From contig NZ_JABEQD010000003.1 of NCBI RefSeq assembly GCF_014174395.1, forward strand, positions 310,001-374,000: a stretch of 64,000 nucleotides of DNA, written 5' to 3'. This stretch comes from Gluconacetobacter aggeris (GTDB taxonomy: Bacteria > Pseudomonadota > Alphaproteobacteria > Acetobacterales > Acetobacteraceae). The position numbers and the translations under genes are program-made. This document shows, piece after piece, positions 1 to 64,000 of the stretch (positions within the stretch are counted from its first letter, which is position 1; every line of letters begins with the position of its first letter). Under the pieces are notes generated by a model, which had not been told where the DNA came from, did not search any database, and worked only from the letters and a program-made list of their open reading frames with translations.

Positions 1-549
1 CGCCAACAGCGCCGCCATGGCGGGGTCGAACCTGTTTTGCTCCTGCAACTGCACTGCGAAGCATTCCGCCAGCGACACCGCCGCCACCCCGACCGGGTCG
101 AAACGCATCAACCGCTGACGGACCGCCTCGATCCGCTCCTGTGCGACATCCAGGCGGCGGGCCAGATCTGCCCTGTCGACCGTCAGCCGCCCCGATGCGT
201 CCAGTTCGTCGATCAGCGTCGCGCCAATCCGCCGGTCGGTGCCATCGGGCATCGCCCGCATCATTTGCCGCAGCAACCGTTCGCGGATGCTCATGGGGCC
301 GGCCTGCACGCGCAGTGCGGCATCGTCCGGCCCGCATGCCTCGGCGCGCATCGGCCCTTCGGCCGCAAAGGCTGGCGGATCGAAGCGTTCCAGCAGAGGG
401 TTGTCATCGACCTGGGCAACGATGAAGCGTTCGAGATCGACCTGCGACATGTGCAGGACACGCAGGGTTTCGCGCATGCGCGCCGTCATCACCAGCCCAT
501 GAGCCGGCCCCTGGCGTTGGCCGACTTTCTGGCCTAGCGCGACGGACAT
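1..549 (-). CDS. rpoN: RNA polymerase sigma-54 factor RpoN, partial (N-terminal part)
   Basis: Translation of the minus strand from the ATG at 549 gives an N-terminus of the RpoN type: a short glutamine/leucine-rich activator-interacting region with LVMT, then RETLRVLHMS and NPLLERFD. This is followed by the start of the core-binding domain (SIRERLLRQMM, LIDELDASGRL, FDPVGVAAVSLAECFAVQLQ). The gene runs off the left edge, so the DNA-binding RpoN box is not visible. It starts 13 bp downstream of hupN in the same direction and so is probably the last gene of the hydrogenase locus. Sigma-54 is needed for the NtrC-type activator HupR encoded nearby and fits the -24/-12 promoter before hupS. Whether a second rpoN exists elsewhere cannot be told from this window. 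Confidence 0.9.
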   Translation of the reverse strand, partial: MSVALGQKVGQRQGPAHGLVMTARMRETLRVLHMSQVDLERFIVAQVDDNPLLERFDPPAFAAEGPMRAEACGPDDAALRVQAGPMSIRERLLRQMMRAMPDGTDRRIGATLIDELDASGRLTVDRADLARRLDVAQERIEAVRQRLMRFDPVGVAAVSLAECFAVQLQEQNRFDPAMAALLA

Positions 550-562
550 GAGGGGACGGCCT

Positions 563-1609
563 TCACGGGCGCGGTTCCGTCGGCCGAGGCGGCAAGGTCC
601 CTGCGCGATCGGGGACAAACCGGTCCAGCCCGGCGGACACCACCCAGATCGCCAGGAACAGGGCGGCAATGCCCAGCCCCACCACCGGAAAATGATCGCC
701 AAGCGCCCGGGCCGCCCGCACCGCAAGCCCGGCAGGGGCGGCTTCGTCGTCATCCAGCATCTGCACGGCCTCGACCAGCCCGACGACGACGGCGGCCATG
801 ACCGAGGCCATGGTGACGACCAGGTTATAGATCATGCGCCGCCGCCCGGACCGTGCGCTCCACCCGAAGGCACGGATCATCAGCATGGCCTCGATACTGT
901 CCACAAGCGCCATTCCCGCCGTGAACAGCAATGGAAAGACCATGATGCCCGCTATGCCCAGCCCGTGCGCGGCGTGGGCCGCCGTCAATCCCAGCAGGCC
1001 GATTTCCGTGGCGGTGTCGAAACCCAGCCCGAACAGGAAACCCAGAGGGTACATCTGCCACCCCCGGTTGACCAGGCGAAAGGCCGGATGGAACAGCCGC
1101 GCCAGCATCCCGCCCGGCACGGACGGCCCAGCGCTCTCCACGCCACGCGCGCGCAAGACCCGCCACTGGGCCAGCGCCACATCGGTATTGACCAGGGCCA
1201 TGGCCAGCAGGAAGGCGATCGAGACCACCGACCCCACCGTGCCGCCGATCAGGTGCCAACGGTCCAGCCACCCCCGTGCCGGCAGGATCGCCAGCAGCAG
1301 CGTCGCCAGGACAACGACGCTGGAATGCCCCAGCGAGAACGACAACCCCACCCATAGCGGCCGTCGTCCCTGCGTCATCAGCTTGCGCGTCACCACGTCG
1401 ATAGCCGCGATATGATCCGCGTCCATCGCATGACGCAGGCCGAACGACCATGCCAGCAGGGCCGACGCCATCAGCACGGGCTGGCCGCCCAGCGCGTACT
1501 CGGCCCAGTTCCAGGCCGCGATATTGACCACGGCCAGCCCCACCAGCAGCGCACGCATCGTCCCAGGCGCGACGGCGGACGGCCGGGCGTTCATGTCGGC
1601 AGATCCCAT
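563..1609 (-). CDS. hupN: NiCoT-family nickel/cobalt permease
   Basis: A 348-residue membrane protein with about eight hydrophobic segments. It carries the NiCoT signature RHAMDADHIAAID in the second segment, containing the H-x4-D-H metal-binding motif, and a second conserved stretch LGFDTATEIGLL. The family imports Ni2+ (or Co2+) at high affinity. Its place at the end of a [NiFe]-hydrogenase locus argues for nickel supply to HypA/HypB. It begins 1 bp after the hypE stop codon, so it is translationally linked to the hyp genes. HoxN/HupN/NixA are equivalent names; the exact metal preference is not decidable from sequence. Confidence 0.92.
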   Translation of the reverse strand: MGSADMNARPSAVAPGTMRALLVGLAVVNIAAWNWAEYALGGQPVLMASALLAWSFGLRHAMDADHIAAIDVVTRKLMTQGRRPLWVGLSFSLGHSSVVVLATLLLAILPARGWLDRWHLIGGTVGSVVSIAFLLAMALVNTDVALAQWRVLRARGVESAGPSVPGGMLARLFHPAFRLVNRGWQMYPLGFLFGLGFDTATEIGLLGLTAAHAAHGLGIAGIMVFPLLFTAGMALVDSIEAMLMIRAFGWSARSGRRRMIYNLVVTMASVMAAVVVGLVEAVQMLDDDEAAPAGLAVRAARALGDHFPVVGLGIAALFLAIWVVSAGLDRFVPDRAGTLPPRPTEPRP

Positions 1610-1610
1610 A

Positions 1611-2669
1611 TCAGCAGATTCGCGGCAATTGTTCGCCCGATGGCATGCTCACCACGCGCTGTCCGCCGAACCGGTTGGCCAGATGCACCGCGCTCCGTCC
1701 CGGCGCGGCGGTCTCCAGGCGGCCGATGACCGCGGCGTCCCGCCCCAGCGGATGCGCCCGCATTGCCGCCAGGGCAACATCGGCGGCAGCGGCCGGTACC
1801 ACGGCAGCCAGCTTGCCCTCGTTGGCCAGATAGAGCGGGTCCAGGCCCAGGATCTCGCACACGCCGGCGACCTCGGGCCGGACCGGCAACGCGGCTTCAT
1901 CGATCCGTACGGTAACAAGGCTGGCCTCGGCCAGTTCGGTCAGCACCCCGGCCAGGCCGCCCCGGGTGGCGTCGCGCATGCAGCGCACATCCGGTACCGC
2001 GTCCAGCAGAGCCTCGGTCAGCCCGTTCAGGGGCGCGCAGTCGCTGCCAAGGGTGACATCCAGCGCCAGGTCGCCGCGCGCGCACAGGATCGCGGCCCCA
2101 TGATCGCCCAGCATACCGTTCACGATCACCACATCGCCGGGGCGGCCGGAGGCGATGCTGATGGCGCATCCAGGCCGGATCACCCCGATCCCGGTCGTGG
2201 TGACGAACAACCCGTCGCACGCGCCGCGCGGTACCACCTTGGTGTCGCCGGTCACGATCCGCACCCCCGCCGCCCGGGCGCATGCCGCCATCGAGGCCGC
2301 AATACGTCGCACCACCGCCAGATCCAGCCCTTCGGCCAGGATGAAGGCCGCCGACAGCGCCACCGGCCGTGCCCCGCCGACCGCCAGGTCGTTCACCGTG
2401 CCGCAGACCGCCAGAGTCCCGATGTCGCCGCCGGGAAACTCCAGCGGATCGACTACGAAAGAATCGGTCGTGAAGGCCAGACGGTCACCCAGCGCAGCCA
2501 GGTCGGCCATGGCAAAGCGTGCCTGATCTTCCTGCGGTGCCGCGGGATCGTCCGAGAAGGCGCGCAGGAACACGCCGTCGATCAATGCACGCATCGCCGT
2601 CCCGCCGCCGCCATGGGCCAGGGTGATCCGCCCGTCGGCGCCGACGCCCGGAATAGTATGGTCGCTCAT
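1611..2669 (-). CDS. hypE: Hydrogenase maturation protein HypE
   Basis: A 352-residue member of the PurM/AIR-synthase-like family that dehydrates the carbamoyl group placed by HypF on its C-terminal cysteine, giving the thiocyanate that supplies the Fe-cyanide ligands. The start is set at the ATG at 2669, which overlaps the hypD stop by 4 bp. The N-terminus has the glycine-rich LAHGGGGTAM nucleotide-binding motif, the middle has VVTGDTKVVPRG, and the protein ends in PRIC with the required terminal cysteine. HypD and HypC are encoded directly upstream. Confidence 0.97.
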   Translation of the reverse strand: MSDHTIPGVGADGRITLAHGGGGTAMRALIDGVFLRAFSDDPAAPQEDQARFAMADLAALGDRLAFTTDSFVVDPLEFPGGDIGTLAVCGTVNDLAVGGARPVALSAAFILAEGLDLAVVRRIAASMAACARAAGVRIVTGDTKVVPRGACDGLFVTTTGIGVIRPGCAISIASGRPGDVVIVNGMLGDHGAAILCARGDLALDVTLGSDCAPLNGLTEALLDAVPDVRCMRDATRGGLAGVLTELAEASLVTVRIDEAALPVRPEVAGVCEILGLDPLYLANEGKLAAVVPAAAADVALAAMRAHPLGRDAAVIGRLETAAPGRSAVHLANRFGGQRVVSMPSGEQLPRIC

Positions 2670-3787
2670 GCCGCGCCTTTCTGGCCCTGATACTGATAAT
2701 AGGCCGCGCACGCGCCCTCGGACGAAACCATCAGCGCGCCGGACGGACAATCCGGCGTGCAACTTGTGCCGAACGCCGGGCACTGCGTCGGGCGGATACG
2801 CCCCGTCAGCACATCGCCGCAGCGGCAGGCCCCCGGATCGGCCACATGATGCGGTATGACGGCGAACCGCTGCTCGGCATCGAAGGCGCGCCATGCGGGC
2901 CGCAGGCTCAGCCCCGATCCCGCGATGGTGCCCAGGCCCCGCCACTCGCAGGCCGGCCGCGTTTCATAGACCCGGTCGATCGCCGCCATCGCGGCCGGAT
3001 TACCGTCTGCGTACACCACGCGGGCATACTGGTTTTCGATCCGCGCCGTGCAGGCATCGACCTGGCGCAGCACCATCAGCAGCGATTGCAGGATATCCAG
3101 CGGCTCGAACCCCGCCACCACCAGCGGACGATGGAATTCTGAGGCAATGAAATCGTAGGGCCGGGTACCGATCACCATCGAGACGTGACCGGGGCCAATG
3201 AATCCGTCCACCCTGAAATCATCCTGCGACAGCAGGGCACGCAGCGTCGGGATGATGGTGATATGCTGGCACATGATCGAGAAATTCCCGATCCCCTCTG
3301 CCGCCGCGCGCAGCACGGTCAGCGCGGTCGACGGTGCCGTGGTCTCGAACCCCAGGGCGAAGAACACCACCTGCCGCTCCGGATTGGCCCGTGCCAGCGC
3401 CAGCGCGTCCAGCGGCGAATAGACCATCCGCACATCCGCCCCGGCAGCGCGCGCCTGCAACAGCGTGCCCTGCGCGCCGGGCACGCGCATCGCGTCGCCG
3501 AATGTCGTGAAGATCACCTCGGGCCGCCGCGCGATCGCAATGGCGTCGTCGATACGCCCCATCGGCAGCACGCAGACCGGGCAGCCCGGACCATGCGCGA
3601 ATTCGACGTTCTCCGGCATCCGCGATTCCAGCGCATAGCGGAAGATCGTATGCGTATGGCCGCCGCAGACCTCCATGACCGTCACCGGGCGCGTTCGCGT
3701 CCGGCCGATCCGTTCGGCGACACGGGCGATTTCGGAAAAAAGGCGATCTGCCAGTTCAGGATCGCGGAATTCGTCGACAAATCTCAT
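2666..3787 (-). CDS. hypD: Hydrogenase maturation protein HypD
   Basis: A 373-residue iron-sulfur scaffold on which, together with HypC, the Fe(CN)2CO unit of the [NiFe] site is built. The family cysteines are present: Cys41 in VCGGHTHT and Cys69/Cys72 in GPGCPVCVLP. The C-terminal cysteine cluster that binds the [4Fe-4S] centre (CRCGDVLTG, CPAFGTSCTPDC) is also there. It overlaps hypE by 4 bp. Unusually, about 70 bp separate it from hypC, where most such operons are tightly packed; that gap holds a hairpin-forming repeat. Confidence 0.97.
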   Translation of the reverse strand: MRFVDEFRDPELADRLFSEIARVAERIGRTRTRPVTVMEVCGGHTHTIFRYALESRMPENVEFAHGPGCPVCVLPMGRIDDAIAIARRPEVIFTTFGDAMRVPGAQGTLLQARAAGADVRMVYSPLDALALARANPERQVVFFALGFETTAPSTALTVLRAAAEGIGNFSIMCQHITIIPTLRALLSQDDFRVDGFIGPGHVSMVIGTRPYDFIASEFHRPLVVAGFEPLDILQSLLMVLRQVDACTARIENQYARVVYADGNPAAMAAIDRVYETRPACEWRGLGTIAGSGLSLRPAWRAFDAEQRFAVIPHHVADPGACRCGDVLTGRIRPTQCPAFGTSCTPDCPSGALMVSSEGACAAYYQYQGQKGAA

Positions 3788-3813
3788 CGGTTATTCCCGA
3801 CCATCAGGGCTCC

Positions 3814-3870
3814 GTCCTGAAACCCGCCAAAGCGCATCGCCCTCTGGAAATCCAGGCGTTTATTCATGAT
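3814..3870. repeat. REP-like hairpin repeat, copy A (hypC/hypD junction)
   Basis: This ~57-bp stretch between hypC and hypD matches 18934-18994 between hupU and hupV without gaps over about 53 bp (34 of 41 identical in the core). Read on the minus strand, it contains a CCAGAGGGC / GCGCTTTGG imperfect hairpin followed by a GTTTCAGGACGGAGC segment. Both copies also open with ATGAAT and could encode unrelated tiny peptides (27 codons here), but the peptides are not similar. A non-coding palindromic repeat is therefore the better reading. Confidence 0.55.
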
Positions 3871-4159
3871 CGCGTGCCGGAGCCTGGGCGCTGGCGCGCA
3901 TTGTCGCAAGCTCGCTGTCCAGTTCGCCGATTTCGGCCAGAAGGCGCAGCGTTTCGCGGGCTTCGTCCTCCTCGATCCGGCTCATGGCGAAACCGACATG
4001 CACCAGCACCCATGTCCCCAGCAATGACGACAGCGGATGCCCCGTCTCGGCTACGCACAGGACGTTGACCGCGCGCCTGACGCCCGAGATCTCGACCTCG
4101 GCCATCGCCGATTCCTCGTCGAGAATGGCCGTCACCTGACCGGGAATGCCCAGACACAT
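3860..4159 (-). CDS. hypC: Hydrogenase maturation chaperone HypC
   Basis: A 99-residue protein of the HypC/HupF family beginning MCLGIPGQV. Cys2 becomes N-terminal after Met removal and contacts the iron of the precursor, and the conserved histidine falls at about 54 in VLVHVGFAMSRI. HypC shuttles the Fe(CN)2CO unit from HypD to the hydrogenase large subunit. The gene lies 12 bp downstream of hupR. A paralogue, HupF, is encoded further upstream in the same operon; it usually protects the large subunit of the uptake enzyme under oxygen. Confidence 0.96.
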   Translation of the reverse strand: MCLGIPGQVTAILDEESAMAEVEISGVRRAVNVLCVAETGHPLSSLLGTWVLVHVGFAMSRIEEDEARETLRLLAEIGELDSELATMRASAQAPARDHE

Positions 4160-4171
4160 TGCGTAATTCCC

Positions 4172-5644
4172 TTACTGTATTGTCCGTTGTCCGGCATTCG
4201 GCACGATTCCATACCGATCCAGCTTCGCCCGCAGGCCGACGCGCGACAGACCCAGTTCGCGCGCGGTCAGGCTCTTGTTCCAGCCGCAGCGCACGATGGT
4301 TTCCATCAGGATCTGCGCTTCCAGCACCTCCATGCGCTGTTGCAGGGGGCCGCTGTGCGGAATGCTCTCTATCGGCCCCGCGCCTTGCGGCACGCCGTCG
4401 TCGGCCCCGGTCGCGCGCACGCCCGGCGACAGCAATTCCACGCCCAGCGTATCCTGTTCGGCCAGCACCAGCATGCGCAGGACCTCGTTCTGCAATTCGC
4501 GGACATTGCCGGGCCAGTCATGGCGGACCAGCGCGGCCATGGTGTCGGGCGTGAAGCCCCGGACATGACGGCCGTGGCGCAGGCAGGCGGCATCCAGCAG
4601 ATGGTTGGCCAGCACGCGCACATCGTCCGGCCGGTCACGCAGCGGCGGAATCGTCAGGACCATGGCCGACAGGCGGAAATACAGATCCTCGCGGAACCGC
4701 CCGGCCCGCACCTCCTCGCGCAGGTCGCGATGGGTCGCAGCCAGGACGCGCACATCCACCCGCGTCGTCTCGTTGGTGCCCAGCGACCGGAATTCGCCTT
4801 CCTGCAAAAAGCGCAGCAGCTTGACCTGAAACGCGGGCGAGATGTCGCCGATCTCGTCAAGGAACAGCGTCCCACCATCGGCCTCCTCCACCAGTCCGCG
4901 CCGGTTGGCGTGCGCCCCGGTAAAGGCCCCTTTCCTGTGGCCGAACAATTCGGATTCCAGCAATTCGTCCGGAATGGCACCGCAATTGACGGCGACGAAC
5001 GCTCCGGTATCGCGCTGGCTGGCGTAATGCAGCGCGCGCGCCATCAGCTCCTTGCCGGTGCCGGTTTCCCCCTGGATCAGCACGGGGATATCGAACGCCG
5101 CCGCCTTGGCCGCCTGGCGGCAGGTCTCGTTCAGCGGACTGGCCGGCGTGCGGATGATGGATTCGAAATGATAGCTGCCGCGCACGCGTTCGCGCTGCCG
5201 CACCAGCCGCCCCTCGGCCACCGGAGGCGCCAGGCGCAGTTCCAGCGACAGGCGTTCGTGGTCGCGCTGCATCGCGAACAAATGCGTGGCGTTGCGCGCC
5301 GCCAGCAACAACTGGTCCGGGTGCCATGGCTTGGTGATATACTGATAGATGCCCGCCGCGTTGATCGCGTCGATCATGTCGTCAGGCTCGGTATAGCCGG
5401 TGACGATCATCCGCACGATATCGGGCCAACGGTCGCGAACCTCGGAGAGAAACTGCACGCCCGTCATGCCGGGCATCCGCTGGTCGCAGAAGATTGCCTG
5501 GATCCAGTTGGCTTCGAGAATGCCCCGTGCCTCCGCCGCGTCCGAGGCGACATGGACATCGAATTCCTCGCGCAGGATACGAGCCATGACCTCGACCGAA
5601 CGCGGTTCGTCGTCGATGACGAGGATAGACGGCGGAATGCTCAC
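4172..5644 (-). CDS. hupR: HupR, sigma-54-dependent response regulator of hydrogenase genes
   Basis: A 490-residue NtrC-family activator. The start is taken as the GTG at 5644, 7 bp after hypB, because the receiver domain begins there. Receiver residues 1-120 carry the acidic pair at 11-12 and the phospho-acceptor Asp54 (FCDQRMPG). The AAA+ domain has Walker A GETGTGKE (about 192-199), the sigma-54 contact loop GAFTGA (239-244) and Walker B TLFLDEIGD. A Fis-type helix-turn-helix ends the protein (WNKSLTARELGLSRVGL). In Rhodobacter capsulatus and Cupriavidus the orthologues (HupR/HoxA) are active unphosphorylated and inactivated by HupT/HoxJ when H2 is absent. hupT, hupUV and rpoN are all in this window. 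Confidence 0.95.
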   Translation of the reverse strand: MSIPPSILVIDDEPRSVEVMARILREEFDVHVASDAAEARGILEANWIQAIFCDQRMPGMTGVQFLSEVRDRWPDIVRMIVTGYTEPDDMIDAINAAGIYQYITKPWHPDQLLLAARNATHLFAMQRDHERLSLELRLAPPVAEGRLVRQRERVRGSYHFESIIRTPASPLNETCRQAAKAAAFDIPVLIQGETGTGKELMARALHYASQRDTGAFVAVNCGAIPDELLESELFGHRKGAFTGAHANRRGLVEEADGGTLFLDEIGDISPAFQVKLLRFLQEGEFRSLGTNETTRVDVRVLAATHRDLREEVRAGRFREDLYFRLSAMVLTIPPLRDRPDDVRVLANHLLDAACLRHGRHVRGFTPDTMAALVRHDWPGNVRELQNEVLRMLVLAEQDTLGVELLSPGVRATGADDGVPQGAGPIESIPHSGPLQQRMEVLEAQILMETIVRCGWNKSLTARELGLSRVGLRAKLDRYGIVPNAGQRTIQ

Positions 5645-5651
5645 GCCCCGG

Positions 5652-6572
5652 CTACTCCGCCGCGCGCAGCAGGGCCGCGCGAGCCTCGGCCTCAGTGGCC
5701 AGGCCGTCCAGCCATGCGCGCCGCCGCGCCGACAGCCAGTCCAGCCACTCCGCCATCCCCTCGCCGGTACGGGTCGAAACGCGCAGCACCCGCGCGGTGG
5801 GCGCCACACGCGCCACATTCGCCTCCAGGGTTGCCATGTCGACATCCAGATGCGGCAGCAGATCGGTCTTGGTCAGCAGGACAAGGTCGGCATCCTGAAA
5901 GATATCCGGATATTTAAGGGGCTTGTCCTCCCCCTCGGTCACGGACAGCAGCGTAACGCGGTGGTGCTCGCCCAGGTCGAACGCGGCGGGACACACCAGA
6001 TTACCGACATTCTCCACGAACAGCACACCGCCAGCCGCAAGATGCAGGTGCTCCATCGCATGGCCGACCATATGCGCGTCCAGATGGCAGCCCTTGCCGG
6101 TATTGACCTGCACGGCAGGCACCCCGGTCGCGCGGATGCGCTCGGCATCGTTGCTGGTCTGCTGGTCGCCTTCGATCACCGCGGCGGGCATGGTGCCATC
6201 GATCCGGCGCAATGTCTCCACCAGCAGCGTGGTCTTGCCCGCGCCCGGCCCCGCCAGAAGGTTCAGCGCCAGCACGCCGTCACGCGCCAGGCGCGCGCGG
6301 TTGGCGGCGGCAAACCCGTCATTCTTCGACAGGATGCTGCGTTCGATCTCGACCATGCGGGCCTGCGACAGGCCGGGCGCATGCGCGCGCGCCGGCCCGG
6401 CCCCGTAATCCAGCAGACCCTCGGCATGCTGGTGATCATGGTGATCATGGTCATGTCCGTGACCGTGCGCATGATCGTGGCTGTGACTGTGGCTGTGGCC
6501 ATGGTCATGACCGTGACCACCAGCCGCGTCGATCGTGGCCCCGTCGCCAGCGCATCCGCATGTCGTGCACAT
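5652..6572 (-). CDS. hypB: Hydrogenase nickel-incorporation GTPase HypB
   Basis: A 306-residue GTPase that, with HypA, inserts nickel into the hydrogenase large subunit. It starts at the ATG at 6572, which overlaps the hypA stop by one base. Residues 1-8 give the CxxCxC metal motif (MCTTCGCA). About residues 20-49 form a histidine-rich stretch with 16 histidines, of the type that stores nickel in HypB of rhizobia. The G1 loop GPGAGKTT is at about 108-115 and the switch-region Cys/His metal ligands appear in [10 protein letters not shown]. The large His tract suggests nickel storage in addition to insertion. Confidence 0.97.
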
Positions 6573-6913
6573 CAGACTACCTCCATATCCCTGATCCTGA
6601 TTTCCATCCCGCCCGAGGGTTGAAGCCGCCCGCCGCCGCAGCGGGGGCACGGGTCCAGCCGACCGTCCAGGCCGACGGTGTCGCTGCAGTCGAAACACCA
6701 GGCCGCACCGGGAACCTCCAGGATCTCCAGTTCCGCCCCCTCGGCCACCGTGCCGCGCGTAACGGCGTCGAAACCGAAGCGCATGGCCGACAGTTCCACC
6801 CCGGCAAAGCGCCCGACCTCCAGCCGTATGCGCCGCACGCGGGTGAAACGCTCCCGTCGGGCGGCATCCTCGATCACATCGACGAGGCTTTCACAGAGCG
6901 ACATCTCGTGCAT
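6572..6913 (-). CDS. hypA: Hydrogenase nickel metallochaperone HypA
   Basis: A 113-residue protein with the HypA N-terminus [10 protein letters not shown], in which His2 is the nickel ligand. The zinc site is formed by Cys73/Cys76 and Cys89/Cys92 (CFDC and CPRC). The ATG at 6913 is chosen over upstream in-frame codons because the family always begins MHE and His2 must be second. It starts 5 bp after hupK and overlaps hypB by one base, so hypA and hypB are probably translated together. Confidence 0.97.
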
Positions 6914-6918
6914 CCGGC

Positions 6919-7905
6919 CTAGTCCTCCGCCACCGTCACGGGGATACAGGGATTGACCGCGGACAGCATCATGCAAGTCAGCACCGGCCGCCGCCGGTCC
7001 ACCGGCAGGGCTGCCGCGATCCGCTCCATCAACCCCCCGGGCGCGGCATGCCAGACGGTCGGCGAAAGGATGTTATACGCCACCACCCGTCCGTCGCGCA
7101 CCACCGCCTGATGCGCCAGGATGCCGCGCGCCGCCCGTGCGATGCCGATACATGGCGCGCACGACGCCGCCAGGCGGCGCGACCGGGCAAACAGGTCACC
7201 CCCCGGCGCGCCCAGGCAGGCCAGCAGGTCCAGCACGCGCGCCAGCATCCGCGCGAACAGCGACACCCCATCGCGCGCGACCAGCGCGCGCAGGACGGGA
7301 CGATCCAGATGATCCGCCAGGATTCCCGCGTCCCGCGCGGCATCGATCCGGCCGTCCAGCGCCGCCCCGATATCAGCGGCCGCAAGCGCCATCAGGTCGG
7401 TACGGCCCCAGCCGGCGGGCGCAACATCCCGCAACCGTGCCAGGACACGCGGCAGGACAGGTGCCGCAGCGTCCCGCCCCAGATCCAGCCAGTCACACAA
7501 GCCGACGAGATCCAGCGCACCGATCTCAGCATCGGTACCGGTCAGCTCGCGATGCAGCGCCGCCGCATCCCCCTCCTGCCGCGCGATCAGGCGCGACAGC
7601 AGCGCCCGCGCCGGCGGCAGGCCCAGCCGCCCCGGCCAATCCAGCAACAGGGCAATGGCGTGGTCGCGCAGGATTTCTCCGCGCATCGCCGCCTCGGCGG
7701 CCCCTCCCCCGGCGCGCAGGCCCATCGCCCCGGCCGCGGCCATGCCATGCGCGGCACCGCACAGGCTGAACAGCCCCGACACGCGGGCCATGGCCTCGGC
7801 GGGCGTCAGGCCGACGCAGACCCGGCCGGCTGCGACCGGCGCCTGGAGCGCAATCCGCCAGGGACGTCCCCCGGCGCCGCCCGAAAGAGTGAGGTGACCG
7901 ATCAT
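6919..7905 (-). CDS. hupK: HupK-like hydrogenase assembly scaffold
   Basis: A 328-residue protein in the position of hupK of the Rhodobacter operon. It resembles a degenerate hydrogenase large subunit: the middle and C-terminal parts (CAPCIGIARAARGILAH, YNILSPTVWHA, SAVNPCIPVTV) recall the large-subunit C-terminal half, but without a full set of nickel-binding cysteines. HupK/HoxV proteins are proposed intermediate carriers of the Fe(CN)2CO unit between HypC/HypD and the large subunit. The ATG at 7905 overlaps hupIJ by 4 bp. The sequence is alanine-rich and less conserved than its neighbours, so the assignment rests partly on synteny. Confidence 0.8.
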   Translation of the reverse strand: MIGHLTLSGGAGGRPWRIALQAPVAAGRVCVGLTPAEAMARVSGLFSLCGAAHGMAAAGAMGLRAGGGAAEAAMRGEILRDHAIALLLDWPGRLGLPPARALLSRLIARQEGDAAALHRELTGTDAEIGALDLVGLCDWLDLGRDAAAPVLPRVLARLRDVAPAGWGRTDLMALAAADIGAALDGRIDAARDAGILADHLDRPVLRALVARDGVSLFARMLARVLDLLACLGAPGGDLFARSRRLAASCAPCIGIARAARGILAHQAVVRDGRVVAYNILSPTVWHAAPGGLMERIAAALPVDRRRPVLTCMMLSAVNPCIPVTVAED

Positions 7906-8714
7906 GCGCCCGACGGCGACGCCTCCTGCCGTGCGCCGAACAGCAATCCGCGCCGCCCCATTGCGGCCGCAGGCGCGACGGGCGGCGGGGCCACGTAATC
8001 GGGGTGCAGCGTCGGGTCCAGCAGCCCGCGCAACGTGGCCTCGGCCGTCTCGACAGCCTGCAACATCGTGGAAAATTCGAACATCGGCGAAAACAGCGCG
8101 CACGCCTTGTAGGGCAGCAGATCCACCCCCTGCGTCTGGACCGTCCGGTTGACGGCGGTGAATTCGTAGGTGCCGGACGGAAAGACGATCAACTCCTTGT
8201 CGCCCGACACCGACGACGACCAGTCATCCTCCGCGCCCGGCGCCAGGATCAGGTTCATGAACCACGGCGTGACCAGAACACCCAGCAGATGTCCGTCATA
8301 GGCCCGAAAGCCCACGGCCCGGACGCCCAGGGCCTCGTTCAGCAGCGGGATACCCCTCATCTTCCCGACATGGATCTCGCGGAATGCCTCCTCCAGCCGG
8401 CCTGCCAGCAGCGCGGCCGGCGTCGGCCCGGCCTCGCGCAGCAGGGCGGCAGGCGCCGGAACCGGCTGGACCGGACCGGACGCGGCAGCGCCATGAACGA
8501 CCATGAACTGGTCCCGCGCACCGTCGCAGGTGGGGCAGCGCCAATGCTCCGGCAGGGCCGCGAACGGCGTGCCCGGCGGCACCTGCCAGGTCTCGCACCC
8601 CTGCGCCGGGTCGTAGACCGACCAGCAGATCTTGCATTCCATCACCGCATCGGGCGCCAGCCGCGCGGCATCGCCCAGATACGAGCCTTCAAAACCGTGG
8701 AATGCGCCGCTCAT
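7902..8714 (-). CDS. hupJ: Rubredoxin-HupJ fusion (HupI-HupJ) hydrogenase assembly protein
   Basis: A 270-residue two-domain protein. Residues 25-72 are a rubredoxin with iron ligands Cys27/Cys30 (CKIC) and Cys60/Cys63 (CPTC). After a proline/alanine linker, residues from about 105 form a HybE/HupJ chaperone domain (EIHVGKMRGIPLLNE, VLVTPWFMNLIL, ACALFSPMFEF). In rhizobia, hupI (rubredoxin) and hupJ are separate genes; here they are one continuous frame. The family is thought to help assemble or protect the hydrogenase small subunit iron-sulfur clusters in air. The gene overlaps hupH and hupK by 4 bp at each side. Confidence 0.9.
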   Translation of the reverse strand: MSGAFHGFEGSYLGDAARLAPDAVMECKICWSVYDPAQGCETWQVPPGTPFAALPEHWRCPTCDGARDQFMVVHGAAASGPVQPVPAPAALLREAGPTPAALLAGRLEEAFREIHVGKMRGIPLLNEALGVRAVGFRAYDGHLLGVLVTPWFMNLILAPGAEDDWSSSVSGDKELIVFPSGTYEFTAVNRTVQTQGVDLLPYKACALFSPMFEFSTMLQAVETAEATLRGLLDPTLHPDYVAPPPVAPAAAMGRRGLLFGARQEASPSGA

Positions 8715-9583
8715 GCGTCGCCTCCGGCCAGGGCCGCACAGATCTCGGCCAGGCGCGCGGCGGAATCCGCGATGTCCTCGGGGGCCGCGCAGGCGATCTC
8801 GGGCACCTCGGCGACCTCGATCGTATCCAGGATCAGCGTGTCCATCGAATTGAAATAGCGCACGCGCCAGACATGCGGCGTGGCCGTCGCCTCGATCCGG
8901 CAATTGCCATAGCCACGCGACAGGATCGTCACCCCGCCCCGGCCCAGCACGCTGGCGATCAGGTCCAGATCCTCGGGCGTATGCGGCAGCAGGCTGAGAT
9001 TGATGACATGCGCGGCGCAACCGGGCCGCCATGCCGCGCTGCGGTCCAGAAGCTCGGTCAGGATGGCGGGCGCATTCACCACGCCAGGGCTCGCCAGGGC
9101 CGCGATATCCGGCGCGGTGGCCGAGCGGGCCGGAAAGGCCCGCGCCAGCACGGCACGGGGAAAGGCGCCGATTTCCATCTGCTCCCGCACCGCCTGGGAA
9201 TCGTCAGGCGACAGGGCCCGCAGGGTCCAGATGCCCGCGAACACCGTTTCCTGCACCTCGATCCGCCCGGCCCCGTCGTCCAGCAGCACCGACACCTCGC
9301 CCTCGCCCAGCGCATCATCCACCACCGCGCGACTGGCCGCGTCCAGCCCGTCGCGCTTCAGCAGCAACGACCGGCCCGGCCCCCACTGGGCCGCCATGTC
9401 GCGCAGCCCTTCCAGAAAGGCCATGGCCGGGCGCACGCGCTCGGGGTCGTCGATCTCGGGCAGATGGGCGGCATAGACGCTGACCCCGGACGGCATGGCC
9501 AAATATTGCAGTCCATCCTCACCCTCGGGCGGGGCGGAACCGGGGCCGAAGCCGATGGGGGGGAAGGCGAAGGACGCGCTCAT
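8711..9583 (-). CDS. hupH: HupH hydrogenase expression/formation protein
   Basis: A 290-residue protein of the HupH/HyaF family. Typical family stretches are seen in the second half: INLSLLPHTPEDLDLIASVLGRG, then GVTILSRGYGNCRI, then VWRVRYFNSMDTLILDTIEV. It is required for assembly of the uptake hydrogenase, probably small-subunit maturation, but the biochemical role is unknown. It overlaps hupG and hupIJ by 4 bp, giving translational coupling across the accessory block. Confidence 0.93.
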   Translation of the reverse strand: MSASFAFPPIGFGPGSAPPEGEDGLQYLAMPSGVSVYAAHLPEIDDPERVRPAMAFLEGLRDMAAQWGPGRSLLLKRDGLDAASRAVVDDALGEGEVSVLLDDGAGRIEVQETVFAGIWTLRALSPDDSQAVREQMEIGAFPRAVLARAFPARSATAPDIAALASPGVVNAPAILTELLDRSAAWRPGCAAHVINLSLLPHTPEDLDLIASVLGRGGVTILSRGYGNCRIEATATPHVWRVRYFNSMDTLILDTIEVAEVPEIACAAPEDIADSAARLAEICAALAGGDA

Positions 9584-9996
9584 GCCGGTTGATCCGTCAA
9601 GGTGGAATGGGCAAAGGGAGCCAGCAAGGCCGTCAGGCGGCGGCCATATTCGTCCCAGTCACGCATGCGCGAAATGGCGCCCGCCGGGCGACCATCATGC
9701 AACAGCACCAGCGCCGGCAAGGACAGATCGTCGATTTCAGCGCGCAGGTCCACTTCCAGCGCCGCATCCGCCACCGCTCCCACAGGGGCCGAACCGGACG
9801 GTACCAGCCCCGCGCAGGCCTGCAGCAGATCGGGCAGCACGGCAGCGATATCCGGCGTTTCCAGGTGCGGCCGCGCATGGCTGGGCAGGAACAGCAGCAC
9901 CAGCCCGCGCGGCGCGTCCGCCCTGTCATGCAGCAGCGCCATGCCGTAGCGGTCGATCAGCCCCGCGACCAGAGGCGAATCATGTAGAACAGACAT
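9580..9996 (-). CDS. hupG: HupG thioredoxin-fold hydrogenase accessory protein
   Basis: A 138-residue protein in the hupG position, with a thioredoxin-like pattern (GLVLLFLPSHARP, SLPALVLLHDGRPAGAISRMRDW) but no CxxC active site. HupG/HyaE proteins are Tat-related chaperones that bind the small-subunit precursor. Consistent with that, the HupS encoded upstream has a twin-arginine signal. It shares one base with hupF and overlaps hupH by 4 bp. Confidence 0.85.
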   Translation of the reverse strand: MSVLHDSPLVAGLIDRYGMALLHDRADAPRGLVLLFLPSHARPHLETPDIAAVLPDLLQACAGLVPSGSAPVGAVADAALEVDLRAEIDDLSLPALVLLHDGRPAGAISRMRDWDEYGRRLTALLAPFAHSTLTDQPA

Positions 9997-10358
9997 CAGG
10001 CTTCCTCCAGACCGGCGGCCAGCGCCGCTTCAAGATGCGGGGGCAGGCGCGGCGGCGCGTCGCACAGATCGGCAAAGCCGCGCGCCACCACATCCTGCAC
10101 GCGGGCAGCATCCGGGCCGGGCCCGGCCAGCGCCGCCAGGGCCCCCAGCGCCGCGCGGATGCGGCTTGCTTCCTCCGCGTCCAGCCGGCTGCGGGCCAGC
10201 CCTAGAAACACCAGCAGTTCGTCGCCGGGCCGCGCATCGGGCACCAGCGTGATATCCACCAGCTCGCGGCATGCCGGCTGGCCCTCCGACCGTTCGGCCT
10301 CGCACTCGGCCATGACACCGCGCACCGCACGCACGGTCATCGGAATCCCCACGCACAT
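9996..10358 (-). CDS. hupF: HupF, HypC-family hydrogenase chaperone
   Basis: A 120-residue HypC paralogue beginning MCVGIPMTV with the functional Cys2; this fixes the start at the ATG at 10358 rather than upstream in-frame codons. It is longer than HypC because of an alanine-rich C-terminal extension. In Rhizobium leguminosarum, HupF assists the uptake-hydrogenase large subunit and stabilises it in oxygen, which fits the oxygen-tolerant HupS encoded here. It sits 4 bp after hupD. Confidence 0.93.
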   Translation of the reverse strand: MCVGIPMTVRAVRGVMAECEAERSEGQPACRELVDITLVPDARPGDELLVFLGLARSRLDAEEASRIRAALGALAALAGPGPDAARVQDVVARGFADLCDAPPRLPPHLEAALAAGLEEA

Positions 10359-10362
10359 GCGC

Positions 10363-11013
10363 CTATGCCTCCAGCCGCGCCAGCAGGCGTTCGTCGCCAT
10401 GGCGGCAGGCCGCCTGTTCATCAGGACGGCCTGCCTCGTACGGCGCGCGGGCCACCGCCGGGGTCATCAGTCCGGCGCCCATGTCGGCCGGCCCCGCCAG
10501 CGGCAGGGGCCGGACTCCATATTCGCGCGCCAGCAGGTCCAGCACCGCCTGGGCGGCAGGCGCCACCTGGGCGGCAACCCGTTCCGTCAGGCCGCCGCCA
10601 TAATCCTCCATCGTCACCGGCTGCACGCCGATCAGCGAAACCCGGCGCGGCGCATGGCCCCGCAAATCCAGCAGCGCCAGAACCTCCTGAAATCCGGTCT
10701 GGTGCAGGCTCATCTTCCGTGCGCCGATGGTGGCGGGCACGTCCGCGCCATGCACCTGGTGCAGGGTCGCGGGCGGCAGGCCGAAATCGATGGCGTCAAC
10801 GATCACCAGACCGGCCAGGTCCTCGAGATGCGGCAGCAGGTACAACCCCTGCGTGCCCCCATCCATCAGTTCGACCGGCGCCGGAAAATCGTGGCGAGCA
10901 GCCATATATTCCACCACACGCACCCCGAACCCCTCGTCCGCCCACAGGATGTTGCCAATTCCCAGCACCAGCACCCTGCCGCCCGTCTGTCCCGCTGCCT
11001 GTTCGGCCGTCAT
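10363..11013 (-). CDS. hupD: HupD, hydrogenase large-subunit maturation endopeptidase
   Basis: A 216-residue member of peptidase family M52 (HybD/HupD). The three nickel-recognition positions are in the expected motifs: Glu in GIGNILWADEGFGVRVVE, Asp in LVIVDAIDFG and His in SLHQTGFQEVL. It removes the C-terminal peptide after the DPCMACATH motif of HupL once nickel is in place; HupV has no such tail. The ATG at 11013 is preferred because homologues begin shortly before VLVLGIGN. The C-terminus has an extra ~40 residues rich in alanine and arginine that are not typical of the catalytic core. Confidence 0.95.
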   Translation of the reverse strand: MTAEQAAGQTGGRVLVLGIGNILWADEGFGVRVVEYMAARHDFPAPVELMDGGTQGLYLLPHLEDLAGLVIVDAIDFGLPPATLHQVHGADVPATIGARKMSLHQTGFQEVLALLDLRGHAPRRVSLIGVQPVTMEDYGGGLTERVAAQVAPAAQAVLDLLAREYGVRPLPLAGPADMGAGLMTPAVARAPYEAGRPDEQAACRHGDERLLARLEA

Positions 11014-11140
11014 CCGGATGTTCCTGCCTTCGTTCCTGCCGCCGGCCGCCTGTGCAGCGCGGCAAATCCTTACGGAAAGTAAGAGAAGCAGATTTCGTGC
11101 CAACTTCCAGGCTGGTCATGCAATGACCGTTTCCAAAGCA

Positions 11141-11177
11141 AAACCCGTTATCACGGAACCGTGATAACGGGTTTTTT
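11141..11177. terminator. Perfect 16-bp hairpin in the hupC-hupD gap
   Basis: A perfect inverted repeat, AAACCCGTTATCACGG and its complement, occupies 11141-11156 and 11159-11174 with only AA between. It has T6 on the plus side and T4 on the minus side. It lies in the only sizeable gap (about 207 bp) between structural genes hupSLC and accessory genes hupDFGH. It could act as an attenuator or mRNA-stabilising stem lowering accessory gene expression relative to hupSLC. The seven-base T-run on the plus side is irrelevant for the operon itself. Confidence 0.75.
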
Positions 11178-11220
11178 GGAAGACAAACTTCCAATTCAGG
11201 CCGAACTGGATAGATCCCGA

Positions 11221-11982
11221 TCAGTCAGGCCGGTCGTCCCGGAACGTACGATAGCCATTGGTCATCGCTGAGATCAGGGACTGGCGGGACATGATATCCT
11301 CGCGCGAGACCGTATAGATGTGGATCATCACGAACAGGATGATCACCCACATGCCCCAGTGGTGCAGGAAATGCGTCGACAGGTTCCCCCCCAGCCAGGG
11401 CATGATCCAGCCGAACACATGCCCCTCCCAGCTATCGATGCCGGTGCCGTCGGAATAGAGCGCGAAACCCGTCACGATCATGAACAGGCCCGTCAGCGTG
11501 AAGCAGAAGAACAGCGCCGTGCGGGCCAGCGCGTTATGCCCCACCACCGTCTTCGCATGCTTCTTGACGAAAGCGTAGACCAGCACCTCATCCAGCAGTT
11601 CCTTCCAGTATTCCAGCTTCCAGAAGGGGATGAAGAACAGTTCGCGCGCATAGACATTGCCCATGAAGGCCCAGGCCACCCGGCCCGCGAACCCCACGGC
11701 AAAGATCCACGCGGCGGCGAAATGCAGATAGCGGATCCAGCCCATCTGGAAATGGCTGCTGGCCTCGCCCGACAGGCTGGGCGGGGGAGAGCCGATCAGG
11801 TACCCCGTCGCGGCCAGTACCACGATCGCGGCCGCCGTCATCCAGTGCCACAGCCGGACCGGGGCCTCGTAGACATAGACCGTGGTCAGCCGGCGCGCCC
11901 GCAGCGGACGGGCCTTCAGCCCGTCCAGATTGGTGCCCTTCAGGTCGCCATCCGTCAGGATGGCGGAATCCGGTGCGCTCAT
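11221..11982 (-). CDS. hupC: HupC, Ni/Fe-hydrogenase b-type cytochrome subunit
   Basis: A 253-residue membrane cytochrome b with four hydrophobic helices. Histidines in RLWHWMTAAAIV, RYLHFAAAWIF and FLHHWGMWVIILFVMIHIY are the candidate haem ligands of the family. It anchors the HupSL dimer to the periplasmic face and passes electrons from H2 to the quinone pool. It starts 11 bp after hupL. The quinol could be re-oxidised by the cyo or cio oxidases encoded in the same window. Confidence 0.96.
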   Translation of the reverse strand: MSAPDSAILTDGDLKGTNLDGLKARPLRARRLTTVYVYEAPVRLWHWMTAAAIVVLAATGYLIGSPPPSLSGEASSHFQMGWIRYLHFAAAWIFAVGFAGRVAWAFMGNVYARELFFIPFWKLEYWKELLDEVLVYAFVKKHAKTVVGHNALARTALFFCFTLTGLFMIVTGFALYSDGTGIDSWEGHVFGWIMPWLGGNLSTHFLHHWGMWVIILFVMIHIYTVSREDIMSRQSLISAMTNGYRTFRDDRPD

Positions 11983-11993
11983 GTTCCGCCCCC

Positions 11994-13811
11994 TCAGCGT
12001 ACGGTGACGCGGGCGAGTTCCTCGCCGTCGGGCGCCATCACATGGGTGGCGCAGGCCATGCACGGGTCGAAGGAATGCAGCGTGCGCAGGATTTCCACCG
12101 GCTGTTCCGGGTTGCTCATCGGCGTGCCCAGCAGCGATGCCTCGAACGCGCCGATATTGCCCCTGGCGTCGCGCGGGCCACCGTTCCAGGTGCTCGGCAC
12201 CACGCACTGGTAATTCTCGATCCGGCCGTCGCGAATGCGGATCCAGTGTCCCAGCCCGCCCCGCGGCGCCGCGACGATACCCACCCCCTTGGCTTCCTTC
12301 GGCCAGGTGGACGGGTCCCATTTCGACACGTTGGCGGTCGCCAGGTCGCCATTACGGATGTTGGCGATCAGCGCGTCGTAATCGTCCAGAAGCTGCTGGG
12401 CGCAGTAATGGGCCTCCAGCGCGCGGGCCAGGGTGCGGCCGATGGTCGTCGGCAGGGCCTGCTGCGGCGTCAGCGCCGTGCCCGCCAGACTGTTGAAGCG
12501 GCCCAGCGCGTCATCGACCTGCGCCTTCACGTACGGCACGCCCTTGGCATAGGCTAGGATATAGCGGGCCAGCGGCCCGACCTCGCACGCATGACCGCGC
12601 CAGCGGGGGGCCTTCACCCACGAATATTTGGCGTTCTCGTCGACCTCGACGATGTTGGTACGCGTGCCCTTGGCGCCGGCGCCCAGCGCGTAATGCGGGT
12701 CGGTCACGCCGTCCCAGGGGTGCAGGCCCACATCCTCGCGCCCCTTGCCGTATTCGTACCAGCTATGGGTGACGAATTCCTGCACCTGCTGCGGGTCGCG
12801 GGGATCGACGGGGTGGATCTCGTTCCAGTTGCCGCCGATGATCGCCCCGCCCGGCAGCCGGTCGGTCGATTTGTCGCCCTGCACGGTGGGGTAGTCGCCG
12901 TAATCCATCAGATTGCTGGCCGCCAGCCCGCCACCATACAGCCAGCCCTTGTAATAGCTGGCGATGGCCAGCACGTCGGGCAGGTACACGTTCTTCGAAA
13001 ACTCAAACGCGTCCTGGATCTTCTGCTGGATGAAGTTCAGGCGCTCCATGTTCAGCGGCGCGCCGGCCGCCATGTCGCCATCGATATTGATCGCGCAGGG
13101 CACACCGCCGACCATGTAGTTGGGGTGCGGGTTCTTGCCACCCAGGATGGTGTGGATCTTGACGATTTCCTTCTGGAAATCGAGCGCCTCCAGATAATGG
13201 GTCACCGCCATCAGGTCCGCCTCGGGCGGCAGCAGATACGATGCGTTGTCCCAATATCCGTTCTTGAAAATCCCCAGTTGCCCGCTTTCCACAAACTTCT
13301 TCAGCCGGTTCTGCACATCGCGGAAATAACCCGGCGAGGATTTGGGATGATCGGGCGAGACTGATTGCTGCAACGCCGAGGTCGCGCGCGGATCGGCCTT
13401 CAGCGCGTTGACCGGATTGACCCAGTCCAGCGCATGCAGATGATAGAAATGCACGACGTGATCGTGCCAGGCCAGCACCTTGGCCATGATCTGGCGGATC
13501 AGGAAGGCATTGGTCGGGATGCGGATATCCAGCGCGTCTTCCACCGCGCGGACCGACGCCAGCGCGTGGCACCCGGTGCAGACGCCGCAGATGCGTTCCA
13601 CGAAGGCCCAGGCGTCACGCGGATCGCGTCCCTTCAGGATCACTTCCAGCCCGCGCCACATCGTGCCGGTGGAGACGGCATTGCGGATGATGTTCTGCGC
13701 GTCGACATTGACCTCGACGCGCATATGTCCCTCGATGCGCGTGATCGGATCGACCACGATGCGCCTTCCGGCATTGTCCAGGCTGAAGCCGTTCGGTGTC
13801 TGGATGGTCAT
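11994..13811 (-). CDS. hupL: Uptake [NiFe]-hydrogenase large subunit
   Basis: A 605-residue catalytic subunit. The proximal nickel ligands are in [10 protein letters not shown] (Cys75, Cys78) and the distal pair in DPCMACATH (Cys584, Cys587). After His590 a 15-residue tail follows, the substrate for HupD. The protein oxidises H2 at the Ni-Fe site and travels with HupS through the Tat system. It overlaps hupS by 4 bp. Family features and full length indicate an intact group 1 membrane-bound enzyme. Confidence 0.98.
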
Positions 13812-14887
13812 TGGGCGTCATCCCCCTTGTAGCGGACGCGGCTGAGCGCGCTGATGGCGGCATGCGCCGCAAGTCCGGCGCCCACGGCGCCCGCGGCGAC
13901 AAGGCCGACCTTGTCCGCGCTGGCCTCGATGCCGAAGCCGCTGACATCCTGAAGCCGCGCGTACCACGACCCCTTGTCCCAGAACCCGTCCTCGGAGCAG
14001 CCGATGCAGCCATGGCCCGACTGGATGGGGAAGGACACGCCATCGTTCCAGCGCACGGTGGAGCACGCGTTATAGGTCGTCGGCCCCTTGCAGCCGACCT
14101 TGTAGAGGCAATACCCCTTGCGCGCGCCCTCGTCGTCGAAGGCCTCGACATACTGGCCGGCGTCGAAATGCGGGCGGCGATAGCATTTGTCGTGAATGCG
14201 CTGCGAATAGAACATCTTCGGCCGCCCTTGGCGGTCCAGTTCCGGCAGCCGGTCGAAGGTCTGCATGTAGGTGATGACCCCGGTCATGACCTCGGCGATC
14301 GGCGGGCAGCCCGGCACCTTGATGATCGGCTTGTCCAGGATGACCTTATGCACCGGCGTCGCCTGGGTCGGGTTCGGCCGCGCGGCCTGCACGCAGCCAT
14401 AGGACGCGCACGACCCCCAGGAGATGATCGCCTTGGCGCCCGAGGCCACGCGCTTCAATTGCTCCACAAAGGGCTTGCCGCCGATGATGCAGTACATCCC
14501 GTCCTCGTTAAGCGGCGGATTGCCCTCGACGGCCAGGATGTAGTTACCGTGATATTTCTCCATCACCTCGTCGAGAATGGCCTCAGCCTGATGACCGGCC
14601 GACGCCATCAGCGTGTCGTCGTAATCCAGCGAGATCATGGACAGGATCACATCCTTGACCAGCGGATGCGCGGCGCGGATGAAACTTTCGGAACAGCAGG
14701 TGCATTCCAGCCCATGCAGCCACAGGACCGGCGTGCGCGGCTTGGTTTCCATGGCGTGGGCGATCTGCGGCACGAATTCCGGCCCCAGCCCCAGCGCCGC
14801 CGCCGTCAGCGAACAATATTTGACGAACGACCGGCGCGTTATCCCCTGCCGCCGCATCACGTCATAGAAGGTTTCGAGAACAGCCAT
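13808..14887 (-). CDS. hupS: Uptake [NiFe]-hydrogenase small subunit, oxygen-tolerant type
   Basis: A 359-residue iron-sulfur subunit. The N-terminus has a twin-arginine signal (TRRSFVK) ending near AHAM. The proximal cluster motif is LECTCC and the second motif is GSCASYGC; both carry the extra cysteine that gives the [4Fe-3S] centre of oxygen-tolerant hydrogenases. The distal ([15 protein letters not shown]) and medial (CSTVRW, HGCIGC) clusters are complete. A hydrophobic helix near the C-terminus anchors it in the membrane. It is preceded by a Shine-Dalgarno GGGAGGA and a sigma-54 promoter. Confidence 0.98.
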
Positions 14888-14946
14888 CAGCGAAGAGTTC
14901 CTCCCTCGGCTGCGGATCGCCCCGGACCCGCATCACATCAGGAAGG

Positions 14947-14964
14947 AAGCAGAAAGCGTACCAA
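14947..14964 (-). promoter_or_regulatory. Sigma-54 (-24/-12) promoter of hupSLC
   Basis: On the minus strand the sequence TGGTACG-N4-CTGCTT lies about 60 bp before the hupS ATG. The GG and GC dinucleotides are separated exactly as in sigma-54 promoters (consensus TGGCACG-N4-TTGC). The only deviations are C to T in the first box and T to C in the second. HupR and RpoN are encoded in the same locus, which supports a real HupR-driven promoter. The 165-bp gap 14888-15052 between hypF and hupS otherwise holds only a probable leader and Shine-Dalgarno site. Confidence 0.8.
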
Positions 14965-15052
14965 TTGCCGCAGGGACCGCGAACGGCGAAAGGGCCGGCC
15001 CGATCGCGAGAGGAAAGTGGAAGCAGGCTGATCGGACGGATCGGACAGACGA

Positions 15053-17383
15053 TCAGACGCCTTCCAGCATCCGGGCCGCCGCCACCGCCGCCTGCCCCAG
15101 CGCCAGTCCACCATCGCCGGCCGGCGCCCGCACCGGCAGCAGCACGCGCAGCCCCGCCGCGCGCAGCCGCACCGCCAACGTTTCGGCCAGCACGGCGTTG
15201 TGCATGGCCCCGCCGGACAGCGCGACGGTGTCCAGCCCTTCGACCTGGGCGGTGCGACACGCCAACTCGGCGAAGGCGCCGGCCAGACCGGCATGGAACG
15301 ACGCCGAGATCCGGGCCGGGGCCACGCCGTCCCCCCTGTCCCTCAGGGCGGCGCGCCACATCGCCGCCGGGTCGATCTCCGCCAGCCCATCGCGCGTCCG
15401 CAAGCCGAACGGCGCGGAGTCAGCCGCCTGGTCCGCCCCGCGCGCCAGGGCTTCCAGCCGCATCGCGGCCTCGCCTTCATAAGACATCCGCGCGGGCGCG
15501 ACATCCAGCAGCGCCGCCATGGCGTCGAACAGCCGCCCGGCGGAACTGCACGCCGGCGCGTTGACACCCGCGCGGATCATGGCGCGCAGAACCGGCAGCG
15601 GACGGCCGGCCAGCGCGGGCGCCAGCCCCCTCGCCACCGCCGCGTCGGTGCCGTCCGGCCCCAGCGCCGCGTCCAGATGCGCCAGCAGCATCCGCCACGG
15701 TTCGCGCGCCGCCACATCGCCGCCGGCCATCGCCACGGGCGCAAGCCGCCCCACCCGTCGCGCGGCACGATAGTCGCAGACCAGCACCTCGCCCCCCCAG
15801 ACCGTGCCGTCCTGGCCCAGCCCGGCCCCATCCAGCGCCAGCCCCACCACCGCCCTGCCGTCGGTGGGCAGGCCATGCTCGGCCATGCAGGCTGCGACAT
15901 GGGCGTGGTGGTGCCACACGGTCTCGACCCGCAGCCCCGCCTCCGCCGCCAGACGGCGGCCCAGCGCATGGCTGCGATAATCCGGATGGGCGTCCACCGC
16001 CACCACGGCCGGCGCCTGCGCGAACAGGGCGCGGTAATCGGTCAGGGCCGCCAGCAGCGCGTCCGCAACGCCGGCATCGTCCAGATTGCCCATATGGTGC
16101 GACAGCAGGGCCTGCCCGTTCCGCGTCAGGCAGAAGGCGGCTTTCAGGTCCGCCCCCATCGCCAGCACTGGCGGAGCCACCGCAAAACCGGGGGGCAGAG
16201 TCAGCGGTTCGGGTGCCAGCCCGCGCCCCCGCCGCAGGACGCGCGGCTGCCCGTCCACCACAGCCATCACGCTGTCATCCAGCCGCCGCGCGATCGGGCG
16301 GTCATGCATCAGCCAGCCATCGGCGATGCCCGCCAGGTCGCGCAGCGCCACCGCATCGTCCGTCACCTGCGGGCAGCCGGATGCATTGCCGCTGCTCATC
16401 ACCAGCGGCGCATCCACGCGCGCCAGCAGCAGCGCATGCAGCGGCGTGTAGGCCAGCATGACCCCCAGCCGATCCAGCCCCGGTGCCAGCCCGGCGGACA
16501 GCGGCGCGCCGGCTCGCGTCGCCACCGGCACCACCGGAGCGGCCGGATCGGCCAGAAGCTGCTGCTCGGCCGCACTGGGGCGGCAGAACGCCTCCAGCAT
16601 GACCGCGTCGCGCATCATCACCGCCAGCGGCTTGGCCGGTCGCCCCTTCCGCCCGCGCAGCAGGGCAACTGCCGCATCGGACGTGGCAAGGCAGGCCAAA
16701 TGGTAGCCGCCAATGCCCTTCACCGCGACGATCCCGCCGGAAAGCAGGAGGGAGGCGGCAGCCGTCAATGCCGCCTCCCCTTCCGACCCGGCCCCCCGCC
16801 CGACGAAGCGCAGGCGCGGACCGCATGCGGGGCAGGCAATCGGCTGCGCATGAAAACGCCGATCGGTGGGGTCATCATATTCCGCGCGGCAGGAAGCGCA
16901 CAGGGCGAACCCCGCCATCGTCGTGCGCGCGCGGTCGTAGGGAAAGCCGGACACGATGGAAAAACGCGGCCCACAATCGACGCAGTTGGTAAAGGCATAT
17001 CCATGGCGCCGCGCAGCAGGAGAGCGGATTTCCTCCACGCAGGCCGTACAGGTCGCCAGATCGGCCACGATCCCGGCGCTGACGCCGCCCGCCACGCTGG
17101 GCACGATCTCGAAACCCGGTCCTCCGTCATACAGGTCCGGCTGGCGCGCCACGGCCAGGACCCGCGCGCGCGGCGGCCCGGACCACAGCGCCGCGACCAG
17201 TGCGTCGCGCGCCGCCCCAGGCCCCGTCACCAGGATTTCGACCCTGTCGCCCATATTGCACACCGTGCCCCGCAGACCCAGCCGCCGCGCCACGCGCCAG
17301 ACGAAAGGACGAAAGCCCACCGCCTGCACCAGGCCGCTGACCACGATCCGCTCGGCGGCAATCTCCACAGGCCTATCCGGCAC
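15053..17383 (-). CDS. hypF: HypF carbamoyltransferase for [NiFe] cofactor synthesis
   Basis: A 776-residue protein that turns carbamoyl phosphate and ATP into carbamoyl-AMP and transfers the carbamoyl group to HypE. The domain order is acylphosphatase (GLVQAVGFRPFVWR near the N-terminus), two C4 zinc fingers (CTACVEEI, CVDCGPRF, CASCRAEY, CPACGPRL), a YrdC-like domain (IKGIGGYHLA region) and a Kae1-like domain with VWHHHAHVAACMAEHG. The GTG at 17383 is used as start; a TTG at 17389 would give a 4-bp overlap with hupV and two more codons. The order hupTUV-hypF-hupSL is that of Rhodobacter capsulatus. Confidence 0.96.
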   Translation of the reverse strand: MPDRPVEIAAERIVVSGLVQAVGFRPFVWRVARRLGLRGTVCNMGDRVEILVTGPGAARDALVAALWSGPPRARVLAVARQPDLYDGGPGFEIVPSVAGGVSAGIVADLATCTACVEEIRSPAARRHGYAFTNCVDCGPRFSIVSGFPYDRARTTMAGFALCASCRAEYDDPTDRRFHAQPIACPACGPRLRFVGRGAGSEGEAALTAAASLLLSGGIVAVKGIGGYHLACLATSDAAVALLRGRKGRPAKPLAVMMRDAVMLEAFCRPSAAEQQLLADPAAPVVPVATRAGAPLSAGLAPGLDRLGVMLAYTPLHALLLARVDAPLVMSSGNASGCPQVTDDAVALRDLAGIADGWLMHDRPIARRLDDSVMAVVDGQPRVLRRGRGLAPEPLTLPPGFAVAPPVLAMGADLKAAFCLTRNGQALLSHHMGNLDDAGVADALLAALTDYRALFAQAPAVVAVDAHPDYRSHALGRRLAAEAGLRVETVWHHHAHVAACMAEHGLPTDGRAVVGLALDGAGLGQDGTVWGGEVLVCDYRAARRVGRLAPVAMAGGDVAAREPWRMLLAHLDAALGPDGTDAAVARGLAPALAGRPLPVLRAMIRAGVNAPACSSAGRLFDAMAALLDVAPARMSYEGEAAMRLEALARGADQAADSAPFGLRTRDGLAEIDPAAMWRAALRDRGDGVAPARISASFHAGLAGAFAELACRTAQVEGLDTVALSGGAMHNAVLAETLAVRLRAAGLRVLLPVRAPAGDGGLALGQAAVAAARMLEGV

Positions 17384-17385
17384 CG

Positions 17386-18870
17386 TCAATGCACCGTGCA
17401 GGCCATGCAGGGGTCGAAGGAACGAACGATATGCTGCACCGACAATGGCGCGCGCTCTCCGGGCCGGACCGGCGCACCCACCAGTGCGCGCTCCAGCGGG
17501 CCGGGCGTGCCCGACCCATCGCGCGGCGAGAAATTCCACGTCGTCGGCGCGATGATCTGGTATCCGGCGATCCGCCCGCCCTCGACGCGCAGCCAGTGCC
17601 CCAGCGCGCCGCGCGCTGCCTCGGTCATGCCGACGGCGCGCCCATCGGGTACCGCCCCCTGCACATGGCACCACGGGGCGCCGGGGCGAAGCATCCGCAC
17701 CCATCCCTCCATCGCAATCAGCAGGCGCGCACTCTCGACCAGGCGCGCCACAACACGGGAGAGGACATTGCCGCCACCGCGCGCCACCAGATCCCGCGCC
17801 AGAGGCTGACCCGCGACAAGCTGCCGCGCCAGTGCGCCGGTCTCATACGGCAGGCCGGACAGGCGCGGCGCCTTGCACCAGCTATAGGCCGCCCCGTCGC
17901 GCAAGCGCGGAATGGTGGACCCGGCGAAGGGCGGATGCGGATGGTCGTGATCATCCATATGGCTGACCGCGTGATCCTCGGTCACCGCCGCGATCTCCAG
18001 CGCTCGCGTGCCGCCGTCCACGAACAGGCCGCCGGGCCACAGCCGCGCCTCCTCCCCGGCCGCCAGCCCGCCGGGATAGGCCCCATAGCTGAGGAACCGG
18101 TCATAAGCCCGCCCCGACCGCTCCAGCTCGAGGTCGGCCGCGATTTCCAGAAACAGGCGAAAATCACCCTGCGGCCCCTGGGTGCGCCATGTCTCCAGCG
18201 CCGCCACATCGGCCAGGGCGGCCACCTCTTCCAGCACGGTCCCGAACAGATTTTCCTCCAGCGCCGCGCGCACGCCCGCCAGAATGCTGCCCAACCGCGC
18301 GCACTCCTGCATGCCCACCCCGCGCGATACGCCCCCCGGCTGGATCGCCAGCGTATGCGGCCAATGCCCGGCCAGTACCCCCATAACATGCAGCAGCAGG
18401 GCGCGCGTCTGCAGGATCGACCGCGCCGCCGTCCCGCGCATGGCCGCGAAGCGCGCATGCGCCCGCGCGAACCACGGCCGCCCCTCATAATCCGCCCGCG
18501 CGAAATCCGGCATGAAGAACAGATGGAAGTGCGTCAGATGATCAGCCAGATTCTCCGTCGCCAGAATCAGGTTCGTCGCCACCTGCCCGTTCGCGGCAGG
18601 GCCAATCCCCATCACCCCGGCCAGCGCCAGCGCCACGGCATGCGATTGCGAAACCGAACAGATGCCGCAGATCCGGGGCGCGATCGCCAGCGCATCCATC
18701 GGGTCGCGCCCTTCCAGAATCCGCTCGATCCCGCGAAACAGCGTGGCGTTGACCTGGGCCGCGCGCACCTGCCCGTCCGCGATGTCCAGCCGTACCTCCA
18801 GATCGCCCTCGACACGATTGAACGGCCCGACCACCAGCCGCGTGGTGCCTTGTTCGGTCATGCCGGACAT
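17386..18870 (-). CDS. hupV: HupV, large subunit of the regulatory (H2-sensing) hydrogenase
   Basis: A 494-residue [NiFe] large subunit with both cysteine pairs (RICGICSVSQSH and DPCMACTVH). The protein stops exactly at the final histidine: there is no C-terminal extension for a maturation protease. That is the hallmark of the HupV/HoxC sensors, which assemble without HupD-type cleavage. It pairs with HupU and signals through the kinase HupT. It is encoded between hupU and hypF; the stop lies 2 bp before the chosen hypF start. Confidence 0.96.
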   Translation of the reverse strand: MSGMTEQGTTRLVVGPFNRVEGDLEVRLDIADGQVRAAQVNATLFRGIERILEGRDPMDALAIAPRICGICSVSQSHAVALALAGVMGIGPAANGQVATNLILATENLADHLTHFHLFFMPDFARADYEGRPWFARAHARFAAMRGTAARSILQTRALLLHVMGVLAGHWPHTLAIQPGGVSRGVGMQECARLGSILAGVRAALEENLFGTVLEEVAALADVAALETWRTQGPQGDFRLFLEIAADLELERSGRAYDRFLSYGAYPGGLAAGEEARLWPGGLFVDGGTRALEIAAVTEDHAVSHMDDHDHPHPPFAGSTIPRLRDGAAYSWCKAPRLSGLPYETGALARQLVAGQPLARDLVARGGGNVLSRVVARLVESARLLIAMEGWVRMLRPGAPWCHVQGAVPDGRAVGMTEAARGALGHWLRVEGGRIAGYQIIAPTTWNFSPRDGSGTPGPLERALVGAPVRPGERAPLSVQHIVRSFDPCMACTVH

Positions 18871-18933
18871 ACCTCAGGGCTCCCCCTCCGTTGGCTTTCC
18901 ATCGGCCGTTCCGGCCGACGGAACCTTGGCCAA

Positions 18934-18994
18934 CTCCGCCCTGAAACCTGCCAAAAGGCCGTGCCCTTTGGAAACCCGGTCGTTTCATTCATGA
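18934..18994. repeat. REP-like hairpin repeat, copy B (hupU/hupV gap)
   Basis: The second copy of the repeat at 3814-3870. On the minus strand it contains CCAAAGGGC-ACGG-CCTTTTGG, a better hairpin than copy A, then GTTTCAGGGCGGAG. The hupU-hupV gap (18871-19063, 193 bp) is unusually long for genes that normally overlap. It also contains a small TTCGGGCAAAGCCCGA stem at about 19024-19039. A 44-codon reading frame starting at the repeat and overlapping hupV is possible but has no recognisable features. Confidence 0.5.
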
Positions 18995-19063
18995 TAGGGG
19001 TCCAGTATCTTAGGCCCTGGTAGGTTCGGGCAAAGCCCGATCCGTTCTCATCCGCTCTCATCC

Positions 19064-20065
19064 CTACCGCCATTTCGGCGTACGGCAGGGCGGCGAGACA
19101 ACCTGATGATCGCTGACGGCATTGCGGGCCAGGCGATCCGGCGTGGCGGCCTTGGCCAGCGACGACAGCGCCACGAACCACGCCTTGGGCATGTCGGTGG
19201 GCAGGCCGACGGGAATACCCGCGATCTTGGGCGTGCGGGCGAAGGGGTGACCGGGCTCCTCGAATTCCGGGGCGGTGCAGTTGATGCAGGCATAGCCGCC
19301 GCGCGTGCACGACCCGCCGCCGTTCCACAGCCGCGTATTGCAATCGCCATGCGCCTGGGTGCCGATGCAGCCCATATGCTCCATCATGCAGCCCTGTTCC
19401 GAAGGATGCAGGGCACTGGCCTTGTATTCATAGAACTCGTTGCGGGTGCAGCCATGATGCACAAGCTGGTCGGCATAGAAACGCGGGCGCCCGAACGCAT
19501 CCAGCCCGTCCCCGTCCAGCGCCCCCTGCGCCAGCAGCATCAGCGTTTCGGTCACCCAGTCCGGATGGGTGGGACAGCCCGCGACATTGACCACCGGCAG
19601 GCCGCCGCGCGCGCGGAAATCGGCGCCCAGCGCGCCGCCCGGATAATATCCGTCGAATTGCAGCCCGCAGGCGTCCAGAATGTTCGGTGAGGCCGCCGTC
19701 ACCCCGCCATAGGCCGCGCAGGTGCCGACCGCCACCACATGCCGCGCCACCGCCGCCAGATCGCGCATCCAGTCGATCATAGGGCGCTCCGTCCCGGCCA
19801 GGACGTGAAAGCGGCCCGTACCCTCCGGCCCACGCAGCATCGCCCCCTCGATGCACAGGGCATCCAGCGCCTGGCGGCCGCACAGGATGTCATCGAACAG
19901 GTCCCGCGCCTCACCCCCCGTGCGTTCGGACAGGCTGGGGTGCCACAGAAGTTCGATCCCTGCCCCCCGCAACGTGGTCAGCAGGTCGGGCGATTCCCCG
20001 CACAGCAGGGACATGGAGCACCCCCCGCATCCGCCCGATTGCAGCCACAGCACCGTAAACGCCAC
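19064..20065 (-). CDS. hupU: HupU, small subunit of the regulatory (H2-sensing) hydrogenase
   Basis: A 333-residue small subunit that begins directly at the mature domain (VLWLQSGGCGGCSM) with no Tat signal, so it is cytoplasmic. The proximal cluster is the ordinary four-cysteine kind: GTCAAYGG has glycine where HupS has the extra cysteine. Other cluster motifs are HHGCTRNEFYEYKAS, CMMEHMGCIG and CINCTAPEF. HupUV binds H2 and controls HupT. It begins 2 bp after the hupT stop. Confidence 0.96.
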   Translation of the reverse strand: MAFTVLWLQSGGCGGCSMSLLCGESPDLLTTLRGAGIELLWHPSLSERTGGEARDLFDDILCGRQALDALCIEGAMLRGPEGTGRFHVLAGTERPMIDWMRDLAAVARHVVAVGTCAAYGGVTAASPNILDACGLQFDGYYPGGALGADFRARGGLPVVNVAGCPTHPDWVTETLMLLAQGALDGDGLDAFGRPRFYADQLVHHGCTRNEFYEYKASALHPSEQGCMMEHMGCIGTQAHGDCNTRLWNGGGSCTRGGYACINCTAPEFEEPGHPFARTPKIAGIPVGLPTDMPKAWFVALSSLAKAATPDRLARNAVSDHQVVSPPCRTPKWR

Positions 20066-20067
20066 GC

Positions 20068-21426
20068 TCAGGCCTCCGTTCTGCTGTTATCTGGCCCCTC
20101 ATCGGGCATGAAGGCCGGCAGGTCCAGTGTCATCGTCGTCCCGCCCGCGGGATGACGCGACGCCGCCAGCATGCCCCCATGCTCGGTCACCATGCGATAG
20201 CAGATCGCAAGCCCCAGCCCGGTGCCCTTGCCGACCGGCTTGGTGGTGAAGAACGGGTCGAAGATCCGGTCCATGATCTCGGGCGCGATACCGGGGCCAT
20301 TGTCGCGGATGGTCAGGCATACCCGCCCGCCCCGCCGGGTGCCGGCGATGTCGATGGTCGGGCTGTCGCTCCCCTCCACGGCGTCCACGGCATTCTGCAC
20401 CAGATTCATGATGACCTGCTGCATCTGCCCGGCATGGCCATCGACCTCCAGGGCGCCGTCAAGGTCGGCATGGACGGTCACTGGACGCCCGCAGGTGGCC
20501 AGAACCCAGTCCAGCGCCGTACGCGCCACATCCGCCAGGTCGAATATCGTGCCGGGCGTACGCCTGTCCGAGGAAAAACGCCGCAGATCAGCCACGATGT
20601 CGCGCACACGCTCGGCGCCCTCGACGATACCGGACAGGGCCCCGTCCAGCTCCGACAGCACCATGTCGATGCGCAGCTCCTCGCGCGGCCGCGCAAAATC
20701 CGCCGCACGCGGATCGGCATGGACCGCCGCCAGATAGGTTTCCAGCCGCCTGGTGAAACGGCGCAACGTATGCGCGTTGCCATAGACGAAGGAAATCGGG
20801 TTGTTCAGTTCATGCGCCACCCCGGCCACCAGCCGCCCCAGCGACGCCATCTTTTCGGCCTGCACCAGTTGGGCCTGTGCGTCTTTCAGACTGCGATGCG
20901 CACGGTCCAGCTCGGTATAGGCGCGGCGCAGTTCGCCCAGCGGCCGCGCCGCCAGAACCACGCCTGACGGGCGCCCCCGCCCGTCATACAGCACGGTGCC
21001 GTTGACCGCGAAAGGCATCGGTCCCCCGGCCGCCGCCAGGATGAATTCCCGGTCCTCCAGACGCTGCCTCCGGACGATGGTGTTCGCGACATCCGCTACC
21101 GTGGTGGGAGAGTGCGGATCGACCAGCTCCGTCAGCAGGCGTCCCACCAGCCCGTCCGCACCGCCGGGAAACAGCCGCTCGGCCGCCTGGTTCGTACGCA
21201 CGACGCGCAGCGCAGTATCGCACGCCACCAGCACGTCGGACATGGAATCGAACACACCGGCCATGAAGGCATGCGCGCCCTCAAGCTCGGCGTTCTTGCG
21301 TTCAAGCTCGATCTGCTGCCCGACCAGCTCGGCCCAGGTCTCGTCCATCTTGTTCATGACGCTCAGCCATAGTTGGTCGTCATCAACCAGTGGTCTGGAA
21401 GCGGTAGGCTGCACCGCATCAGTCAT
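20068..21426 (-). CDS. hupT: HupT sensor histidine kinase of hydrogenase regulation
   Basis: A 452-residue soluble kinase without membrane segments. A PAS domain lies at about 55-165 ([28 protein letters not shown]). The HisKA phospho-acceptor is His205 in VAHELNNP, and the ATPase has [19 protein letters not shown] and [15 protein letters not shown]. It should receive the H2 signal from HupUV and control HupR by phosphorylation. It is first in the operon, with a Shine-Dalgarno TGAGGA just before the ATG; no clear promoter is seen in the ~110 bp upstream before IS debris begins. Confidence 0.95.
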
Positions 21427-21533
21427 GATCGCTTTCCTCAGGTCAGCATGACCCTTAGTGTCTGGCCGAAAATTAATTGATTTATTTCAGCAGATTATGA
21501 TTCATGGGTTTGTGAGAACCTGATGAGATTAAG

Positions 21534-21690
21534 ATGGCCTGGACTGAAATTACCCGCGCGCAGTATCGCCGGGACGACCTGGAGTATGCAAGCGACCTTC
21601 GCGATGCGCGAGTGGGCGCCAATTGCGTCGCTGATGCCAGAGATGTCCCCGGAAAATCGGATAGGGTGATAAGCTATCGCGGACTTGGAG
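21534..21690 (+). pseudogene. IS5-family transposase N-terminal remnant
   Basis: Plus-strand translation reads MAWTEITRAQYRRDDLEYASDLRDA and, after a one-base frameshift near 21605, EWAPIASLMPEM. This is the N-terminus of IS5-family transposases in which a Y-S-D-L-x-D-E-W-A motif precedes the L-P-P segment. The reading then stops. Only about 50 codons remain, so it is a relic. The end coordinate is approximate, as is the junction with the IS3 relic that follows. Confidence 0.6.
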
Positions 21691-21897
21691 AGGGACTGAT
21701 GGGCAAGGCGGCCAGCTTCTGGTGGAACGGGATTTTTTGCGGGATGCCTCTGTTCGCTGTCGCGTGACCAGAGGCGGAAAATGATCGCCCCGCAGCGTCG
21801 CCGCCTGTCGGTTGTCCGGCAATGTGCCCTGCTGAGGCTCAACCGATCGGAGGTATATTATCAGCCTGCGCCCGAAATCGCATCGGGCCAGACGTCA
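21690..21897 (+). pseudogene. IS3-family orfA tail and orfB head remnant
   Basis: One frame reads VERDFLRDASVR...GGK then stops, resembling the C-terminus of an IS3 orfA. An overlapping ATG at 21781 opens MIAPQRRRLSVVRQCALLRL followed by NRSEVYYQP, the usual N-terminus of an IS3 orfB. The frame then collapses into sequence antisense to the acyl-CoA synthetase gene. Together with the preceding IS5 relic, it marks the boundary between the hydrogenase locus and the Nit1C locus. Confidence 0.6.
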
Positions 21898-23667
21898 GGA
21901 GACCAACAATTTTTTTCGAGTAATTTTTCCAGACCTGGTTGTCGGCAATCGGTCCACGAAGCGGATTTCTCTGAGTCCTACCCATCGACCCAGCGCATGA
22001 TCGACGTGTCTGGAAATTTCCTTACTTACCGATGCACAGTCGAGAACAAAAGCAGGCACGACATAGGCGACAGGCCTCTGCCCTCTCAGTTCGTCAGGAA
22101 CAGCGACCACGGCACAGGCATGGACGGCCGGATGAGCCGCAATGATTTTTTCAATTTGCACGCCGGAGATACGTCGCCCGGCAACTTTGATTACATCGTC
22201 GGAGCGGCCAAGCATATGAACGGCATACCCCGCATCGATCATACCTTCATCGAAAGTGCGATAGTACTTGCCCGAGTCATCAAGGTAGCCCACTGGAACA
22301 TGGAACGCCTTGTCCTTCCATACACCCGCAAGACAGCCGGGCGGTAGCGGAAGAGCTAGAACAATCTCGCCGCACGGCTCATCAGGGGTCGACGGAACGA
22401 TGACCGGACGGAATCCGGGTGCAGGCCGTCCGATATCATTCACAAGGGTAATGGGTTCCGGCTCGGGAATACCGAAGAAATGAGCGGTGATGCTCCATCC
22501 CGTTTCAGTCTGCCACCAATGATTGACAACCGGTCGTTGGAAATATGACCGCGCCCAATCCAGCAATGTCGGGTCTGCATACTCCCCCGCAACAAAGACG
22601 CGAGCCAGCGTCGACATCACACCTTCCGCCGGATTGCGGCTTTCCTGTCGCATAAGCCTGACTTGGGTCGGGGTCGTGAAGAGGCACGTAACAGCGTGCT
22701 CGAGACAGAGGGCACGAATGCTTGCAGTATTCTCACCCCCCTCCATGATCACACTGGTGCAGCCGCTGAGCAAGGGTGCATAGACACCATAGGAATGACC
22801 AACAACCCAACCAAGGTCGGATGTGGTGAAAAACGTATCCCCGGTCCCGCAGCCGTATATAAGAGCCATGGACAAGGCCAAGGCTACCGCATGGCCGCCA
22901 TTGTCCCGAACGATACCCTTCGCAGCGCCCGCCGTCCCGGACGTATGAAGAATATAGAGGGGATCTTCGGACCGCAGCATAAGCGGCTCGACAGGGGCAG
23001 ATTGCTCCAGGAGATGGAAATCGTGGTCCCGCCCAGGGAGAAGAGGTGCCGGACATGCCGCGCGCTGTAGGATGATGCAAGCCTGTGGCCTGTACGTGGC
23101 CCCGGCTAAGGCTTCGTGAAGCACGGGTGCCGACGGAATGGCTGTCTGACGCTGAAAGCTGCAACTGGCGACGATGACGACCTTCGGGGTCACATCATCA
23201 ATTCGTCGCCCGAGTTCGGGCCCGGCATAACCGCCAAAAACCACGACATGCACAGCACCTATCCGCGCGCAGGCGAGCATGGCTATGGCCGTCTCGATCA
23301 TAGTCGGCATGGCGATCAGGACACGGTCGCCCTTTTTCACTCCCAGCGAGCGCAAGCCTCCAGAAAACCCGGCCACCCTGCCCTGCAGTTCCCGGTAGGT
23401 TACGGCCTGCCGTTCCTTCGTGGCACAGGAATACCAGATTAAGGCGGCCTGCTCACCCAGGCCACCTTCAACATGCCGGTCTACAGCATTGTAGCACGTG
23501 TTGAGTGTGGCATCGGGAAACCAGTCGTGCCAGCCGTCTGCCCGCGGCTGGCAGGCTGTCACGGGCGCCTGTTTCCATGTGATACGCCGCGCCGCATCCA
23601 GCCAGAACGCCTCTGGCTGGTTTATGGACGCACCATGCATCGCTTCATATGTTGCCCACGGAATCAA
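21895..23667 (-). CDS. Acyl-CoA synthetase (acetyl/propionyl-CoA synthetase-like)
   Basis: A 590-residue member of the AMP-forming ligase family closest to acetyl-/propionyl-CoA synthetases. It has the phosphate-binding loop YILHTSGTAGAAKGIVRD, the adenine-binding HWWQTETGW, the hinge YYRTFDEG/HMLGRSDDVIKVAGRRI and the C-terminal catalytic lysine in PTTRSGKITRKKL. It is somewhat shorter than Acs (about 650). It lies 16 bp after the flavoprotein gene in the same direction, so it may be the last gene of the Nit1C operon, although such a gene is not part of the standard set. Substrate cannot be decided by sequence reading alone. Confidence 0.88.
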   Translation of the reverse strand: MIPWATYEAMHGASINQPEAFWLDAARRITWKQAPVTACQPRADGWHDWFPDATLNTCYNAVDRHVEGGLGEQAALIWYSCATKERQAVTYRELQGRVAGFSGGLRSLGVKKGDRVLIAMPTMIETAIAMLACARIGAVHVVVFGGYAGPELGRRIDDVTPKVVIVASCSFQRQTAIPSAPVLHEALAGATYRPQACIILQRAACPAPLLPGRDHDFHLLEQSAPVEPLMLRSEDPLYILHTSGTAGAAKGIVRDNGGHAVALALSMALIYGCGTGDTFFTTSDLGWVVGHSYGVYAPLLSGCTSVIMEGGENTASIRALCLEHAVTCLFTTPTQVRLMRQESRNPAEGVMSTLARVFVAGEYADPTLLDWARSYFQRPVVNHWWQTETGWSITAHFFGIPEPEPITLVNDIGRPAPGFRPVIVPSTPDEPCGEIVLALPLPPGCLAGVWKDKAFHVPVGYLDDSGKYYRTFDEGMIDAGYAVHMLGRSDDVIKVAGRRISGVQIEKIIAAHPAVHACAVVAVPDELRGQRPVAYVVPAFVLDCASVSKEISRHVDHALGRWVGLREIRFVDRLPTTRSGKITRKKLLVS

Positions 23668-23683
23668 GGCGCCTTAACTCCGA

Positions 23684-24931
23684 TCATGCCACAGGGACGT
23701 CTTTGCCGGTGATCTGGCTGGCAAGCCACGCGGCATCACGGGAAACGCCCGAGAACCGCCCCGATCCCCAAGTGTGCAGCCACGGCAGTCCGAGGAAGTA
23801 GAAGCCCGGGGCGTCTGTCACGCCCCGATGCCAGACGGGTTTGTTGGCACCATTAAAGACCGGCACGTCGATCCATCGGTAATTCGGACGGAAGCCAATG
23901 CACCAGACGATGGACGTAATTCCCGCAGCCTTCAGATCCAGCGGCGCGTTACTTCCGTCCGGCTCCCAGACGGGCACATACGGCGCTTCAGCCGGGGCAG
24001 CGATGCCTTCGCGAGCGATATAGGCATCAATGGATTTTTTAATGTCGGCATTGGTCTTGTCGGCATCGTCGAGATTTTCCCTCAGGTCCGGCAGAAAGTA
24101 AGCCACTTCATCACGGACCGTCTGCAGTGTGCCATGCAGGCCCACACCCTCTTTAGCAAAGAGGCGCAGATCGAGATCATGGCCTCCATTTCGACCGGTA
24201 ACGTAATGATTTGTCTTGTCGCGCGCGCCGTCACGCAAAGGGTGGTTATCCACCGTCAGGTCGTAAAAATGCATGTCTGCAAGCCAGTCGACAATATCGC
24301 GGCCGCGATAGAAGCGCGAGACCCGGGGGGCCTCGCCCACGCACAGATGGACCTTGCGTTTTTCGAGAAACAGATCCTCGACGATCTGGGCGCCGGACTG
24401 CCCACTGCCGACAACCAGAACGGAGCCTTCCGGAAGCTGGGCACCATTACGATAATCCTGCGAATGAACCTGATAGATGGAGGAATCGATCGCGCTGGCA
24501 TAACCCGGGATTACGGCATCCTGATAAGCACCCGAGGCGATAACGACATGCCTGGCATGCCAGACTTCCTCGTTGGCCACGACGCGATAACCGCCATTTT
24601 CATGGCGCGTAATGGACGTGACCGCCGTATGTTCGCGCAGAGGAGGGCTGAACGAGTCGGCAAAGCCTTTTACATAATTGATAATTTCTTCCTTCACCAT
24701 GAATCCGTGTGGATCTTTCCCCTGATAGGGATGTCCGGGGAGCTGGCACTGCCAGTTGGGGGTGACGAGGCAGAAATTATCCCAGCGTTCGTCGTCCCAG
24801 GAATGACAGGCAGTTTTCGCCTCGAAGACGATGTGATCGACGTTCTCACGACAGAGGTACCAGCTCATGGAAAGGCCGGCCTGGCCTCCGCCGACGATGA
24901 TGACGGGAATCGTTTTTTCATTCTGTGTCAT
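23684..24931 (-). CDS. MSMEG_0569-type flavin-dependent oxidoreductase (Nit1C)
   Basis: A 415-residue flavoprotein. The FAD-binding motif is VGGGQAGLSMSWYLC at the N-terminus and a second Rossmann motif, VVGSGQSGAQIVEDL, lies in the middle, as in flavin monooxygenases. The stretches WDNFCLVTPNWQCQLPG and YFLGLPWLHTWGSGRF are typical of the subfamily found only in Nit1C clusters. The reaction is unknown; its partners (nitrilase, radical SAM, GNAT) suggest oxidation of a nitrogenous intermediate. It is 14 bp downstream of the MSMEG_0570-like gene. Confidence 0.9.
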   Translation of the reverse strand: MTQNEKTIPVIIVGGGQAGLSMSWYLCRENVDHIVFEAKTACHSWDDERWDNFCLVTPNWQCQLPGHPYQGKDPHGFMVKEEIINYVKGFADSFSPPLREHTAVTSITRHENGGYRVVANEEVWHARHVVIASGAYQDAVIPGYASAIDSSIYQVHSQDYRNGAQLPEGSVLVVGSGQSGAQIVEDLFLEKRKVHLCVGEAPRVSRFYRGRDIVDWLADMHFYDLTVDNHPLRDGARDKTNHYVTGRNGGHDLDLRLFAKEGVGLHGTLQTVRDEVAYFLPDLRENLDDADKTNADIKKSIDAYIAREGIAAPAEAPYVPVWEPDGSNAPLDLKAAGITSIVWCIGFRPNYRWIDVPVFNGANKPVWHRGVTDAPGFYFLGLPWLHTWGSGRFSGVSRDAAWLASQITGKDVPVA

Positions 24932-24945
24932 GGTAATGTTCCGTC

Positions 24946-25233
24946 TCAGGAATTGAAGGACAAGACGCGCACCTGCGCGTCGGAGCGATCAAGGAAGAAC
25001 GAACCGGTTTGCCGAATGACCTGAAGCTGGCCGAGCGCTCGGCTGCACGGAAAGCCGTAGCGGGCACGGACCCGCTCACTCGCTTCGGTCAAAGCTGCGT
25101 CCGCTTTCTCGATAAACTTCGCGACCGGGTAATCTTCTCCAGCCGTAAAATGGTCCCGAATGACCAACGACGGGGAGTAACAGTCGGTCTCCTTTCCATC
25201 TGGCCATCGCACACGGAAAATCATTTCGGGCAT
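24946..25233 (-). CDS. MSMEG_0570-type nitrogen-starvation protein (Nit1C)
   Basis: A 95-residue protein beginning MPEMIFRVRWPDG. The pattern of an acidic/aromatic N-terminal strand, CYSPSLVIRDHF and SRALGQLQVI matches the small conserved protein that accompanies the flavoprotein and glycosyltransferase in Nit1C clusters. No catalytic residues can be named. It lies between the glycosyltransferase (18 bp) and the flavoprotein (14 bp) genes. Confidence 0.85.
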   Translation of the reverse strand: MPEMIFRVRWPDGKETDCYSPSLVIRDHFTAGEDYPVAKFIEKADAALTEASERVRARYGFPCSRALGQLQVIRQTGSFFLDRSDAQVRVLSFNS

Positions 25234-25251
25234 ATTGACGACGCTCCTGAT

Positions 25252-26394
25252 TCAGTTGGGACGCGGCAGGGCTGCCAGGCGCCGGTATGCGGGAAGGTGA
25301 CGGCCAGCAACGGCGCGCCAATCGAAGCGCCTGGCCGTCGCGGGGCCGCTGACCCGGAAAAAATCACGGCTCCCGATGCTCAAGGCCTCCCGCAAAGCCA
25401 GGAACAGCGTGTCCGGGCGATCCGGCCTGCACCATAGGACTTCTGCTCCATGCAGATGCTCGATGAACGGGGCGATATCCGGCACGATGACCGGCGTCCC
25501 ACAGGCCAGCGCCTCCAGCGGGCACAGGCCGAACCCCTCTGTGCGGGACGGATAGGCCAGAGCTGCCGCCTGCCGATAAAGCGCGGGCATGTCTTCATCT
25601 GCCACCGGTCCGGTCACAGTGACATGATCCGCTTCACCGCTCTCCCGAAGGCGCTTTTCGAAATGAGCCCGATAGGACGAATGATCGAGCAGCGAGGCCC
25701 CACCGGCCACGACCAGATGCAGGTCCGGGTATTCCAGACGAAGGGTCAGAAAGGCGTCCAGCAGCAGAAGGGTGTTCTTTCGGCGCTCGATTCCTCCGAC
25801 AGAGAGGATAAGCCGCTTGTCCGACGGCAAATGATGCCGCGCGCGCAGTCCGGCATCCTGTGCAACAGGCACGGGCGAGAAACGCACGGGATCGACCCCA
25901 TTGCCCACGATACAGGCCTCTCGTCCATGTTCGACGCGCAGGACGTTTTCCCAGAGCGCGCTGACGGTGAACAGTTCGGTCGCCGCCATAAAACCGCGTT
26001 GCTGCCGTTCAGCGAGTCCAGGGTCAGAGAAGCTGTCCAGATGGTGGATCGTGCGGGCGAAACCCGGGATCCGTCCCTCTTCCATCAGAATGGCAAGGGC
26101 ATTGGCACTGATGGGGTCGTGAGCGTGCAACACATCGAAGCGCTCGCCGCGCAGTGCGTCCCCGATTTCACCAATACGGCGCTCCACCAGTGTCGGCAGG
26201 TCCCGTTCGGATTTGGCCGGGATGCAACGTGTCGGGCAGCGCGGAACACGGAAAAACCCGGTCCCTGCGTCATCCGGCGCGATCAGGCTCACGTCGTGAC
26301 CGGCTTCGTACAGGGCTTCCGCCAACGCCATGCCATGCACCACGCCACCGCGAGGATTGGTGGAATGAGTGAGGATACCGATGGAAAGGCTCAT
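25252..26394 (-). CDS. MSMEG_0565-type glycosyltransferase (Nit1C)
   Basis: A 380-residue GT-B glycosyltransferase (family 4-like). It has an N-terminal GGVVHGMALAEAL acceptor-side glycine motif, a central LSVGGIERRKNTLLLLDAF and the donor-site EX7E-type motif in TEGFGLCPLEALACGTPVI. The start at 26394 overlaps the upstream AIR-synthase-like gene by 4 bp. What it glycosylates is unknown; its constant presence in Nit1C clusters implies a sugar-conjugated intermediate. Confidence 0.9.
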   Translation of the reverse strand: MSLSIGILTHSTNPRGGVVHGMALAEALYEAGHDVSLIAPDDAGTGFFRVPRCPTRCIPAKSERDLPTLVERRIGEIGDALRGERFDVLHAHDPISANALAILMEEGRIPGFARTIHHLDSFSDPGLAERQQRGFMAATELFTVSALWENVLRVEHGREACIVGNGVDPVRFSPVPVAQDAGLRARHHLPSDKRLILSVGGIERRKNTLLLLDAFLTLRLEYPDLHLVVAGGASLLDHSSYRAHFEKRLRESGEADHVTVTGPVADEDMPALYRQAAALAYPSRTEGFGLCPLEALACGTPVIVPDIAPFIEHLHGAEVLWCRPDRPDTLFLALREALSIGSRDFFRVSGPATARRFDWRAVAGRHLPAYRRLAALPRPN

Positions 26395-27362
26395 GACCCA
26401 CAGCCCATGAGGGGGGCGTGCGTAAGATCCCAGAACGTTTCCTGCTCGGCCGCCCACGTAATATCCAGCCGCTTCGTGTCGTCACACCGACCGATAATGG
26501 CCGCGGCGATACCGCGCCCGTGAAAGCGGGCCATGATCGCCCCGGCATCCTCGGGGCGACCCGTCAGCAGGTAGCCATAGCTGGGAAATGCGGACAGCCA
26601 GCGTTCCATCGGCGCGTCCCCCGGTCGGGGAATGTCATCCAACGTGATGGTGATGCCCACGCCGGAGCACTCAGCCAGCATAAGGGCGGTGCCCAGCAGA
26701 CCGGCCATGCTGATGTCCTTGGCAGCACGGCTCAGGCCATCTTCGGCAATAGCCGGCAGAAGTTCGAGATCGCCCCTCAGGCGCACCGCCCCTTCGGTGC
26801 CGCAAAGTGCGGAACTTGCGTCCCAGAACGGATGCGGATCGTGCCACCGGCCACGCAGATCGATCGCGGCGATCAGGACCTCGCCAGGACGGGCATCGAA
26901 GCTGGTCAGCAACTGACGGGCCCGCCCAAGGATCGCCACCGACAGGGAGTTGTGGGTACTGCGGATATTGGTGTGACCACCCACAACAGGCACACCGTAA
27001 GTCCGGGCTCCATCATGCAGACCGGTCAGGATCGATGCCGCGGATTCCGAGGTGTCGCTCCATAGTGCATCGACAACCGCCACAGGACGTCCGCCCATCG
27101 CAGCAATGTCGCTGGTATTGACCATCACGCCGCAATAGCCGGCGAACCATGGCATGGCACGGACAAAACTGTCCTGAAAACCCTCGCTGGCCAGCAGAAG
27201 ATAGCCGTCTCCATCCGGGATTGCCGCACAATCGTCACCAAGCCGAATGGCATCCCGCGTGCCATCTCCAAGGATGGAAACCACTGCCGCAATATCCTGC
27301 TTGGCCGACAAGGCACGGCCAGTGCGCAGGGTGCGGAGCATATCGGCCAGCAAATGTGCCAT
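26391..27362 (-). CDS. Sll0787-type AIR-synthase-like protein (Nit1C)
   Basis: A 323-residue PurM-fold protein, with DAIRLGDDCAAIPDGDGYLLLASEGF at the N-terminal nucleotide-binding region, GVMVNTSDIAAMGGRPVAVVDAL, and VVGGHTNIR. Such proteins bind ATP and activate an oxygen or amide; HypE and SelD have the same fold. The ATG at 27362 is chosen because it overlaps the GNAT stop by one base and the conserved domain starts just after. It is a core member of the Nit1C set. Confidence 0.9.
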   Translation of the reverse strand: MAHLLADMLRTLRTGRALSAKQDIAAVVSILGDGTRDAIRLGDDCAAIPDGDGYLLLASEGFQDSFVRAMPWFAGYCGVMVNTSDIAAMGGRPVAVVDALWSDTSESAASILTGLHDGARTYGVPVVGGHTNIRSTHNSLSVAILGRARQLLTSFDARPGEVLIAAIDLRGRWHDPHPFWDASSALCGTEGAVRLRGDLELLPAIAEDGLSRAAKDISMAGLLGTALMLAECSGVGITITLDDIPRPGDAPMERWLSAFPSYGYLLTGRPEDAGAIMARFHGRGIAAAIIGRCDDTKRLDITWAAEQETFWDLTHAPLMGCGS

Positions 27363-27919
27363 CACGCCACCTGCCGCTCGCGCGGCTGCGGGCGCAGGAG
27401 CCATGTCTGCTCCTGACCGTGTGCCGGATAGCGAGACAGATCGGCTTCCATCTCATGATGCGGCAGGCCGTGCAGGACAATCTTTCCCAAGCTCTTCCAG
27501 TGCAGACGCCGGAAAAACAGCACGTTCTGCTCCTGCACCTGCGCGAGGAACCGGGCAGCTCCCAGACCATGCGCCGTGCTGACCGCCATGCGAATGAGTT
27601 CCGCCCCGATCCGCCCGAGCTTGCGGTGATCGGCGTGGACGGCCAGACGCGACCCGCACCAAACCCCAGGCTCAGGTTCGTGGATGCGGACAGTTCCCAC
27701 GATCCGGTCAGGCATTCCAGCCATGCAGCAGGCCGCGATAATGGGAATGGCAGCCTGATCGACCGCATCCCGGTCATCATCGGCGAACACATGCTGTTCT
27801 GCGCAGAACACCTCACGTCGCAGGGCATGATAACCGGCCCGCTCCCACGGCGTACGGGCGAAACGGATAACATATTCCGTGGGGATAAACGGCCGGTCGT
27901 CCACTCCTTCGACCATCAT
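27362..27919 (-). CDS. MSMEG_0567/Sll0786-type GNAT acetyltransferase (Nit1C)
   Basis: A 185-residue GNAT-fold protein. The acetyl-CoA binding region is represented by WCGSRLAVHADHRKLGRIGAELI (an R/Q-x-x-G-x-A/G-like turn) followed by AAR-FLAQVQEQNVLFFRRLHW. The family is annotated as a nitrogen-starvation N-acetyltransferase and always accompanies the nitrilase. The ATG at 27919 is 2 bp after the radical SAM stop; upstream in-frame codons would overlap that gene. The substrate is unknown. Confidence 0.88.
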   Translation of the reverse strand: MMVEGVDDRPFIPTEYVIRFARTPWERAGYHALRREVFCAEQHVFADDDRDAVDQAAIPIIAACCMAGMPDRIVGTVRIHEPEPGVWCGSRLAVHADHRKLGRIGAELIRMAVSTAHGLGAARFLAQVQEQNVLFFRRLHWKSLGKIVLHGLPHHEMEADLSRYPAHGQEQTWLLRPQPRERQVA

Positions 27920-27921
27920 GG

Positions 27922-29031
27922 TCAGTGCTCGTAGGCCGAGAGGGAAGAACAGGCACCACAACGGCCGCACCCAGCCCGGATATCGGTTGATCTCATATTC
28001 GCCTCCCGCAGCATGCGCCCAAGCGGCGCGAGCACGGATTTCATGAAATCGGCGGAGGGTGGCGCATGATCTTCCAGCGGGGTTCCGGAAATCGGCACGA
28101 ACGGCACCACGAACGGATAGACCCCGAGCGCAATCAGACGCTCGGCCAGCGCCAGAATATCTCCGGCACTGTCGCCAAGCCCGGCCAGAATATAGGTGTT
28201 GACCTGGCCGCGCCCGAAGATGGGCACTGCGCTCGCAAAGGCCTCCATGTAGCGATCGACGCTGACGGTGGCCTTGCCGGGCATGATCTTCTCACGCACA
28301 GCCTGCGTAGCAGCTTCGAGATGCATCCCCAGGCTATCGGCACCGGCGTCACGCAGGCGCTGGAACCAGACATGATCGCGTGGCGGCTCACACTGGACCT
28401 GCAACGGCAGGTCAACGGCTGCCCGGATGGCACGAGCTGTTTCCTCCAGCACGGCGGCACCCCGGTCGACCACGTTGGGCGTGCCGGTCGTCAGCACCAT
28501 GTCGCGCACGCCATCCAGTTCCACCGCGGCTTTGGCGACCTCGGCGAGTTGCTGGGGTGTCTTGTACGCAATCGTCCGATCGGCCTCCAGCGACTGGCCG
28601 ATGGCGCAGAACTGGCAGGACGTACGCCGATCGGCATAGCGGATGCAGGTCTGATGCACCGTGGTTGCCAACGTATCCCGCCCGTGCAGCAAGGCAATTT
28701 TCCAATAAGGAATGCCGTCGGCCGTCGTCAGCCCATAAAAACGCGGGGCTGCCGGGAAATGGATCGTGCCGAGGGGCTGCCCATCTCGCACCAGCGTGCT
28801 GGCACCGTTCTGATCCGGCGGGCTTGCCTGGAACGGAGAACGGCGCGCCCCGGACGTATAGACCGGGACCATAACGGTCTGGCCTGCGATGGTGATCGTC
28901 TTGTGATCCGAGGGACCAGCCCCACCTTTTCGGGCGATACCACCCGAATCCTCGCCGATCTGAAGGCCTAACGACTGCAGATCGGTGACGAGTTGACGAC
29001 CAGAGAGAGTGCCGAGTGTCGGAACAGTCAT
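27922..29031 (-). CDS. MSMEG_0568-type radical SAM protein (Nit1C)
   Basis: A 369-residue radical SAM enzyme related to biotin/lipoate synthases. The cluster-binding cysteines are Cys129, Cys139 and Cys142 in [14 protein letters not shown], an unusual C-x9-C-x2-C spacing characteristic of this subfamily. A cysteine-rich C-terminus (CGRCGAC) could hold a second iron-sulfur cluster. It overlaps the nitrilase gene by 4 bp. The reaction is not known; it is one of the two most diagnostic genes of Nit1C. Confidence 0.92.
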
Positions 29032-30011
29032 GAGACAACTTCATCAGAAGAAAGAAGAACCGAGACGTCCGAGCCGACCTCACCGACATAGTGAACGGTG
29101 CCGGCAGGACGCCGATCCTGCAGCAGACTGAGCAGTTCGGGGCGTGCGTAATGGCCCACGGAATCCATCATCCGCTTGCGCTTGGTGATGAGGGCGAAGT
29201 CGAGATCGGCAATCACCATCCCCTCACCCTCCGTCAGCGGCGCACCGAGGAGCTTGCCTTCGGGCGAGACAATGGCGGTGAAACAGCCACCCCGCAGCGG
29301 CCCTTCCAGGGCCGGGTCACGTGCGATGTCGCGGATCTGGTCTTCCGTGAGCCACCCAGTGGCATTCACGACGAAGCAGCCGGATTCCAGCGCGTGATGA
29401 CGGATCGTGACTTCCATCTGATCGGCAAAAATCTGCCCCACCAGCGAGCCCGGGAACTGGGCGCAGTGGATCTCCTCGTGCTGGGTCATCAGCGCGTAGC
29501 GGGCGAGCGGATTATAATGCTCCCAGCACGCCAGCGCTCCGATCCGGCCGGCAGCACTGTCGACGACCCTGAGCCCCGCACCGTCGCCCTGCCCCCACAC
29601 CATGCGTTCATGGTAGGTCGGCGTGATCTTCCGTCGTTTGAGCAGGATGTCGCCGGTGGCATCGAAGATGATCTGCGTGTTGTAAAGCGTGCCGAAATCG
29701 CGTTCGTTCACGCCCAGCACCACGACCATGCCCGTGTCGCGGGCGGCCTCCGCCACCATGTCCGTCACCGGGCCTGGAATGACGACGGCGCGTTCGTAGA
29801 GCTCCAAATGCTCACCCCCGAAGCGGAAGGCCGGCTGGATGAATGAAAAATAGGGATAATAAGGCACGAAGGTCTCAGGAAAGACCGCAAGCTTGACGCC
29901 TTTTTCGGCAGCATCGCGGATGGCCTGACAGACTTTCCGGGCCGTACCCAGACCATCGTCACCGAGGACAGGGCTGATCTGGATAGCAGCGGCGCGAACG
30001 ATACGGGACAT
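29028..30011 (-). CDS. nit1: Nit1-type nitrilase (Nit1C)
   Basis: A 327-residue carbon-nitrogen hydrolase. The catalytic triad is visible as Glu46 ([10 protein letters not shown]), Lys128 ([12 protein letters not shown]) and Cys162 ([15 protein letters not shown]), with the second glutamate at 164. It matches the Nit6803-like branch found in Nit1C clusters. Relatives hydrolyse nitriles to acid plus ammonia and have been connected with growth on cyanide. It is the second gene of the operon, 24 bp after the Sll0783-like gene. Confidence 0.93.
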
Positions 30012-30035
30012 GCTGGCGGTCCTTCCTGACGATCC

Positions 30036-30524
30036 TCAGACCGTCCAAGTATCGAGAATGAAGGCGTTATCACGCCGGGCAAGCAAGATCAGGTCCAGCA
30101 CGTCCTGCGGGTTGATGGGCGTAATGCCGGGGATCAAGGACTGCTCACCATGGCCGTAGAGGGCCTGGAGAGCGAAGCGGCAGGCGTAAACCTTCCCACC
30201 CTCTTCAAGGATCTTGGTGATCTGCTTGTTGCAGTTCATGTGCCCAGGAAAGGCTTCATCGCCGAGACGCGGGAACCCGCGCTGCACGCCCAGGGTCACA
30301 CCGGGTCCATAGAGCAGGACGGATGTCTCGAATCCCTTGCGGATCAGGCGGGTCGCCTGAAGCAGATTGACGAAGCCGATCGAACCTTCGAAAGCAACCG
30401 TATGAAAGGTGATGAGAGCCTTTTCACCGGGATTGGCTTTGACGTCTTCAAAGACCTTGTTTTCGTAATCGACGAAAACGTCACCATCCTTGTGGGGGGC
30501 ATGCTCGACTTTGGGCATTTTCAT
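30036..30524 (-). CDS. MSMEG_0572/Sll0783-type nitrogen-starvation protein (Nit1C)
   Basis: A 162-residue DsrE-like protein, the first gene of the Nit1C operon. It has the family stretches [20 protein letters not shown] and [17 protein letters not shown], plus one cysteine in MNCNKQI and one in [13 protein letters not shown]. In Synechocystis the orthologue Sll0783 is strongly induced by nitrogen starvation. A Shine-Dalgarno GGAG precedes ATG-AAA-ATG. The upstream region contains several CATAC repeats. Confidence 0.9.
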
Positions 30525-30760
30525 ACTCCAGCAAAGGCCGACTGATCGATCGGCGGTTGTGAACCGAAGACATTACGTTGCATACGATGGGGACAATTCC
30601 AACCGCAAGCTTTCACCATAATCCATACAATATATGGCACATATCGAGAGAAGCCGCTTTTTTTAACATACAATGCCATACACGATGGTATGCCCGCGCA
30701 AACACTCAAAAAGTTATACCCCTATGTAATTGAATTATTATAAAAAAATAGTTCTCCACC
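30525..30760 (-). promoter_or_regulatory. Nit1C promoter region with repeated CATAC/GTATG half-sites
   Basis: Upstream of the first Nit1C gene, CATAC occurs at 30581, 30624, 30667 and 30677, with GTATG at 30688. The first three are spaced exactly 43 bp apart, the next 10 bp further. Site 30623-30637 reads CCATACAATATATGG, itself a near palindrome. The same half-site recurs before cioA, serC, cyoA, hemA and mocR3. No convincing sigma-54 promoter was found; one candidate (ATGGTGAAAGCTTGC) has the wrong spacing by 1 bp. The rest of the 313-bp gap is AT-rich with no gene. Confidence 0.55.
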
Positions 30761-30837
30761 GGACCTGAATAATTCTTATTGTCTGCATGGCATCAGGCTA
30801 AAACCCGGTCTGAAGCGACGCATAGACCTCTGCCTGG

Positions 30838-31303
30838 TCAATGATACGGCGCGGTCGTCCCCAGAGGGACATGAGCCAGCGTCACGTTCAGATGCTTGTT
30901 AACGAAGTAGGTCGCGCACGCGTCAAAACAATTACCTTCAGGCATGAAGTTCTGATTTCGCGGCTTGGTTCTATATTCAACGCCCACGACCAGCCCGGGC
31001 ACGAAGGACGGAAGATAAGCAATAGATCCTTCGAACTGCGGATGGTAACTGTCGTTACAATTTCCGCCGAAACCAATGATGCCCCGTTGATTTCCCTTGG
31101 TAAGACGCATCGTCGCGTCAATGATGACATGAGCTTTCCCGAACAGCTTTGTGGTCGCGATATACACATCGCCACCATCAGCCGAGCGTGCGCCGATAGA
31201 GTGGATCACATGATTGTCGCTGTCAGGCTTGATACGTCGCACCAATCGCAACCTGCGGAAGTAAAATAAAATGCCGTTCCGATCCCGTTATTGCTGCAGC
31301 ATA
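30838..31303 (-). pseudogene. DUF3034 family protein, truncated and frameshifted
   Basis: The minus frame 30838-31251 has the C-terminal half of a DUF3034 outer-membrane-like protein (ATMRLTKGNQRGIIGFGG, YHPQFEGSIAYL, GVEYRTKP, FDACATYFVNKHLNVTLAHV). Just upstream, another frame continues the similarity (LLPQVAIGATY), so a frameshift lies near 31235. The N-terminal half is missing and an IS5-type element starts 20 bp further. The gene is non-functional; DUF3034 function is unknown. Confidence 0.6.
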
Positions 31304-31324
31304 CGCCAATAGTTGCTCAACTAG

Positions 31325-31955
31325 GGTCTGTTAGATCTTGATCCAATCTGAGGCGGCTGCGAGGTGAAGGATAGCGAGGAACGAGGTGACGGTCTTTTCG
31401 TATCGGGTTGCGACGGCGCGCCATTCCTTCAGACGGGCCCATAGGTTTTCCACCAGATGCCGGTTTCGATAAACCCATTGTGGACAGGCAACGGCAGCGT
31501 CCCGGCGCTTGGGCGGGATCGCTGGTCGCGCGCCCATGGCCCAGACATGGTCCCGGAAGGCATTGGAAGCATACCCCTTGTCACCGACGACCCATAATGG
31601 CTCGCGTGGCAGGCGGTCGAGCATGGCGGGTGCCAGCGGCAGTTCGTGCGCCTGACCGGGCGCCAGGTTGAAGGTGACGGCACGGCCACGTCCGTCAGCG
31701 ACTACGCAGACCTTGGTTCCATAGCCACCACGGGCCCAATTCCGAAGGAATGCTGCGCCATTTCGCGCCGTTCTGATGACGCCAGAACACCGCCGATATC
31801 GTCCGCCGCAGGTCTTTCGGCGGCGTCTTGCCCCGCGGGCGCACCGCTTCGATCAGTGGCTCCCAAACCGCCCACGCTTCGTCGGTGAAAATCTGTGTCG
31901 CATTGCTTTCAGTCATTCCTCATATATAGGAATAATCTACAAGATCTAACAGGCC
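31325..31955 (-). mobile_element. Internally deleted IS5-family insertion sequence
   Basis: Bounded by 16-bp inverted repeats GGTCTGTTAGATCTTG (31325-31340) and, inverted, GGCCTGTTAGATCTTG (31940-31955), with one mismatch. Minus-strand fragments code for the transposase N-terminus (31695-31916: FTDEAWAVWEPLIEAVRPRG...) and C-terminus (about 31331-31735: GYGTKVCVVADGRGRAVTF, VVGDKGYASNAF, NRHLVENLWARLKEWR). The join at SELGPWW skips the first catalytic aspartate region and shifts frame. At about 631 bp it is some 200 bp shorter than intact relatives, so it could move only in trans. Confidence 0.75.
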
Positions 31956-32258
31956 TCAATCGGATGTTCTTGCCATAGATAAAACGCCTGATTCGATAAA
32001 TGGTCAATACATGAGGCAATATGGAGCACCGGCACCAATCAACTTGTATCCTCTTCCGGCCAAACCGTCATTCCTCGCACAACAGAGAGGGGTTGCCGTC
32101 CTCTCCAAACGGCATCGCAATATGCCAACGTGATGGTTGTGAACAGAAACTGAAGAGAAAAGACGACACATGAAGGATACGATGATTGGTGTGGACAGGA
32201 GAAATCTTCAGGCCAGAAGACTCAATCGTCGCGCCCACCTTCGGGCTTTCCACCTCTG
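31956..32258. other. Non-coding gap between IS and GlxA-type regulator
   Basis: These 303 bp contain no recognisable gene on either strand. A short open frame on the minus strand (32068-32262) overlaps the end of the regulator gene and has no family resemblance. The missing N-terminal half of the DUF3034 gene was looked for here and not found. Confidence 0.5.
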
Positions 32259-33230
32259 TCACAACTCTTGTTCTTTCTCGCCGCCATGCGACCCGACACG
32301 AGAGAGACGCCGGAATCCTTGGGGCGTCTGACCATACTGGCGGATAAAGGCCTCGCGCAGGCGTCGGCGGTCGACCAAGCCCGTCTCCTGCGCGATCTCA
32401 TCGAAAGAAAGCCTTCCTTCATCAATCAAAAGCCGCGCGGCCTCGATCCGAAGACGCTCCACAACCTTCGCAGGGGATTGACCAGTTTCCGCGCTGAAGG
32501 CACGACTGAACTGGCGCGGACTCAAATTGACTACAGCCGCAAGCTCCTCAACCGAGAGAGGGTTTGCCAGGTTGCATCGGGCGAAGACAAGCGCCTTTTG
32601 AATCCGATCGGATTTTGGCGCCAGATCCAGCAGTTCGGAATGCTGGGACTGCCCGCCGGTCCTGCGATGACTCATCACCAGTCTGCGTGCGACAGTGCGC
32701 GAGAGTTCCAATCCGAGGTCCTTCTCTACAAGCGCCAGCGCCAGATCGAGCCCCGCTGTAAGACCCGCAGACGTCCATACCGGACCTTCATTGATGAAGA
32801 TCCGATCTTCCTCAACCTTCACCAGGGGATGATCGGCCCGCATGCGGCTAGCATAAAGCCAATGCGTCGTGGCGCGCCGTCCGTCGAGCGCACCGGTTTG
32901 CGCAAGATAAAATGCGCCAGTACACAAGCCAGCGACACGGCGCGCCCGTCGCATGTGATGCTGAAGCGTTGCAATCTGCTCCGTTGGCAGGCGCTGCGGA
33001 ACTGTCACGCCGCCGAGCAGAATCAACGTATCGACCGCTTCTAGCGCATCGACATGCCCGGTACCGATATCGAATCCCATCGAGGATGGCACATTGCCGC
33101 CCGTCAACGAAACCAGATGGAGCGTATAGTACGGGCTGCCAACCGCCATGTTGGCGATTTCGAAAGCTGTCTGTGCTGCGAGCCCCATGAACTGGACTCC
33201 CGGAAAAAGTAACATGGCGACGTCCGGCAT
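32259..33230 (-). CDS. GlxA-type AraC family transcriptional regulator
   Basis: A 323-residue regulator with an N-terminal DJ-1/PfpI-like domain (VAMLLFPGVQFMGLA at the start, GLCTGAFYLAQTGALDGRRATTHW in the middle with the nucleophile-position Cys). The C-terminal AraC domain has two helix-turn-helix motifs (SVEELAAVVNLSPRQFSRAFSAETGQSP and SFDEIAQETGLVDRRRLREAF). GlxA-type regulators respond to small amide or amine metabolites. It is divergent from the dehydrogenase/AhpD-like cluster at 33384-35541 and probably controls it. Confidence 0.92.
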   Translation of the reverse strand: MPDVAMLLFPGVQFMGLAAQTAFEIANMAVGSPYYTLHLVSLTGGNVPSSMGFDIGTGHVDALEAVDTLILLGGVTVPQRLPTEQIATLQHHMRRARRVAGLCTGAFYLAQTGALDGRRATTHWLYASRMRADHPLVKVEEDRIFINEGPVWTSAGLTAGLDLALALVEKDLGLELSRTVARRLVMSHRRTGGQSQHSELLDLAPKSDRIQKALVFARCNLANPLSVEELAAVVNLSPRQFSRAFSAETGQSPAKVVERLRIEAARLLIDEGRLSFDEIAQETGLVDRRRLREAFIRQYGQTPQGFRRLSRVGSHGGEKEQEL

Positions 33231-33277
33231 CGCTCTCTCCCTATCTGGCTCAGATCATGGCGCGAATACGTAGCATC

Positions 33278-33295
33278 TGCGTCATTTCAGACGCA
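33278..33295. promoter_or_regulatory. Candidate operator palindrome in the regulator/SDR intergenic region
   Basis: TGCGTC-N6-GACGCA is a perfect 6-bp inverted repeat midway between the divergent regulator gene and the first dehydrogenase gene. A related TGACGCA follows at about 33332. It is a candidate binding site for the GlxA-type regulator. Confidence 0.4.
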
Positions 33296-33383
33296 ACGGC
33301 GACGGCGTATGAATTCGGAGTCATGACGCAGCCGGCACCGCGGACGTCCATGACGGAAGCTGAATTTCAGGAAGGATATCCGC

Positions 33384-34178
33384 ATGACCAGCAAAGGAAC
33401 GGCCGTCGTGACGGGGGCGTCATCAGGTATCGGCGCCACATACGCGGACCGCCTTGCCCGCCGAGGCTACGATCTCATTGTCGTCGCCCGCAATCGGGCG
33501 CGCCTCGAAGCGTTGGCCAAGCGGCTGAGTGACACGACAGGCCGCGCGGTGAAGGTTCTGGTCGCCGACCTCGAGGACAAGGCAGATCTTGCACAGGTCG
33601 AAATGGTGCTGAAGACCGATGCCAGCATCACGATGCTGGTAAACAATGCCGGCTTCGGCACCTTTGCGCCTCTGTTGGAGAGCGACATTGAAAGAATGAT
33701 GTCGATGATCGACATCAACGTGACCGCGCTAACCCGTCTGACCTATGCCGCCATTCCGGCGATGGTGACGCGCGGGCACGGGGCACTGATCAATATTTCT
33801 TCGATCGTGAGTGTGTCGCCTGAAACTCTTAATGGTGTCTATGGCGGTACGAAGGCATTCGTTCATGCATTCAGCACCTCTCTGAACCACGAGTTGAAGG
33901 ACAAGGGTATCCGTGTCCAGGCAGTACTTCCCGGTGCCACGGCCACGGAATTCTGGGATGTGGGCGGTCTTGCGGTGGAACACCTTCCAGCCGAAATCGT
34001 CATGACCGCCGACGACATGGTGGACGCGGCATTGGCGGGGTTCGACCAGGGAGAAACGGTGACGATTCCGGCCCTGCCCGACATCGAAGAGTGGAACCGC
34101 TTCGAGGCAGCGCGCCGCGCCATGGCAACGCGTCTATCCGCCACCAAACCTGCAGTTCGCTACGGCGTGGCCCAATAA
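33384..34178 (+). CDS. Short-chain dehydrogenase/reductase (SDR)
   Basis: A 264-residue classical SDR. It has the cofactor motif TGASSGIG (about 10-17), LVNNAG, and the catalytic Ser in NISSIVSVSP with Tyr-x3-Lys as YGGTK. Arginine residues after the second strand (VVARNRARL) favour NADP. It is the first of three plus-strand genes opposite the GlxA-type regulator. The substrate is unknown. Confidence 0.92.
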   Translation: MTSKGTAVVTGASSGIGATYADRLARRGYDLIVVARNRARLEALAKRLSDTTGRAVKVLVADLEDKADLAQVEMVLKTDASITMLVNNAGFGTFAPLLESDIERMMSMIDINVTALTRLTYAAIPAMVTRGHGALINISSIVSVSPETLNGVYGGTKAFVHAFSTSLNHELKDKGIRVQAVLPGATATEFWDVGGLAVEHLPAEIVMTADDMVDAALAGFDQGETVTIPALPDIEEWNRFEAARRAMATRLSATKPAVRYGVAQ

Positions 34179-34208
34179 AGAGAGGGCGTCAGAGCCCGGA
34201 GAACCCTC

Positions 34209-34754
34209 ATGAACACCATTCTTCCGTTAACCGATGACGCAGTCGACGATCATGTCGCCACCATCTTCAAGACCGCCAAAGCCAACATGGGAAGAGTGCC
34301 CAATCTCTTCCGCGTCATGGCTCACGCACCTGCAGTGCTCGAGGTTTATACCCAGACACATGCCTCTCTCGGTCATGGTGTCCTACCGCGTGCCCTGAGG
34401 GAGCAAATTGCCATTGCCGTCGCGACCGCCAATCACTGCGACTACTGCCTTGCCGCGCACACGCTTGCTGGAAAGGCAGCTGGCCTGACAGCCGCGGATC
34501 TGACGGCAGCCCAGGACGGCATGGCATCAGACCCGAAATCTCGGGCCGTTCTCACGCTCGCGCGCCTCATCAACGCGACACATGGGCGCGCCCACCCGGA
34601 GGCCGTCGCATCCGCTCGGGCAGCCGGACTGAGCGATGCCGAGATCCTTGAAACGGTCGCCCACGTGTCGATCAGCGTGCTGACCAACAGCATCAACAAC
34701 ATCGTCGATACACCGCTCGACTTTCCCCCCGCCGTCCGCTCGGACGTCGGTTGA
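34209..34754 (+). CDS. AhpD/carboxymuconolactone-decarboxylase-like protein
   Basis: A 181-residue alkylhydroperoxidase-like protein. The redox motif is Cys77-x-x-Cys80 followed by His84 (CDYCLAAH), as in AhpD-like peroxidases. It lies 30 bp after one SDR gene and 28 bp before another, so the three form an operon. It may remove peroxide or aldehyde-type electrophiles; no closer function can be given. Confidence 0.9.
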   Translation: MNTILPLTDDAVDDHVATIFKTAKANMGRVPNLFRVMAHAPAVLEVYTQTHASLGHGVLPRALREQIAIAVATANHCDYCLAAHTLAGKAAGLTAADLTAAQDGMASDPKSRAVLTLARLINATHGRAHPEAVASARAAGLSDAEILETVAHVSISVLTNSINNIVDTPLDFPPAVRSDVG

Positions 34755-34782
34755 GTCACGGCTGAAACACAGGAGATTTACC

Positions 34783-35541
34783 ATGAATCTTACAGGCAAT
34801 ACGATCTTCATCACCGGCGGTGGGTCGGGTATCGGGCGAGGATTTGCCGAAGCGCTCCATAAGCTCGGTAACCAGGTCATCATCTCGGGGCGGCGCCAGG
34901 CGTTGCTCGACGTAGTTACGGCGGCCAATCCGGGAATGGCGTCGGTGACCCTCGATGTCGCCAATCCGGCGGACATCGCACGGGTCGCAACTACGCTCAT
35001 CCGCGACTATCCGTCCTTGAACGTCTTGTTCAACAATGCCGGAATCATGCCCTTCGACGACGCCGAACGCGCACTCGACCTTGAAACTGTGCAAAGTATC
35101 GTCGCTACCAACCTCCTCGGCCCGGTTCTGATGACCTCGGCGTTGATCGAGCATCTCAAAACTCAGCCGCGTGCAACGGTTCTTTATAACAGTTCGGTTC
35201 TGGCGTTCGTGCCGCTAGCGACGAATGCCGTTTACTCGGCGACCAAAGCGGCAATCCATTCCTATGCCCTGTCGCAAAGGTTCGTGCTGCGCAATAGCCA
35301 CGTCACAGTGCAGGAAATCGCTCCGCCGTGGGTCGATACTGATCTTATCAAGAAGAGCGGCGATCCCCGCGCCATGCCGCTCGACACCTTTATCGAGCAG
35401 GCGATGACGTTGCTCGCGACGGACGCACCCGAAATCGTGGTCGAGGCTATACGCTCGCTCCGAGATAATCCTGGGTCCGGAGAACATGCGCTGGTCACGG
35501 CGTTCAATCAATCAATCGTCGACGATCCGATCCCGGTGTAA
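34783..35541 (+). CDS. Short-chain dehydrogenase (DltE-like SDR)
   Basis: A 252-residue SDR with TGGGSGIGRG at the cofactor site, LFNNAGIMPF, and the catalytic YSATK preceded by NSSVLAF. The SGRRQ after the second strand suggests NADP. It resembles the DltE-like branch. It is the last intact gene of the operon; an aldehyde dehydrogenase relic follows. Confidence 0.9.
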   Translation: MNLTGNTIFITGGGSGIGRGFAEALHKLGNQVIISGRRQALLDVVTAANPGMASVTLDVANPADIARVATTLIRDYPSLNVLFNNAGIMPFDDAERALDLETVQSIVATNLLGPVLMTSALIEHLKTQPRATVLYNSSVLAFVPLATNAVYSATKAAIHSYALSQRFVLRNSHVTVQEIAPPWVDTDLIKKSGDPRAMPLDTFIEQAMTLLATDAPEIVVEAIRSLRDNPGSGEHALVTAFNQSIVDDPIPV

Positions 35542-35640
35542 GAGCAGAAAGTGCATGCTGACAGCGGTAAATATCAACATGTCCACGTACCCGCTGGACT
35601 GCGCCCATATCGGTTGCGGTTTCCCGAGGATGCCCAACTA

Positions 35641-36371
35641 ATTTGATCAAACAGCTCCGTCACGAACTCTTACATCTCTCTCCTCGACCAAATGATCCCG
35701 GGTGCCGTTGATGTTGACGGCACCCGTATCCGGTACCTCGTCGCCGGCAAGGAGGGATCCCCTGTTGACCGCATCGCGGAGATACTGACACGCGAGCGCG
35801 GTGGTCCGATCAATGACTGCCGCCTTGAGGTCGCCCGCGCGCGGGATGCGATTCATTATTTTGCGCGCCAGAGGCTTGAAGAGCGGGTGATCCGCCGGAA
35901 CAACCATGAACTGATTGTCGAACAGCGCTATGCACAAGGCGTCGTGGTCGCGATCACGCCATGGAATCGACCGATGACCCTCCTTTCATTCAAGCTCGCA
36001 CCGGCGCTGATCACAGGCAACACGGTCATCGCGAAACCTGCGCCATCTACGCCACTCACAACGCTGTTGCTTGGTGAGCTCGCGGCTGACATTTTTCCTC
36101 TGGGAGTATTTCAAACAATCATCAATGCTAACGACCTTGGTCCGTTGCTCACCAGCCATCCGGATGTCGCCCATGTCAGCTTTACCGGCTCGACCGCGAC
36201 TGCAAAGGCGATCATGTCGTCCGTGGCAATAGCCTTAAGCGTTTCACCCTTGAGCTTGGGGGAAACGACGCCGCAATTGTAATTGACGACGTCGAGTGGG
36301 TCGCCGACAAGATCTATGCCACCGCATTTATTAATGCAGGGCAATTGTACTACGCAACTAAGCGCGTATAG
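35641..36371 (+). pseudogene. Aldehyde dehydrogenase, decayed
   Basis: Fragments of an NAD(P) aldehyde dehydrogenase: LDQMIPGAVDVDG near the start, then PVDRIAEILTRERG, YAQGVVVAITPWNRP, HPDVAHVSFTGSTATAK. A frameshift at about 36226 leads to RFTLELGGNDAAIVIDDVEWVADKIY, after which GQLYYATKRV is followed by a stop. Tyrosine replaces the catalytic cysteine (normally GQxC) and the last ~200 residues are gone. Internal deletion also joins the N-terminal segments. Confidence 0.8.
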
Positions 36372-36661
36372 TCAATCTCGATCTCCAGGGATAATTGAGG
36401 GTTTTGGTGTCAGAGACGTACCACGTTACTTCCAAAGTAACCATGCTTGAAAGACTTCACGCTTTCTGCCGGAAACCGAGATCATCGCACTTGTTGTCCG
36501 AACGTGCGGCCCAATATTCATCACCCCCCAACCAGAAGGACAGTTTTCATCTAACAAGTCGACCAACTCCGGATAAGTCCAGCCCCTAGCTTCACTATCG
36601 CAATCGAATGAAAAAACGGATCTGTCTCTCGTGGGCGGAGTACACACTGTCGGCCTCGCCA
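36372..36661. other. Non-coding stretch between ALDH relic and mocR1
   Basis: About 290 bp with no gene I can support. A 78-codon minus frame (36426-36662) abuts the mocR1 stop but has no recognisable motif or ribosome binding site. Confidence 0.45.
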
Positions 36662-38068
36662 TCAGACGATATCGTCGAAGCCGGGCGAACGTTTATGGCG
36701 CAACAGGTCGGAGACGCCTCGCAGAGAGACAGCGAGACTTTCTCGGCTCGTTGCACTTCCAAGAGCAATACGCGCGCGCTGGGGCGGCTCCCCCTCAACG
36801 GTGAAGACATTACTGGGCACCAGAGCAAGCCCCTGCCTGCGAGCGTATGAAACGAAATCGACGCTCCCCCACCAGTCTGGAAGCCTGAGCCAGACATGCG
36901 GGCCGTCCGGGTGCATGCAATGGCCGTTCCCCAGGATATCCCGTGCAATTTTCTGCCGGGCCCGCAATTCCGTTTGAATCGCTGCCAGGATGCTTGCGGC
37001 AGAACCGTTTTGCATCCATCGGGCCACGAGACTCGTCATCAACCCCGAATTCGTGAGGGAAAGCGCCCGAATGGCCGAACTCATTCTATGGGCCATGTCC
37101 ACGCCCGGTACCACGAGAAAGGCCTGCCGGAGTCCGGGCGACAATACCTTGGCCAGAGTGGAAACATAGAAGACATGCGCCGGGTCCAGACGCGCCATTG
37201 CGGGCAGGCCGTCCCGCAACAATAACCCGTAGGGATCGTCCTCCAGGATCGGAATTTGATGCGCTCGCGCAATTGCCAGAATCGCCTCACGCCGTTCCGG
37301 AGACATGGTCGCCGTGGATGGATTTTGGATTGTCGGCATGCAGTAGATGAGCTGCGGTCGGTGACGACGGCAGGCCTGATCGAACTGATCCGGTACCATT
37401 CCTTCCAGATCGCTATCGATACCCTTGAGCATGAGATGAAACTGAGCCGCGGCTGAGCGAATACCAGGGTAGGTGAACCGATCGGTGATAATCGTATCAC
37501 CGGGAGTCGTCAGGGTGGAGACGACGGCAGCAATGGCTGCCTGGGCACCTGGAACAACAAGAACCTCATCCTCATTGCGTTGCCCGAGCAAGGGTTCCAT
37601 CCAACGCGCCGCCAGACGGCGCTCCTCGGTGCTGCCGCCGGTAACGCGGTATGAAAGCAGGCCACTGAGTTCCTGCTTGCGGAGGAGATACGTCATATCC
37701 GCCTGGATCAATTGACCAAGAGCTGGTTCTTCGGGAATCGGCGGCAAATTCATCGTGAGATCGACGATGGCGCGACCAGTGTGACGCCAGCGTGTTTCTG
37801 TCGCCCCTACTTTCACGAATGTCCCGCGGCCGACGGTCGCCTCGATCAAGCCGCGTCGACGGGCCTCACTGAAGGCGCGCGTGACTGTCGTGAGGTCCGT
37901 ACCCAGAGCAGCGGCCAACTGGCGTTGGGGCGGAAGCCGATCCCCCTCATGCAGGAGACCTCTGCGTATGGAATCAGCCAAAGCATCGATAATCGAGAGA
38001 TAAATAGGCCCGGAGCCATGCTCGATATGGTGTTTCCAGTTGGATATCAGTTCAGCCGTGGACATCAA
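36662..38068 (-). CDS. MocR-type PLP-dependent transcriptional regulator 1
   Basis: A 468-residue GntR-MocR regulator. Residues 20-90 form a winged helix-turn-helix (LPPQRQLAAALGTDLTTVTRAFSEARRRGLIEATVGRGTF). The remainder is a fold type I aminotransferase domain with IYCMPTIQNPSTATM, DDPYGLLL and the PLP lysine in STLAKVLSPGLR. It is divergent from cioAB, with a 349-bp shared promoter region. Relatives include MpaR of Pseudomonas, encoded in a cyanide-responsive cluster. It is most similar to regulator 3 in layout ([19 protein letters not shown]). Confidence 0.92.
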   Translation of the reverse strand: MMSTAELISNWKHHIEHGSGPIYLSIIDALADSIRRGLLHEGDRLPPQRQLAAALGTDLTTVTRAFSEARRRGLIEATVGRGTFVKVGATETRWRHTGRAIVDLTMNLPPIPEEPALGQLIQADMTYLLRKQELSGLLSYRVTGGSTEERRLAARWMEPLLGQRNEDEVLVVPGAQAAIAAVVSTLTTPGDTIITDRFTYPGIRSAAAQFHLMLKGIDSDLEGMVPDQFDQACRRHRPQLIYCMPTIQNPSTATMSPERREAILAIARAHQIPILEDDPYGLLLRDGLPAMARLDPAHVFYVSTLAKVLSPGLRQAFLVVPGVDMAHRMSSAIRALSLTNSGLMTSLVARWMQNGSAASILAAIQTELRARQKIARDILGNGHCMHPDGPHVWLRLPDWWGSVDFVSYARRQGLALVPSNVFTVEGEPPQRARIALGSATSRESLAVSLRGVSDLLRHKRSPGFDDIV

Positions 38069-38417
38069 ATTCCCAAGTCAATCGCACACAAGTTGTCCGC
38101 CTACAATTCACGAATGTCACCATACAATCAAGGCCTAATTCACCATCCTTTGCCAGCACATACTGGGACGCTCCACGGGCGGATTAATATCAAAATTACG
38201 TTTTTATCCAATATGTTAATGAACATAGAAATCCGAACAGACTGGAAGAAGCTCGTCCGCGTGATGAGGCACGAAACGACGAGTCAACACGAATTCTTGA
38301 CCAAGACAATAGGAAGACATAATAAGGAGAATATGCGCGTATTGTATGAAATATGACCGGTTCCAATCTGCGCGGAGCGACAGAGAGACGACCGATCCGA
38401 CGAGAGGAGTCATTGCC
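38069..38417. promoter_or_regulatory. Divergent mocR1/cioA regulatory region
   Basis: This intergenic stretch carries CATAC at 38121 and 38159 and GTATG at 38344. A variant CTACAAT at 38101 lies 20 bp from the CATACAAT at 38121, two helical turns. The cioA Shine-Dalgarno AGGAG is at 38405-38409. The half-site matches those before Nit1C, serC, cyoA, hemA and mocR3. No coding feature is seen. Confidence 0.5.
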
Positions 38418-39815
38418 ATGTTGGGCCTGGACGCACTGGAACTGGCACGGATCCAGTTCGGATTCACGGTTTCCTTCCACATTATTTTTCCGGCCATTAC
38501 GATCGGTTTAGCCGCTTATATGGCGTGTCTGGAGGGATTGTGGGTCTGGAAGAAGGATCCCGTCTACCTTCAGCTTTGCCATTTCTGGTCGAAGATCTTC
38601 GCCGTTAATTTCGGTATGGGTGTCGTATCCGGCCTGGTCATGGCTTATGAATTTGGCACGAATTGGAGTTATTTCTCCGCCAAAGCCGGAACGGTGACGG
38701 GGCCACTCCTGACCTATGAAGTGCTGACAGCCTTCTTTCTCGAAGCAGGCTTCCTCGGGGTCTGCCTGTTCGGATGGGACAAAGTGGGCAAGGGGCTGCA
38801 TCTGTTCTCCACGATCATGGTCGCGATCGGCACAATGATCTCCGCGACCTGGATTCTGGTTTCGAACAGCTGGATGCAGACGCCAGTCGGATACAAGATC
38901 GTCGATGGTCGGGTGATACCCGTCGACTGGCTCAAGATTGTGTTCAATCCCTCTGTTCCCTACCGCTTCGCCCATATGGTGCTCGCCGCCTTTCTGGCAA
39001 CAGCATTGTTTGTCGGCGCGACGGCCGCGTGGCACCTGCTTCGCGGCAATCGGACACCCGCCATTAAGCGCATGCTGTCGATGGCCATGTGGATGATCCT
39101 GATTACTGCTCCGATCCAGATCGAAGTGGGCGACCAACATGGATTGAACACGCTGGAACATCAGCCCGCCAAGCTCGCAGCCATCGAGGGTCACTGGGCC
39201 AATGACGAAGGACAGGTGCCGCTGATCCTGTTCGGGTTGCCGGACATGGGCGCAGAGAAAACCCGATACCAAGTCGCCATACCGCATGCCGGCAGCCTTA
39301 TTCTGACTCATTCGTGGAACGGCAGCATTCCGGCGCTGAAAGACTTTCCGGCTGAAGACCGCCCCAATTCCACCATCGTGTTCTGGACGTTCCGCGTCAT
39401 GGTCGGGCTGGGTAGCGCAATGCTTCTTCTGGGCATCGTCGCCGCATTCGCACGGTGGCGCGGCCGTCTCTACGATCTGAAGGCGTTTCTGACCTTTGCC
39501 CTTGTCATGGGGCCGACAGGATTGATCGCGATCCTGGCAGGATGGTTCACGACGGAAATCGGGCGCCAGCCTTGGGTTGTCTACGGCGTACTGCGCACGA
39601 AAGACGCTGTCTCCAATCATTCGGTACCGATCCTCACCGCCTCGCTGTTGACCTTCGTCGTACTTTACGTATGCGTATTCGGAACCGGCGTTATCTACAT
39701 GATGAAACTGGCGGCTCAGGTGCCTGAGACCGTTCCGGACCATGGCCACGAGCTGCGCGATGACGAACGGCCCGCGCGCCCCATCTCTGCCGCACCGAAA
39801 CTCGGCGACCTGTAA
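38418..39815 (+). CDS. cioA: Cyanide-insensitive quinol oxidase subunit I (CioA/CydA)
   Basis: A 465-residue bd-type quinol oxidase subunit I. The start at 38418 matches the family N-terminus (LGLDALELARIQFGFTVSFHIIFPAITIG, with the haem b595 histidine). The quinol loop is short, as in the CIO class rather than E. coli CydA (522 residues). The conserved EVGDQHGLNTLEHQPAKLAA and GWFTTEIGRQPW segments are intact. The enzyme reduces O2 to water without proton pumping and tolerates cyanide. It is followed by cioB after 25 bp. Confidence 0.96.
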   Translation: MLGLDALELARIQFGFTVSFHIIFPAITIGLAAYMACLEGLWVWKKDPVYLQLCHFWSKIFAVNFGMGVVSGLVMAYEFGTNWSYFSAKAGTVTGPLLTYEVLTAFFLEAGFLGVCLFGWDKVGKGLHLFSTIMVAIGTMISATWILVSNSWMQTPVGYKIVDGRVIPVDWLKIVFNPSVPYRFAHMVLAAFLATALFVGATAAWHLLRGNRTPAIKRMLSMAMWMILITAPIQIEVGDQHGLNTLEHQPAKLAAIEGHWANDEGQVPLILFGLPDMGAEKTRYQVAIPHAGSLILTHSWNGSIPALKDFPAEDRPNSTIVFWTFRVMVGLGSAMLLLGIVAAFARWRGRLYDLKAFLTFALVMGPTGLIAILAGWFTTEIGRQPWVVYGVLRTKDAVSNHSVPILTASLLTFVVLYVCVFGTGVIYMMKLAAQVPETVPDHGHELRDDERPARPISAAPKLGDL

Positions 39816-39840
39816 TCATCAGTTCCAAGGAACCTGAAAA

Positions 39841-40854
39841 ATGGGTATCGATCTTCCCATCATCTGGGCGATCATCATAGCCTTCGGGGTACTGATGTAC
39901 GTCGTCATGGATGGCTTCGACCTGGGCATTGGCCTGTTGTTTCCATTCATTCCGGACCGCACGGAACGGGATACGATGGTCAATACCGTGGCTCCCGTAT
40001 GGGATGGCAACGAGACTTGGCTAGTCCTTGGGGGCGCTGGCCTGATGGCGGCGTTCCCGATCGTCTATTCCGTATTACTGAGTGCATTCTATATCCCGCT
40101 GCTGCTGATGTTGGCCGGGCTGATCCTGCGCGGCGTGGCGTTCGAATTTCGCTTCAAGGCAGACGAGGCTCACCGTCCCTTCTGGGACAAGGCTTTCATG
40201 GGAGGCTCGTTTCTGGCCACCTTCTGTCAGGGGATCGTGCTGGGAGCACTCGTCAACGGCCTCCATGTGACCGGTCCGTCCTATGACGGCGGAGCGTTCG
40301 ACTGGCTTTCACCTTTCAGCCTTTTCACCGGCCTTGCACTACTCGTTGCGTACGCCCTGCTCGGCGCAACGTGGCTGATGCTGAAGACGGAAGGTACGCT
40401 GCATGAACAAATGCGGCGCGTTTCACGCCCGCTCGCACTGGCCTTTCTGGGCTCGATCGCAATCGTCAGCCTGTGGACGCCGCTCCTGCATCAGGAAATC
40501 GCCGATCGCTGGTTTAGCATGCAGAACATGACTTTTCTCGCTGCGGTACCGGTTCTCGTCCTGCTGTTCGCGACAATTCAGCTGCGGAGCATCGGCAATC
40601 CGGCAGGCAACCATGCCGTGCCTTTTCTCATGTCCCTTGGGTTGATGCTGCTGGGCTATATCGGGCTCGGGATAAGCTTGTGGCCGAACATCATTCCCCC
40701 CGGCCTTTCTCTCAGAGACGCGGCAGCCCCGCCGGAAAGCATGGGTTTCGCGTTGGTGGGGGCCTTGTTCGTTACCCCCTTCATTCTGATCTACACTGCG
40801 TGGGCCTACTATGTCTTCCGCGGAAAGGTCCGTCACGGAGAGGGCTATCACTGA
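39841..40854 (+). CDS. cioB: Cyanide-insensitive quinol oxidase subunit II (CioB/CydB)
   Basis: A 337-residue subunit II with about eight hydrophobic helices. Family stretches are MYVVMDGFDLGIGLLFPF, VAPVWDGNETWLVLGGAGLMAAFP and RGVAFEFRFKAD. It supports CioA, and its stop overlaps the start of a small membrane subunit gene. Acetic acid bacteria use this oxidase as the low-coupling branch at high oxidation rates or low pH. Confidence 0.96.
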   Translation: MGIDLPIIWAIIIAFGVLMYVVMDGFDLGIGLLFPFIPDRTERDTMVNTVAPVWDGNETWLVLGGAGLMAAFPIVYSVLLSAFYIPLLLMLAGLILRGVAFEFRFKADEAHRPFWDKAFMGGSFLATFCQGIVLGALVNGLHVTGPSYDGGAFDWLSPFSLFTGLALLVAYALLGATWLMLKTEGTLHEQMRRVSRPLALAFLGSIAIVSLWTPLLHQEIADRWFSMQNMTFLAAVPVLVLLFATIQLRSIGNPAGNHAVPFLMSLGLMLLGYIGLGISLWPNIIPPGLSLRDAAAPPESMGFALVGALFVTPFILIYTAWAYYVFRGKVRHGEGYH

Positions 40855-40985
40855 TGCGCATCCTGCATAAACCACGCACTCAGTTCGGCTGGATGGTCAC
40901 TCTCTGGCTCGCCGGTGTCACCTGCATGGGTATTTTCGCAGGGGGCATGCACATCATCATGGCTGCCGTCGGTTTAACGCCATAG
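40854..40985 (+). CDS. DUF2474 small membrane subunit of the cio oxidase
   Basis: A 43-residue protein (MRILHKPRTQFGWMV...) with one hydrophobic helix (WMVTLWLAGVTCMGIFAGGMHII). It starts in a TGATG overlap with cioB, so translation is coupled. DUF2474 proteins follow CIO-type cioB genes and probably play the role of CydX. It is too short to be called by many annotation pipelines. Confidence 0.85.
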   Translation: MRILHKPRTQFGWMVTLWLAGVTCMGIFAGGMHIIMAAVGLTP

Positions 40986-41802
40986 GCGGCACGTGCCCAA
41001 ATGGCGGCTTATATTGCCAAAAGCAACTGACGCATTGTTAACCACCGCACTTGGTTCACCCTGACATCTGAGAGCGGTGGTCACGACCGGCAGCCAGGAA
41101 TTTCCGTCATTGCGGAAGCAAGCGGTGCCAGAAAGCCCAATCGGGCTTTCATCAAGGGCCTGGCCCGCTTGCCCTCCTTTCGTCGATCGATCCGGGATTG
41201 CTCTGCTCATGGCGCTTCCGCGCCACACGACGTCCTTATTCGCTATATCCACGGACATCGCTCCAATCGGGATCTTCGCCACGCCGCAATCCGGATACGG
41301 GCGCGCCCGTTGAAAGACATTGCGCGTTCAGCAACGCATCCCGCTACCTGGAGCTCTCTCTTGTCGCGTGAGTCGAGCTTGATGGCCCATAGGGTTATCT
41401 TGCGGCCTCTGGCGAAAGAACGTCCCTCCCGCCTCATCCGTTCGATCGTCGCGAATAACTTGACGGACATCTTTTGCTCCGCCTGTCTCCATCGCTCCTG
41501 ACAGTCACGTCGGACGCCCCCGCTGCCCGACCTCGCTGCCTGCACCCGGCACAAGACAGGCAGGGGTGGATCAGATGATCGAGCCTGACCTTCCGAACAC
41601 CAGCCGGGCCACATGGTCGAGGACCAGTCAGCCCGACAAGAAGGCGCCAATCAGGATAGATGCATGCATTTTTTCCAAGATGTACCCTTAAAAGGCATAC
41701 ATAAATATATGTTCTACGCTATTATAGCCATACACAGTGGCGACGACTCCGTGTGGCTGCGAGATCCGATCGTCTCTCCTACAAGGACAGAAGAAGGCCC
41801 AG
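40986..41802. other. Long intergenic region before serC-like gene
   Basis: About 815 bp with no recognisable gene. Several overlapping open frames exist on both strands (for example minus 41243-41650), but they lack family motifs and Shine-Dalgarno sites. The last 110 bp hold two CATAC half-sites and an AT-rich stretch, probably the serC promoter. The middle may be a relic too degraded to identify. Confidence 0.4.
41696..41733. promoter_or_regulatory. Paired CATAC half-sites 33 bp apart upstream of serC-like gene
   Basis: CATACATAA begins at 41696 and CATACACAG at 41729, the same orientation with 33 bp start to start. The same 33-bp spacing is found before cyoA (48647 and 48680). Directly repeated half-sites about three helical turns apart are typical of MocR targets such as GabR. 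The serC start codon is about 70 bp downstream. Confidence 0.5.
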
Positions 41803-42966
41803 ATGCAAAACTCGCTCCATCGACCTGAACGCAAGCCCGAAAATCCGCAATTTTCATCGGGCCCCTGCCGGAAACGGCCTGGTTGGTCGCCTGAGGTTCT
41901 GAATGCCGCCCTGTTCGGGCGCTCTCATCGTTCCGCGCAGGGCAAGGCCAAACTGAAAGAGGTTATCGATCTGACGCGAGAAATACTCGGTATTCCGGCA
42001 GATTACCGAATCGCGATTGTACCCGGTTCGGACACTGGTGCCGTCGAAATGGCACTGTGGAGCCTTCTCGGGCCGCGCGGCGTCGACATCTTCGTCTGGG
42101 AACATTTCAGTGGTATCTGGGCAACCGATATCACGACGGAGCTGCAACTGGCAGATTGCCGGGTATTCCGAGCCGACTACGGCGACCTCCCGGACTTGCA
42201 CCAAGCAGCACCCGATCGCGACATCGTCTTTTCCTGGAACGGGACAACGTCCGGGGTCCGTGTTCCAGATGGTGCGTGGATCGCCGAAGACCGCACCGGC
42301 CTGACGATCTGCGATGCGACATCCGCTGCTTTCGCCATGGACCTGCCTTGGTCCCGACTGGATGTCACCACGTGGTCCTGGCAGAAAGTCCTCGGCGGCG
42401 AAGGCGCCCACGGAATGATCGTCCTGAGTCCCCGCGCGGCCATCCGACTGACCGACCATTCGCCGCCCTGGCCGATGCCGAAACTGTTCCGCATGGTCAG
42501 CAACGGCCTACTGACCGAGGGCCTGTTTGCTGGCGAAACCATCAATACTCCCTCTCTCCTGGCCGTAGAGGACGCGATCGACGGACTACATTGGGCCCGC
42601 GATATCGGTGGAATTGCCGCATTGCAAAAGCGCTGCCAGCGTAATTTCGATCGTGCTGCGGAATGGGTCGCACGAAGCAACTGGTGCGAATTTCTTGCAA
42701 GACGCCCCGAGATCCGATCACAGACATCGATCTGTCTGAAGATCAACGACCCCACCCTCGATCCATCTGAATATCCGCAGATTGCCTCGGCTGTGGCACG
42801 CTACCTGGCCCGGGAGAACGTGGCATACGACGTCAACGCCTACCGAACGGCTCCTGCCGGATTTCGCTTCTGGGGTGGCGCAACGATTGAAACGGCCGAT
42901 TTGGCATGCGCCCTGGAATGGCTGGACTGGTCCTACCACGCAGTGCGCCAATCCATGCGAACCTAA
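41803..42966 (+). CDS. serC: Phosphoserine aminotransferase (SerC family)
   Basis: A 387-residue PLP enzyme of the SerC branch found in alphaproteobacteria and archaea. The N-terminus has the family FSSGPCRKRPGWS and FGRSHRSAQGK, and PLP is bound by Lys195 in TTWSWQKVLGGEGAHG. The ATG at 41803 is preferred over an upstream ATG because the conserved domain begins about 17 residues later. It converts phosphohydroxypyruvate to phosphoserine. Standing alone between oxidase genes and MocR genes, without serA or serB, it may be a specialised copy supplying serine or cysteine under the stress that activates this locus. Confidence 0.88.
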   Translation: MQNSLHRPERKPENPQFSSGPCRKRPGWSPEVLNAALFGRSHRSAQGKAKLKEVIDLTREILGIPADYRIAIVPGSDTGAVEMALWSLLGPRGVDIFVWEHFSGIWATDITTELQLADCRVFRADYGDLPDLHQAAPDRDIVFSWNGTTSGVRVPDGAWIAEDRTGLTICDATSAAFAMDLPWSRLDVTTWSWQKVLGGEGAHGMIVLSPRAAIRLTDHSPPWPMPKLFRMVSNGLLTEGLFAGETINTPSLLAVEDAIDGLHWARDIGGIAALQKRCQRNFDRAAEWVARSNWCEFLARRPEIRSQTSICLKINDPTLDPSEYPQIASAVARYLARENVAYDVNAYRTAPAGFRFWGGATIETADLACALEWLDWSYHAVRQSMRT

Positions 42967-42998
42967 TTCCGGACACCCCCACGATCCGAACGGAATCA

Positions 42999-44357
42999 TC
43001 ACGGTATAATAGTCTGCAAGCGAACCGACAAACGCGCGACATCCTCGATCGAAAATGATGAATCGAGCGGTATGCGGATTCCCTGATACGGTCTATTCGT
43101 TGAAAACATGATCCCGTCAGAATAATTAATTTTATTTTTGCGTATTATTTCCGATATATCTAAATATTTTTTCCGTCCATTGCAATTGATCCAAATATGG
43201 AATCCCGATATCTGACAATCCACTTCCTCCAATATACTCTCGGATACCGAGATACGCTCTTTCAAAATATTTCTGTTTTCCAATACTATTTTACAATACT
43301 CACCGCGGATAATCAGATCCGTCGCATAATGCAGTTCCCCTTCCTTCAAACCGGTTCCGATTGCGCTCAACGCGCCGATCAGGCGTTCGGACGCCGCAAC
43401 ATTGGGCGTCAAAACAAACGCGACCCGCAAGGCGCTCGACACTGATTTCGACATAGACGAAATATAGTAAGCGTAATTCCTTGCAAATACCGAAACCGGA
43501 ACGGTATCACCGGCAAACATCGCGCCATACGGGTCATCTTCGATAATCGGCACATGGTACCGACGGGCCAGGTTGGCTAGCTTTTCCCGCCGGTCATTCG
43601 GCAGAGTCGTAACACCGGGATTCTGGAATGTGGGATTGCAATATATCGCCTTGGGCGTCAACGTACCGAGCATATGCTCGAGATCATCAACGATCAGCCC
43701 GCTCCGATCGAGCTGGATCGGTATGATGGAGAGCCCGAGCTTACCCGCTATTGAATGAATTCCCGAATATGTCAGCTCTTCGGCGAAGATGACGTCTCCA
43801 GGTACCGTGAGGCTCTTCAAGACCGCATGAATGGCCTCGTGCCCTCCCCCCGTCGCCACAATGCGCTGGCGAGAAGCATCGGGGATTCGTTCCGCCAGCC
43901 ATCGGCCGGCGGCCTTTCGCAGGCGTCGATCGTCGAGAGTGACATCTGCTACGCGCGTGGCGGGACCAGCATGCCGCCTGGCCAGTTCTTCCGCCAGTAT
44001 TCCGCTCGTCGAACTTCTCGGCAACTGGTTCCTGAGCCTCGGAGGAGACACCGCAGCATCCGGTTCGACCCGTGCGGGAACGGGCAAGGCGTAGTAGGAT
44101 CCGGAACGCAGTGTCGTATAGATCAAACCACCGGACTCAAGCGCCCGATAGATCCTGTCAGTCAACGTCACCGACAAACCGAACCGTGCCGCCGTCACCC
44201 GTCGAGACGGCAGGCGCGTTCCGGGCAGTACGGTCTCCGAGGCCAAGACATCACTTAACCTGGAGATCAGACGGCCGATATCGTCCTCACCAGCAGCGAG
44301 GATGTCATGCAGCGGATCGACTATTCCGGGCATGGCAAACATATCGCTCATTGCCAT
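42999..44357 (-). CDS. MocR-type PLP-dependent transcriptional regulator 2
   Basis: A 452-residue GntR-MocR regulator, more distant from regulators 1 and 3. The winged helix is SETVLPGTRLPSRRVTAARFGLSVTLTDRIYRALESGGLI. The aminotransferase domain has YCNPTFQNPGVTTLP, EDDPYGAMFAGD and the PLP lysine in ISSMSKSVSSALR. Start ATG 44357 has AGGAAAG 5 bp upstream. The last third of the gene is notably AT-rich (IIRKNKINYSDG) compared with its GC-rich surroundings. It lies 153 bp downstream of cyoD, convergent with serC. Confidence 0.88.
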   Translation of the reverse strand: MAMSDMFAMPGIVDPLHDILAAGEDDIGRLISRLSDVLASETVLPGTRLPSRRVTAARFGLSVTLTDRIYRALESGGLIYTTLRSGSYYALPVPARVEPDAAVSPPRLRNQLPRSSTSGILAEELARRHAGPATRVADVTLDDRRLRKAAGRWLAERIPDASRQRIVATGGGHEAIHAVLKSLTVPGDVIFAEELTYSGIHSIAGKLGLSIIPIQLDRSGLIVDDLEHMLGTLTPKAIYCNPTFQNPGVTTLPNDRREKLANLARRYHVPIIEDDPYGAMFAGDTVPVSVFARNYAYYISSMSKSVSSALRVAFVLTPNVAASERLIGALSAIGTGLKEGELHYATDLIIRGEYCKIVLENRNILKERISVSESILEEVDCQISGFHIWINCNGRKKYLDISEIIRKNKINYSDGIMFSTNRPYQGIRIPLDSSFSIEDVARLSVRLQTIIP

Positions 44358-44510
44358 GTCTTTCCTCACCTCGCATCGCATCAATCCACCCCCGATGGGA
44401 AAATGCATCGACCGATTCGATGCCAGCAAAGGACAACAGAACAGGAAAGGCGACCAAAACACCGGAGCCGTCTCGGTGTCAGACATCCAATTCGGCTCCG
44501 GCTGGGATGT

Positions 44511-44867
44511 CTATTCGCGATGCACTGCGTCCATGACCGACATGCTCCTGGGCATCATGTTGACGTCCGCATTGTGCATGACCCATAGTGACAGGCCGAC
44601 GATGATCACGATCAGCGTCACCGTGAGGATCAGATAGACCGTGTTTTCGCGCTGTTCCGGCGCCAGACCCAGATGCATGAAGTAGTAAAGCTGCACGAGA
44701 AGCTGCGCGACACCGAAGAAAATGACGGCCGGCATAATCATATCATGAGGCACAACGTGCCCCATGACCGACCAGAAAGCCAGCACTGTCAAGACCAGCG
44801 ACAGGCCGAATCCGATGATACAGCGTCCCACCCCATGGCCGGTGGCAGGCGATGCGTCCTTATGCAT
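44511..44867 (-). CDS. cyoD: Cytochrome o ubiquinol oxidase subunit IV (CyoD)
   Basis: A 118-residue subunit with three hydrophobic helices (LSLVLTVLAFWSVM, MIMPAVIFFGVAQLLVQLYYFMHL, VYLILTVTLIVIIVGLSLWVM). The LVQLYYFMHL segment is typical of CyoD. The start ATG shares one base with the cyoC stop. CyoD assists assembly and copper binding of subunit I. No cyoE (haem O synthase) follows, so haem O must come from another locus. Confidence 0.94.
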   Translation of the reverse strand: MHKDASPATGHGVGRCIIGFGLSLVLTVLAFWSVMGHVVPHDMIMPAVIFFGVAQLLVQLYYFMHLGLAPEQRENTVYLILTVTLIVIIVGLSLWVMHNADVNMMPRSMSVMDAVHRE

Positions 44868-45475
44868 TACAGGACTCCCCCCAGATAAACGATCGAGAAC
44901 ACGCAGACCCACACCAGGTCCAAGAAGTGCCAGAACAGACTCAGGCAGGCCAGACGACGCTGGATGGTTGCATCCAGGCCGAAATGCAGCACCTGATGAA
45001 TGATCACCGCAAGCCAGAGCAACCCGAGCGTAACGTGGATGCCATGCGTTCCGACGAGACCGAAATAGGCGGACAAGAAGGCGCTGCGATCCGGCCCGGC
45101 GTTTTCAGCGATCAGATGGACGAATTCATGGATCTCCATCCAGATAAAGGAAGCACCAAGAAGAAATGTTACAAACAGCCAGAAAATGACGCTCGTCTTC
45201 TTCTCGTTACTCAGGCCCGAGATCGCCAGCCCGAACGTGAAGCTGCTGAGCAGCAATAACAGCGTCTCCAACCCGACATAATTCAGGTCGAAAAGCGAAC
45301 CGGCTGTCGGCCCCCCGGCTGTCGCATGAGAAAGAACCCCGAAGGTCGCGAACAGGGTGGCGAAGATCAGGCAGTCCGTCATGAGATAGATCCAGAAGCC
45401 GGTAATGGCCATGGCTCCCTTCTCATGCCCATGGTCGGCGTCATGATGGGACGCCTGAACAGTGCTGTGGAGCAT
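44867..45475 (-). CDS. cyoC: Cytochrome o ubiquinol oxidase subunit III (CyoC)
   Basis: A 202-residue subunit III with five predicted helices. Family motifs are GFWIYLMTDCLIFATLFATF, SFIWMEIHEFVHL and YFGLVGTHGIHVTLGLLWL. The ATG at 45475 overlaps the cyoB stop by one base, which decides against upstream in-frame starts within cyoB. Confidence 0.95.
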   Translation of the reverse strand: MLHSTVQASHHDADHGHEKGAMAITGFWIYLMTDCLIFATLFATFGVLSHATAGGPTAGSLFDLNYVGLETLLLLLSSFTFGLAISGLSNEKKTSVIFWLFVTFLLGASFIWMEIHEFVHLIAENAGPDRSAFLSAYFGLVGTHGIHVTLGLLWLAVIIHQVLHFGLDATIQRRLACLSLFWHFLDLVWVCVFSIVYLGGVL

Positions 45476-47457
45476 CAGATCTGCCCTCCCGCTACGACCG
45501 AGGCATGGCGGGATTCTATTTCTGCCACCTCCTCGGCCGGGACGTAATAATCCACATCCGTATTGTAGGTTCGCACGATGAAACTCACGATCGCACCGAC
45601 AAAACCGATAATTGCCGGAATCCACATGTGCCAGACGAGCGAGAAGCACAGGACCAGAGCGAAGACCGAAATAACAAAGCCGGTCGCCGTGTTCCGCGGC
45701 ATGTGGATGTCTTCGTAATGCACATTCTCAGGTGCCGTTACGCCGTTGATCTTGTCGTCCCAATGCTGCTCCAGCGACGTGATGGTCGGAATCCGAGCGA
45801 AATTATAGAAGGGCACGGGTGACGGCAGGGACCATTCCAGGCTGCGACCGCCCCACGGATCTCCCGTCACGTCGGCATTCGCCTTCCGATCACGAATACT
45901 GACCGCGATCTGGATCAGGATCGCTACGATGCCAACCGCGATGAGACACGCCCCGATCAACGCGACGGTCAGGTAGGGCTGCCAATCCGGCTGATTGAAA
46001 TGATTCAAACGGCGCGTCATGCCCTTGAAACCAAGAACATACATCGGCGTCCAGGCCAGCCAATAACCGGAAAACCAGAACCAGAAGGCAATCTTTCCCC
46101 ATTTCTCGTTGAGAGCAAAGCCGAACACCTTCGGAAACCAGAAGGTCATACCGGCGAGCACACCGAAAACAGTGCCGCCGATGATGACGTTATGAAAATG
46201 CGCGACCAGGAAGAGGCTGTTATGAACAAGGAAGTCGACGCCCGGGATCGCGAGCATGACGCCGGTCATACCGCCGAATGCAAAGGTCGCCATGAAGCCG
46301 ATGGACCAGAGCATGGACGAATGATAGCGGACCCGGCCCCGATACATGGTGAACAACCAGTTGAACAGCTTCACACCGGTCGGGATCGAAATGAGCGTGG
46401 TCATGATGCCGAAGAACGCGTTGACGTTGGCACCGGAGCCCATGGTGAAGAAATGATGCAGCCAGACGAAGAATGACATCACACCGATGGCTGAGGTCGC
46501 ATACACCATGGATTTGTAGCCAAACAGAGGCTTGCCCGAAAATGTCGCAACGACTTCGGAAAAGACGCCAAATGCCGGCAGAATCAGGACGTAGACCTCA
46601 GGATGCCCCCATACCCAGATGAGATTGATGTACATCATCGCATTTCCACCAAGCTCGTTGGTGAAGAAATGCATTCCCAGATAGCGGTCCGCCGTCAGAA
46701 GCGCCAGCGTCGCCGTCAGGACGGGGAAAATCGCAACGATCAGAATGTTCGTGATCAAGGCCGTCCATGTGAACACCGGCATCTTCATGAGCGTCATGCC
46801 CGGAGCACGCATCTTCAGGATCGTCATCAGGAAATTGATCCCTGATATCGTGGTTCCCAGACCGGAGAGCTGAAGGGCCCAGATATAATAATCGACACCG
46901 ACTGTCGGGCTGTAGCCGAGTTCGGAAAGCGGCGGATAGGCCACCCAGCCCACAGCTGCGAAATCGCCGACGAACAGCGACATCATCACAAGCGTGCCGC
47001 CCATCACCGTCAGCCAGAAACTCAATGAGTTCAGGAACGGGTAGGCCACATCCCGTGCGCCAATCTGCAAGGGTACCACAAAATTCATGAGACCGAGAAT
47101 GAACGGGGTCGCCATGAAGAAGATCATGATCGTACCATGCGCGGTAAAGATCTGATCGTAATGGTGGGGTGGCAGATACCCCGGCGATCCGGCAGAGGCC
47201 AGGGATTGCTGAAGCCGCATCATGATGGCATCCGCAAATCCGCGCAGCAGCATAATGAGTGCAAAGATGATGTACATCACACCGATCTTCTTGTGATCGA
47301 CGGATGTTATCCATTCACTCCACAGATATTTCCATTTTCCATAATACGAAACCAGGCCCAGGATCGCACAGCCTAAGATCGCAACAGCCGCGAATGTCCA
47401 TACGATAATGGGTTGCTCGAGCGGTATCGCATCGAGCGTGAGCTTCCCGAACATCAT
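45475..47457 (-). CDS. cyoB: Cytochrome o ubiquinol oxidase subunit I (CyoB)
   Basis: A 660-residue haem-copper oxidase subunit I, matching the usual CyoB length. Haem and copper ligands are in [25 protein letters not shown] (the His-Tyr crosslink site), FVWLHHFFT and [11 protein letters not shown]. The enzyme pumps protons while oxidising ubiquinol. Two adjacent ATG codons overlap the cyoA stop; the first (47457) is used. The bo3 oxidase is cyanide-sensitive, unlike CioAB, so two branches with opposite sensitivity are encoded side by side. Confidence 0.97.
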
Positions 47458-48365
47458 TGATTCTCCATCACTGCGGCATGGACGTCGCATCGGGTTACAT
47501 CGCCGACACGCCGCAGGGAATTCTGCATCCGGCAGTCGTACTGTGTAGTAATGTCCCCAAACAGGTGTGGCGCGACATGGCCGTAGAGCGCTTCGGGGTT
47601 GTCTTCGCTATCTTTCCGCAAACCCAGATAGGCATCGCCATCCAGGGTGGCCGAAGATGCATGGGCCGTCTGCAGCCAGGCGGCGAATTGATCATCCGTC
47701 AGGACATGCGTCGGAAACTGCATTCCGGAGAAGCCGGGACCACTGAACGCAGTAGAACGACCCATATAGGTACCCGGCACTGTGCCCATCAGATGAAGCT
47801 GCGTTTCCATCCCCGCCATGGCGTAAACCTGGCTACCGAGCTGTGGGATGAAGAAGGAATTCATCATCGAGTCGGACGTCAGATGGAAATTGATCGGCCG
47901 GTCTACTGGAATACTCAGGGTATTAACCGTCGCGACCCCGTATTCCGGATAGATGAAAAGCCATTTCCAGTTCAGCGCCACCACGTCCACCTCGACTGCC
48001 GGCCGGCCGGCAACCAGCGGCTTGTAGGGGTCGAGTTCATGGGTGGTGCGCCAGATCGTCCAACCAAGGAACGAGATAACCACGATCGGGATCGACCACA
48101 CGACAACTTCGACCCCGGTCGAATGGGCCCATGTCGGTGCATACGTCGCATTTCTGTTGCTGGCCCGATATCGCCAGGCAAAAAACATGGAAAGTCCGAC
48201 CACCGGGATGACCACGCAAAGCATGATCCCCATACTAAGCAGGATCAGCGATTTTTCATGTTCACCAATCGTGCCCTTTGGTGAAAGCAATTCCAAATTG
48301 CTACATCCGCCTAGGACCAAGGTGAATATACTTGATCCTAGGTATCGATATTTCTTGTATGACAT
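47454..48365 (-). CDS. cyoA: Cytochrome o ubiquinol oxidase subunit II (CyoA)
   Basis: A 303-residue lipoprotein subunit. The lipobox is LVLGGCSN near residue 21; two helices follow, then the cupredoxin domain ([38 protein letters not shown]). The copper ligands of cytochrome c oxidases are absent, as expected for a quinol oxidase. It is the first gene of cyoABCD, and its promoter region is shared with the divergent hemA gene. Confidence 0.96.
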
Positions 48366-49019
48366 CGTATCCTCTATTCGGAATTCCGGCAGCGCCCATG
48401 TCGCGCCCTGCCGGCACCCGAACTCCTTCGTGACAGCGATCCACTCCGCTCGCTGGCCAGACGTGCTTCCTCATGCCGATCGCGATGCGAGGACAGCGCG
48501 TGGCCGCAAAGCCGTCCACGGCGGCCCGATCACAGAGCGACAGGCTTCTCCGCCCCGTTCGATCAGGCGGATATCCGCAAAACTCCCATTCACCTTACAA
48601 TATCGTCAGCGAGCCAGTTCGCGATGGGTGCGCATCGGCGATTGCCCATACACAAGGCCTATATAACAAAGATAACACACATACAATAATGCAGATATGA
48701 GGGTGCAGAATCCCCTTTATGCACATACACGCGCACCGGCATTCGTGTATCTCTCTGTGTCTTTGGCTGCTGGCAGCAAGCCTCGGTCATCTCCTGACCG
48801 AGGGAATAACGATGCCCTCACACGCATAAAAGATATTTTTTATAATAAAATCAATATACTAAATAAAAAAATAACGCCATAACCCACCATCCCGGGACTT
48901 GGGCGCAACCTCAGAGACACATCGGCGGAACTCGTGAAAGGCTTGCATTGTATGCATCAAAAGCATACACACATGAAGGTGGGAACCATACTCTCGAAAT
49001 CTCAAGGCAGGTGACTATC
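48366..49019. promoter_or_regulatory. Long cyoA/hemA divergent regulatory region
   Basis: About 650 bp without a gene. On the cyo side CATAC half-sites stand at 48647, 48680 (33 bp apart) and 48724. In the middle CCTCGGTCA-N5-TGACCGAGG (48781-48803) is a perfect 9-bp hairpin with no T-run, so not an ordinary terminator. A strongly AT-rich block follows (48828-48872) with a TATACT element at about 48854. On the hemA side the palindrome GTATGC-N7-GCATAC occupies 48950-48968. The size and layout suggest a complex promoter or a small untranslated RNA. Confidence 0.5.
48950..48968. promoter_or_regulatory. GTATGC-N7-GCATAC palindrome before hemA
   Basis: A perfect 6-bp inverted repeat with a 7-bp spacer (ATCAAAA), about 52 bp before the hemA start. 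An identical palindrome with the same spacer length lies at 53368-53386 before mocR3. It is the best candidate operator for one of the MocR regulators. Confidence 0.6.
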
Positions 49020-50240
49020 GTGGATTACGAGGCGACATTTCAGACCATCCTTTCGACCATGCGGCAGGATGGACGGTACCGGAACTTCATCACACTGGAG
49101 CGGATCGTCGGCGCATTCCCGACGGCGCGTTGGCATCGTCCCGATGGCACGGTCCAGAATGTCACCATCTGGTGCAGCAATGATTATCTCGGCATCGGCC
49201 AGCATCCCGTCATTGTGGGGGAGATGCATGAGGCGCTGGATCGCATGGGGGCAGGTGCAGGCGGCACACGAAACATTTCCGGCACGACACGCCCTCATGT
49301 CGAACTGGAGGCAGAACTCGCCGACCTGCATGGCAAGGATGCCGCGCTGGTCTTCACCTCCGGCTGGATTTCAAACCTCGCGACACTCGGCACCCTGGGC
49401 CAGGTTCTGCCCAACTGCGCAATATTTTCGGACGCGCTGAACCATAACTCCATGATCGAGGGCATTCGAAGGTCGGGGGCAGAGCGGTTTATCTTCAAAC
49501 ACAATGATGCCGCACATCTCGATGCTCTTATGAGCAGCATCGATCCCGATCGACCGAAGATTGTTGCCTTCGAAAGCGTCTACAGTATGGACGGCGACAT
49601 CGCGCCAATTGCAGAATTATGTGATGTCGCGGAAAAATATGGAGCTATTACCTATCTGGATGAAGTACATGCCGTTGGGTTATATGGTCCGCATGGCGGA
49701 GGCATCGCCGAACGCGAAGGTCTAGCCGACCGGATCACGATCATTGAAGGCACTCTTGCCAAAGCGTTCGGGGTCATGGGCGGGTATATTGCCGGCTCCA
49801 CAGCGCTGATCGACGTTATCCGCAGTCTGGGCAGCAGCTTCATCTTCACGACGTCGTTATGCCCTCACATCGCCGCGGGCGCGCTGGCTGCAATTCGGCA
49901 TGTGCGCGCGACACCCACCCTGCGCCATGAGTTGATGGCAAATGCCGAGCGACTCAAGGCGATGTTTGTTAACGCCGGTCTCCCTGTCCTCGACTCGCCA
50001 AGCCACATTCTACCCCTGATGGTACGGGACGCTCATCTGTGCCGACGCCTGAGCGAGACGCTTCTGCATGAGCACGGAATGTATGTCCAGCCAATCAACT
50101 ACCCCACGGTTCCAGCAGGCCAGGAAAGGCTGCGCATCACACCGACGCCCTTCCACACGGAAGAGCACATGCACAACCTGATTGCAGCGCTCCTCGTTGC
50201 AGGGCGCCAACTGGGATGGCCTCTGTCCTCTGCATCCTGA
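49020..50240 (+). CDS. hemA: 5-aminolevulinate synthase
   Basis: A 406-residue PLP enzyme condensing glycine and succinyl-CoA, the first step of haem synthesis in alphaproteobacteria. The GTG at 49020 is chosen because it gives the family N-terminus ([10 protein letters not shown]) and puts the PLP lysine at 248 in GTLAKAFG, as in Rhodobacter. Other motifs are [31 protein letters not shown] and [19 protein letters not shown] 9 bp upstream is also possible. Placed between cyo and the sirohaem reductase gene, it probably meets the haem demand of newly made oxidases. It may be a second copy. Confidence 0.95.
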
Positions 50241-50264
50241 TCGCCTTGCTACAGGAGATACCTC

Positions 50265-52277
50265 ATGACCTTTCACATCGTCACGGCTAACCGCCTCTGC
50301 GACGGTTCCGTGGTCTGGTTGGACGCTTCGGGAAACTGGGGAGAAAATATCGGTGCCGCCGCGTCGATGGATGAGGCCGATGCAGCGAGCACAGTTGTCA
50401 CCCTTCAGCGCCGTGACAGGAATATCGTCGTTGATGTTCGCAGCATTCCGGCGGAAGCTGGTGAGAATCACCCGCGCCCGCTGAGCCAGCGCGAGCAGTT
50501 GCGGGCAAGCGGACCGAGCGTTCGCCCCGACCTCCGCCATCTACGCTCCGGCACGTGTGAGGAGGTCGGTATCCGTCCCGTTCCTCCATCGACATTTTCC
50601 ACTTCACCTCATGCCGGAACATATCGCTACGATGAATTCGATCGTCAGTTTCTGCGCGATCGTGCCGCACAATTCGGCGACCAGGTCCAGCGGCGCATCG
50701 CCGGTGAATTGACTGAGGAGGAATTCAAGCCGCTGCGACTGATGAATGGGCTCTATCTCCAGCTTCACGGCTACATGTTGCGCGTAGCCCTGCCCTACGG
50801 TGTTCTCAGCGCTGTGCAGATGCGCCAACTCGCTTATATCGCCCGTCATTTCGATCGCGGCTACGGACATTTCACGACACGACAGAACATCCAGTTCAAT
50901 TGGCCTCGCCTGGTCGACGTCCCGGACATTCTTGCCATTCTCGCAGAAGCCGACCTGCACGCGATTCAAACGAGCGGGAACTGCGTACGTAACGTCACAA
51001 CTGACCATTTTGCCGGTGCGGCAGCGGAGGAGATCGTCGACCCGCGCCTCTATGCCGAGATCTTGCGTCAATGGTCGACTGACCACCCGGAATTCACCTA
51101 TCTGCCCCGCAAATTCAAGATCGCCATCACAGGCAGTCCGCAAGACCGGGCAGCGGTGCGTTTGCACGATATTGGCATCCTAGCCCGCCGAGACGCAGAG
51201 GGTAATCCCGGATTTCAGATCTTTGCCGGCGGCGGCCTCGGCCGCACGCCGGTTGTCGGCACGAAGGTCAAGGACTGGCTACCGGTTCGAGACCTGCTGC
51301 GTTACGTCGAGGCCGTGCTACGTGTCTACAATGCACTCGGCCGCCGGGACAATATCTACAAGGCTCGGATAAAGATTCTGCTCCGTGACATGCATCCCGA
51401 ACAATTCATCGAGATGATCGAGAGTGAATTCACCAGCATGCCCACGGATTACTGCTTACTGTCTCCCGATATTGTCGCAGCCGTCGCTGCGCGGTTCGTC
51501 GCCCCACCTTTTCTGGACTTCCCCCCCGACACGCGGATTGATAGGACGACCGGGAATGCGGAACCGAGCTTCAAAGCCTGGGTCCGCACCAATACACACC
51601 CACACCGACGCTCCGGCTATGTCAGCACGGTGATTTCGCTAAAGCCGCCCGGCGGCATTCCGGGCGATGCAAGCGCCGATGAAATGGAAACGATTGCCGA
51701 ACTCGCCGACCGATTTTCCTTTGGCGAAATCCGCATTTCCCACGAACAGAATGTCATTCTGCCACATGTGCGCCAAAACGCGTTACATGCGCTATGGCAG
51801 GCCCTGGTCCGTGGCGGGTTGGCCACAGGCAATATCGGCCTCGCGACCAATATCATCGCGTGCCCCGGCATGGATTATTGCAGCCTTGCGACGGCGCGAT
51901 CGATCCCGATCGCGCAGAGAATTACCGAACGCTTTGCTCGACCGGACCGGCTGGCCGAAATTGGCCCCCTGGACCTGAATATCTCCGGATGCATCAATGC
52001 ATGCAGCCATCATCACATTGGGCATATCGGGTTACTCGGCGTCGATCGCAACGGCGAGGAGGTGTACCAGATCACACTGGGTGGCTCAGGCGAGGAGAAT
52101 GCCTCGATCGGCACGATTATAGGGCCCGCGGTGAAAGCGGACGATGTGCCCGATGCCATCGAAGCCATTATCGATGCCTATATTGTGCGACGCGCCGACG
52201 ACGAACGGTTCATCGAAACTTATCGACGCGTCGGCATGGAACCATTCAAGGAGGCCGTTTATGGCGCTCGTCGATAA
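50265..52277 (+). CDS. DUF2849 - sirohaem nitrite/sulfite reductase fusion
   Basis: A 670-residue protein. Residues 1-90 match DUF2849 (HIVTANRLCDGSVVWLDASGNW), normally a separate small protein encoded next to cysI in alphaproteobacteria. From about 115 it is a ferredoxin-type sirohaem reductase: GHFTTRQNIQFNW, TSGNCVRNVTTD, LPRKFKIAITG. The [4Fe-4S]-sirohaem cysteines are Cys533, Cys539, Cys576 and Cys580 (CPGMDYC and GCINACSHHH). It reduces sulfite or nitrite by six electrons. PA4130, a similar reductase in Pseudomonas aeruginosa, sits in a cyanide-inducible cluster with a MocR regulator. It is 24 bp after hemA and overlaps DUF934 by 17 bp. Confidence 0.9.
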   Translation: MTFHIVTANRLCDGSVVWLDASGNWGENIGAAASMDEADAASTVVTLQRRDRNIVVDVRSIPAEAGENHPRPLSQREQLRASGPSVRPDLRHLRSGTCEEVGIRPVPPSTFSTSPHAGTYRYDEFDRQFLRDRAAQFGDQVQRRIAGELTEEEFKPLRLMNGLYLQLHGYMLRVALPYGVLSAVQMRQLAYIARHFDRGYGHFTTRQNIQFNWPRLVDVPDILAILAEADLHAIQTSGNCVRNVTTDHFAGAAAEEIVDPRLYAEILRQWSTDHPEFTYLPRKFKIAITGSPQDRAAVRLHDIGILARRDAEGNPGFQIFAGGGLGRTPVVGTKVKDWLPVRDLLRYVEAVLRVYNALGRRDNIYKARIKILLRDMHPEQFIEMIESEFTSMPTDYCLLSPDIVAAVAARFVAPPFLDFPPDTRIDRTTGNAEPSFKAWVRTNTHPHRRSGYVSTVISLKPPGGIPGDASADEMETIAELADRFSFGEIRISHEQNVILPHVRQNALHALWQALVRGGLATGNIGLATNIIACPGMDYCSLATARSIPIAQRITERFARPDRLAEIGPLDLNISGCINACSHHHIGHIGLLGVDRNGEEVYQITLGGSGEENASIGTIIGPAVKADDVPDAIEAIIDAYIVRRADDERFIETYRRVGMEPFKEAVYGARR

Positions 52278-52797
52278 ACACGGAGACGCGATCGAGGATC
52301 GGTGGCACTACCCATCGCCTGCAGACAGCAGCACACAGGGGCATCCCTATTTCCATATGGTGGAGCCGTTTCATATTATTCCGCTGCAGCAACTCGTTGC
52401 GATCGGTCCTCGATTGCAAGTCTTTCCTCCTGCCGGAACACTCGTGCCCAACGATGCCCCCCTCGCGATGCTGCGGCCCTTCCTCGACCGACTCGACTTG
52501 ATCGCCGTGGAATTTCCGAAATTCCGCGACGGCCGTGGCTTTACCCTGGCTCGCACTCTCCGTGAGCGACATGTTTTCAAAGGCGATATCCGTGCAATCG
52601 GGCATATTCTGCCCGATCAATTCAGGGCTCTCATCCTGTGCGGATTTTCAACGGTCGTCACGCCGGATGACCACCCACCTGAACAATGGAGTCGCACTTT
52701 ACGTTCGCTCTCCTCTCCGGACAGCAGCACCCCGCTACTGAACAGACTGATCGGGAGGCGGGCCCTGTCCCGTGAATATGTCGCGGAAAGTGAATGA
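52261..52797 (+). CDS. DUF934 family protein
   Basis: A 178-residue protein with the DUF934 core (VEFPKFRDGRGFTLARTLRER, GDIRAIGHILPDQF). DUF934 genes accompany assimilatory sulfite reductase genes; the function is unknown, perhaps electron delivery or complex assembly. The ATG at 52261 has a strong AGGAGG 7 bp upstream and overlaps the reductase gene by 17 bp. The usual partner cysH is not present. Confidence 0.9.
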   Translation: MALVDKHGDAIEDRWHYPSPADSSTQGHPYFHMVEPFHIIPLQQLVAIGPRLQVFPPAGTLVPNDAPLAMLRPFLDRLDLIAVEFPKFRDGRGFTLARTLRERHVFKGDIRAIGHILPDQFRALILCGFSTVVTPDDHPPEQWSRTLRSLSSPDSSTPLLNRLIGRRALSREYVAESE

Positions 52798-52798
52798 C

Positions 52799-53179
52799 AT
52801 GAATTTGATCGATCCAGAGGGGGCACAACGCCTTGCCCAGTTACTCAGACTGCTCGGAATCCCGCGCCGACTCCAGATTCTTAGCCTCTTACTCGAAGGA
52901 TCTTTCTCCGTCGGCGAGATCAAGGCCCGAACCGGAATCGGCCAACCCGTACTCAGTCAGCAACTCGGTGACTTACGTCGCGGCGGCATTATCATGCCAC
53001 GGCGCCAGTCCCAGATGATCTACTATTCCATCGTAAATGAAAGCGTAGCCAGAAGCGTCCGAACCATGCTCTCATTACTTGAGCCGGGCCGGGCGTTCGC
53101 ATCGACGGTCGATATCGCATCGCCGGGAGTGCCTCGAAGAATGAGCGCTCACTCGGCTCATGGTAATCTGCCGTCCTGA
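52799..53179 (+). CDS. ArsR-type winged helix regulator without cysteines
   Basis: A 126-residue ArsR/SmtB-like regulator (RLLGIPRRLQILSLLLEGSFSVGEI, then TGIGQPVLSQQLGDLRRGGIIMPRRQSQMIYYSI). No cysteine occurs anywhere, so it cannot sense metals or persulfide through thiols as SqrR/BigR do. The ATG at 52799 follows the DUF934 stop by 1 bp; another in-frame ATG at 52778 would overlap. It is the last gene of the hemA-reductase-DUF934 operon and may control it. Confidence 0.85.
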   Translation: MNLIDPEGAQRLAQLLRLLGIPRRLQILSLLLEGSFSVGEIKARTGIGQPVLSQQLGDLRRGGIIMPRRQSQMIYYSIVNESVARSVRTMLSLLEPGRAFASTVDIASPGVPRRMSAHSAHGNLPS

Positions 53180-53194
53180 GAGTATACGGTGTGA

Positions 53195-53317
53195 TCAAGC
53201 GGTTTTGGCATCCACAGGCGGTTGTCCCGCAACAGTGCGTTGGGCGAGAACGATCAGTTTTCGCATGACGGCGGTAATGGCGACACGCAGGCGAACCAGA
53301 TATCCAGACAGGTCCAT
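53195..53317 (-). pseudogene. IS110-family transposase C-terminal scrap
   Basis: The minus frame ends with VRLRVAITAVMRKLIVLAQR, followed by about 15 residues and a stop, resembling the last helix of IS110/IS1111 transposases (VALTAcMRKLL). Only 40 codons remain. It occupies the gap between the ArsR-type gene and the mocR3 promoter. The call rests on a single short motif. Confidence 0.45.
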
Positions 53318-53349
53318 AGAGCGCCCGGTTCCCTCTTCTCAATTGAGGC

Positions 53350-53386
53350 CATACATAATATAGTTTTGTATGCATATATCGCATAC
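53350..53386. promoter_or_regulatory. mocR3 operator: GTATGC-N7-GCATAC palindrome plus flanking CATAC
   Basis: The palindrome spans 53368-53386 with spacer ATATATC. A further CATAC lies at 53350, 32 bp from the one at 53382. It ends 13 bp before the mocR3 start codon, so bound protein would block transcription or translation initiation: autoregulation is likely. It matches the hemA site base for base outside the spacer. Confidence 0.6.
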
Positions 53387-53399
53387 GGGACAAAATAAA

Positions 53400-54782
53400 A
53401 TGTGGAATCCACGACTTAGCGAGACCGCACGAATGAAATATCTCGGGATCGTCGAGGCGTTGGAGGCAGACATTCGATCCGGACGCGTGCAGTTAGGCGA
53501 GCGACTACCGCCACAACGCACCATTGCGGATACGCTCGAGGTTGATTTGACCACCGTGACCCGCGCATTTAATGAGGCACGTCGTCGCGGCCTGATCGCA
53601 GCGCAAGCAGGACGTGGCACCTTCATCAGTGAAAAGATCGAGGGTCACCGACTACCGCGATCTGACGTTCCCTCGATCGATTTAAGCATGAATATCCCAC
53701 CTCAACCCGCCAACATCGACTTTCGAAAATTGATGTCTCACGGCATCAGCGACATCCTGGAAAGACCCGGCGGCCTTTTCCATCTCCATTATCAGGAAAG
53801 CAACGGAACGGAAGTCGATCGAGCGGCCGGGGCGCACTGGCTTTCACGGCGTATTGCGGATCTTTCCGTAAATCGAATCGCGGTTACACCTGGCGCGCAA
53901 AGTGCGCTCTTCGCGGTCTGTGCACTGCTTCTCAAGCCCGGAGATACCATCATGGCCGGCGCCACGACCTATCCCGGCCTCAAGACGGTCGCGGCGCAAC
54001 AAAAACTCACCATCAAACCTCTCTCAATGGACGAGCAGGGTATCACCCCGGATAGTTTTGAGCGCGCCTGTCAAGAGAAGTCCCCAAAGGCATTCTATGT
54101 TATTCCAACGATTGATAACCCGACCACCTCGACAATGTCAGCATCGCGGCGCCGCGAAATTGTGGCGTTAGCGCGCAAATATAGTATTCCAATCATCGAA
54201 GACGATCCTTACTCCCCTTTGCTCCCGACGCCCGTCATTACTTTCGCCGAGCTTGCGCGCGATCTAACCTGGCACATCGCGACACTTTCAAAATGCGCCA
54301 CGCCCGCGTTGCGGATCGCATATCTAATAGCACCGAGCCCGAACTGTGCGCTTCGCCTTGCATCGGTGCTTCGTGCAACCACCATTATGGCCCCCCCTCT
54401 GATGTCTGCTCTCGCAGCACGTTGGATCGGCGACGGAACACTTGAGAGTATAACAAAATCAATTATTGCCGAGAACACGGCGCGCCAGAATATCGCAGCA
54501 TCCATTTTGGACGGTATCGATTATGCGTCAATTCCTCAGGCCCCTCACCTCTGGCTTCGGCTGCCCGAAGGCTGGCATGCCCGTTCGCTGACTGACCATG
54601 CTGCCCGGATCGGCATTTCAATCATACCAAGCTCTGCGTTCAGCACGGGGACACCCCAGATCGAAGCCGTTCGGCTTTCGCTCGGCGTCGCACCTGATCA
54701 TGACACGCTTGCCGAAGCCTTGACCCAGTTGGTCGACCTCATCGCGACACCGCCGGCTCTCGACACGCTGGCCCTTGTCTAG
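53400..54782 (+). CDS. MocR-type PLP-dependent transcriptional regulator 3
   Basis: A 460-residue GntR-MocR regulator. The winged helix has GERLPPQRTIADTLEVDLTTVTRAFNEARRRGLIAAQAGRGTF, almost the same recognition helix as regulator 1 (TDLTTVTRAFSEARRRGLIEA), so the two probably read similar DNA. The aminotransferase domain has FYVIPTIDNPTTSTM, EDDPYSPLL and the PLP lysine in IATLSKCATPALR. The ATG at 53400 is used; an upstream start would run into the operator. It may be the counterpart of MpaR in Pseudomonas. Confidence 0.92.
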   Translation: MWNPRLSETARMKYLGIVEALEADIRSGRVQLGERLPPQRTIADTLEVDLTTVTRAFNEARRRGLIAAQAGRGTFISEKIEGHRLPRSDVPSIDLSMNIPPQPANIDFRKLMSHGISDILERPGGLFHLHYQESNGTEVDRAAGAHWLSRRIADLSVNRIAVTPGAQSALFAVCALLLKPGDTIMAGATTYPGLKTVAAQQKLTIKPLSMDEQGITPDSFERACQEKSPKAFYVIPTIDNPTTSTMSASRRREIVALARKYSIPIIEDDPYSPLLPTPVITFAELARDLTWHIATLSKCATPALRIAYLIAPSPNCALRLASVLRATTIMAPPLMSALAARWIGDGTLESITKSIIAENTARQNIAASILDGIDYASIPQAPHLWLRLPEGWHARSLTDHAARIGISIIPSSAFSTGTPQIEAVRLSLGVAPDHDTLAEALTQLVDLIATPPALDTLALV

Positions 54783-54854
54783 GAGACCTGTGCGCGGGTG
54801 ATGGACGGCGTAGCTGATTGATGATTCTCTTGAGTTTGGTTGAGGCGTTGTAGA

Positions 54855-55090
54855 ATGGTGATGTCGTACCGGTCGATTGGTCAGGACTGTCTTGAATTCT
54901 CCCGCATGGATCGTGGGTCGTCATCGCTGGACGAAATTGCGGTCGTGCTCGACTGGCAGCCGATCGTGAAGATGCTTGCCTCGCTATACTCCGCGCCGAA
55001 GGGCGAAGCCGCTTGACCGTCCTTGTCTATGTTCCGGGCGATATTGCTCGCCGTGTAATATGATCTGTCCGATGTCAGAGCCTGAATCAG
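54855..55090 (+). pseudogene. IS5-family transposase N-terminal relic with nonsense codons
   Basis: Plus-strand reading gives SSSLDEIAVVLDWQPIVKMLASLY, then GEAA-stop-PSLSMFRAILLAV-stop-YDLSDV. The pattern matches IS5-group transposases (LDxIAxVLDW, WPPLAMFRALLLAxWYDLSDV), with two tryptophan codons changed to TGA and TAA. The reading then drifts out of frame. It is a dead fragment. Confidence 0.6.
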
Positions 55091-55155
55091 AAAGCGGTCT
55101 GAGAGGTGGCCCCGTCTGTTCGGACAGCTTTTGGGGATGAATAAGCTATACCCTG

Positions 55156-55564
55156 TGACCTTGCCCCCTAAAATGCCCTCGATTTGAAGTAAGGTCTGTC
55201 CATTGGAGACAGGCGATGAAGAAAGCACGTTTCACGCAGGACCAGATCATTGGGATCCTGAAGGAGCATCAGGCGGGCACAACGGCTGCGGACCTGTGCC
55301 GCAGGCACGGGATCAGCGATGCGGCGTTCTACATCTGGCGATCGAAATACGGCGGGATGGAGGTATCGGAAGCGCGGCGGCTCAAGGCTCTGGAAGAAGA
55401 GAACGCGAAGCTGAAGCGGCTCCTGGCGGAGAGCGTGATGGACGTCTCGACGCTGAAGGACCTGCTGGCAAAAAACTCGTGACGCCCGGTTTGCGGCGGG
55501 ATGCCGTGACCTGGGCGATCCGGGAGAATGATTATTCGCAGCGACGGGCCTGTCAGGTTGTGAG
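55156..55564 (+). mobile_element. Truncated IS3-family element (orfA intact, orfB cut)
   Basis: A terminal-like TGACCTTGCCCCC starts at about 55156. orfA (55216-55482, 88 residues) is complete: KKARFTQDQIIGILKEH, HGISDAAFYIWRSKYGG, and a leucine-zipper-like LKALEEENAKLKRLLAE. orfB starts at GTG 55479, overlapping the orfA stop, and reads PGLRRDAVTWAIRENDYSQRRACQVV, then breaks at about 55564 where an IS481-type fragment in the opposite orientation begins. Without the orfB catalytic domain it cannot transpose. Confidence 0.75.
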
Positions 55565-56245
55565 ACGTCATTGGCGTAAATCATGATGCGATCGACATCA
55601 TCCATGATTTCTGCGTCCTTGACGGGTTTGTGGCATCGATTGCGGAGACGTGGTCGTTGCCGGAGACGCTCGGCCACTTTTAGCCCGTTCAACACCCGCT
55701 GTCGGCGTTGGTTGTAGGCGTGGTTGAACCCACGCAGCAGGGCTTCAAGATCCGCGTGGTGCGCGACGTTGATCGGCAGGATTTCGGTTACGAAACGGCT
55801 GTTGAACCGCTCGACCATGCCATTCGTCTAGGGCGAGTAGGCCCGGGTCCGCCGCCGATCCACACCCTGATCCTGGCATGCTTTCTCAAACGCATCCGCA
55901 GTAAAGCAGGAACCGCGATCGGTCAGGATATGGGTTATTTTGAATGGAAAAGCGGCTTTGGCGGCCTTGAGAAAATCGACGGCATTGACAGCATTCTCGG
56001 CGTCGTAGACGGCCAGATGCACGAAGCGCGAGCAGCGATCGATCGCGACGCAGAGGAACCGTTTACGGGCCTCACCATCTGCGGTCTGCAGCTTCGGCAG
56101 ATGCTTCACGTCGATATGGACATAGCCCAGGTCATAATCCCGGAAGGTGCCCTCTCCCCGCGCCGGGCGGACCTTCTCCTTCGCCGGCCGGCGATTGAGG
56201 CCTGCGTCCTTGAGGATGCGCCGGACGCTGTCGCGGTTGAGGTGG
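55565..56245 (-). pseudogene. IS481-family transposase fragment
   Basis: The minus strand encodes HLNRDSVRRILKDAGLNRRPAKE..., GYVHIDVKHLPKL, RFLCVAIDRCSRFV, THILTDRGSCF and, after a premature TAG at about 55829, GMVERFNSRFVTEIL. These contain the three acidic DDE positions of IS481 transposases. The N-terminus is cut off by the left end of the IS21-type element at 56246. A nonsense codon splits the remainder. Confidence 0.75.
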
Positions 56246-56386
56246 TGTCAGTGCTGGATGTAATCTCCCCAAAACGGCTGGCTGAAATTTCCCCAGTTTG
56301 ACCGAGGATCGTCCTGGCGGGGGCATGCCCCCGCCAGGACGATCGTTCCCCAAATAACCTGCGCATCCCGGCAGAAGGGCGAGCAG

Positions 56387-58476
<2,090 letters not shown>

Positions 58477-58539
58477 TCCCCAGAAACCAGAAACTGGGGA
58501 TTTTTCATCCAGCACTTTTGCAGACTTTTCATCCAGCAT

Positions 58540-59352
58540 TTACAGCGACACCCATGGAGCCGTGATCAGGAAATCCCGGCCATCGGCGATCAGGTCGCCC
58601 CAGTCCGACGCAGGCGGAGACGCACCAAATCCCAAAAAGCTCAGGCTGGCCACCGAGAGGATGGCACTGCCGAAATCCAGTATCGCCAGCGCCGCAACAG
58701 GCCCCCGGCAATTGGGCAGGACATGTCGCATGAGCGTATATGTGCGGCTGGCTCCCCCCAGCCGCGCGGACTCGACATAGGGCAATGTACGCACGCGCAG
58801 CACCTCGGCGCGCGTCGTCCGTGCAAAGCCGGGAACGATACCGATGCCGACCGCGATCGCAACTGGCAACGTCCCGAAGCCGATGGCGGTGACGACGGCA
58901 AGCGAAAGCAGGAGAACGGGAAGTGCCAGCACCACGTCGACGCACCGCATGATGACCGCGTCCACCCAGCCGCCGGCAAATCCCGCGAACAGCCCCAGCA
59001 CCAACCCGCCCGACAGCGCGATCCCGATCGCAATCAGCGCCGCCTCGACGGAGAGCGAGGCCCCATGGATCACCCGGGCATACAGGTCGCGCCCGAGAGC
59101 GTCGGTACCGAACAGATGCGTCGCCCCCGGCACCACCAGCCGTTCGGTCGGCGAGGTGGCGTAGGGCTGGTAGTGCGTCAGCAGCGTGGGCGCCGCCGCA
59201 GCAGCCAGGACGAAGGCGAGGAAGACCGTCGCGAGCGCGAAGCCGGGTCGATGTGTCAGTGATCGGGCGCGGGCAACGAGATGCCCCACCCGCTCGGCCC
59301 ATTCGCGCTGGGGGAAAACGGCACGCCCGCCGACTGCGGGAAGATTGTCCAT
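58540..59352 (-). CDS. ABC transporter permease (DppC-like), C-terminally truncated by IS21
   Basis: A 270-residue oligopeptide-type permease. The family N-terminal cytoplasmic part and TM1 (LATVFLAFVLAAAAAPTLL) lead into FGTDALGRDLYARVIHGASLSV and the EAA loop (YVESARLGGASRTYTLMRHVLPNC). The normal last helix, after GRDFLITAPW, is missing: the last codons (VSL and stop) come from the IS21 right end. Transport is probably lost. The ATG at 59352 shares one base with the upstream permease stop. Confidence 0.88.
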   Translation of the reverse strand: MDNLPAVGGRAVFPQREWAERVGHLVARARSLTHRPGFALATVFLAFVLAAAAAPTLLTHYQPYATSPTERLVVPGATHLFGTDALGRDLYARVIHGASLSVEAALIAIGIALSGGLVLGLFAGFAGGWVDAVIMRCVDVVLALPVLLLSLAVVTAIGFGTLPVAIAVGIGIVPGFARTTRAEVLRVRTLPYVESARLGGASRTYTLMRHVLPNCRGPVAALAILDFGSAILSVASLSFLGFGASPPASDWGDLIADGRDFLITAPWVSL

Positions 59353-60302
59353 CACGTTACCCTCGGCGCCCGCGCGACCCGAGGGTCGAGCAGCGAATAG
59401 AGCAGGTCGATTGACAGGTTGATCACGACAAAGACCGTGGCCGAGAGAACCACCACCGCCAGCACCACGGGAATATCCTGCCGCAGCACGGATTCCTGCA
59501 CCAGCCGCCCCACGCCCGCACGCGCGAACAGCGTCTCGATGATGACAGCCCCAGAGACAGTATGGCCGATTTGCATGCCGACCAGCGTAAGCACGGGCAG
59601 GATCGCATTCCTGAACACATGCCGACGCTGGATCTCCGCGCGCGTCAGGCCCTTTGCCCATGCGGTGGCGATGAAGGGCTCGCGCCAGGTCTCATTCAGC
59701 CCCCGGATGAGCACCTGCGCATAGACAGCCATACTCGGTACCGAGAGCGTGGCCGCCGGCAGAACGAGTGACGCAAAGCCGTCATTGCCGGTCGATGGGA
59801 ACCAGCCAAGCCTGAACGCGAAAATTTCGATCAGCACAAGGCCGAGCCAGAAGATCGGGATCGAGAACCCAAGCGACGGCAGCCGGTTCAGCACCGATTT
59901 GAGCGGCAGCCATGTGACATAGGACGCGACCCAGGCAAACCCGATGCCGAAGATCAGCGAGAAGGCGATCGCAAGTCCACCAAGGGCCAGCGTCTGTGGC
60001 AGACGCGCGGAGATCAGCGACCAGACCGAAACATTCGCATTGAGCGAGTTGCCGAAATCGCCATGCAGGGCCGCCCACAGCCGCGTGAAATACTGCGCCA
60101 GCATACCGCGATCGAGCCCGTAGAAGGATCGCGCACGGGCGAGGTCGGCGGGCGAGAGCGAATCGACATCCACCCCCGACGCATTCAGCATGATGCTCAG
60201 CGGATCACCGGGCAGCAGGTAGAGGATGAGATAGGCCGTCGTATAGGCGCCCCACAGAACCATCAATGCCTGAAGCAGCCGGCCGCCGATATAGCGTGTC
60301 AT
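59352..60302 (-). CDS. ABC transporter permease (DppB-like)
   Basis: A 316-residue permease with six helices, starting MTRYIGGRLLQALMVLWGAYTTAYLILYLLPGDP. It has the family EAA region (ETWREPFIATAWAKGLTRAEIQRRHVFRNAILP). It overlaps the binding-protein gene by 4 bp. Its partner permease is truncated and no ATP-binding subunit gene remains nearby. Confidence 0.92.
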   Translation of the reverse strand: MTRYIGGRLLQALMVLWGAYTTAYLILYLLPGDPLSIMLNASGVDVDSLSPADLARARSFYGLDRGMLAQYFTRLWAALHGDFGNSLNANVSVWSLISARLPQTLALGGLAIAFSLIFGIGFAWVASYVTWLPLKSVLNRLPSLGFSIPIFWLGLVLIEIFAFRLGWFPSTGNDGFASLVLPAATLSVPSMAVYAQVLIRGLNETWREPFIATAWAKGLTRAEIQRRHVFRNAILPVLTLVGMQIGHTVSGAVIIETLFARAGVGRLVQESVLRQDIPVVLAVVVLSATVFVVINLSIDLLYSLLDPRVARAPRVT

Positions 60303-61909
60303 GGCGTGACCCGGATATCGTTCAGGAGCGCAAATCCCTCCGATGTCCAGGAAAATCCTTGTACCTTTGGTAGAGTCGCTGCCTCCCAGACACGTTCATA
60401 GAGCGGGAACACCACACCCTCATCGATCAGAAGGTCCTGCAATGCGGCATAGGCGCGGGCACGCTCCGTATCGTCGGTGGCCAGAAGCCCCGCGTCGAAC
60501 AGCTTTTCCGCCTTCGCCAGCGTCTCCGGCGCATAGGCATCGTTTGCGAGCGCCCCCCGTCTCGCATAACGCGGATCGAGAATGTTCTGGAGCACGATCG
60601 GATCGCCCCGCGTCAGATAGCCTTCCACGAGGTCGTATCGCCCTGCCGAAGTGCGCGCCATCCACTCACCGGGTGCCAGCACGATGAGTTTCAGGTCGAA
60701 ACCCGCCTGCCGAAGCTGGTCCTGCACGAGCAGGATGCCCGCCGTCTCCTTTTCGAAGAGGTTATCGACCAGGGTCAGTCTCTTGCCGTCCTTGTAGCGA
60801 TAGCCATCGCTGCCACGCGCCCAACCCGCCTTGTCGAGCAGAGCCGCCGCACCGGCAGGATCGTAGGCGAGCTTTTCCTTCTCGGATTTAAAGAAGGGCG
60901 TCGTGACGTCGTAGACGCTCTGGACGACCGGAAACGTGTCGTCATAGATCGTCCGCGCGTAGCTCACCCGATCGATCGATTTCTGGAGCGCCAGCCGCAC
61001 GACGGGATCGGCAAGGACTTTCCCCGGCTTCACATTCGGATAGACATTATAGGCGGGCCCAGGCAGGGAACGGCTGTGGAACCGTGCGCCCTTCGTTGCG
61101 AGGAGTTGCTTGTCGGCGGCCGAGAATGGCTCGCGCGGCCAGAGAATATCGACCTGCCCCTGGAGGAACTGGCCGTTGCGCACATTGCCCTCGGGGACAT
61201 AGCGCAGCTCGATCGCGTCGACGGAGGCCTCGCCGGGATTGGTCGCGGCACGGGACGGCCAGCCATAGCCGTGACGCCTGACGAGCTTGACGCCGACCTC
61301 GGGTGTATAATGTTCGAGAATGAAGGGACCGGTGCCGATGATCGCGCCCAGGGAACGTTCCCTTGCGGTCCTTGTGTAGGATTCCGGCGCAAGGATCGCG
61401 AGATGGGTCGTTGACGTCGCCTGAAGGAAGCCCGCGTTTGGCTGCGACAGCGTGATTTTCACGGTATGGTCGTCGAGCACGTCGGCATGGTCGTAGCCGG
61501 CGAGATAGATCGCGCCAAAGACAGTCGGCACCGAAATGGCGAATGCCTTATCCGCATCGAACGCCGTCTTCACCGCCTGGGCGTTGAACGGTGCCCCGTT
61601 GCTGAAGCTCACCCCGTCGCGCAGATGGAACGTGTAATTCAGACCGTCTCTGCTGATCTCCCAGCTTTTCGCGAGCCAGGGCACGACCCGCCCGGTGACG
61701 GGGTCCTGGTCGGTCAGCGATTCAGCAACGTTGCGTAATTCCACCCTGTGCTCGATGTAATAGACTTGGAACGGGTCCACGCTCACCAGCAGCGGATTGT
61801 CTCGGAAGAAGCTGATCCTCAGTACGGTCTCGGCACGTGCCTGCCCGGCGAGCAGCAGCGCGGCACAAAGCGCAGCACCCACCGCGACATGACGCCCTGT
61901 GCGCGCCAT
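60299..61909 (-). CDS. ABC transporter substrate-binding protein, family 5
   Basis: A 536-residue periplasmic binding protein of the peptide/opine/nickel family. A signal peptide is present (GAALCAALLLAGQARA, cleavage near residue 26). The family stretch AESLTDQDPVTGRVVPWLAKSWEISRDGLNYTFHLRDGVSFSNG is clear. The ligand is unknown; the class II aldolase gene just upstream hints at a sugar acid or opine-like compound rather than a peptide. Confidence 0.92.
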   Translation of the reverse strand: MARTGRHVAVGAALCAALLLAGQARAETVLRISFFRDNPLLVSVDPFQVYYIEHRVELRNVAESLTDQDPVTGRVVPWLAKSWEISRDGLNYTFHLRDGVSFSNGAPFNAQAVKTAFDADKAFAISVPTVFGAIYLAGYDHADVLDDHTVKITLSQPNAGFLQATSTTHLAILAPESYTRTARERSLGAIIGTGPFILEHYTPEVGVKLVRRHGYGWPSRAATNPGEASVDAIELRYVPEGNVRNGQFLQGQVDILWPREPFSAADKQLLATKGARFHSRSLPGPAYNVYPNVKPGKVLADPVVRLALQKSIDRVSYARTIYDDTFPVVQSVYDVTTPFFKSEKEKLAYDPAGAAALLDKAGWARGSDGYRYKDGKRLTLVDNLFEKETAGILLVQDQLRQAGFDLKLIVLAPGEWMARTSAGRYDLVEGYLTRGDPIVLQNILDPRYARRGALANDAYAPETLAKAEKLFDAGLLATDDTERARAYAALQDLLIDEGVVFPLYERVWEAATLPKVQGFSWTSEGFALLNDIRVTP

Positions 61910-61911
61910 CT

Positions 61912-62718
61912 CTACTGCTCGTAACCGGGCAGATCCCGATCGACCTTACGCAGGGCCGCTTCCCAGATCAGGTCGGGAAACCCTTTCTTGCCGTCCGTGG
62001 GCCGGCGGATGCGGTTTCCGACCTGTCGCTGGACCTCAGCCTGGGCGGCTTCTGGCGCAATCAGGATATTCTCCCGTCCGACCGACAGCGTACGAACCTG
62101 CGTCGTGCAGGCGCTCTCAAGTTGGTAGATCCGCCCGAACGCGGCCCCGATCGTATCGCCGAGCGCCAACGTGCCGTGATTGCGCAACAGCAGGAAATTC
62201 GCGTTGCCCAGATCGGCGACCAGACGCTCGCGCTCGTCGAGATTGAAGGCGATGCCTTCATAATCATGATAGGCAAGTGAAGGAATGATGCCCAGCGCAC
62301 GCTGGTTTATCGGCAACAGCCCTTCCGCATGGGCCGAGACGGCAGTGCCGTCCGCGCTGTGGAAATGCGCGATGAACTGCGCATCCGGCCTGGCGGCATG
62401 GATGGCGGAATGAATCACGAAACCGGCATAGTTGATGCCATACGCGCTGTCGGTATCGAGAATATTACCTTCGAGGTCAATCTTGACCAGGCTGGAAGCC
62501 GTAATTTCCTCGAACAGCAAGCCAAGCGGATTGAGCAGGAAATGATGCTCCGGCCCCGGCACGCGCGCGGAAATATGGGTGGCAAGCAAATCATCCCAGC
62601 CGTAGATCGCGGCGAGCCGGTAGAAGGCCGCAAGATTGACTCGCGCCTCCCACTCCGCCGAGCTGAAAGCGTCCCGTCGCGCACGTGGATGTGAGAAAAT
62701 CGCTGTGCTCATGATCAA
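61912..62718 (-). CDS. Class II aldolase/adducin family protein
   Basis: A 268-residue protein of the zinc-dependent class II aldolase/adducin fold. Zinc ligands are represented by AHFHSADGTA and by NHGTLALGDT; an upstream acidic position lies in DDLLATHISARVP. The second codon may also serve as start (ATG at 62712). Family members act on phospho-sugars or are non-catalytic. It is the first gene of the transporter operon, 2 bp before the binding-protein gene. Confidence 0.9.
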   Translation of the reverse strand: MIMSTAIFSHPRARRDAFSSAEWEARVNLAAFYRLAAIYGWDDLLATHISARVPGPEHHFLLNPLGLLFEEITASSLVKIDLEGNILDTDSAYGINYAGFVIHSAIHAARPDAQFIAHFHSADGTAVSAHAEGLLPINQRALGIIPSLAYHDYEGIAFNLDERERLVADLGNANFLLLRNHGTLALGDTIGAAFGRIYQLESACTTQVRTLSVGRENILIAPEAAQAEVQRQVGNRIRRPTDGKKGFPDLIWEAALRKVDRDLPGYEQ

Positions 62719-62815
62719 GCCTCATCGCGTGAACTTATTTTCACGTCAATTTACGATATGAATTCATTATCCACTCATAAAAAAAGTTCATTCGTGTCGT
62801 AAGAGAGGCTTGATC
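62713..62815. promoter_or_regulatory. Inverted repeats flanking the aldolase/ABC operon promoter
   Basis: GATCAAGCCTC (62713-62723, just at the aldolase start) is repeated inverted as GAGGCTTGATC at 62805-62815, bracketing the promoter. Inside lies an 18-bp palindrome CGTGAA-N6-TTCACG (62728-62745), a candidate repressor site close to the start codon. The remainder of the 254-bp gap to the receptor gene is AT-rich and then GC-rich with no gene. Confidence 0.5.
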
Positions 62816-62972
62816 AGCCCTTCAGAAGACAAGCCGGTCTCCATGGCGCCGGCCACATCCAGCCGGCGCGGAGTCGTGCGCGTTTCGAACGAAATCGGAA
62901 GCTTTCCGCTATTTCGTCACGATCTCGGGCGGAAAGCGGCATGAGGCCGCGCATCGGGTCAGCAGGGCAGCC

Positions 62973-64000
62973 TCACCAGCTATACCCGACCTTTCCGTAG
63001 AAATAACTGCCTTCCTGACCATAGATCGCCGCTGAACTATAGTTCGGATTGGCATACAGGAGCGAACTCTTGCTCTGGGCGAGCGCGCTGAGCACTTGCG
63101 GGCGATGGTTGAATACGTTGTTACCGCCCACGGAAAGCCTGATCCGGTTCCTGAACGTATAGGTGATGTCAAAATCCATCAGCCACGCCGCCGCGACTGT
63201 CTCGTCATAGGCTGCGCCGAGATTGCTCAGATTATGTGTGGGCGAGTAACGGGTGACCCGAACCGTCGTCGCCCAGCCGTCCTTGTTCCAGGTTCCGGAC
63301 AGGCGCAACGTGTTACGCGGGTAGATCGAGGTGATGTTGCCGATCTGGTTTCGGTACAGGGCATTGACAGCCGGCCCGAGATAAACCGAAAGCGGATTGA
63401 CGCGCTCCAGCTGGTGCTGCTGCTGATTCATCATGACCGTCCACAACACCGTCCCCGCGTTGCCGAAGCGGCTCAGGTAATGCGCCTGAAGATCCAGGCC
63501 CATGGTGCGGGTGTGGGCGGCGTTCCGCTCGTAGGTATAGCCGTAGTAATTTCCGTCATTGGGCACATATCCGCCCGCATGAAGAATATTCATGACATAT
63601 TGCCCGGACACACCGGAGCCCGACACCGAGATCGGCACAATCTGGTTGAAGATGTCGATACGGTAGGCATCGACGCTGATATCGAGACGCGGCGCCGGCG
63701 TCAGAACGAAACCCACGTTGAAATTATGCGATGTTTCGGGCTTCAGAGGCGTGGCGCCCAATGCGCGGGCCGCAGGATTGTTGACCGAGGCATAGGTGTT
63801 ATAGGACGGCACAAGCTGGTTGCTGTTGGGCAACACATTGAATGCCAGCGCGGTGCTCTGAAAATCCTCCTGCTGTAGCGTAGGGGCGTGGAATCCGTTG
63901 CTGGCCGAGCCGCGCAAGGCGAGCCACGGCGTCACCTGGTAGCGCAAGGATGCCTTTCCATTCAGCGTATTGCCGAAATCGCTGTATTGTTCATCCCGGC
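62973..64000 (-). CDS. TonB-dependent outer membrane receptor, partial (C-terminal barrel)
   Basis: The minus frame runs off the right edge; 342 residues of the C-terminal beta barrel are visible. Typical segments are YSDFGNTLNGKASLRYQVTPWLALRGSASNGFHAPTLQQ, LKPETSHNFNVGF and SVGGNNVFNHRPQVL. The protein ends in an aromatic residue (KVGYSW), as needed for outer membrane insertion. The plug domain and TonB box are not in the window. It may import the ligand of the adjacent transporter operon. Confidence 0.9.
   Translation of the reverse strand, partial: RDEQYSDFGNTLNGKASLRYQVTPWLALRGSASNGFHAPTLQQEDFQSTALAFNVLPNSNQLVPSYNTYASVNNPAARALGATPLKPETSHNFNVGFVLTPAPRLDISVDAYRIDIFNQIVPISVSGSGVSGQYVMNILHAGGYVPNDGNYYGYTYERNAAHTRTMGLDLQAHYLSRFGNAGTVLWTVMMNQQQHQLERVNPLSVYLGPAVNALYRNQIGNITSIYPRNTLRLSGTWNKDGWATTVRVTRYSPTHNLSNLGAAYDETVAAAWLMDFDITYTFRNRIRLSVGGNNVFNHRPQVLSALAQSKSSLLYANPNYSSAAIYGQEGSYFYGKVGYSW

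Follow-up and report, generated by a model that had tools for sequence, protein, structure and literature searches.

In Pseudomonas pseudoalcaligenes CECT5344 a mocR gene lies beside cysI, cioA, serC, other aminotransferase genes and a nitrilase gene (nit4). According to the accessible portions of the reports, the proteins of this cio cluster are induced by cyanide residue (PMC11049912, PMC5333837, PMC8567248), and in a MocR mutant the cluster is expressed constitutively (PMC8567248, as unpublished data). In P. aeruginosa the MocR-type regulator MpaR is associated with the cyanide-inducible PA4129-4134 cluster, beside the oxidase subunit gene ccoN4 and nirA; as described in the available excerpts it is cyanide-dependent and autoregulated, and its PLP-site residues are needed (PMC10790758, PMC12688703). 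Operators with three boxes of alternating direction form a known MocR class (33 regulogs, 85 regulons, 11%), and the operator proposed for GabR has an inverted box between two direct repeats, in the part of PMC5320631 that was available.

The window (the whole stretch of DNA analysed, 64,000 nucleotides; Table 1) holds by gene content a cluster of the CECT5344 cio type, with mocR, cioAB, serC and cysI together. It also holds a Nit1C cluster, in which an MSMEG_0572-type gene is followed by a nitrilase gene and further conserved genes; the four Nit1C genes searched keep the same order in relatives. We propose, with a probability of about 0.74, that CATACA boxes upstream of these genes serve as operator to MocR-type (GntR family, PLP-binding) regulators, which would thereby control, as one regulon, the assimilation of cyanide and tolerance to it. 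As the best explanation, MocR1 and MocR3, and probably not MocR2, would control Nit1C, cioAB, the second serC, hemA-cysI and cyo. What is observed, and what this proposal starts from, is the boxes, their enrichment, conservation and spacing, the gene company, and the covariation of recognition helix and box.

Table 1. Features of the window bearing on the proposed regulon (operators are candidates; identities are to the other copy in the same genome)
Feature	Position	Strand	Basis or remarks
Nit1C cluster	21895..30524	-	TIGR04044 above cut-off; CN_hydrolase Pfam; ORFs
Further Nit1C genes	down to 21895	-	labels from sequence, without family call
Nit1C radical-SAM-like gene	27922-29031	-	label from sequence
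Nit1C nitrilase	29028-30011	-	CN_hydrolase Pfam
Nit1C first gene, MSMEG_0572/Sll0783 family	30036-30524	-	TIGR04044 above cut-off
Nit1C operator region	30581..30692		CATAC (+) at 30581, 30624, 30667, 30677; GTATG at 30688
Nit1C-mocR1 intervening DNA	30838..36282		transposase-like ORFs, araC-type gene, SDR-type genes; labels from sequence
AraC-type protein gene	32259-33230
MocR1	36662..38068	-	GntR HTH and aminotransferase domain (Pfam); lysine motif STLAK
mocR1/cioA divergent region	38120..38348		CCATACAAT (38120), ACATAC (38158) and, as inverted box, ATTGTATG (38341-38348; probable cioA start about 75 bp further downstream)
cioAB and small third ORF	38346..40985	+	bd-type quinol oxidase; CydB above cut-off; CydA-type models match CioA below cut-off; 'cio' rather than 'cyd' is a putative label
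serC operator	41695..41733		two direct CATAC boxes, 33 bp apart
serC, second phosphoserine aminotransferase	41737..42966	+	TIGR01365, NF002841 above cut-off; probable start 41803; other copy on contig C11, 56% identical
MocR2	42999..44486	-	divergent; lacks the recognition helix common to MocR1 and MocR3
cyoABCD, second bo-type quinol oxidase	44511..48365	-	cyoA Pfam; cyoB-annotated plasmid matches; cyoC, cyoD assigned by sequence and place; other cyoB at C3:43316, 65% identical
cyoA/hemA divergent region	48646..48729		direct CATACA at 48647, 48680 (33 bp) and 48724 (44 bp)
hemA, second 5-aminolevulinate synthase (ALAS)	48948..50240	+	TIGR01821 above cut-off; probable start 49020; other copy on contig C4, 52% identical
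hemA operator, putative	48949..48969		TGTATGC-N7-GCATACA (box 2 and box 3)
Siroheme-type sulfite/nitrite reductase (DUF2849 and NIR_SIR), DUF934 gene, ArsR/SmtB-family regulator	50265..53179	+	other siroheme reductase (cysI) copy on contig C2, 61% identical
ArsR/SmtB-family regulator	52772-53179
mocR3 three-box operator, putative	53349..53386	+	CATAC 53350, GTATG 53368, CATAC 53382 (18 and 14 bp apart)
MocR3	53370..54782	+	probable start 53400; clade with cioAB/hemA neighbours

An earlier note on this DNA had reported clusters of CATAC or GTATG in five intergenic regions. All 18 positions that it listed are exact, as are its two palindromes GTATGC-N7-GCATAC (48950-48968 and 53368-53386) and its two direct pairs at 33 bp (41696/41729 and 48647/48680). 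A shared box is indeed present, but the spelling GCATAC given for its core is better replaced by CATACA (often CCATACAAT). With gene limits set by the analyst from ORF lists, CATAC occurs 19 times in the five regions (1,676 bp; 11.3/kb), as against 62 times in the coding DNA of the window (1.10/kb) and four times in 6,206 bp of its other intergenic DNA (0.64/kb), that is, at about 10 and 18 times these densities. CATACA is the top enriched 6-mer of the five regions (14 observed, 1.2 expected), with 10 copies in coding and none in other intergenic DNA of the window, and all six window copies of CATACAAT lie inside the five regions. An artefact of chance or composition in AT-rich promoter DNA would fit the low G+C content of these regions (48.6% against 61.7% for the window); it is hardly credible, given that 2000 dinucleotide shuffles of the same regions yielded on average 4.0 CATAC and at most 12, reaching the observed 19 in 0/2000 (CATACA: mean 1.1, maximum 6), and that the same boxes recur at fixed spacing in other genomes. 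A promoter scan returned fewer sites than did shuffles (7 against 9.2) and was left unused. One promoter-consensus match (53336-53364) overlaps the mocR3 operator.

Pattern and profile searches covered the whole 4.32 Mb genome. The exact palindrome GTATGC-N7-GCATAC has two copies genome-wide, both in the window; with up to one mismatch there were four matches against six for the reversed-pattern control, no genome-wide excess, so that signal is confined to the exact copies and to where they lie. Two one-mismatch loci (L003, L004) matched none of the 21 window proteins used as queries and are chance-like. CATACA-N14..44-CATACA occurs four times genome-wide, each time in the region before Nit1C, serC or cyo (reversed control, two), and TGTATG-N1..31-CATACA at five places, one of them in the window before hemA (reversed control, none). 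Its other four places were set aside, three lying inside genes by the analyst's gene calls and the fourth preceding a HipB-like HTH gene (label from sequence). A profile (R1) built from 18 other loci found in the source genome a single match at E up to 10, the mocR3 operator (E 0.005), and is hence by itself no proof for the remaining regions; within the window it has 12 matches, mostly weak, 10 of them inside the five regions.

The boxes are kept upstream of orthologous genes. At least two CATACA precede 73 of the 80 MocR3-type genes of named relatives and 6 of 781 control genes; these and the following counts are not independent, since the species are related and the MocR3 loci were picked by MocR3. 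The control genes were called by a crude caller (ORF length and third-position G+C) that served for controls only. The orthologous operators comprise three boxes, CATAC -19- GTATG -14- CATAC, a geometry found with at most one mismatch in 21/82 MocR3-type upstream regions and 4/801 controls; judged by this spacing, the 33-bp repeats and the palindromes are parts of one putative three-box operator. The motif GTATG-N9-CATAC has 39 copies in 1,599,183 bp, 34 of them near genes matched to window proteins, and stands upstream of mocR3 (25/83), hemA (6/19), serC (3/8) and cyoA (2/6) as against 1/766 controls, some of these hemA, serC and cyoA genes belonging to other genera. Conserved boxes also precede mocR1 and Nit1C in Acetobacteraceae, the Nit1C boxes being spaced 10 + 43 bp here and 10 + 45 bp at three loci of the same genus (L046-L048); CATACA pairs are absent in more distant MocR-Nit1C pairs. 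With a repeated box at fixed spacing upstream of mocR and its neighbours, these regions have the layout of a MocR operator, in which direct and/or inverted boxes lie at helical-turn spacing.

Against the regulon, GTATG-N9-CATAC is absent at the MocR3 loci of relatives upstream of cioA (0/26), cysI (0/2), nitrilase (0/24) and Nit1C (0/2) genes, and no CATACA lies within 250 bp of cioA in relatives (0/23). Gene order suggests that these box-free genes belong to putative operons behind mocR3 or hemA. It also counts against the proposed regulon that only one of seven serC genes has boxes within 250 bp and two of six cyoA genes at least two, and that a distance of 282-359 bp separates the cyo boxes of the window from cyoA.

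Recognition helix and box covary. Regulators of helix class VTRA have at least two CATACA upstream in 95 of 109 cases and those of class VARG/AARG in 0 of 5, four of these five having instead at least two CAGTCA. That the boxes belong to another local regulator, for example the ArsR/SmtB-family or the AraC-type protein, both encoded in this stretch, is very improbable: the type of box tracks the MocR helix, and boxes persist at MocR3 loci where arsR was found in 0/80 and araC in 1/80 cases (tblastn at 40% coverage and E up to 1e-20, limits under which a short ArsR homolog may go unnoticed). Since CATAC is much sparser in background DNA and orthologous genes keep the motif upstream, the claim of the earlier note that one operator is shared and read by MocR proteins appears well founded.

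MocR1 and MocR3 both match PF00392 (N-terminal GntR winged HTH) and PF00155 (C-terminal fold-type-I aminotransferase) above cut-off and possess the motif STLAK or ATLSK, the K of which we take to be the PLP lysine. MocR3, alone run against the PDB, matched 16 sequences at E up to 1e-10, mostly named aminotransferases. The recognition helix DLTTVTRAFxEARRRG is nearly the same in both. MocR2 aligns to MocR models across the HTH region and yet has no PF00392 match; it lacks the matching helix and has only distant relatives in the sample, and is therefore not expected to read the box. Of the three MocR regulators which had been placed among the box regions, only MocR1 and MocR3 can so be retained as probable readers.

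MocR1 and MocR3 are 39% identical and fall in separate, well supported clades of the tree, the members of the MocR1 clade being mostly neighbours of Nit1C. This divergence, together with the box flanks (MocR1-type boxes often CCATACAAT, MocR3-type first boxes CCATACATG), would suit two insulated look-alike circuits without cross-binding, MocR1 acting on Nit1C, mocR1 and cioA, and MocR3 on mocR3, hemA, serC and cyo. We regard insulation, which is compatible with a response to cyanide, as a tentative possibility; the recognition helices are nearly identical, and CATACAAT boxes occur in the cyo and hemA regions as well.

Of 64 genomes that carry Nit1C, 63 have a MocR gene no more than 3 kb away from it; the remaining one is the source genome, where the distance is 6.7 kb. 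The neighbours at 80 MocR3 loci include cioA (23), a nitrilase homolog (23), hemA (17), serC (7), cyoB (7) and cysI (4); that Nit1C is there in only 3/80 counts against a common regulon, as does the scarcity of MocR3-like proteins, found at E up to 1e-105 in 9 of 398 genomes of the phylum (eight at 41-48% identity, the ninth being the source genome). The genes had been called otherwise unrelated in function, a description which must be given up: homologs of cioAB, hemA, serC, cysI, cyo and nitrilase genes recur around MocR3 relatives, Nit1C lies beside MocR1-type genes, and the set resembles the cyanide-response clusters of Pseudomonas. A near-identity search of plasmids with 18.2 kb of the island gave nine records, with matches over oxidase-gene stretches only.

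In the proposed cyanide regulon MocR1 and MocR3 would read the same box by way of their nearly identical helices, a dimer contacting two boxes on one helix face within the three-box operator: direct boxes at a distance of 32-33 bp, the inverted pair at 14 bp, or both. The Nit1C nitrilase would supply nitrile or cyanide breakdown, CioAB a cyanide-insensitive oxidase, and the remaining genes second copies of cyanide-vulnerable enzymes, namely SerC and ALAS (PLP enzymes), siroheme reductase and quinol oxidase. The likely signal would be cyanide, which, as has been proposed for MpaR, would be sensed through its adduct with PLP in the aminotransferase-like domain. We infer binding, the reading of the box by both regulators, induction by cyanide and the direction of control. 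The mocR3 and hemA palindromes probably sit in leaders, because by comparison with orthologs the ORFs listed from 53370 and 48948 probably start at 53400 and 49020. About 13 bp separate the end of the mocR3 operator from the probable start codon, a position suggestive of autorepression that the signal would relieve.

Instead of cyanide, the same MocR-operator regulon might answer to an inducer such as sulfide, nitric oxide, a nitrile or amine, or to a shortage of PLP; its genes would then serve as spares whenever haem and PLP enzymes are poisoned. Haem, siroheme and PLP enzyme targets are vulnerable to several poisons, PLP metabolism or amino compounds are the theme of many MocR regulons, and a MarR-family-repressed cytochrome bd of Chromobacterium is named in the title of PMC11837568 as protecting against NO, sulfide and cyanide. 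Such an inducer seems unlikely where nitrilase and bd-type oxidase share one regulon and the gene set resembles two clusters reported to be cyanide-induced.

With somewhat less than even confidence we would extend the cyanide regulon to a general scheme. One three-box CATACA code would join the assimilation of cyanide by Nit1C and its tolerance through CioAB, spare SerC, ALAS, siroheme reductase and Cyo in one PLP-cyanide-sensing regulon, in part plasmid-borne, of Acetobacteraceae and other Alphaproteobacteria. Because a resident MocR1-Nit1C pair and an acquired MocR3 block had one operator in common from the outset, they would have come to be wired together, and this wiring would have outlived the insertion splitting mocR1 from Nit1C. 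For alphaproteobacterial MocR regulators of cyanide-type clusters the analysis offers a concrete, testable candidate operator. It also yields a candidate rule by which helix TTVTRA goes with CATACA and TTVARG with CAGTCA (the second resting on five rows).

The EnuR/EhuR ectoine regulators (MocR/GabR) give the best NCBIfam model for all three MocRs (NF052286), which score 392 (MocR1), 194.5 (MocR2) and 404 (MocR3) bits, below its cut-off of 480. Their predicted operator, ATTGT-N6-ACAAT in the available text of PMC8739950, has an ATTGT flank in common with ATTGTATGG; it is, however, a two-box inverted repeat, and the genes concerned are those of ectoine. Other MocR operators (GabR, TauR, PdxR and predicted regulons) likewise have whole-helical-turn spacing (PMC5320631, available part), but differ in box sequence, and their commonest class (32%) has another box order. 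Unlike the present locus, CECT5344 has nit1C beside a sigma-54-type regulator gene, nitA (PMC11049912, accessible portion), and the descriptions of that strain, as far as available, name no operator, hemA or cyo. MpaR is an activator whose motif is ATCTGAT rather than CATACA (PMC10790758) and whose cluster has an orphan cbb3-type subunit rather than CioAB or Cyo; the available descriptions of that cluster name no Nit1C, SerC or ALAS.

The regulon had been put forward as previously undescribed in this combination. For Pseudomonas, a cio cluster under the control of a MocR protein has been reported before; by the open-access literature, what seems to be new is the operator and the presence of Nit1C in the regulon, although the predicted MocR motif tables of Suvorova and Rodionov (2016) may hold CATACA. 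Among the matches listed for MocR and CATACA no title concerned cyanide regulation, and the available part of PMC13021748 has nothing on a MocR operator. We predict that acetic acid bacteria and their relatives put Nit1C under a PLP-binding regulator, so that cyanide sensing by a PLP adduct of the MpaR type would become testable in a second system.

All 18 CATAC/GTATG coordinates listed in the earlier note are exact. With gene limits drawn by us from ORF lists, 19 such boxes lie in the five intergenic regions (1,676 bp; before Nit1C, between mocR1 and cioA, before serC, between cyoA and hemA, and before mocR3) versus 4 in intergenic DNA outside them (6,206 bp) and 62 in coding DNA; the half-site is therefore denser here than in its background. 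When these regions were dinucleotide-shuffled 2000 times the count never exceeded 12, and their top 6-mer and 7-mer are CATACA (14 vs 1.2 expected) and CATACAA (7 vs 0.3 expected). Across the source genome (4.32 Mb, 61 contigs) the direct pair CATACA-N14..44-CATACA occurs four times, always in the window and within three of the five regions, against two occurrences of the reversed control. The palindrome at up to one mismatch shows no genome-wide excess (4 matches vs 6 for its reversed control), and TGTATG-N1..31-CATACA has five genomic places, four of them outside the five regions. A pair of the latter kind directly 5' of a HipB-like HTH gene on another contig is probably an unrelated operator.

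Conservation before orthologous genes was examined in 80 named loci with MocR3 relatives (46–64% identity, some of them metagenome bins), counting CATACA in 250 bp upstream plus 20 bp; targets with less than 200 bp of upstream DNA were dropped, as were controls whose upstream overlapped that of a target. At least two copies precede 73 of the 80 MocR3-type genes and at least three precede 64, versus 6/781 and 1/781 for control genes of the same loci, figures which come from kindred genomes and from loci picked by MocR3 itself. The operator which the earlier note had proposed is thus conserved at MocR3-type genes. Two or more copies were found at 27/33 loci with MocR3 identity of at least 58% and at 46/47 below it. 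Among the other genes of these loci the same is true of hemA (11/17), cyoA (2/6) and serC (1/7), and of none of the nitrilase (0/24), cioA (0/23), cysI (0/2), first Nit1C (0/2) or mocR1-type (0/1) genes within 250 bp. GTATG-N9-CATAC, counted up to 350 bp upstream with three plasmid loci added, precedes mocR3 (25/83), hemA (6/19), serC (3/8) and cyoA (2/6), one of 766 controls, and no cioA (0/26), cysI (0/2), nitrilase (0/24) or Nit1C (0/2) gene; 34 of its 39 copies in 1,599,183 bp are close to the matched genes. At many of the loci mocR3 has cioA and the nitrilase gene a short way downstream and in the same direction, a putative operon which would explain the lack of boxes before these two.

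Upstream of MocR3-type genes in other genera the boxes are arranged as CATAC -19- GTATG -14- CATAC, with the consensus CCATACATGnTA...TGTATGT...CCATACA. Direct pairs most often lie 33 bp apart (18 cases) and CATAC..GTATG pairs 19 bp (18 cases); for GTATG..CATAC the most frequent distances are 14 bp (24 cases) and 16 bp (25 cases). Since the window contains partial forms of this layout, the 33-bp repeats and palindromes of the earlier note, which are indeed present, are better regarded as pieces of one operator type than as separate oddities. When a sequence-only profile made from 18 operators of other genomes was run on the source genome with an E limit of 10, the mocR3 operator was its single match (E 0.005). 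On the window with filters off it gave 12 matches, mostly weak, and 10 of these were in the five regions.

Features of the window, with one pair elsewhere in the genome
Feature	Position	Strand	Remark
Large ORF set	563-20065		by sequence resembles uptake-hydrogenase cluster and maturation genes
Nit1C region			boxes 10 and 43 bp apart; close to relatives L046-L048 (10 and 45 bp)
Transposase-like ORFs	30838-36282		label from sequence; separate Nit1C from mocR1
MocR1	36662-38068	-	
serC and cyo regions			outer two boxes, 33 bp apart
MocR2	42999-44486	-	no GntR Pfam match
hemA region			last two boxes only, 14 bp apart
ArsR/SmtB-family regulator gene	52772-53179		3' of siroheme reductase genes; BigR model below cut-off
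mocR3 region			complete set of three boxes, spaced by 18 and 14 bp
MocR3	53370-54782	+	
Transposase-like ORFs	55168-58476		label from sequence; with the other block, flank and break up the island
TGTATG..CATACA pair	L085 1501-1536 (own genome C1:75803)		5' of HipB-like HTH gene

MocR1 and MocR3 (39% identity) fall in separate supported clades and have the helix DLTTVTRAFxEARRRG in common. In 119 MocR rows from fetched loci, the window excluded, at least two CATACA accompany the helix classes VTRA (95/109), ITRA (2/2), VSRA (1/1) and VSRG (1/2) and none of the VARG/AARG class (0/5), four of whose five members have at least two CAGTCA. In these distant TTVARG/TTAARG MocRs (L057, L058, L060, L076 and L122, four adjoining Nit1C) CAGTCA-type boxes replace the CATACA pairs, possibly a shift in DNA specificity. 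The helix of MocR2 differs from those of MocR1 and MocR3; with six matches besides itself at E up to 1e-45 among 385 sampled genomes of the class (30–36% identity), it looks like an orphan. Four loci (L065-L068) carry mocR1-like genes with no Nit1C in the fetched 20 kb and with direct CATACA boxes upstream, several 21 bp apart.

The first Nit1C gene was found in 64 of 299 searched genomes of the order, at 67 places. A MocR gene lies within 3 kb at 65 places in 63 genomes. The two places that depart from this are a second, partial one in G245 and that of our own genome, where the distance is 6.7 kb. Some of the MocRs so counted are distant (41–42%) and are not MocR1 orthologs. Among the 11 other same-genus genomes listed none has a match at the level of a MocR3 ortholog (best about 41% identity) and three (L046-L048) have cioAB adjoining mocR1, so the serC-to-mocR3 block looks acquired. 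Its G+C content is 56.2% vs 60.6% for Nit1C. MocR3-like genes are uncommon, occurring at E up to 1e-105 in 9/398 genomes of the phylum (our own and eight at 41–48% identity); among plasmids, an E limit of 1e-100 gave 53 matching records, six at 60–80% identity. Kozakia baliensis plasmid pKB14400_3 (L190, L041) carries a MocR3 ortholog (63%), with no match to the other searched window proteins within 20 kb, and a perfect GTATGC-N7-GCATAC on the same contig (L006).

Family models above cut-off identify CydB, phosphoserine transaminase, 5-aminolevulinate synthase, TIGR04044, nitrilase, NIR_SIR, DUF2849, DUF934 and COX2/COX_ARM. CioA matches cydA-type models below cut-off, and "cio" is a putative label. 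Second genomic copies exist of serC (56%), hemA (52%), cyoB (65%) and cysI (61%). The 80 MocR3 loci carry cioA (23), cioB (23), a nitrilase homolog (23), hemA (17), serC (7), cyoB (7), cysI (4) and the first Nit1C gene (3).

In its box order the CATACA operator belongs to a known MocR class, three boxes alternating in direction (85 regulons, 11%), and not to the commonest (32%), in which two direct boxes precede an inverted one; for GabR an inverted box flanked by direct repeats has been proposed (PMC5320631, available text). The same paper includes cytochrome oxidases among MocR regulons, its main text not mentioning cio. The predicted EnuR operator, ATTGT-N6-ACAAT, has a flank in common with ATTGTATGG (PMC8739950, available text). 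Among NCBIfam models EhuR scores highest, still below cut-off. Among the open-access papers listed we came upon none that assigns a CATACA operator to cio or Nit1C clusters; with supplementary motif tables outside the comparison, the motif is provisionally new. As far as the available text of the reports goes, the gene set of the window and the MocR3 loci resembles both the CECT5344 cyanide cluster (PMC8567248, PMC11049912, PMC5333837) and that of MpaR (PMC10790758, PMC12688703). The direction of control is guessed from the operator position at mocR3, about 13 bp ahead of a start codon which, like the others, is inferred, and from the CECT5344 mutant; MpaR, by contrast, is an activator. By analogy with MpaR, for which Smiley et al. 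proposed a PLP-cyanide adduct as ligand (PMC10790758, available text), the same adduct might be the ligand here.
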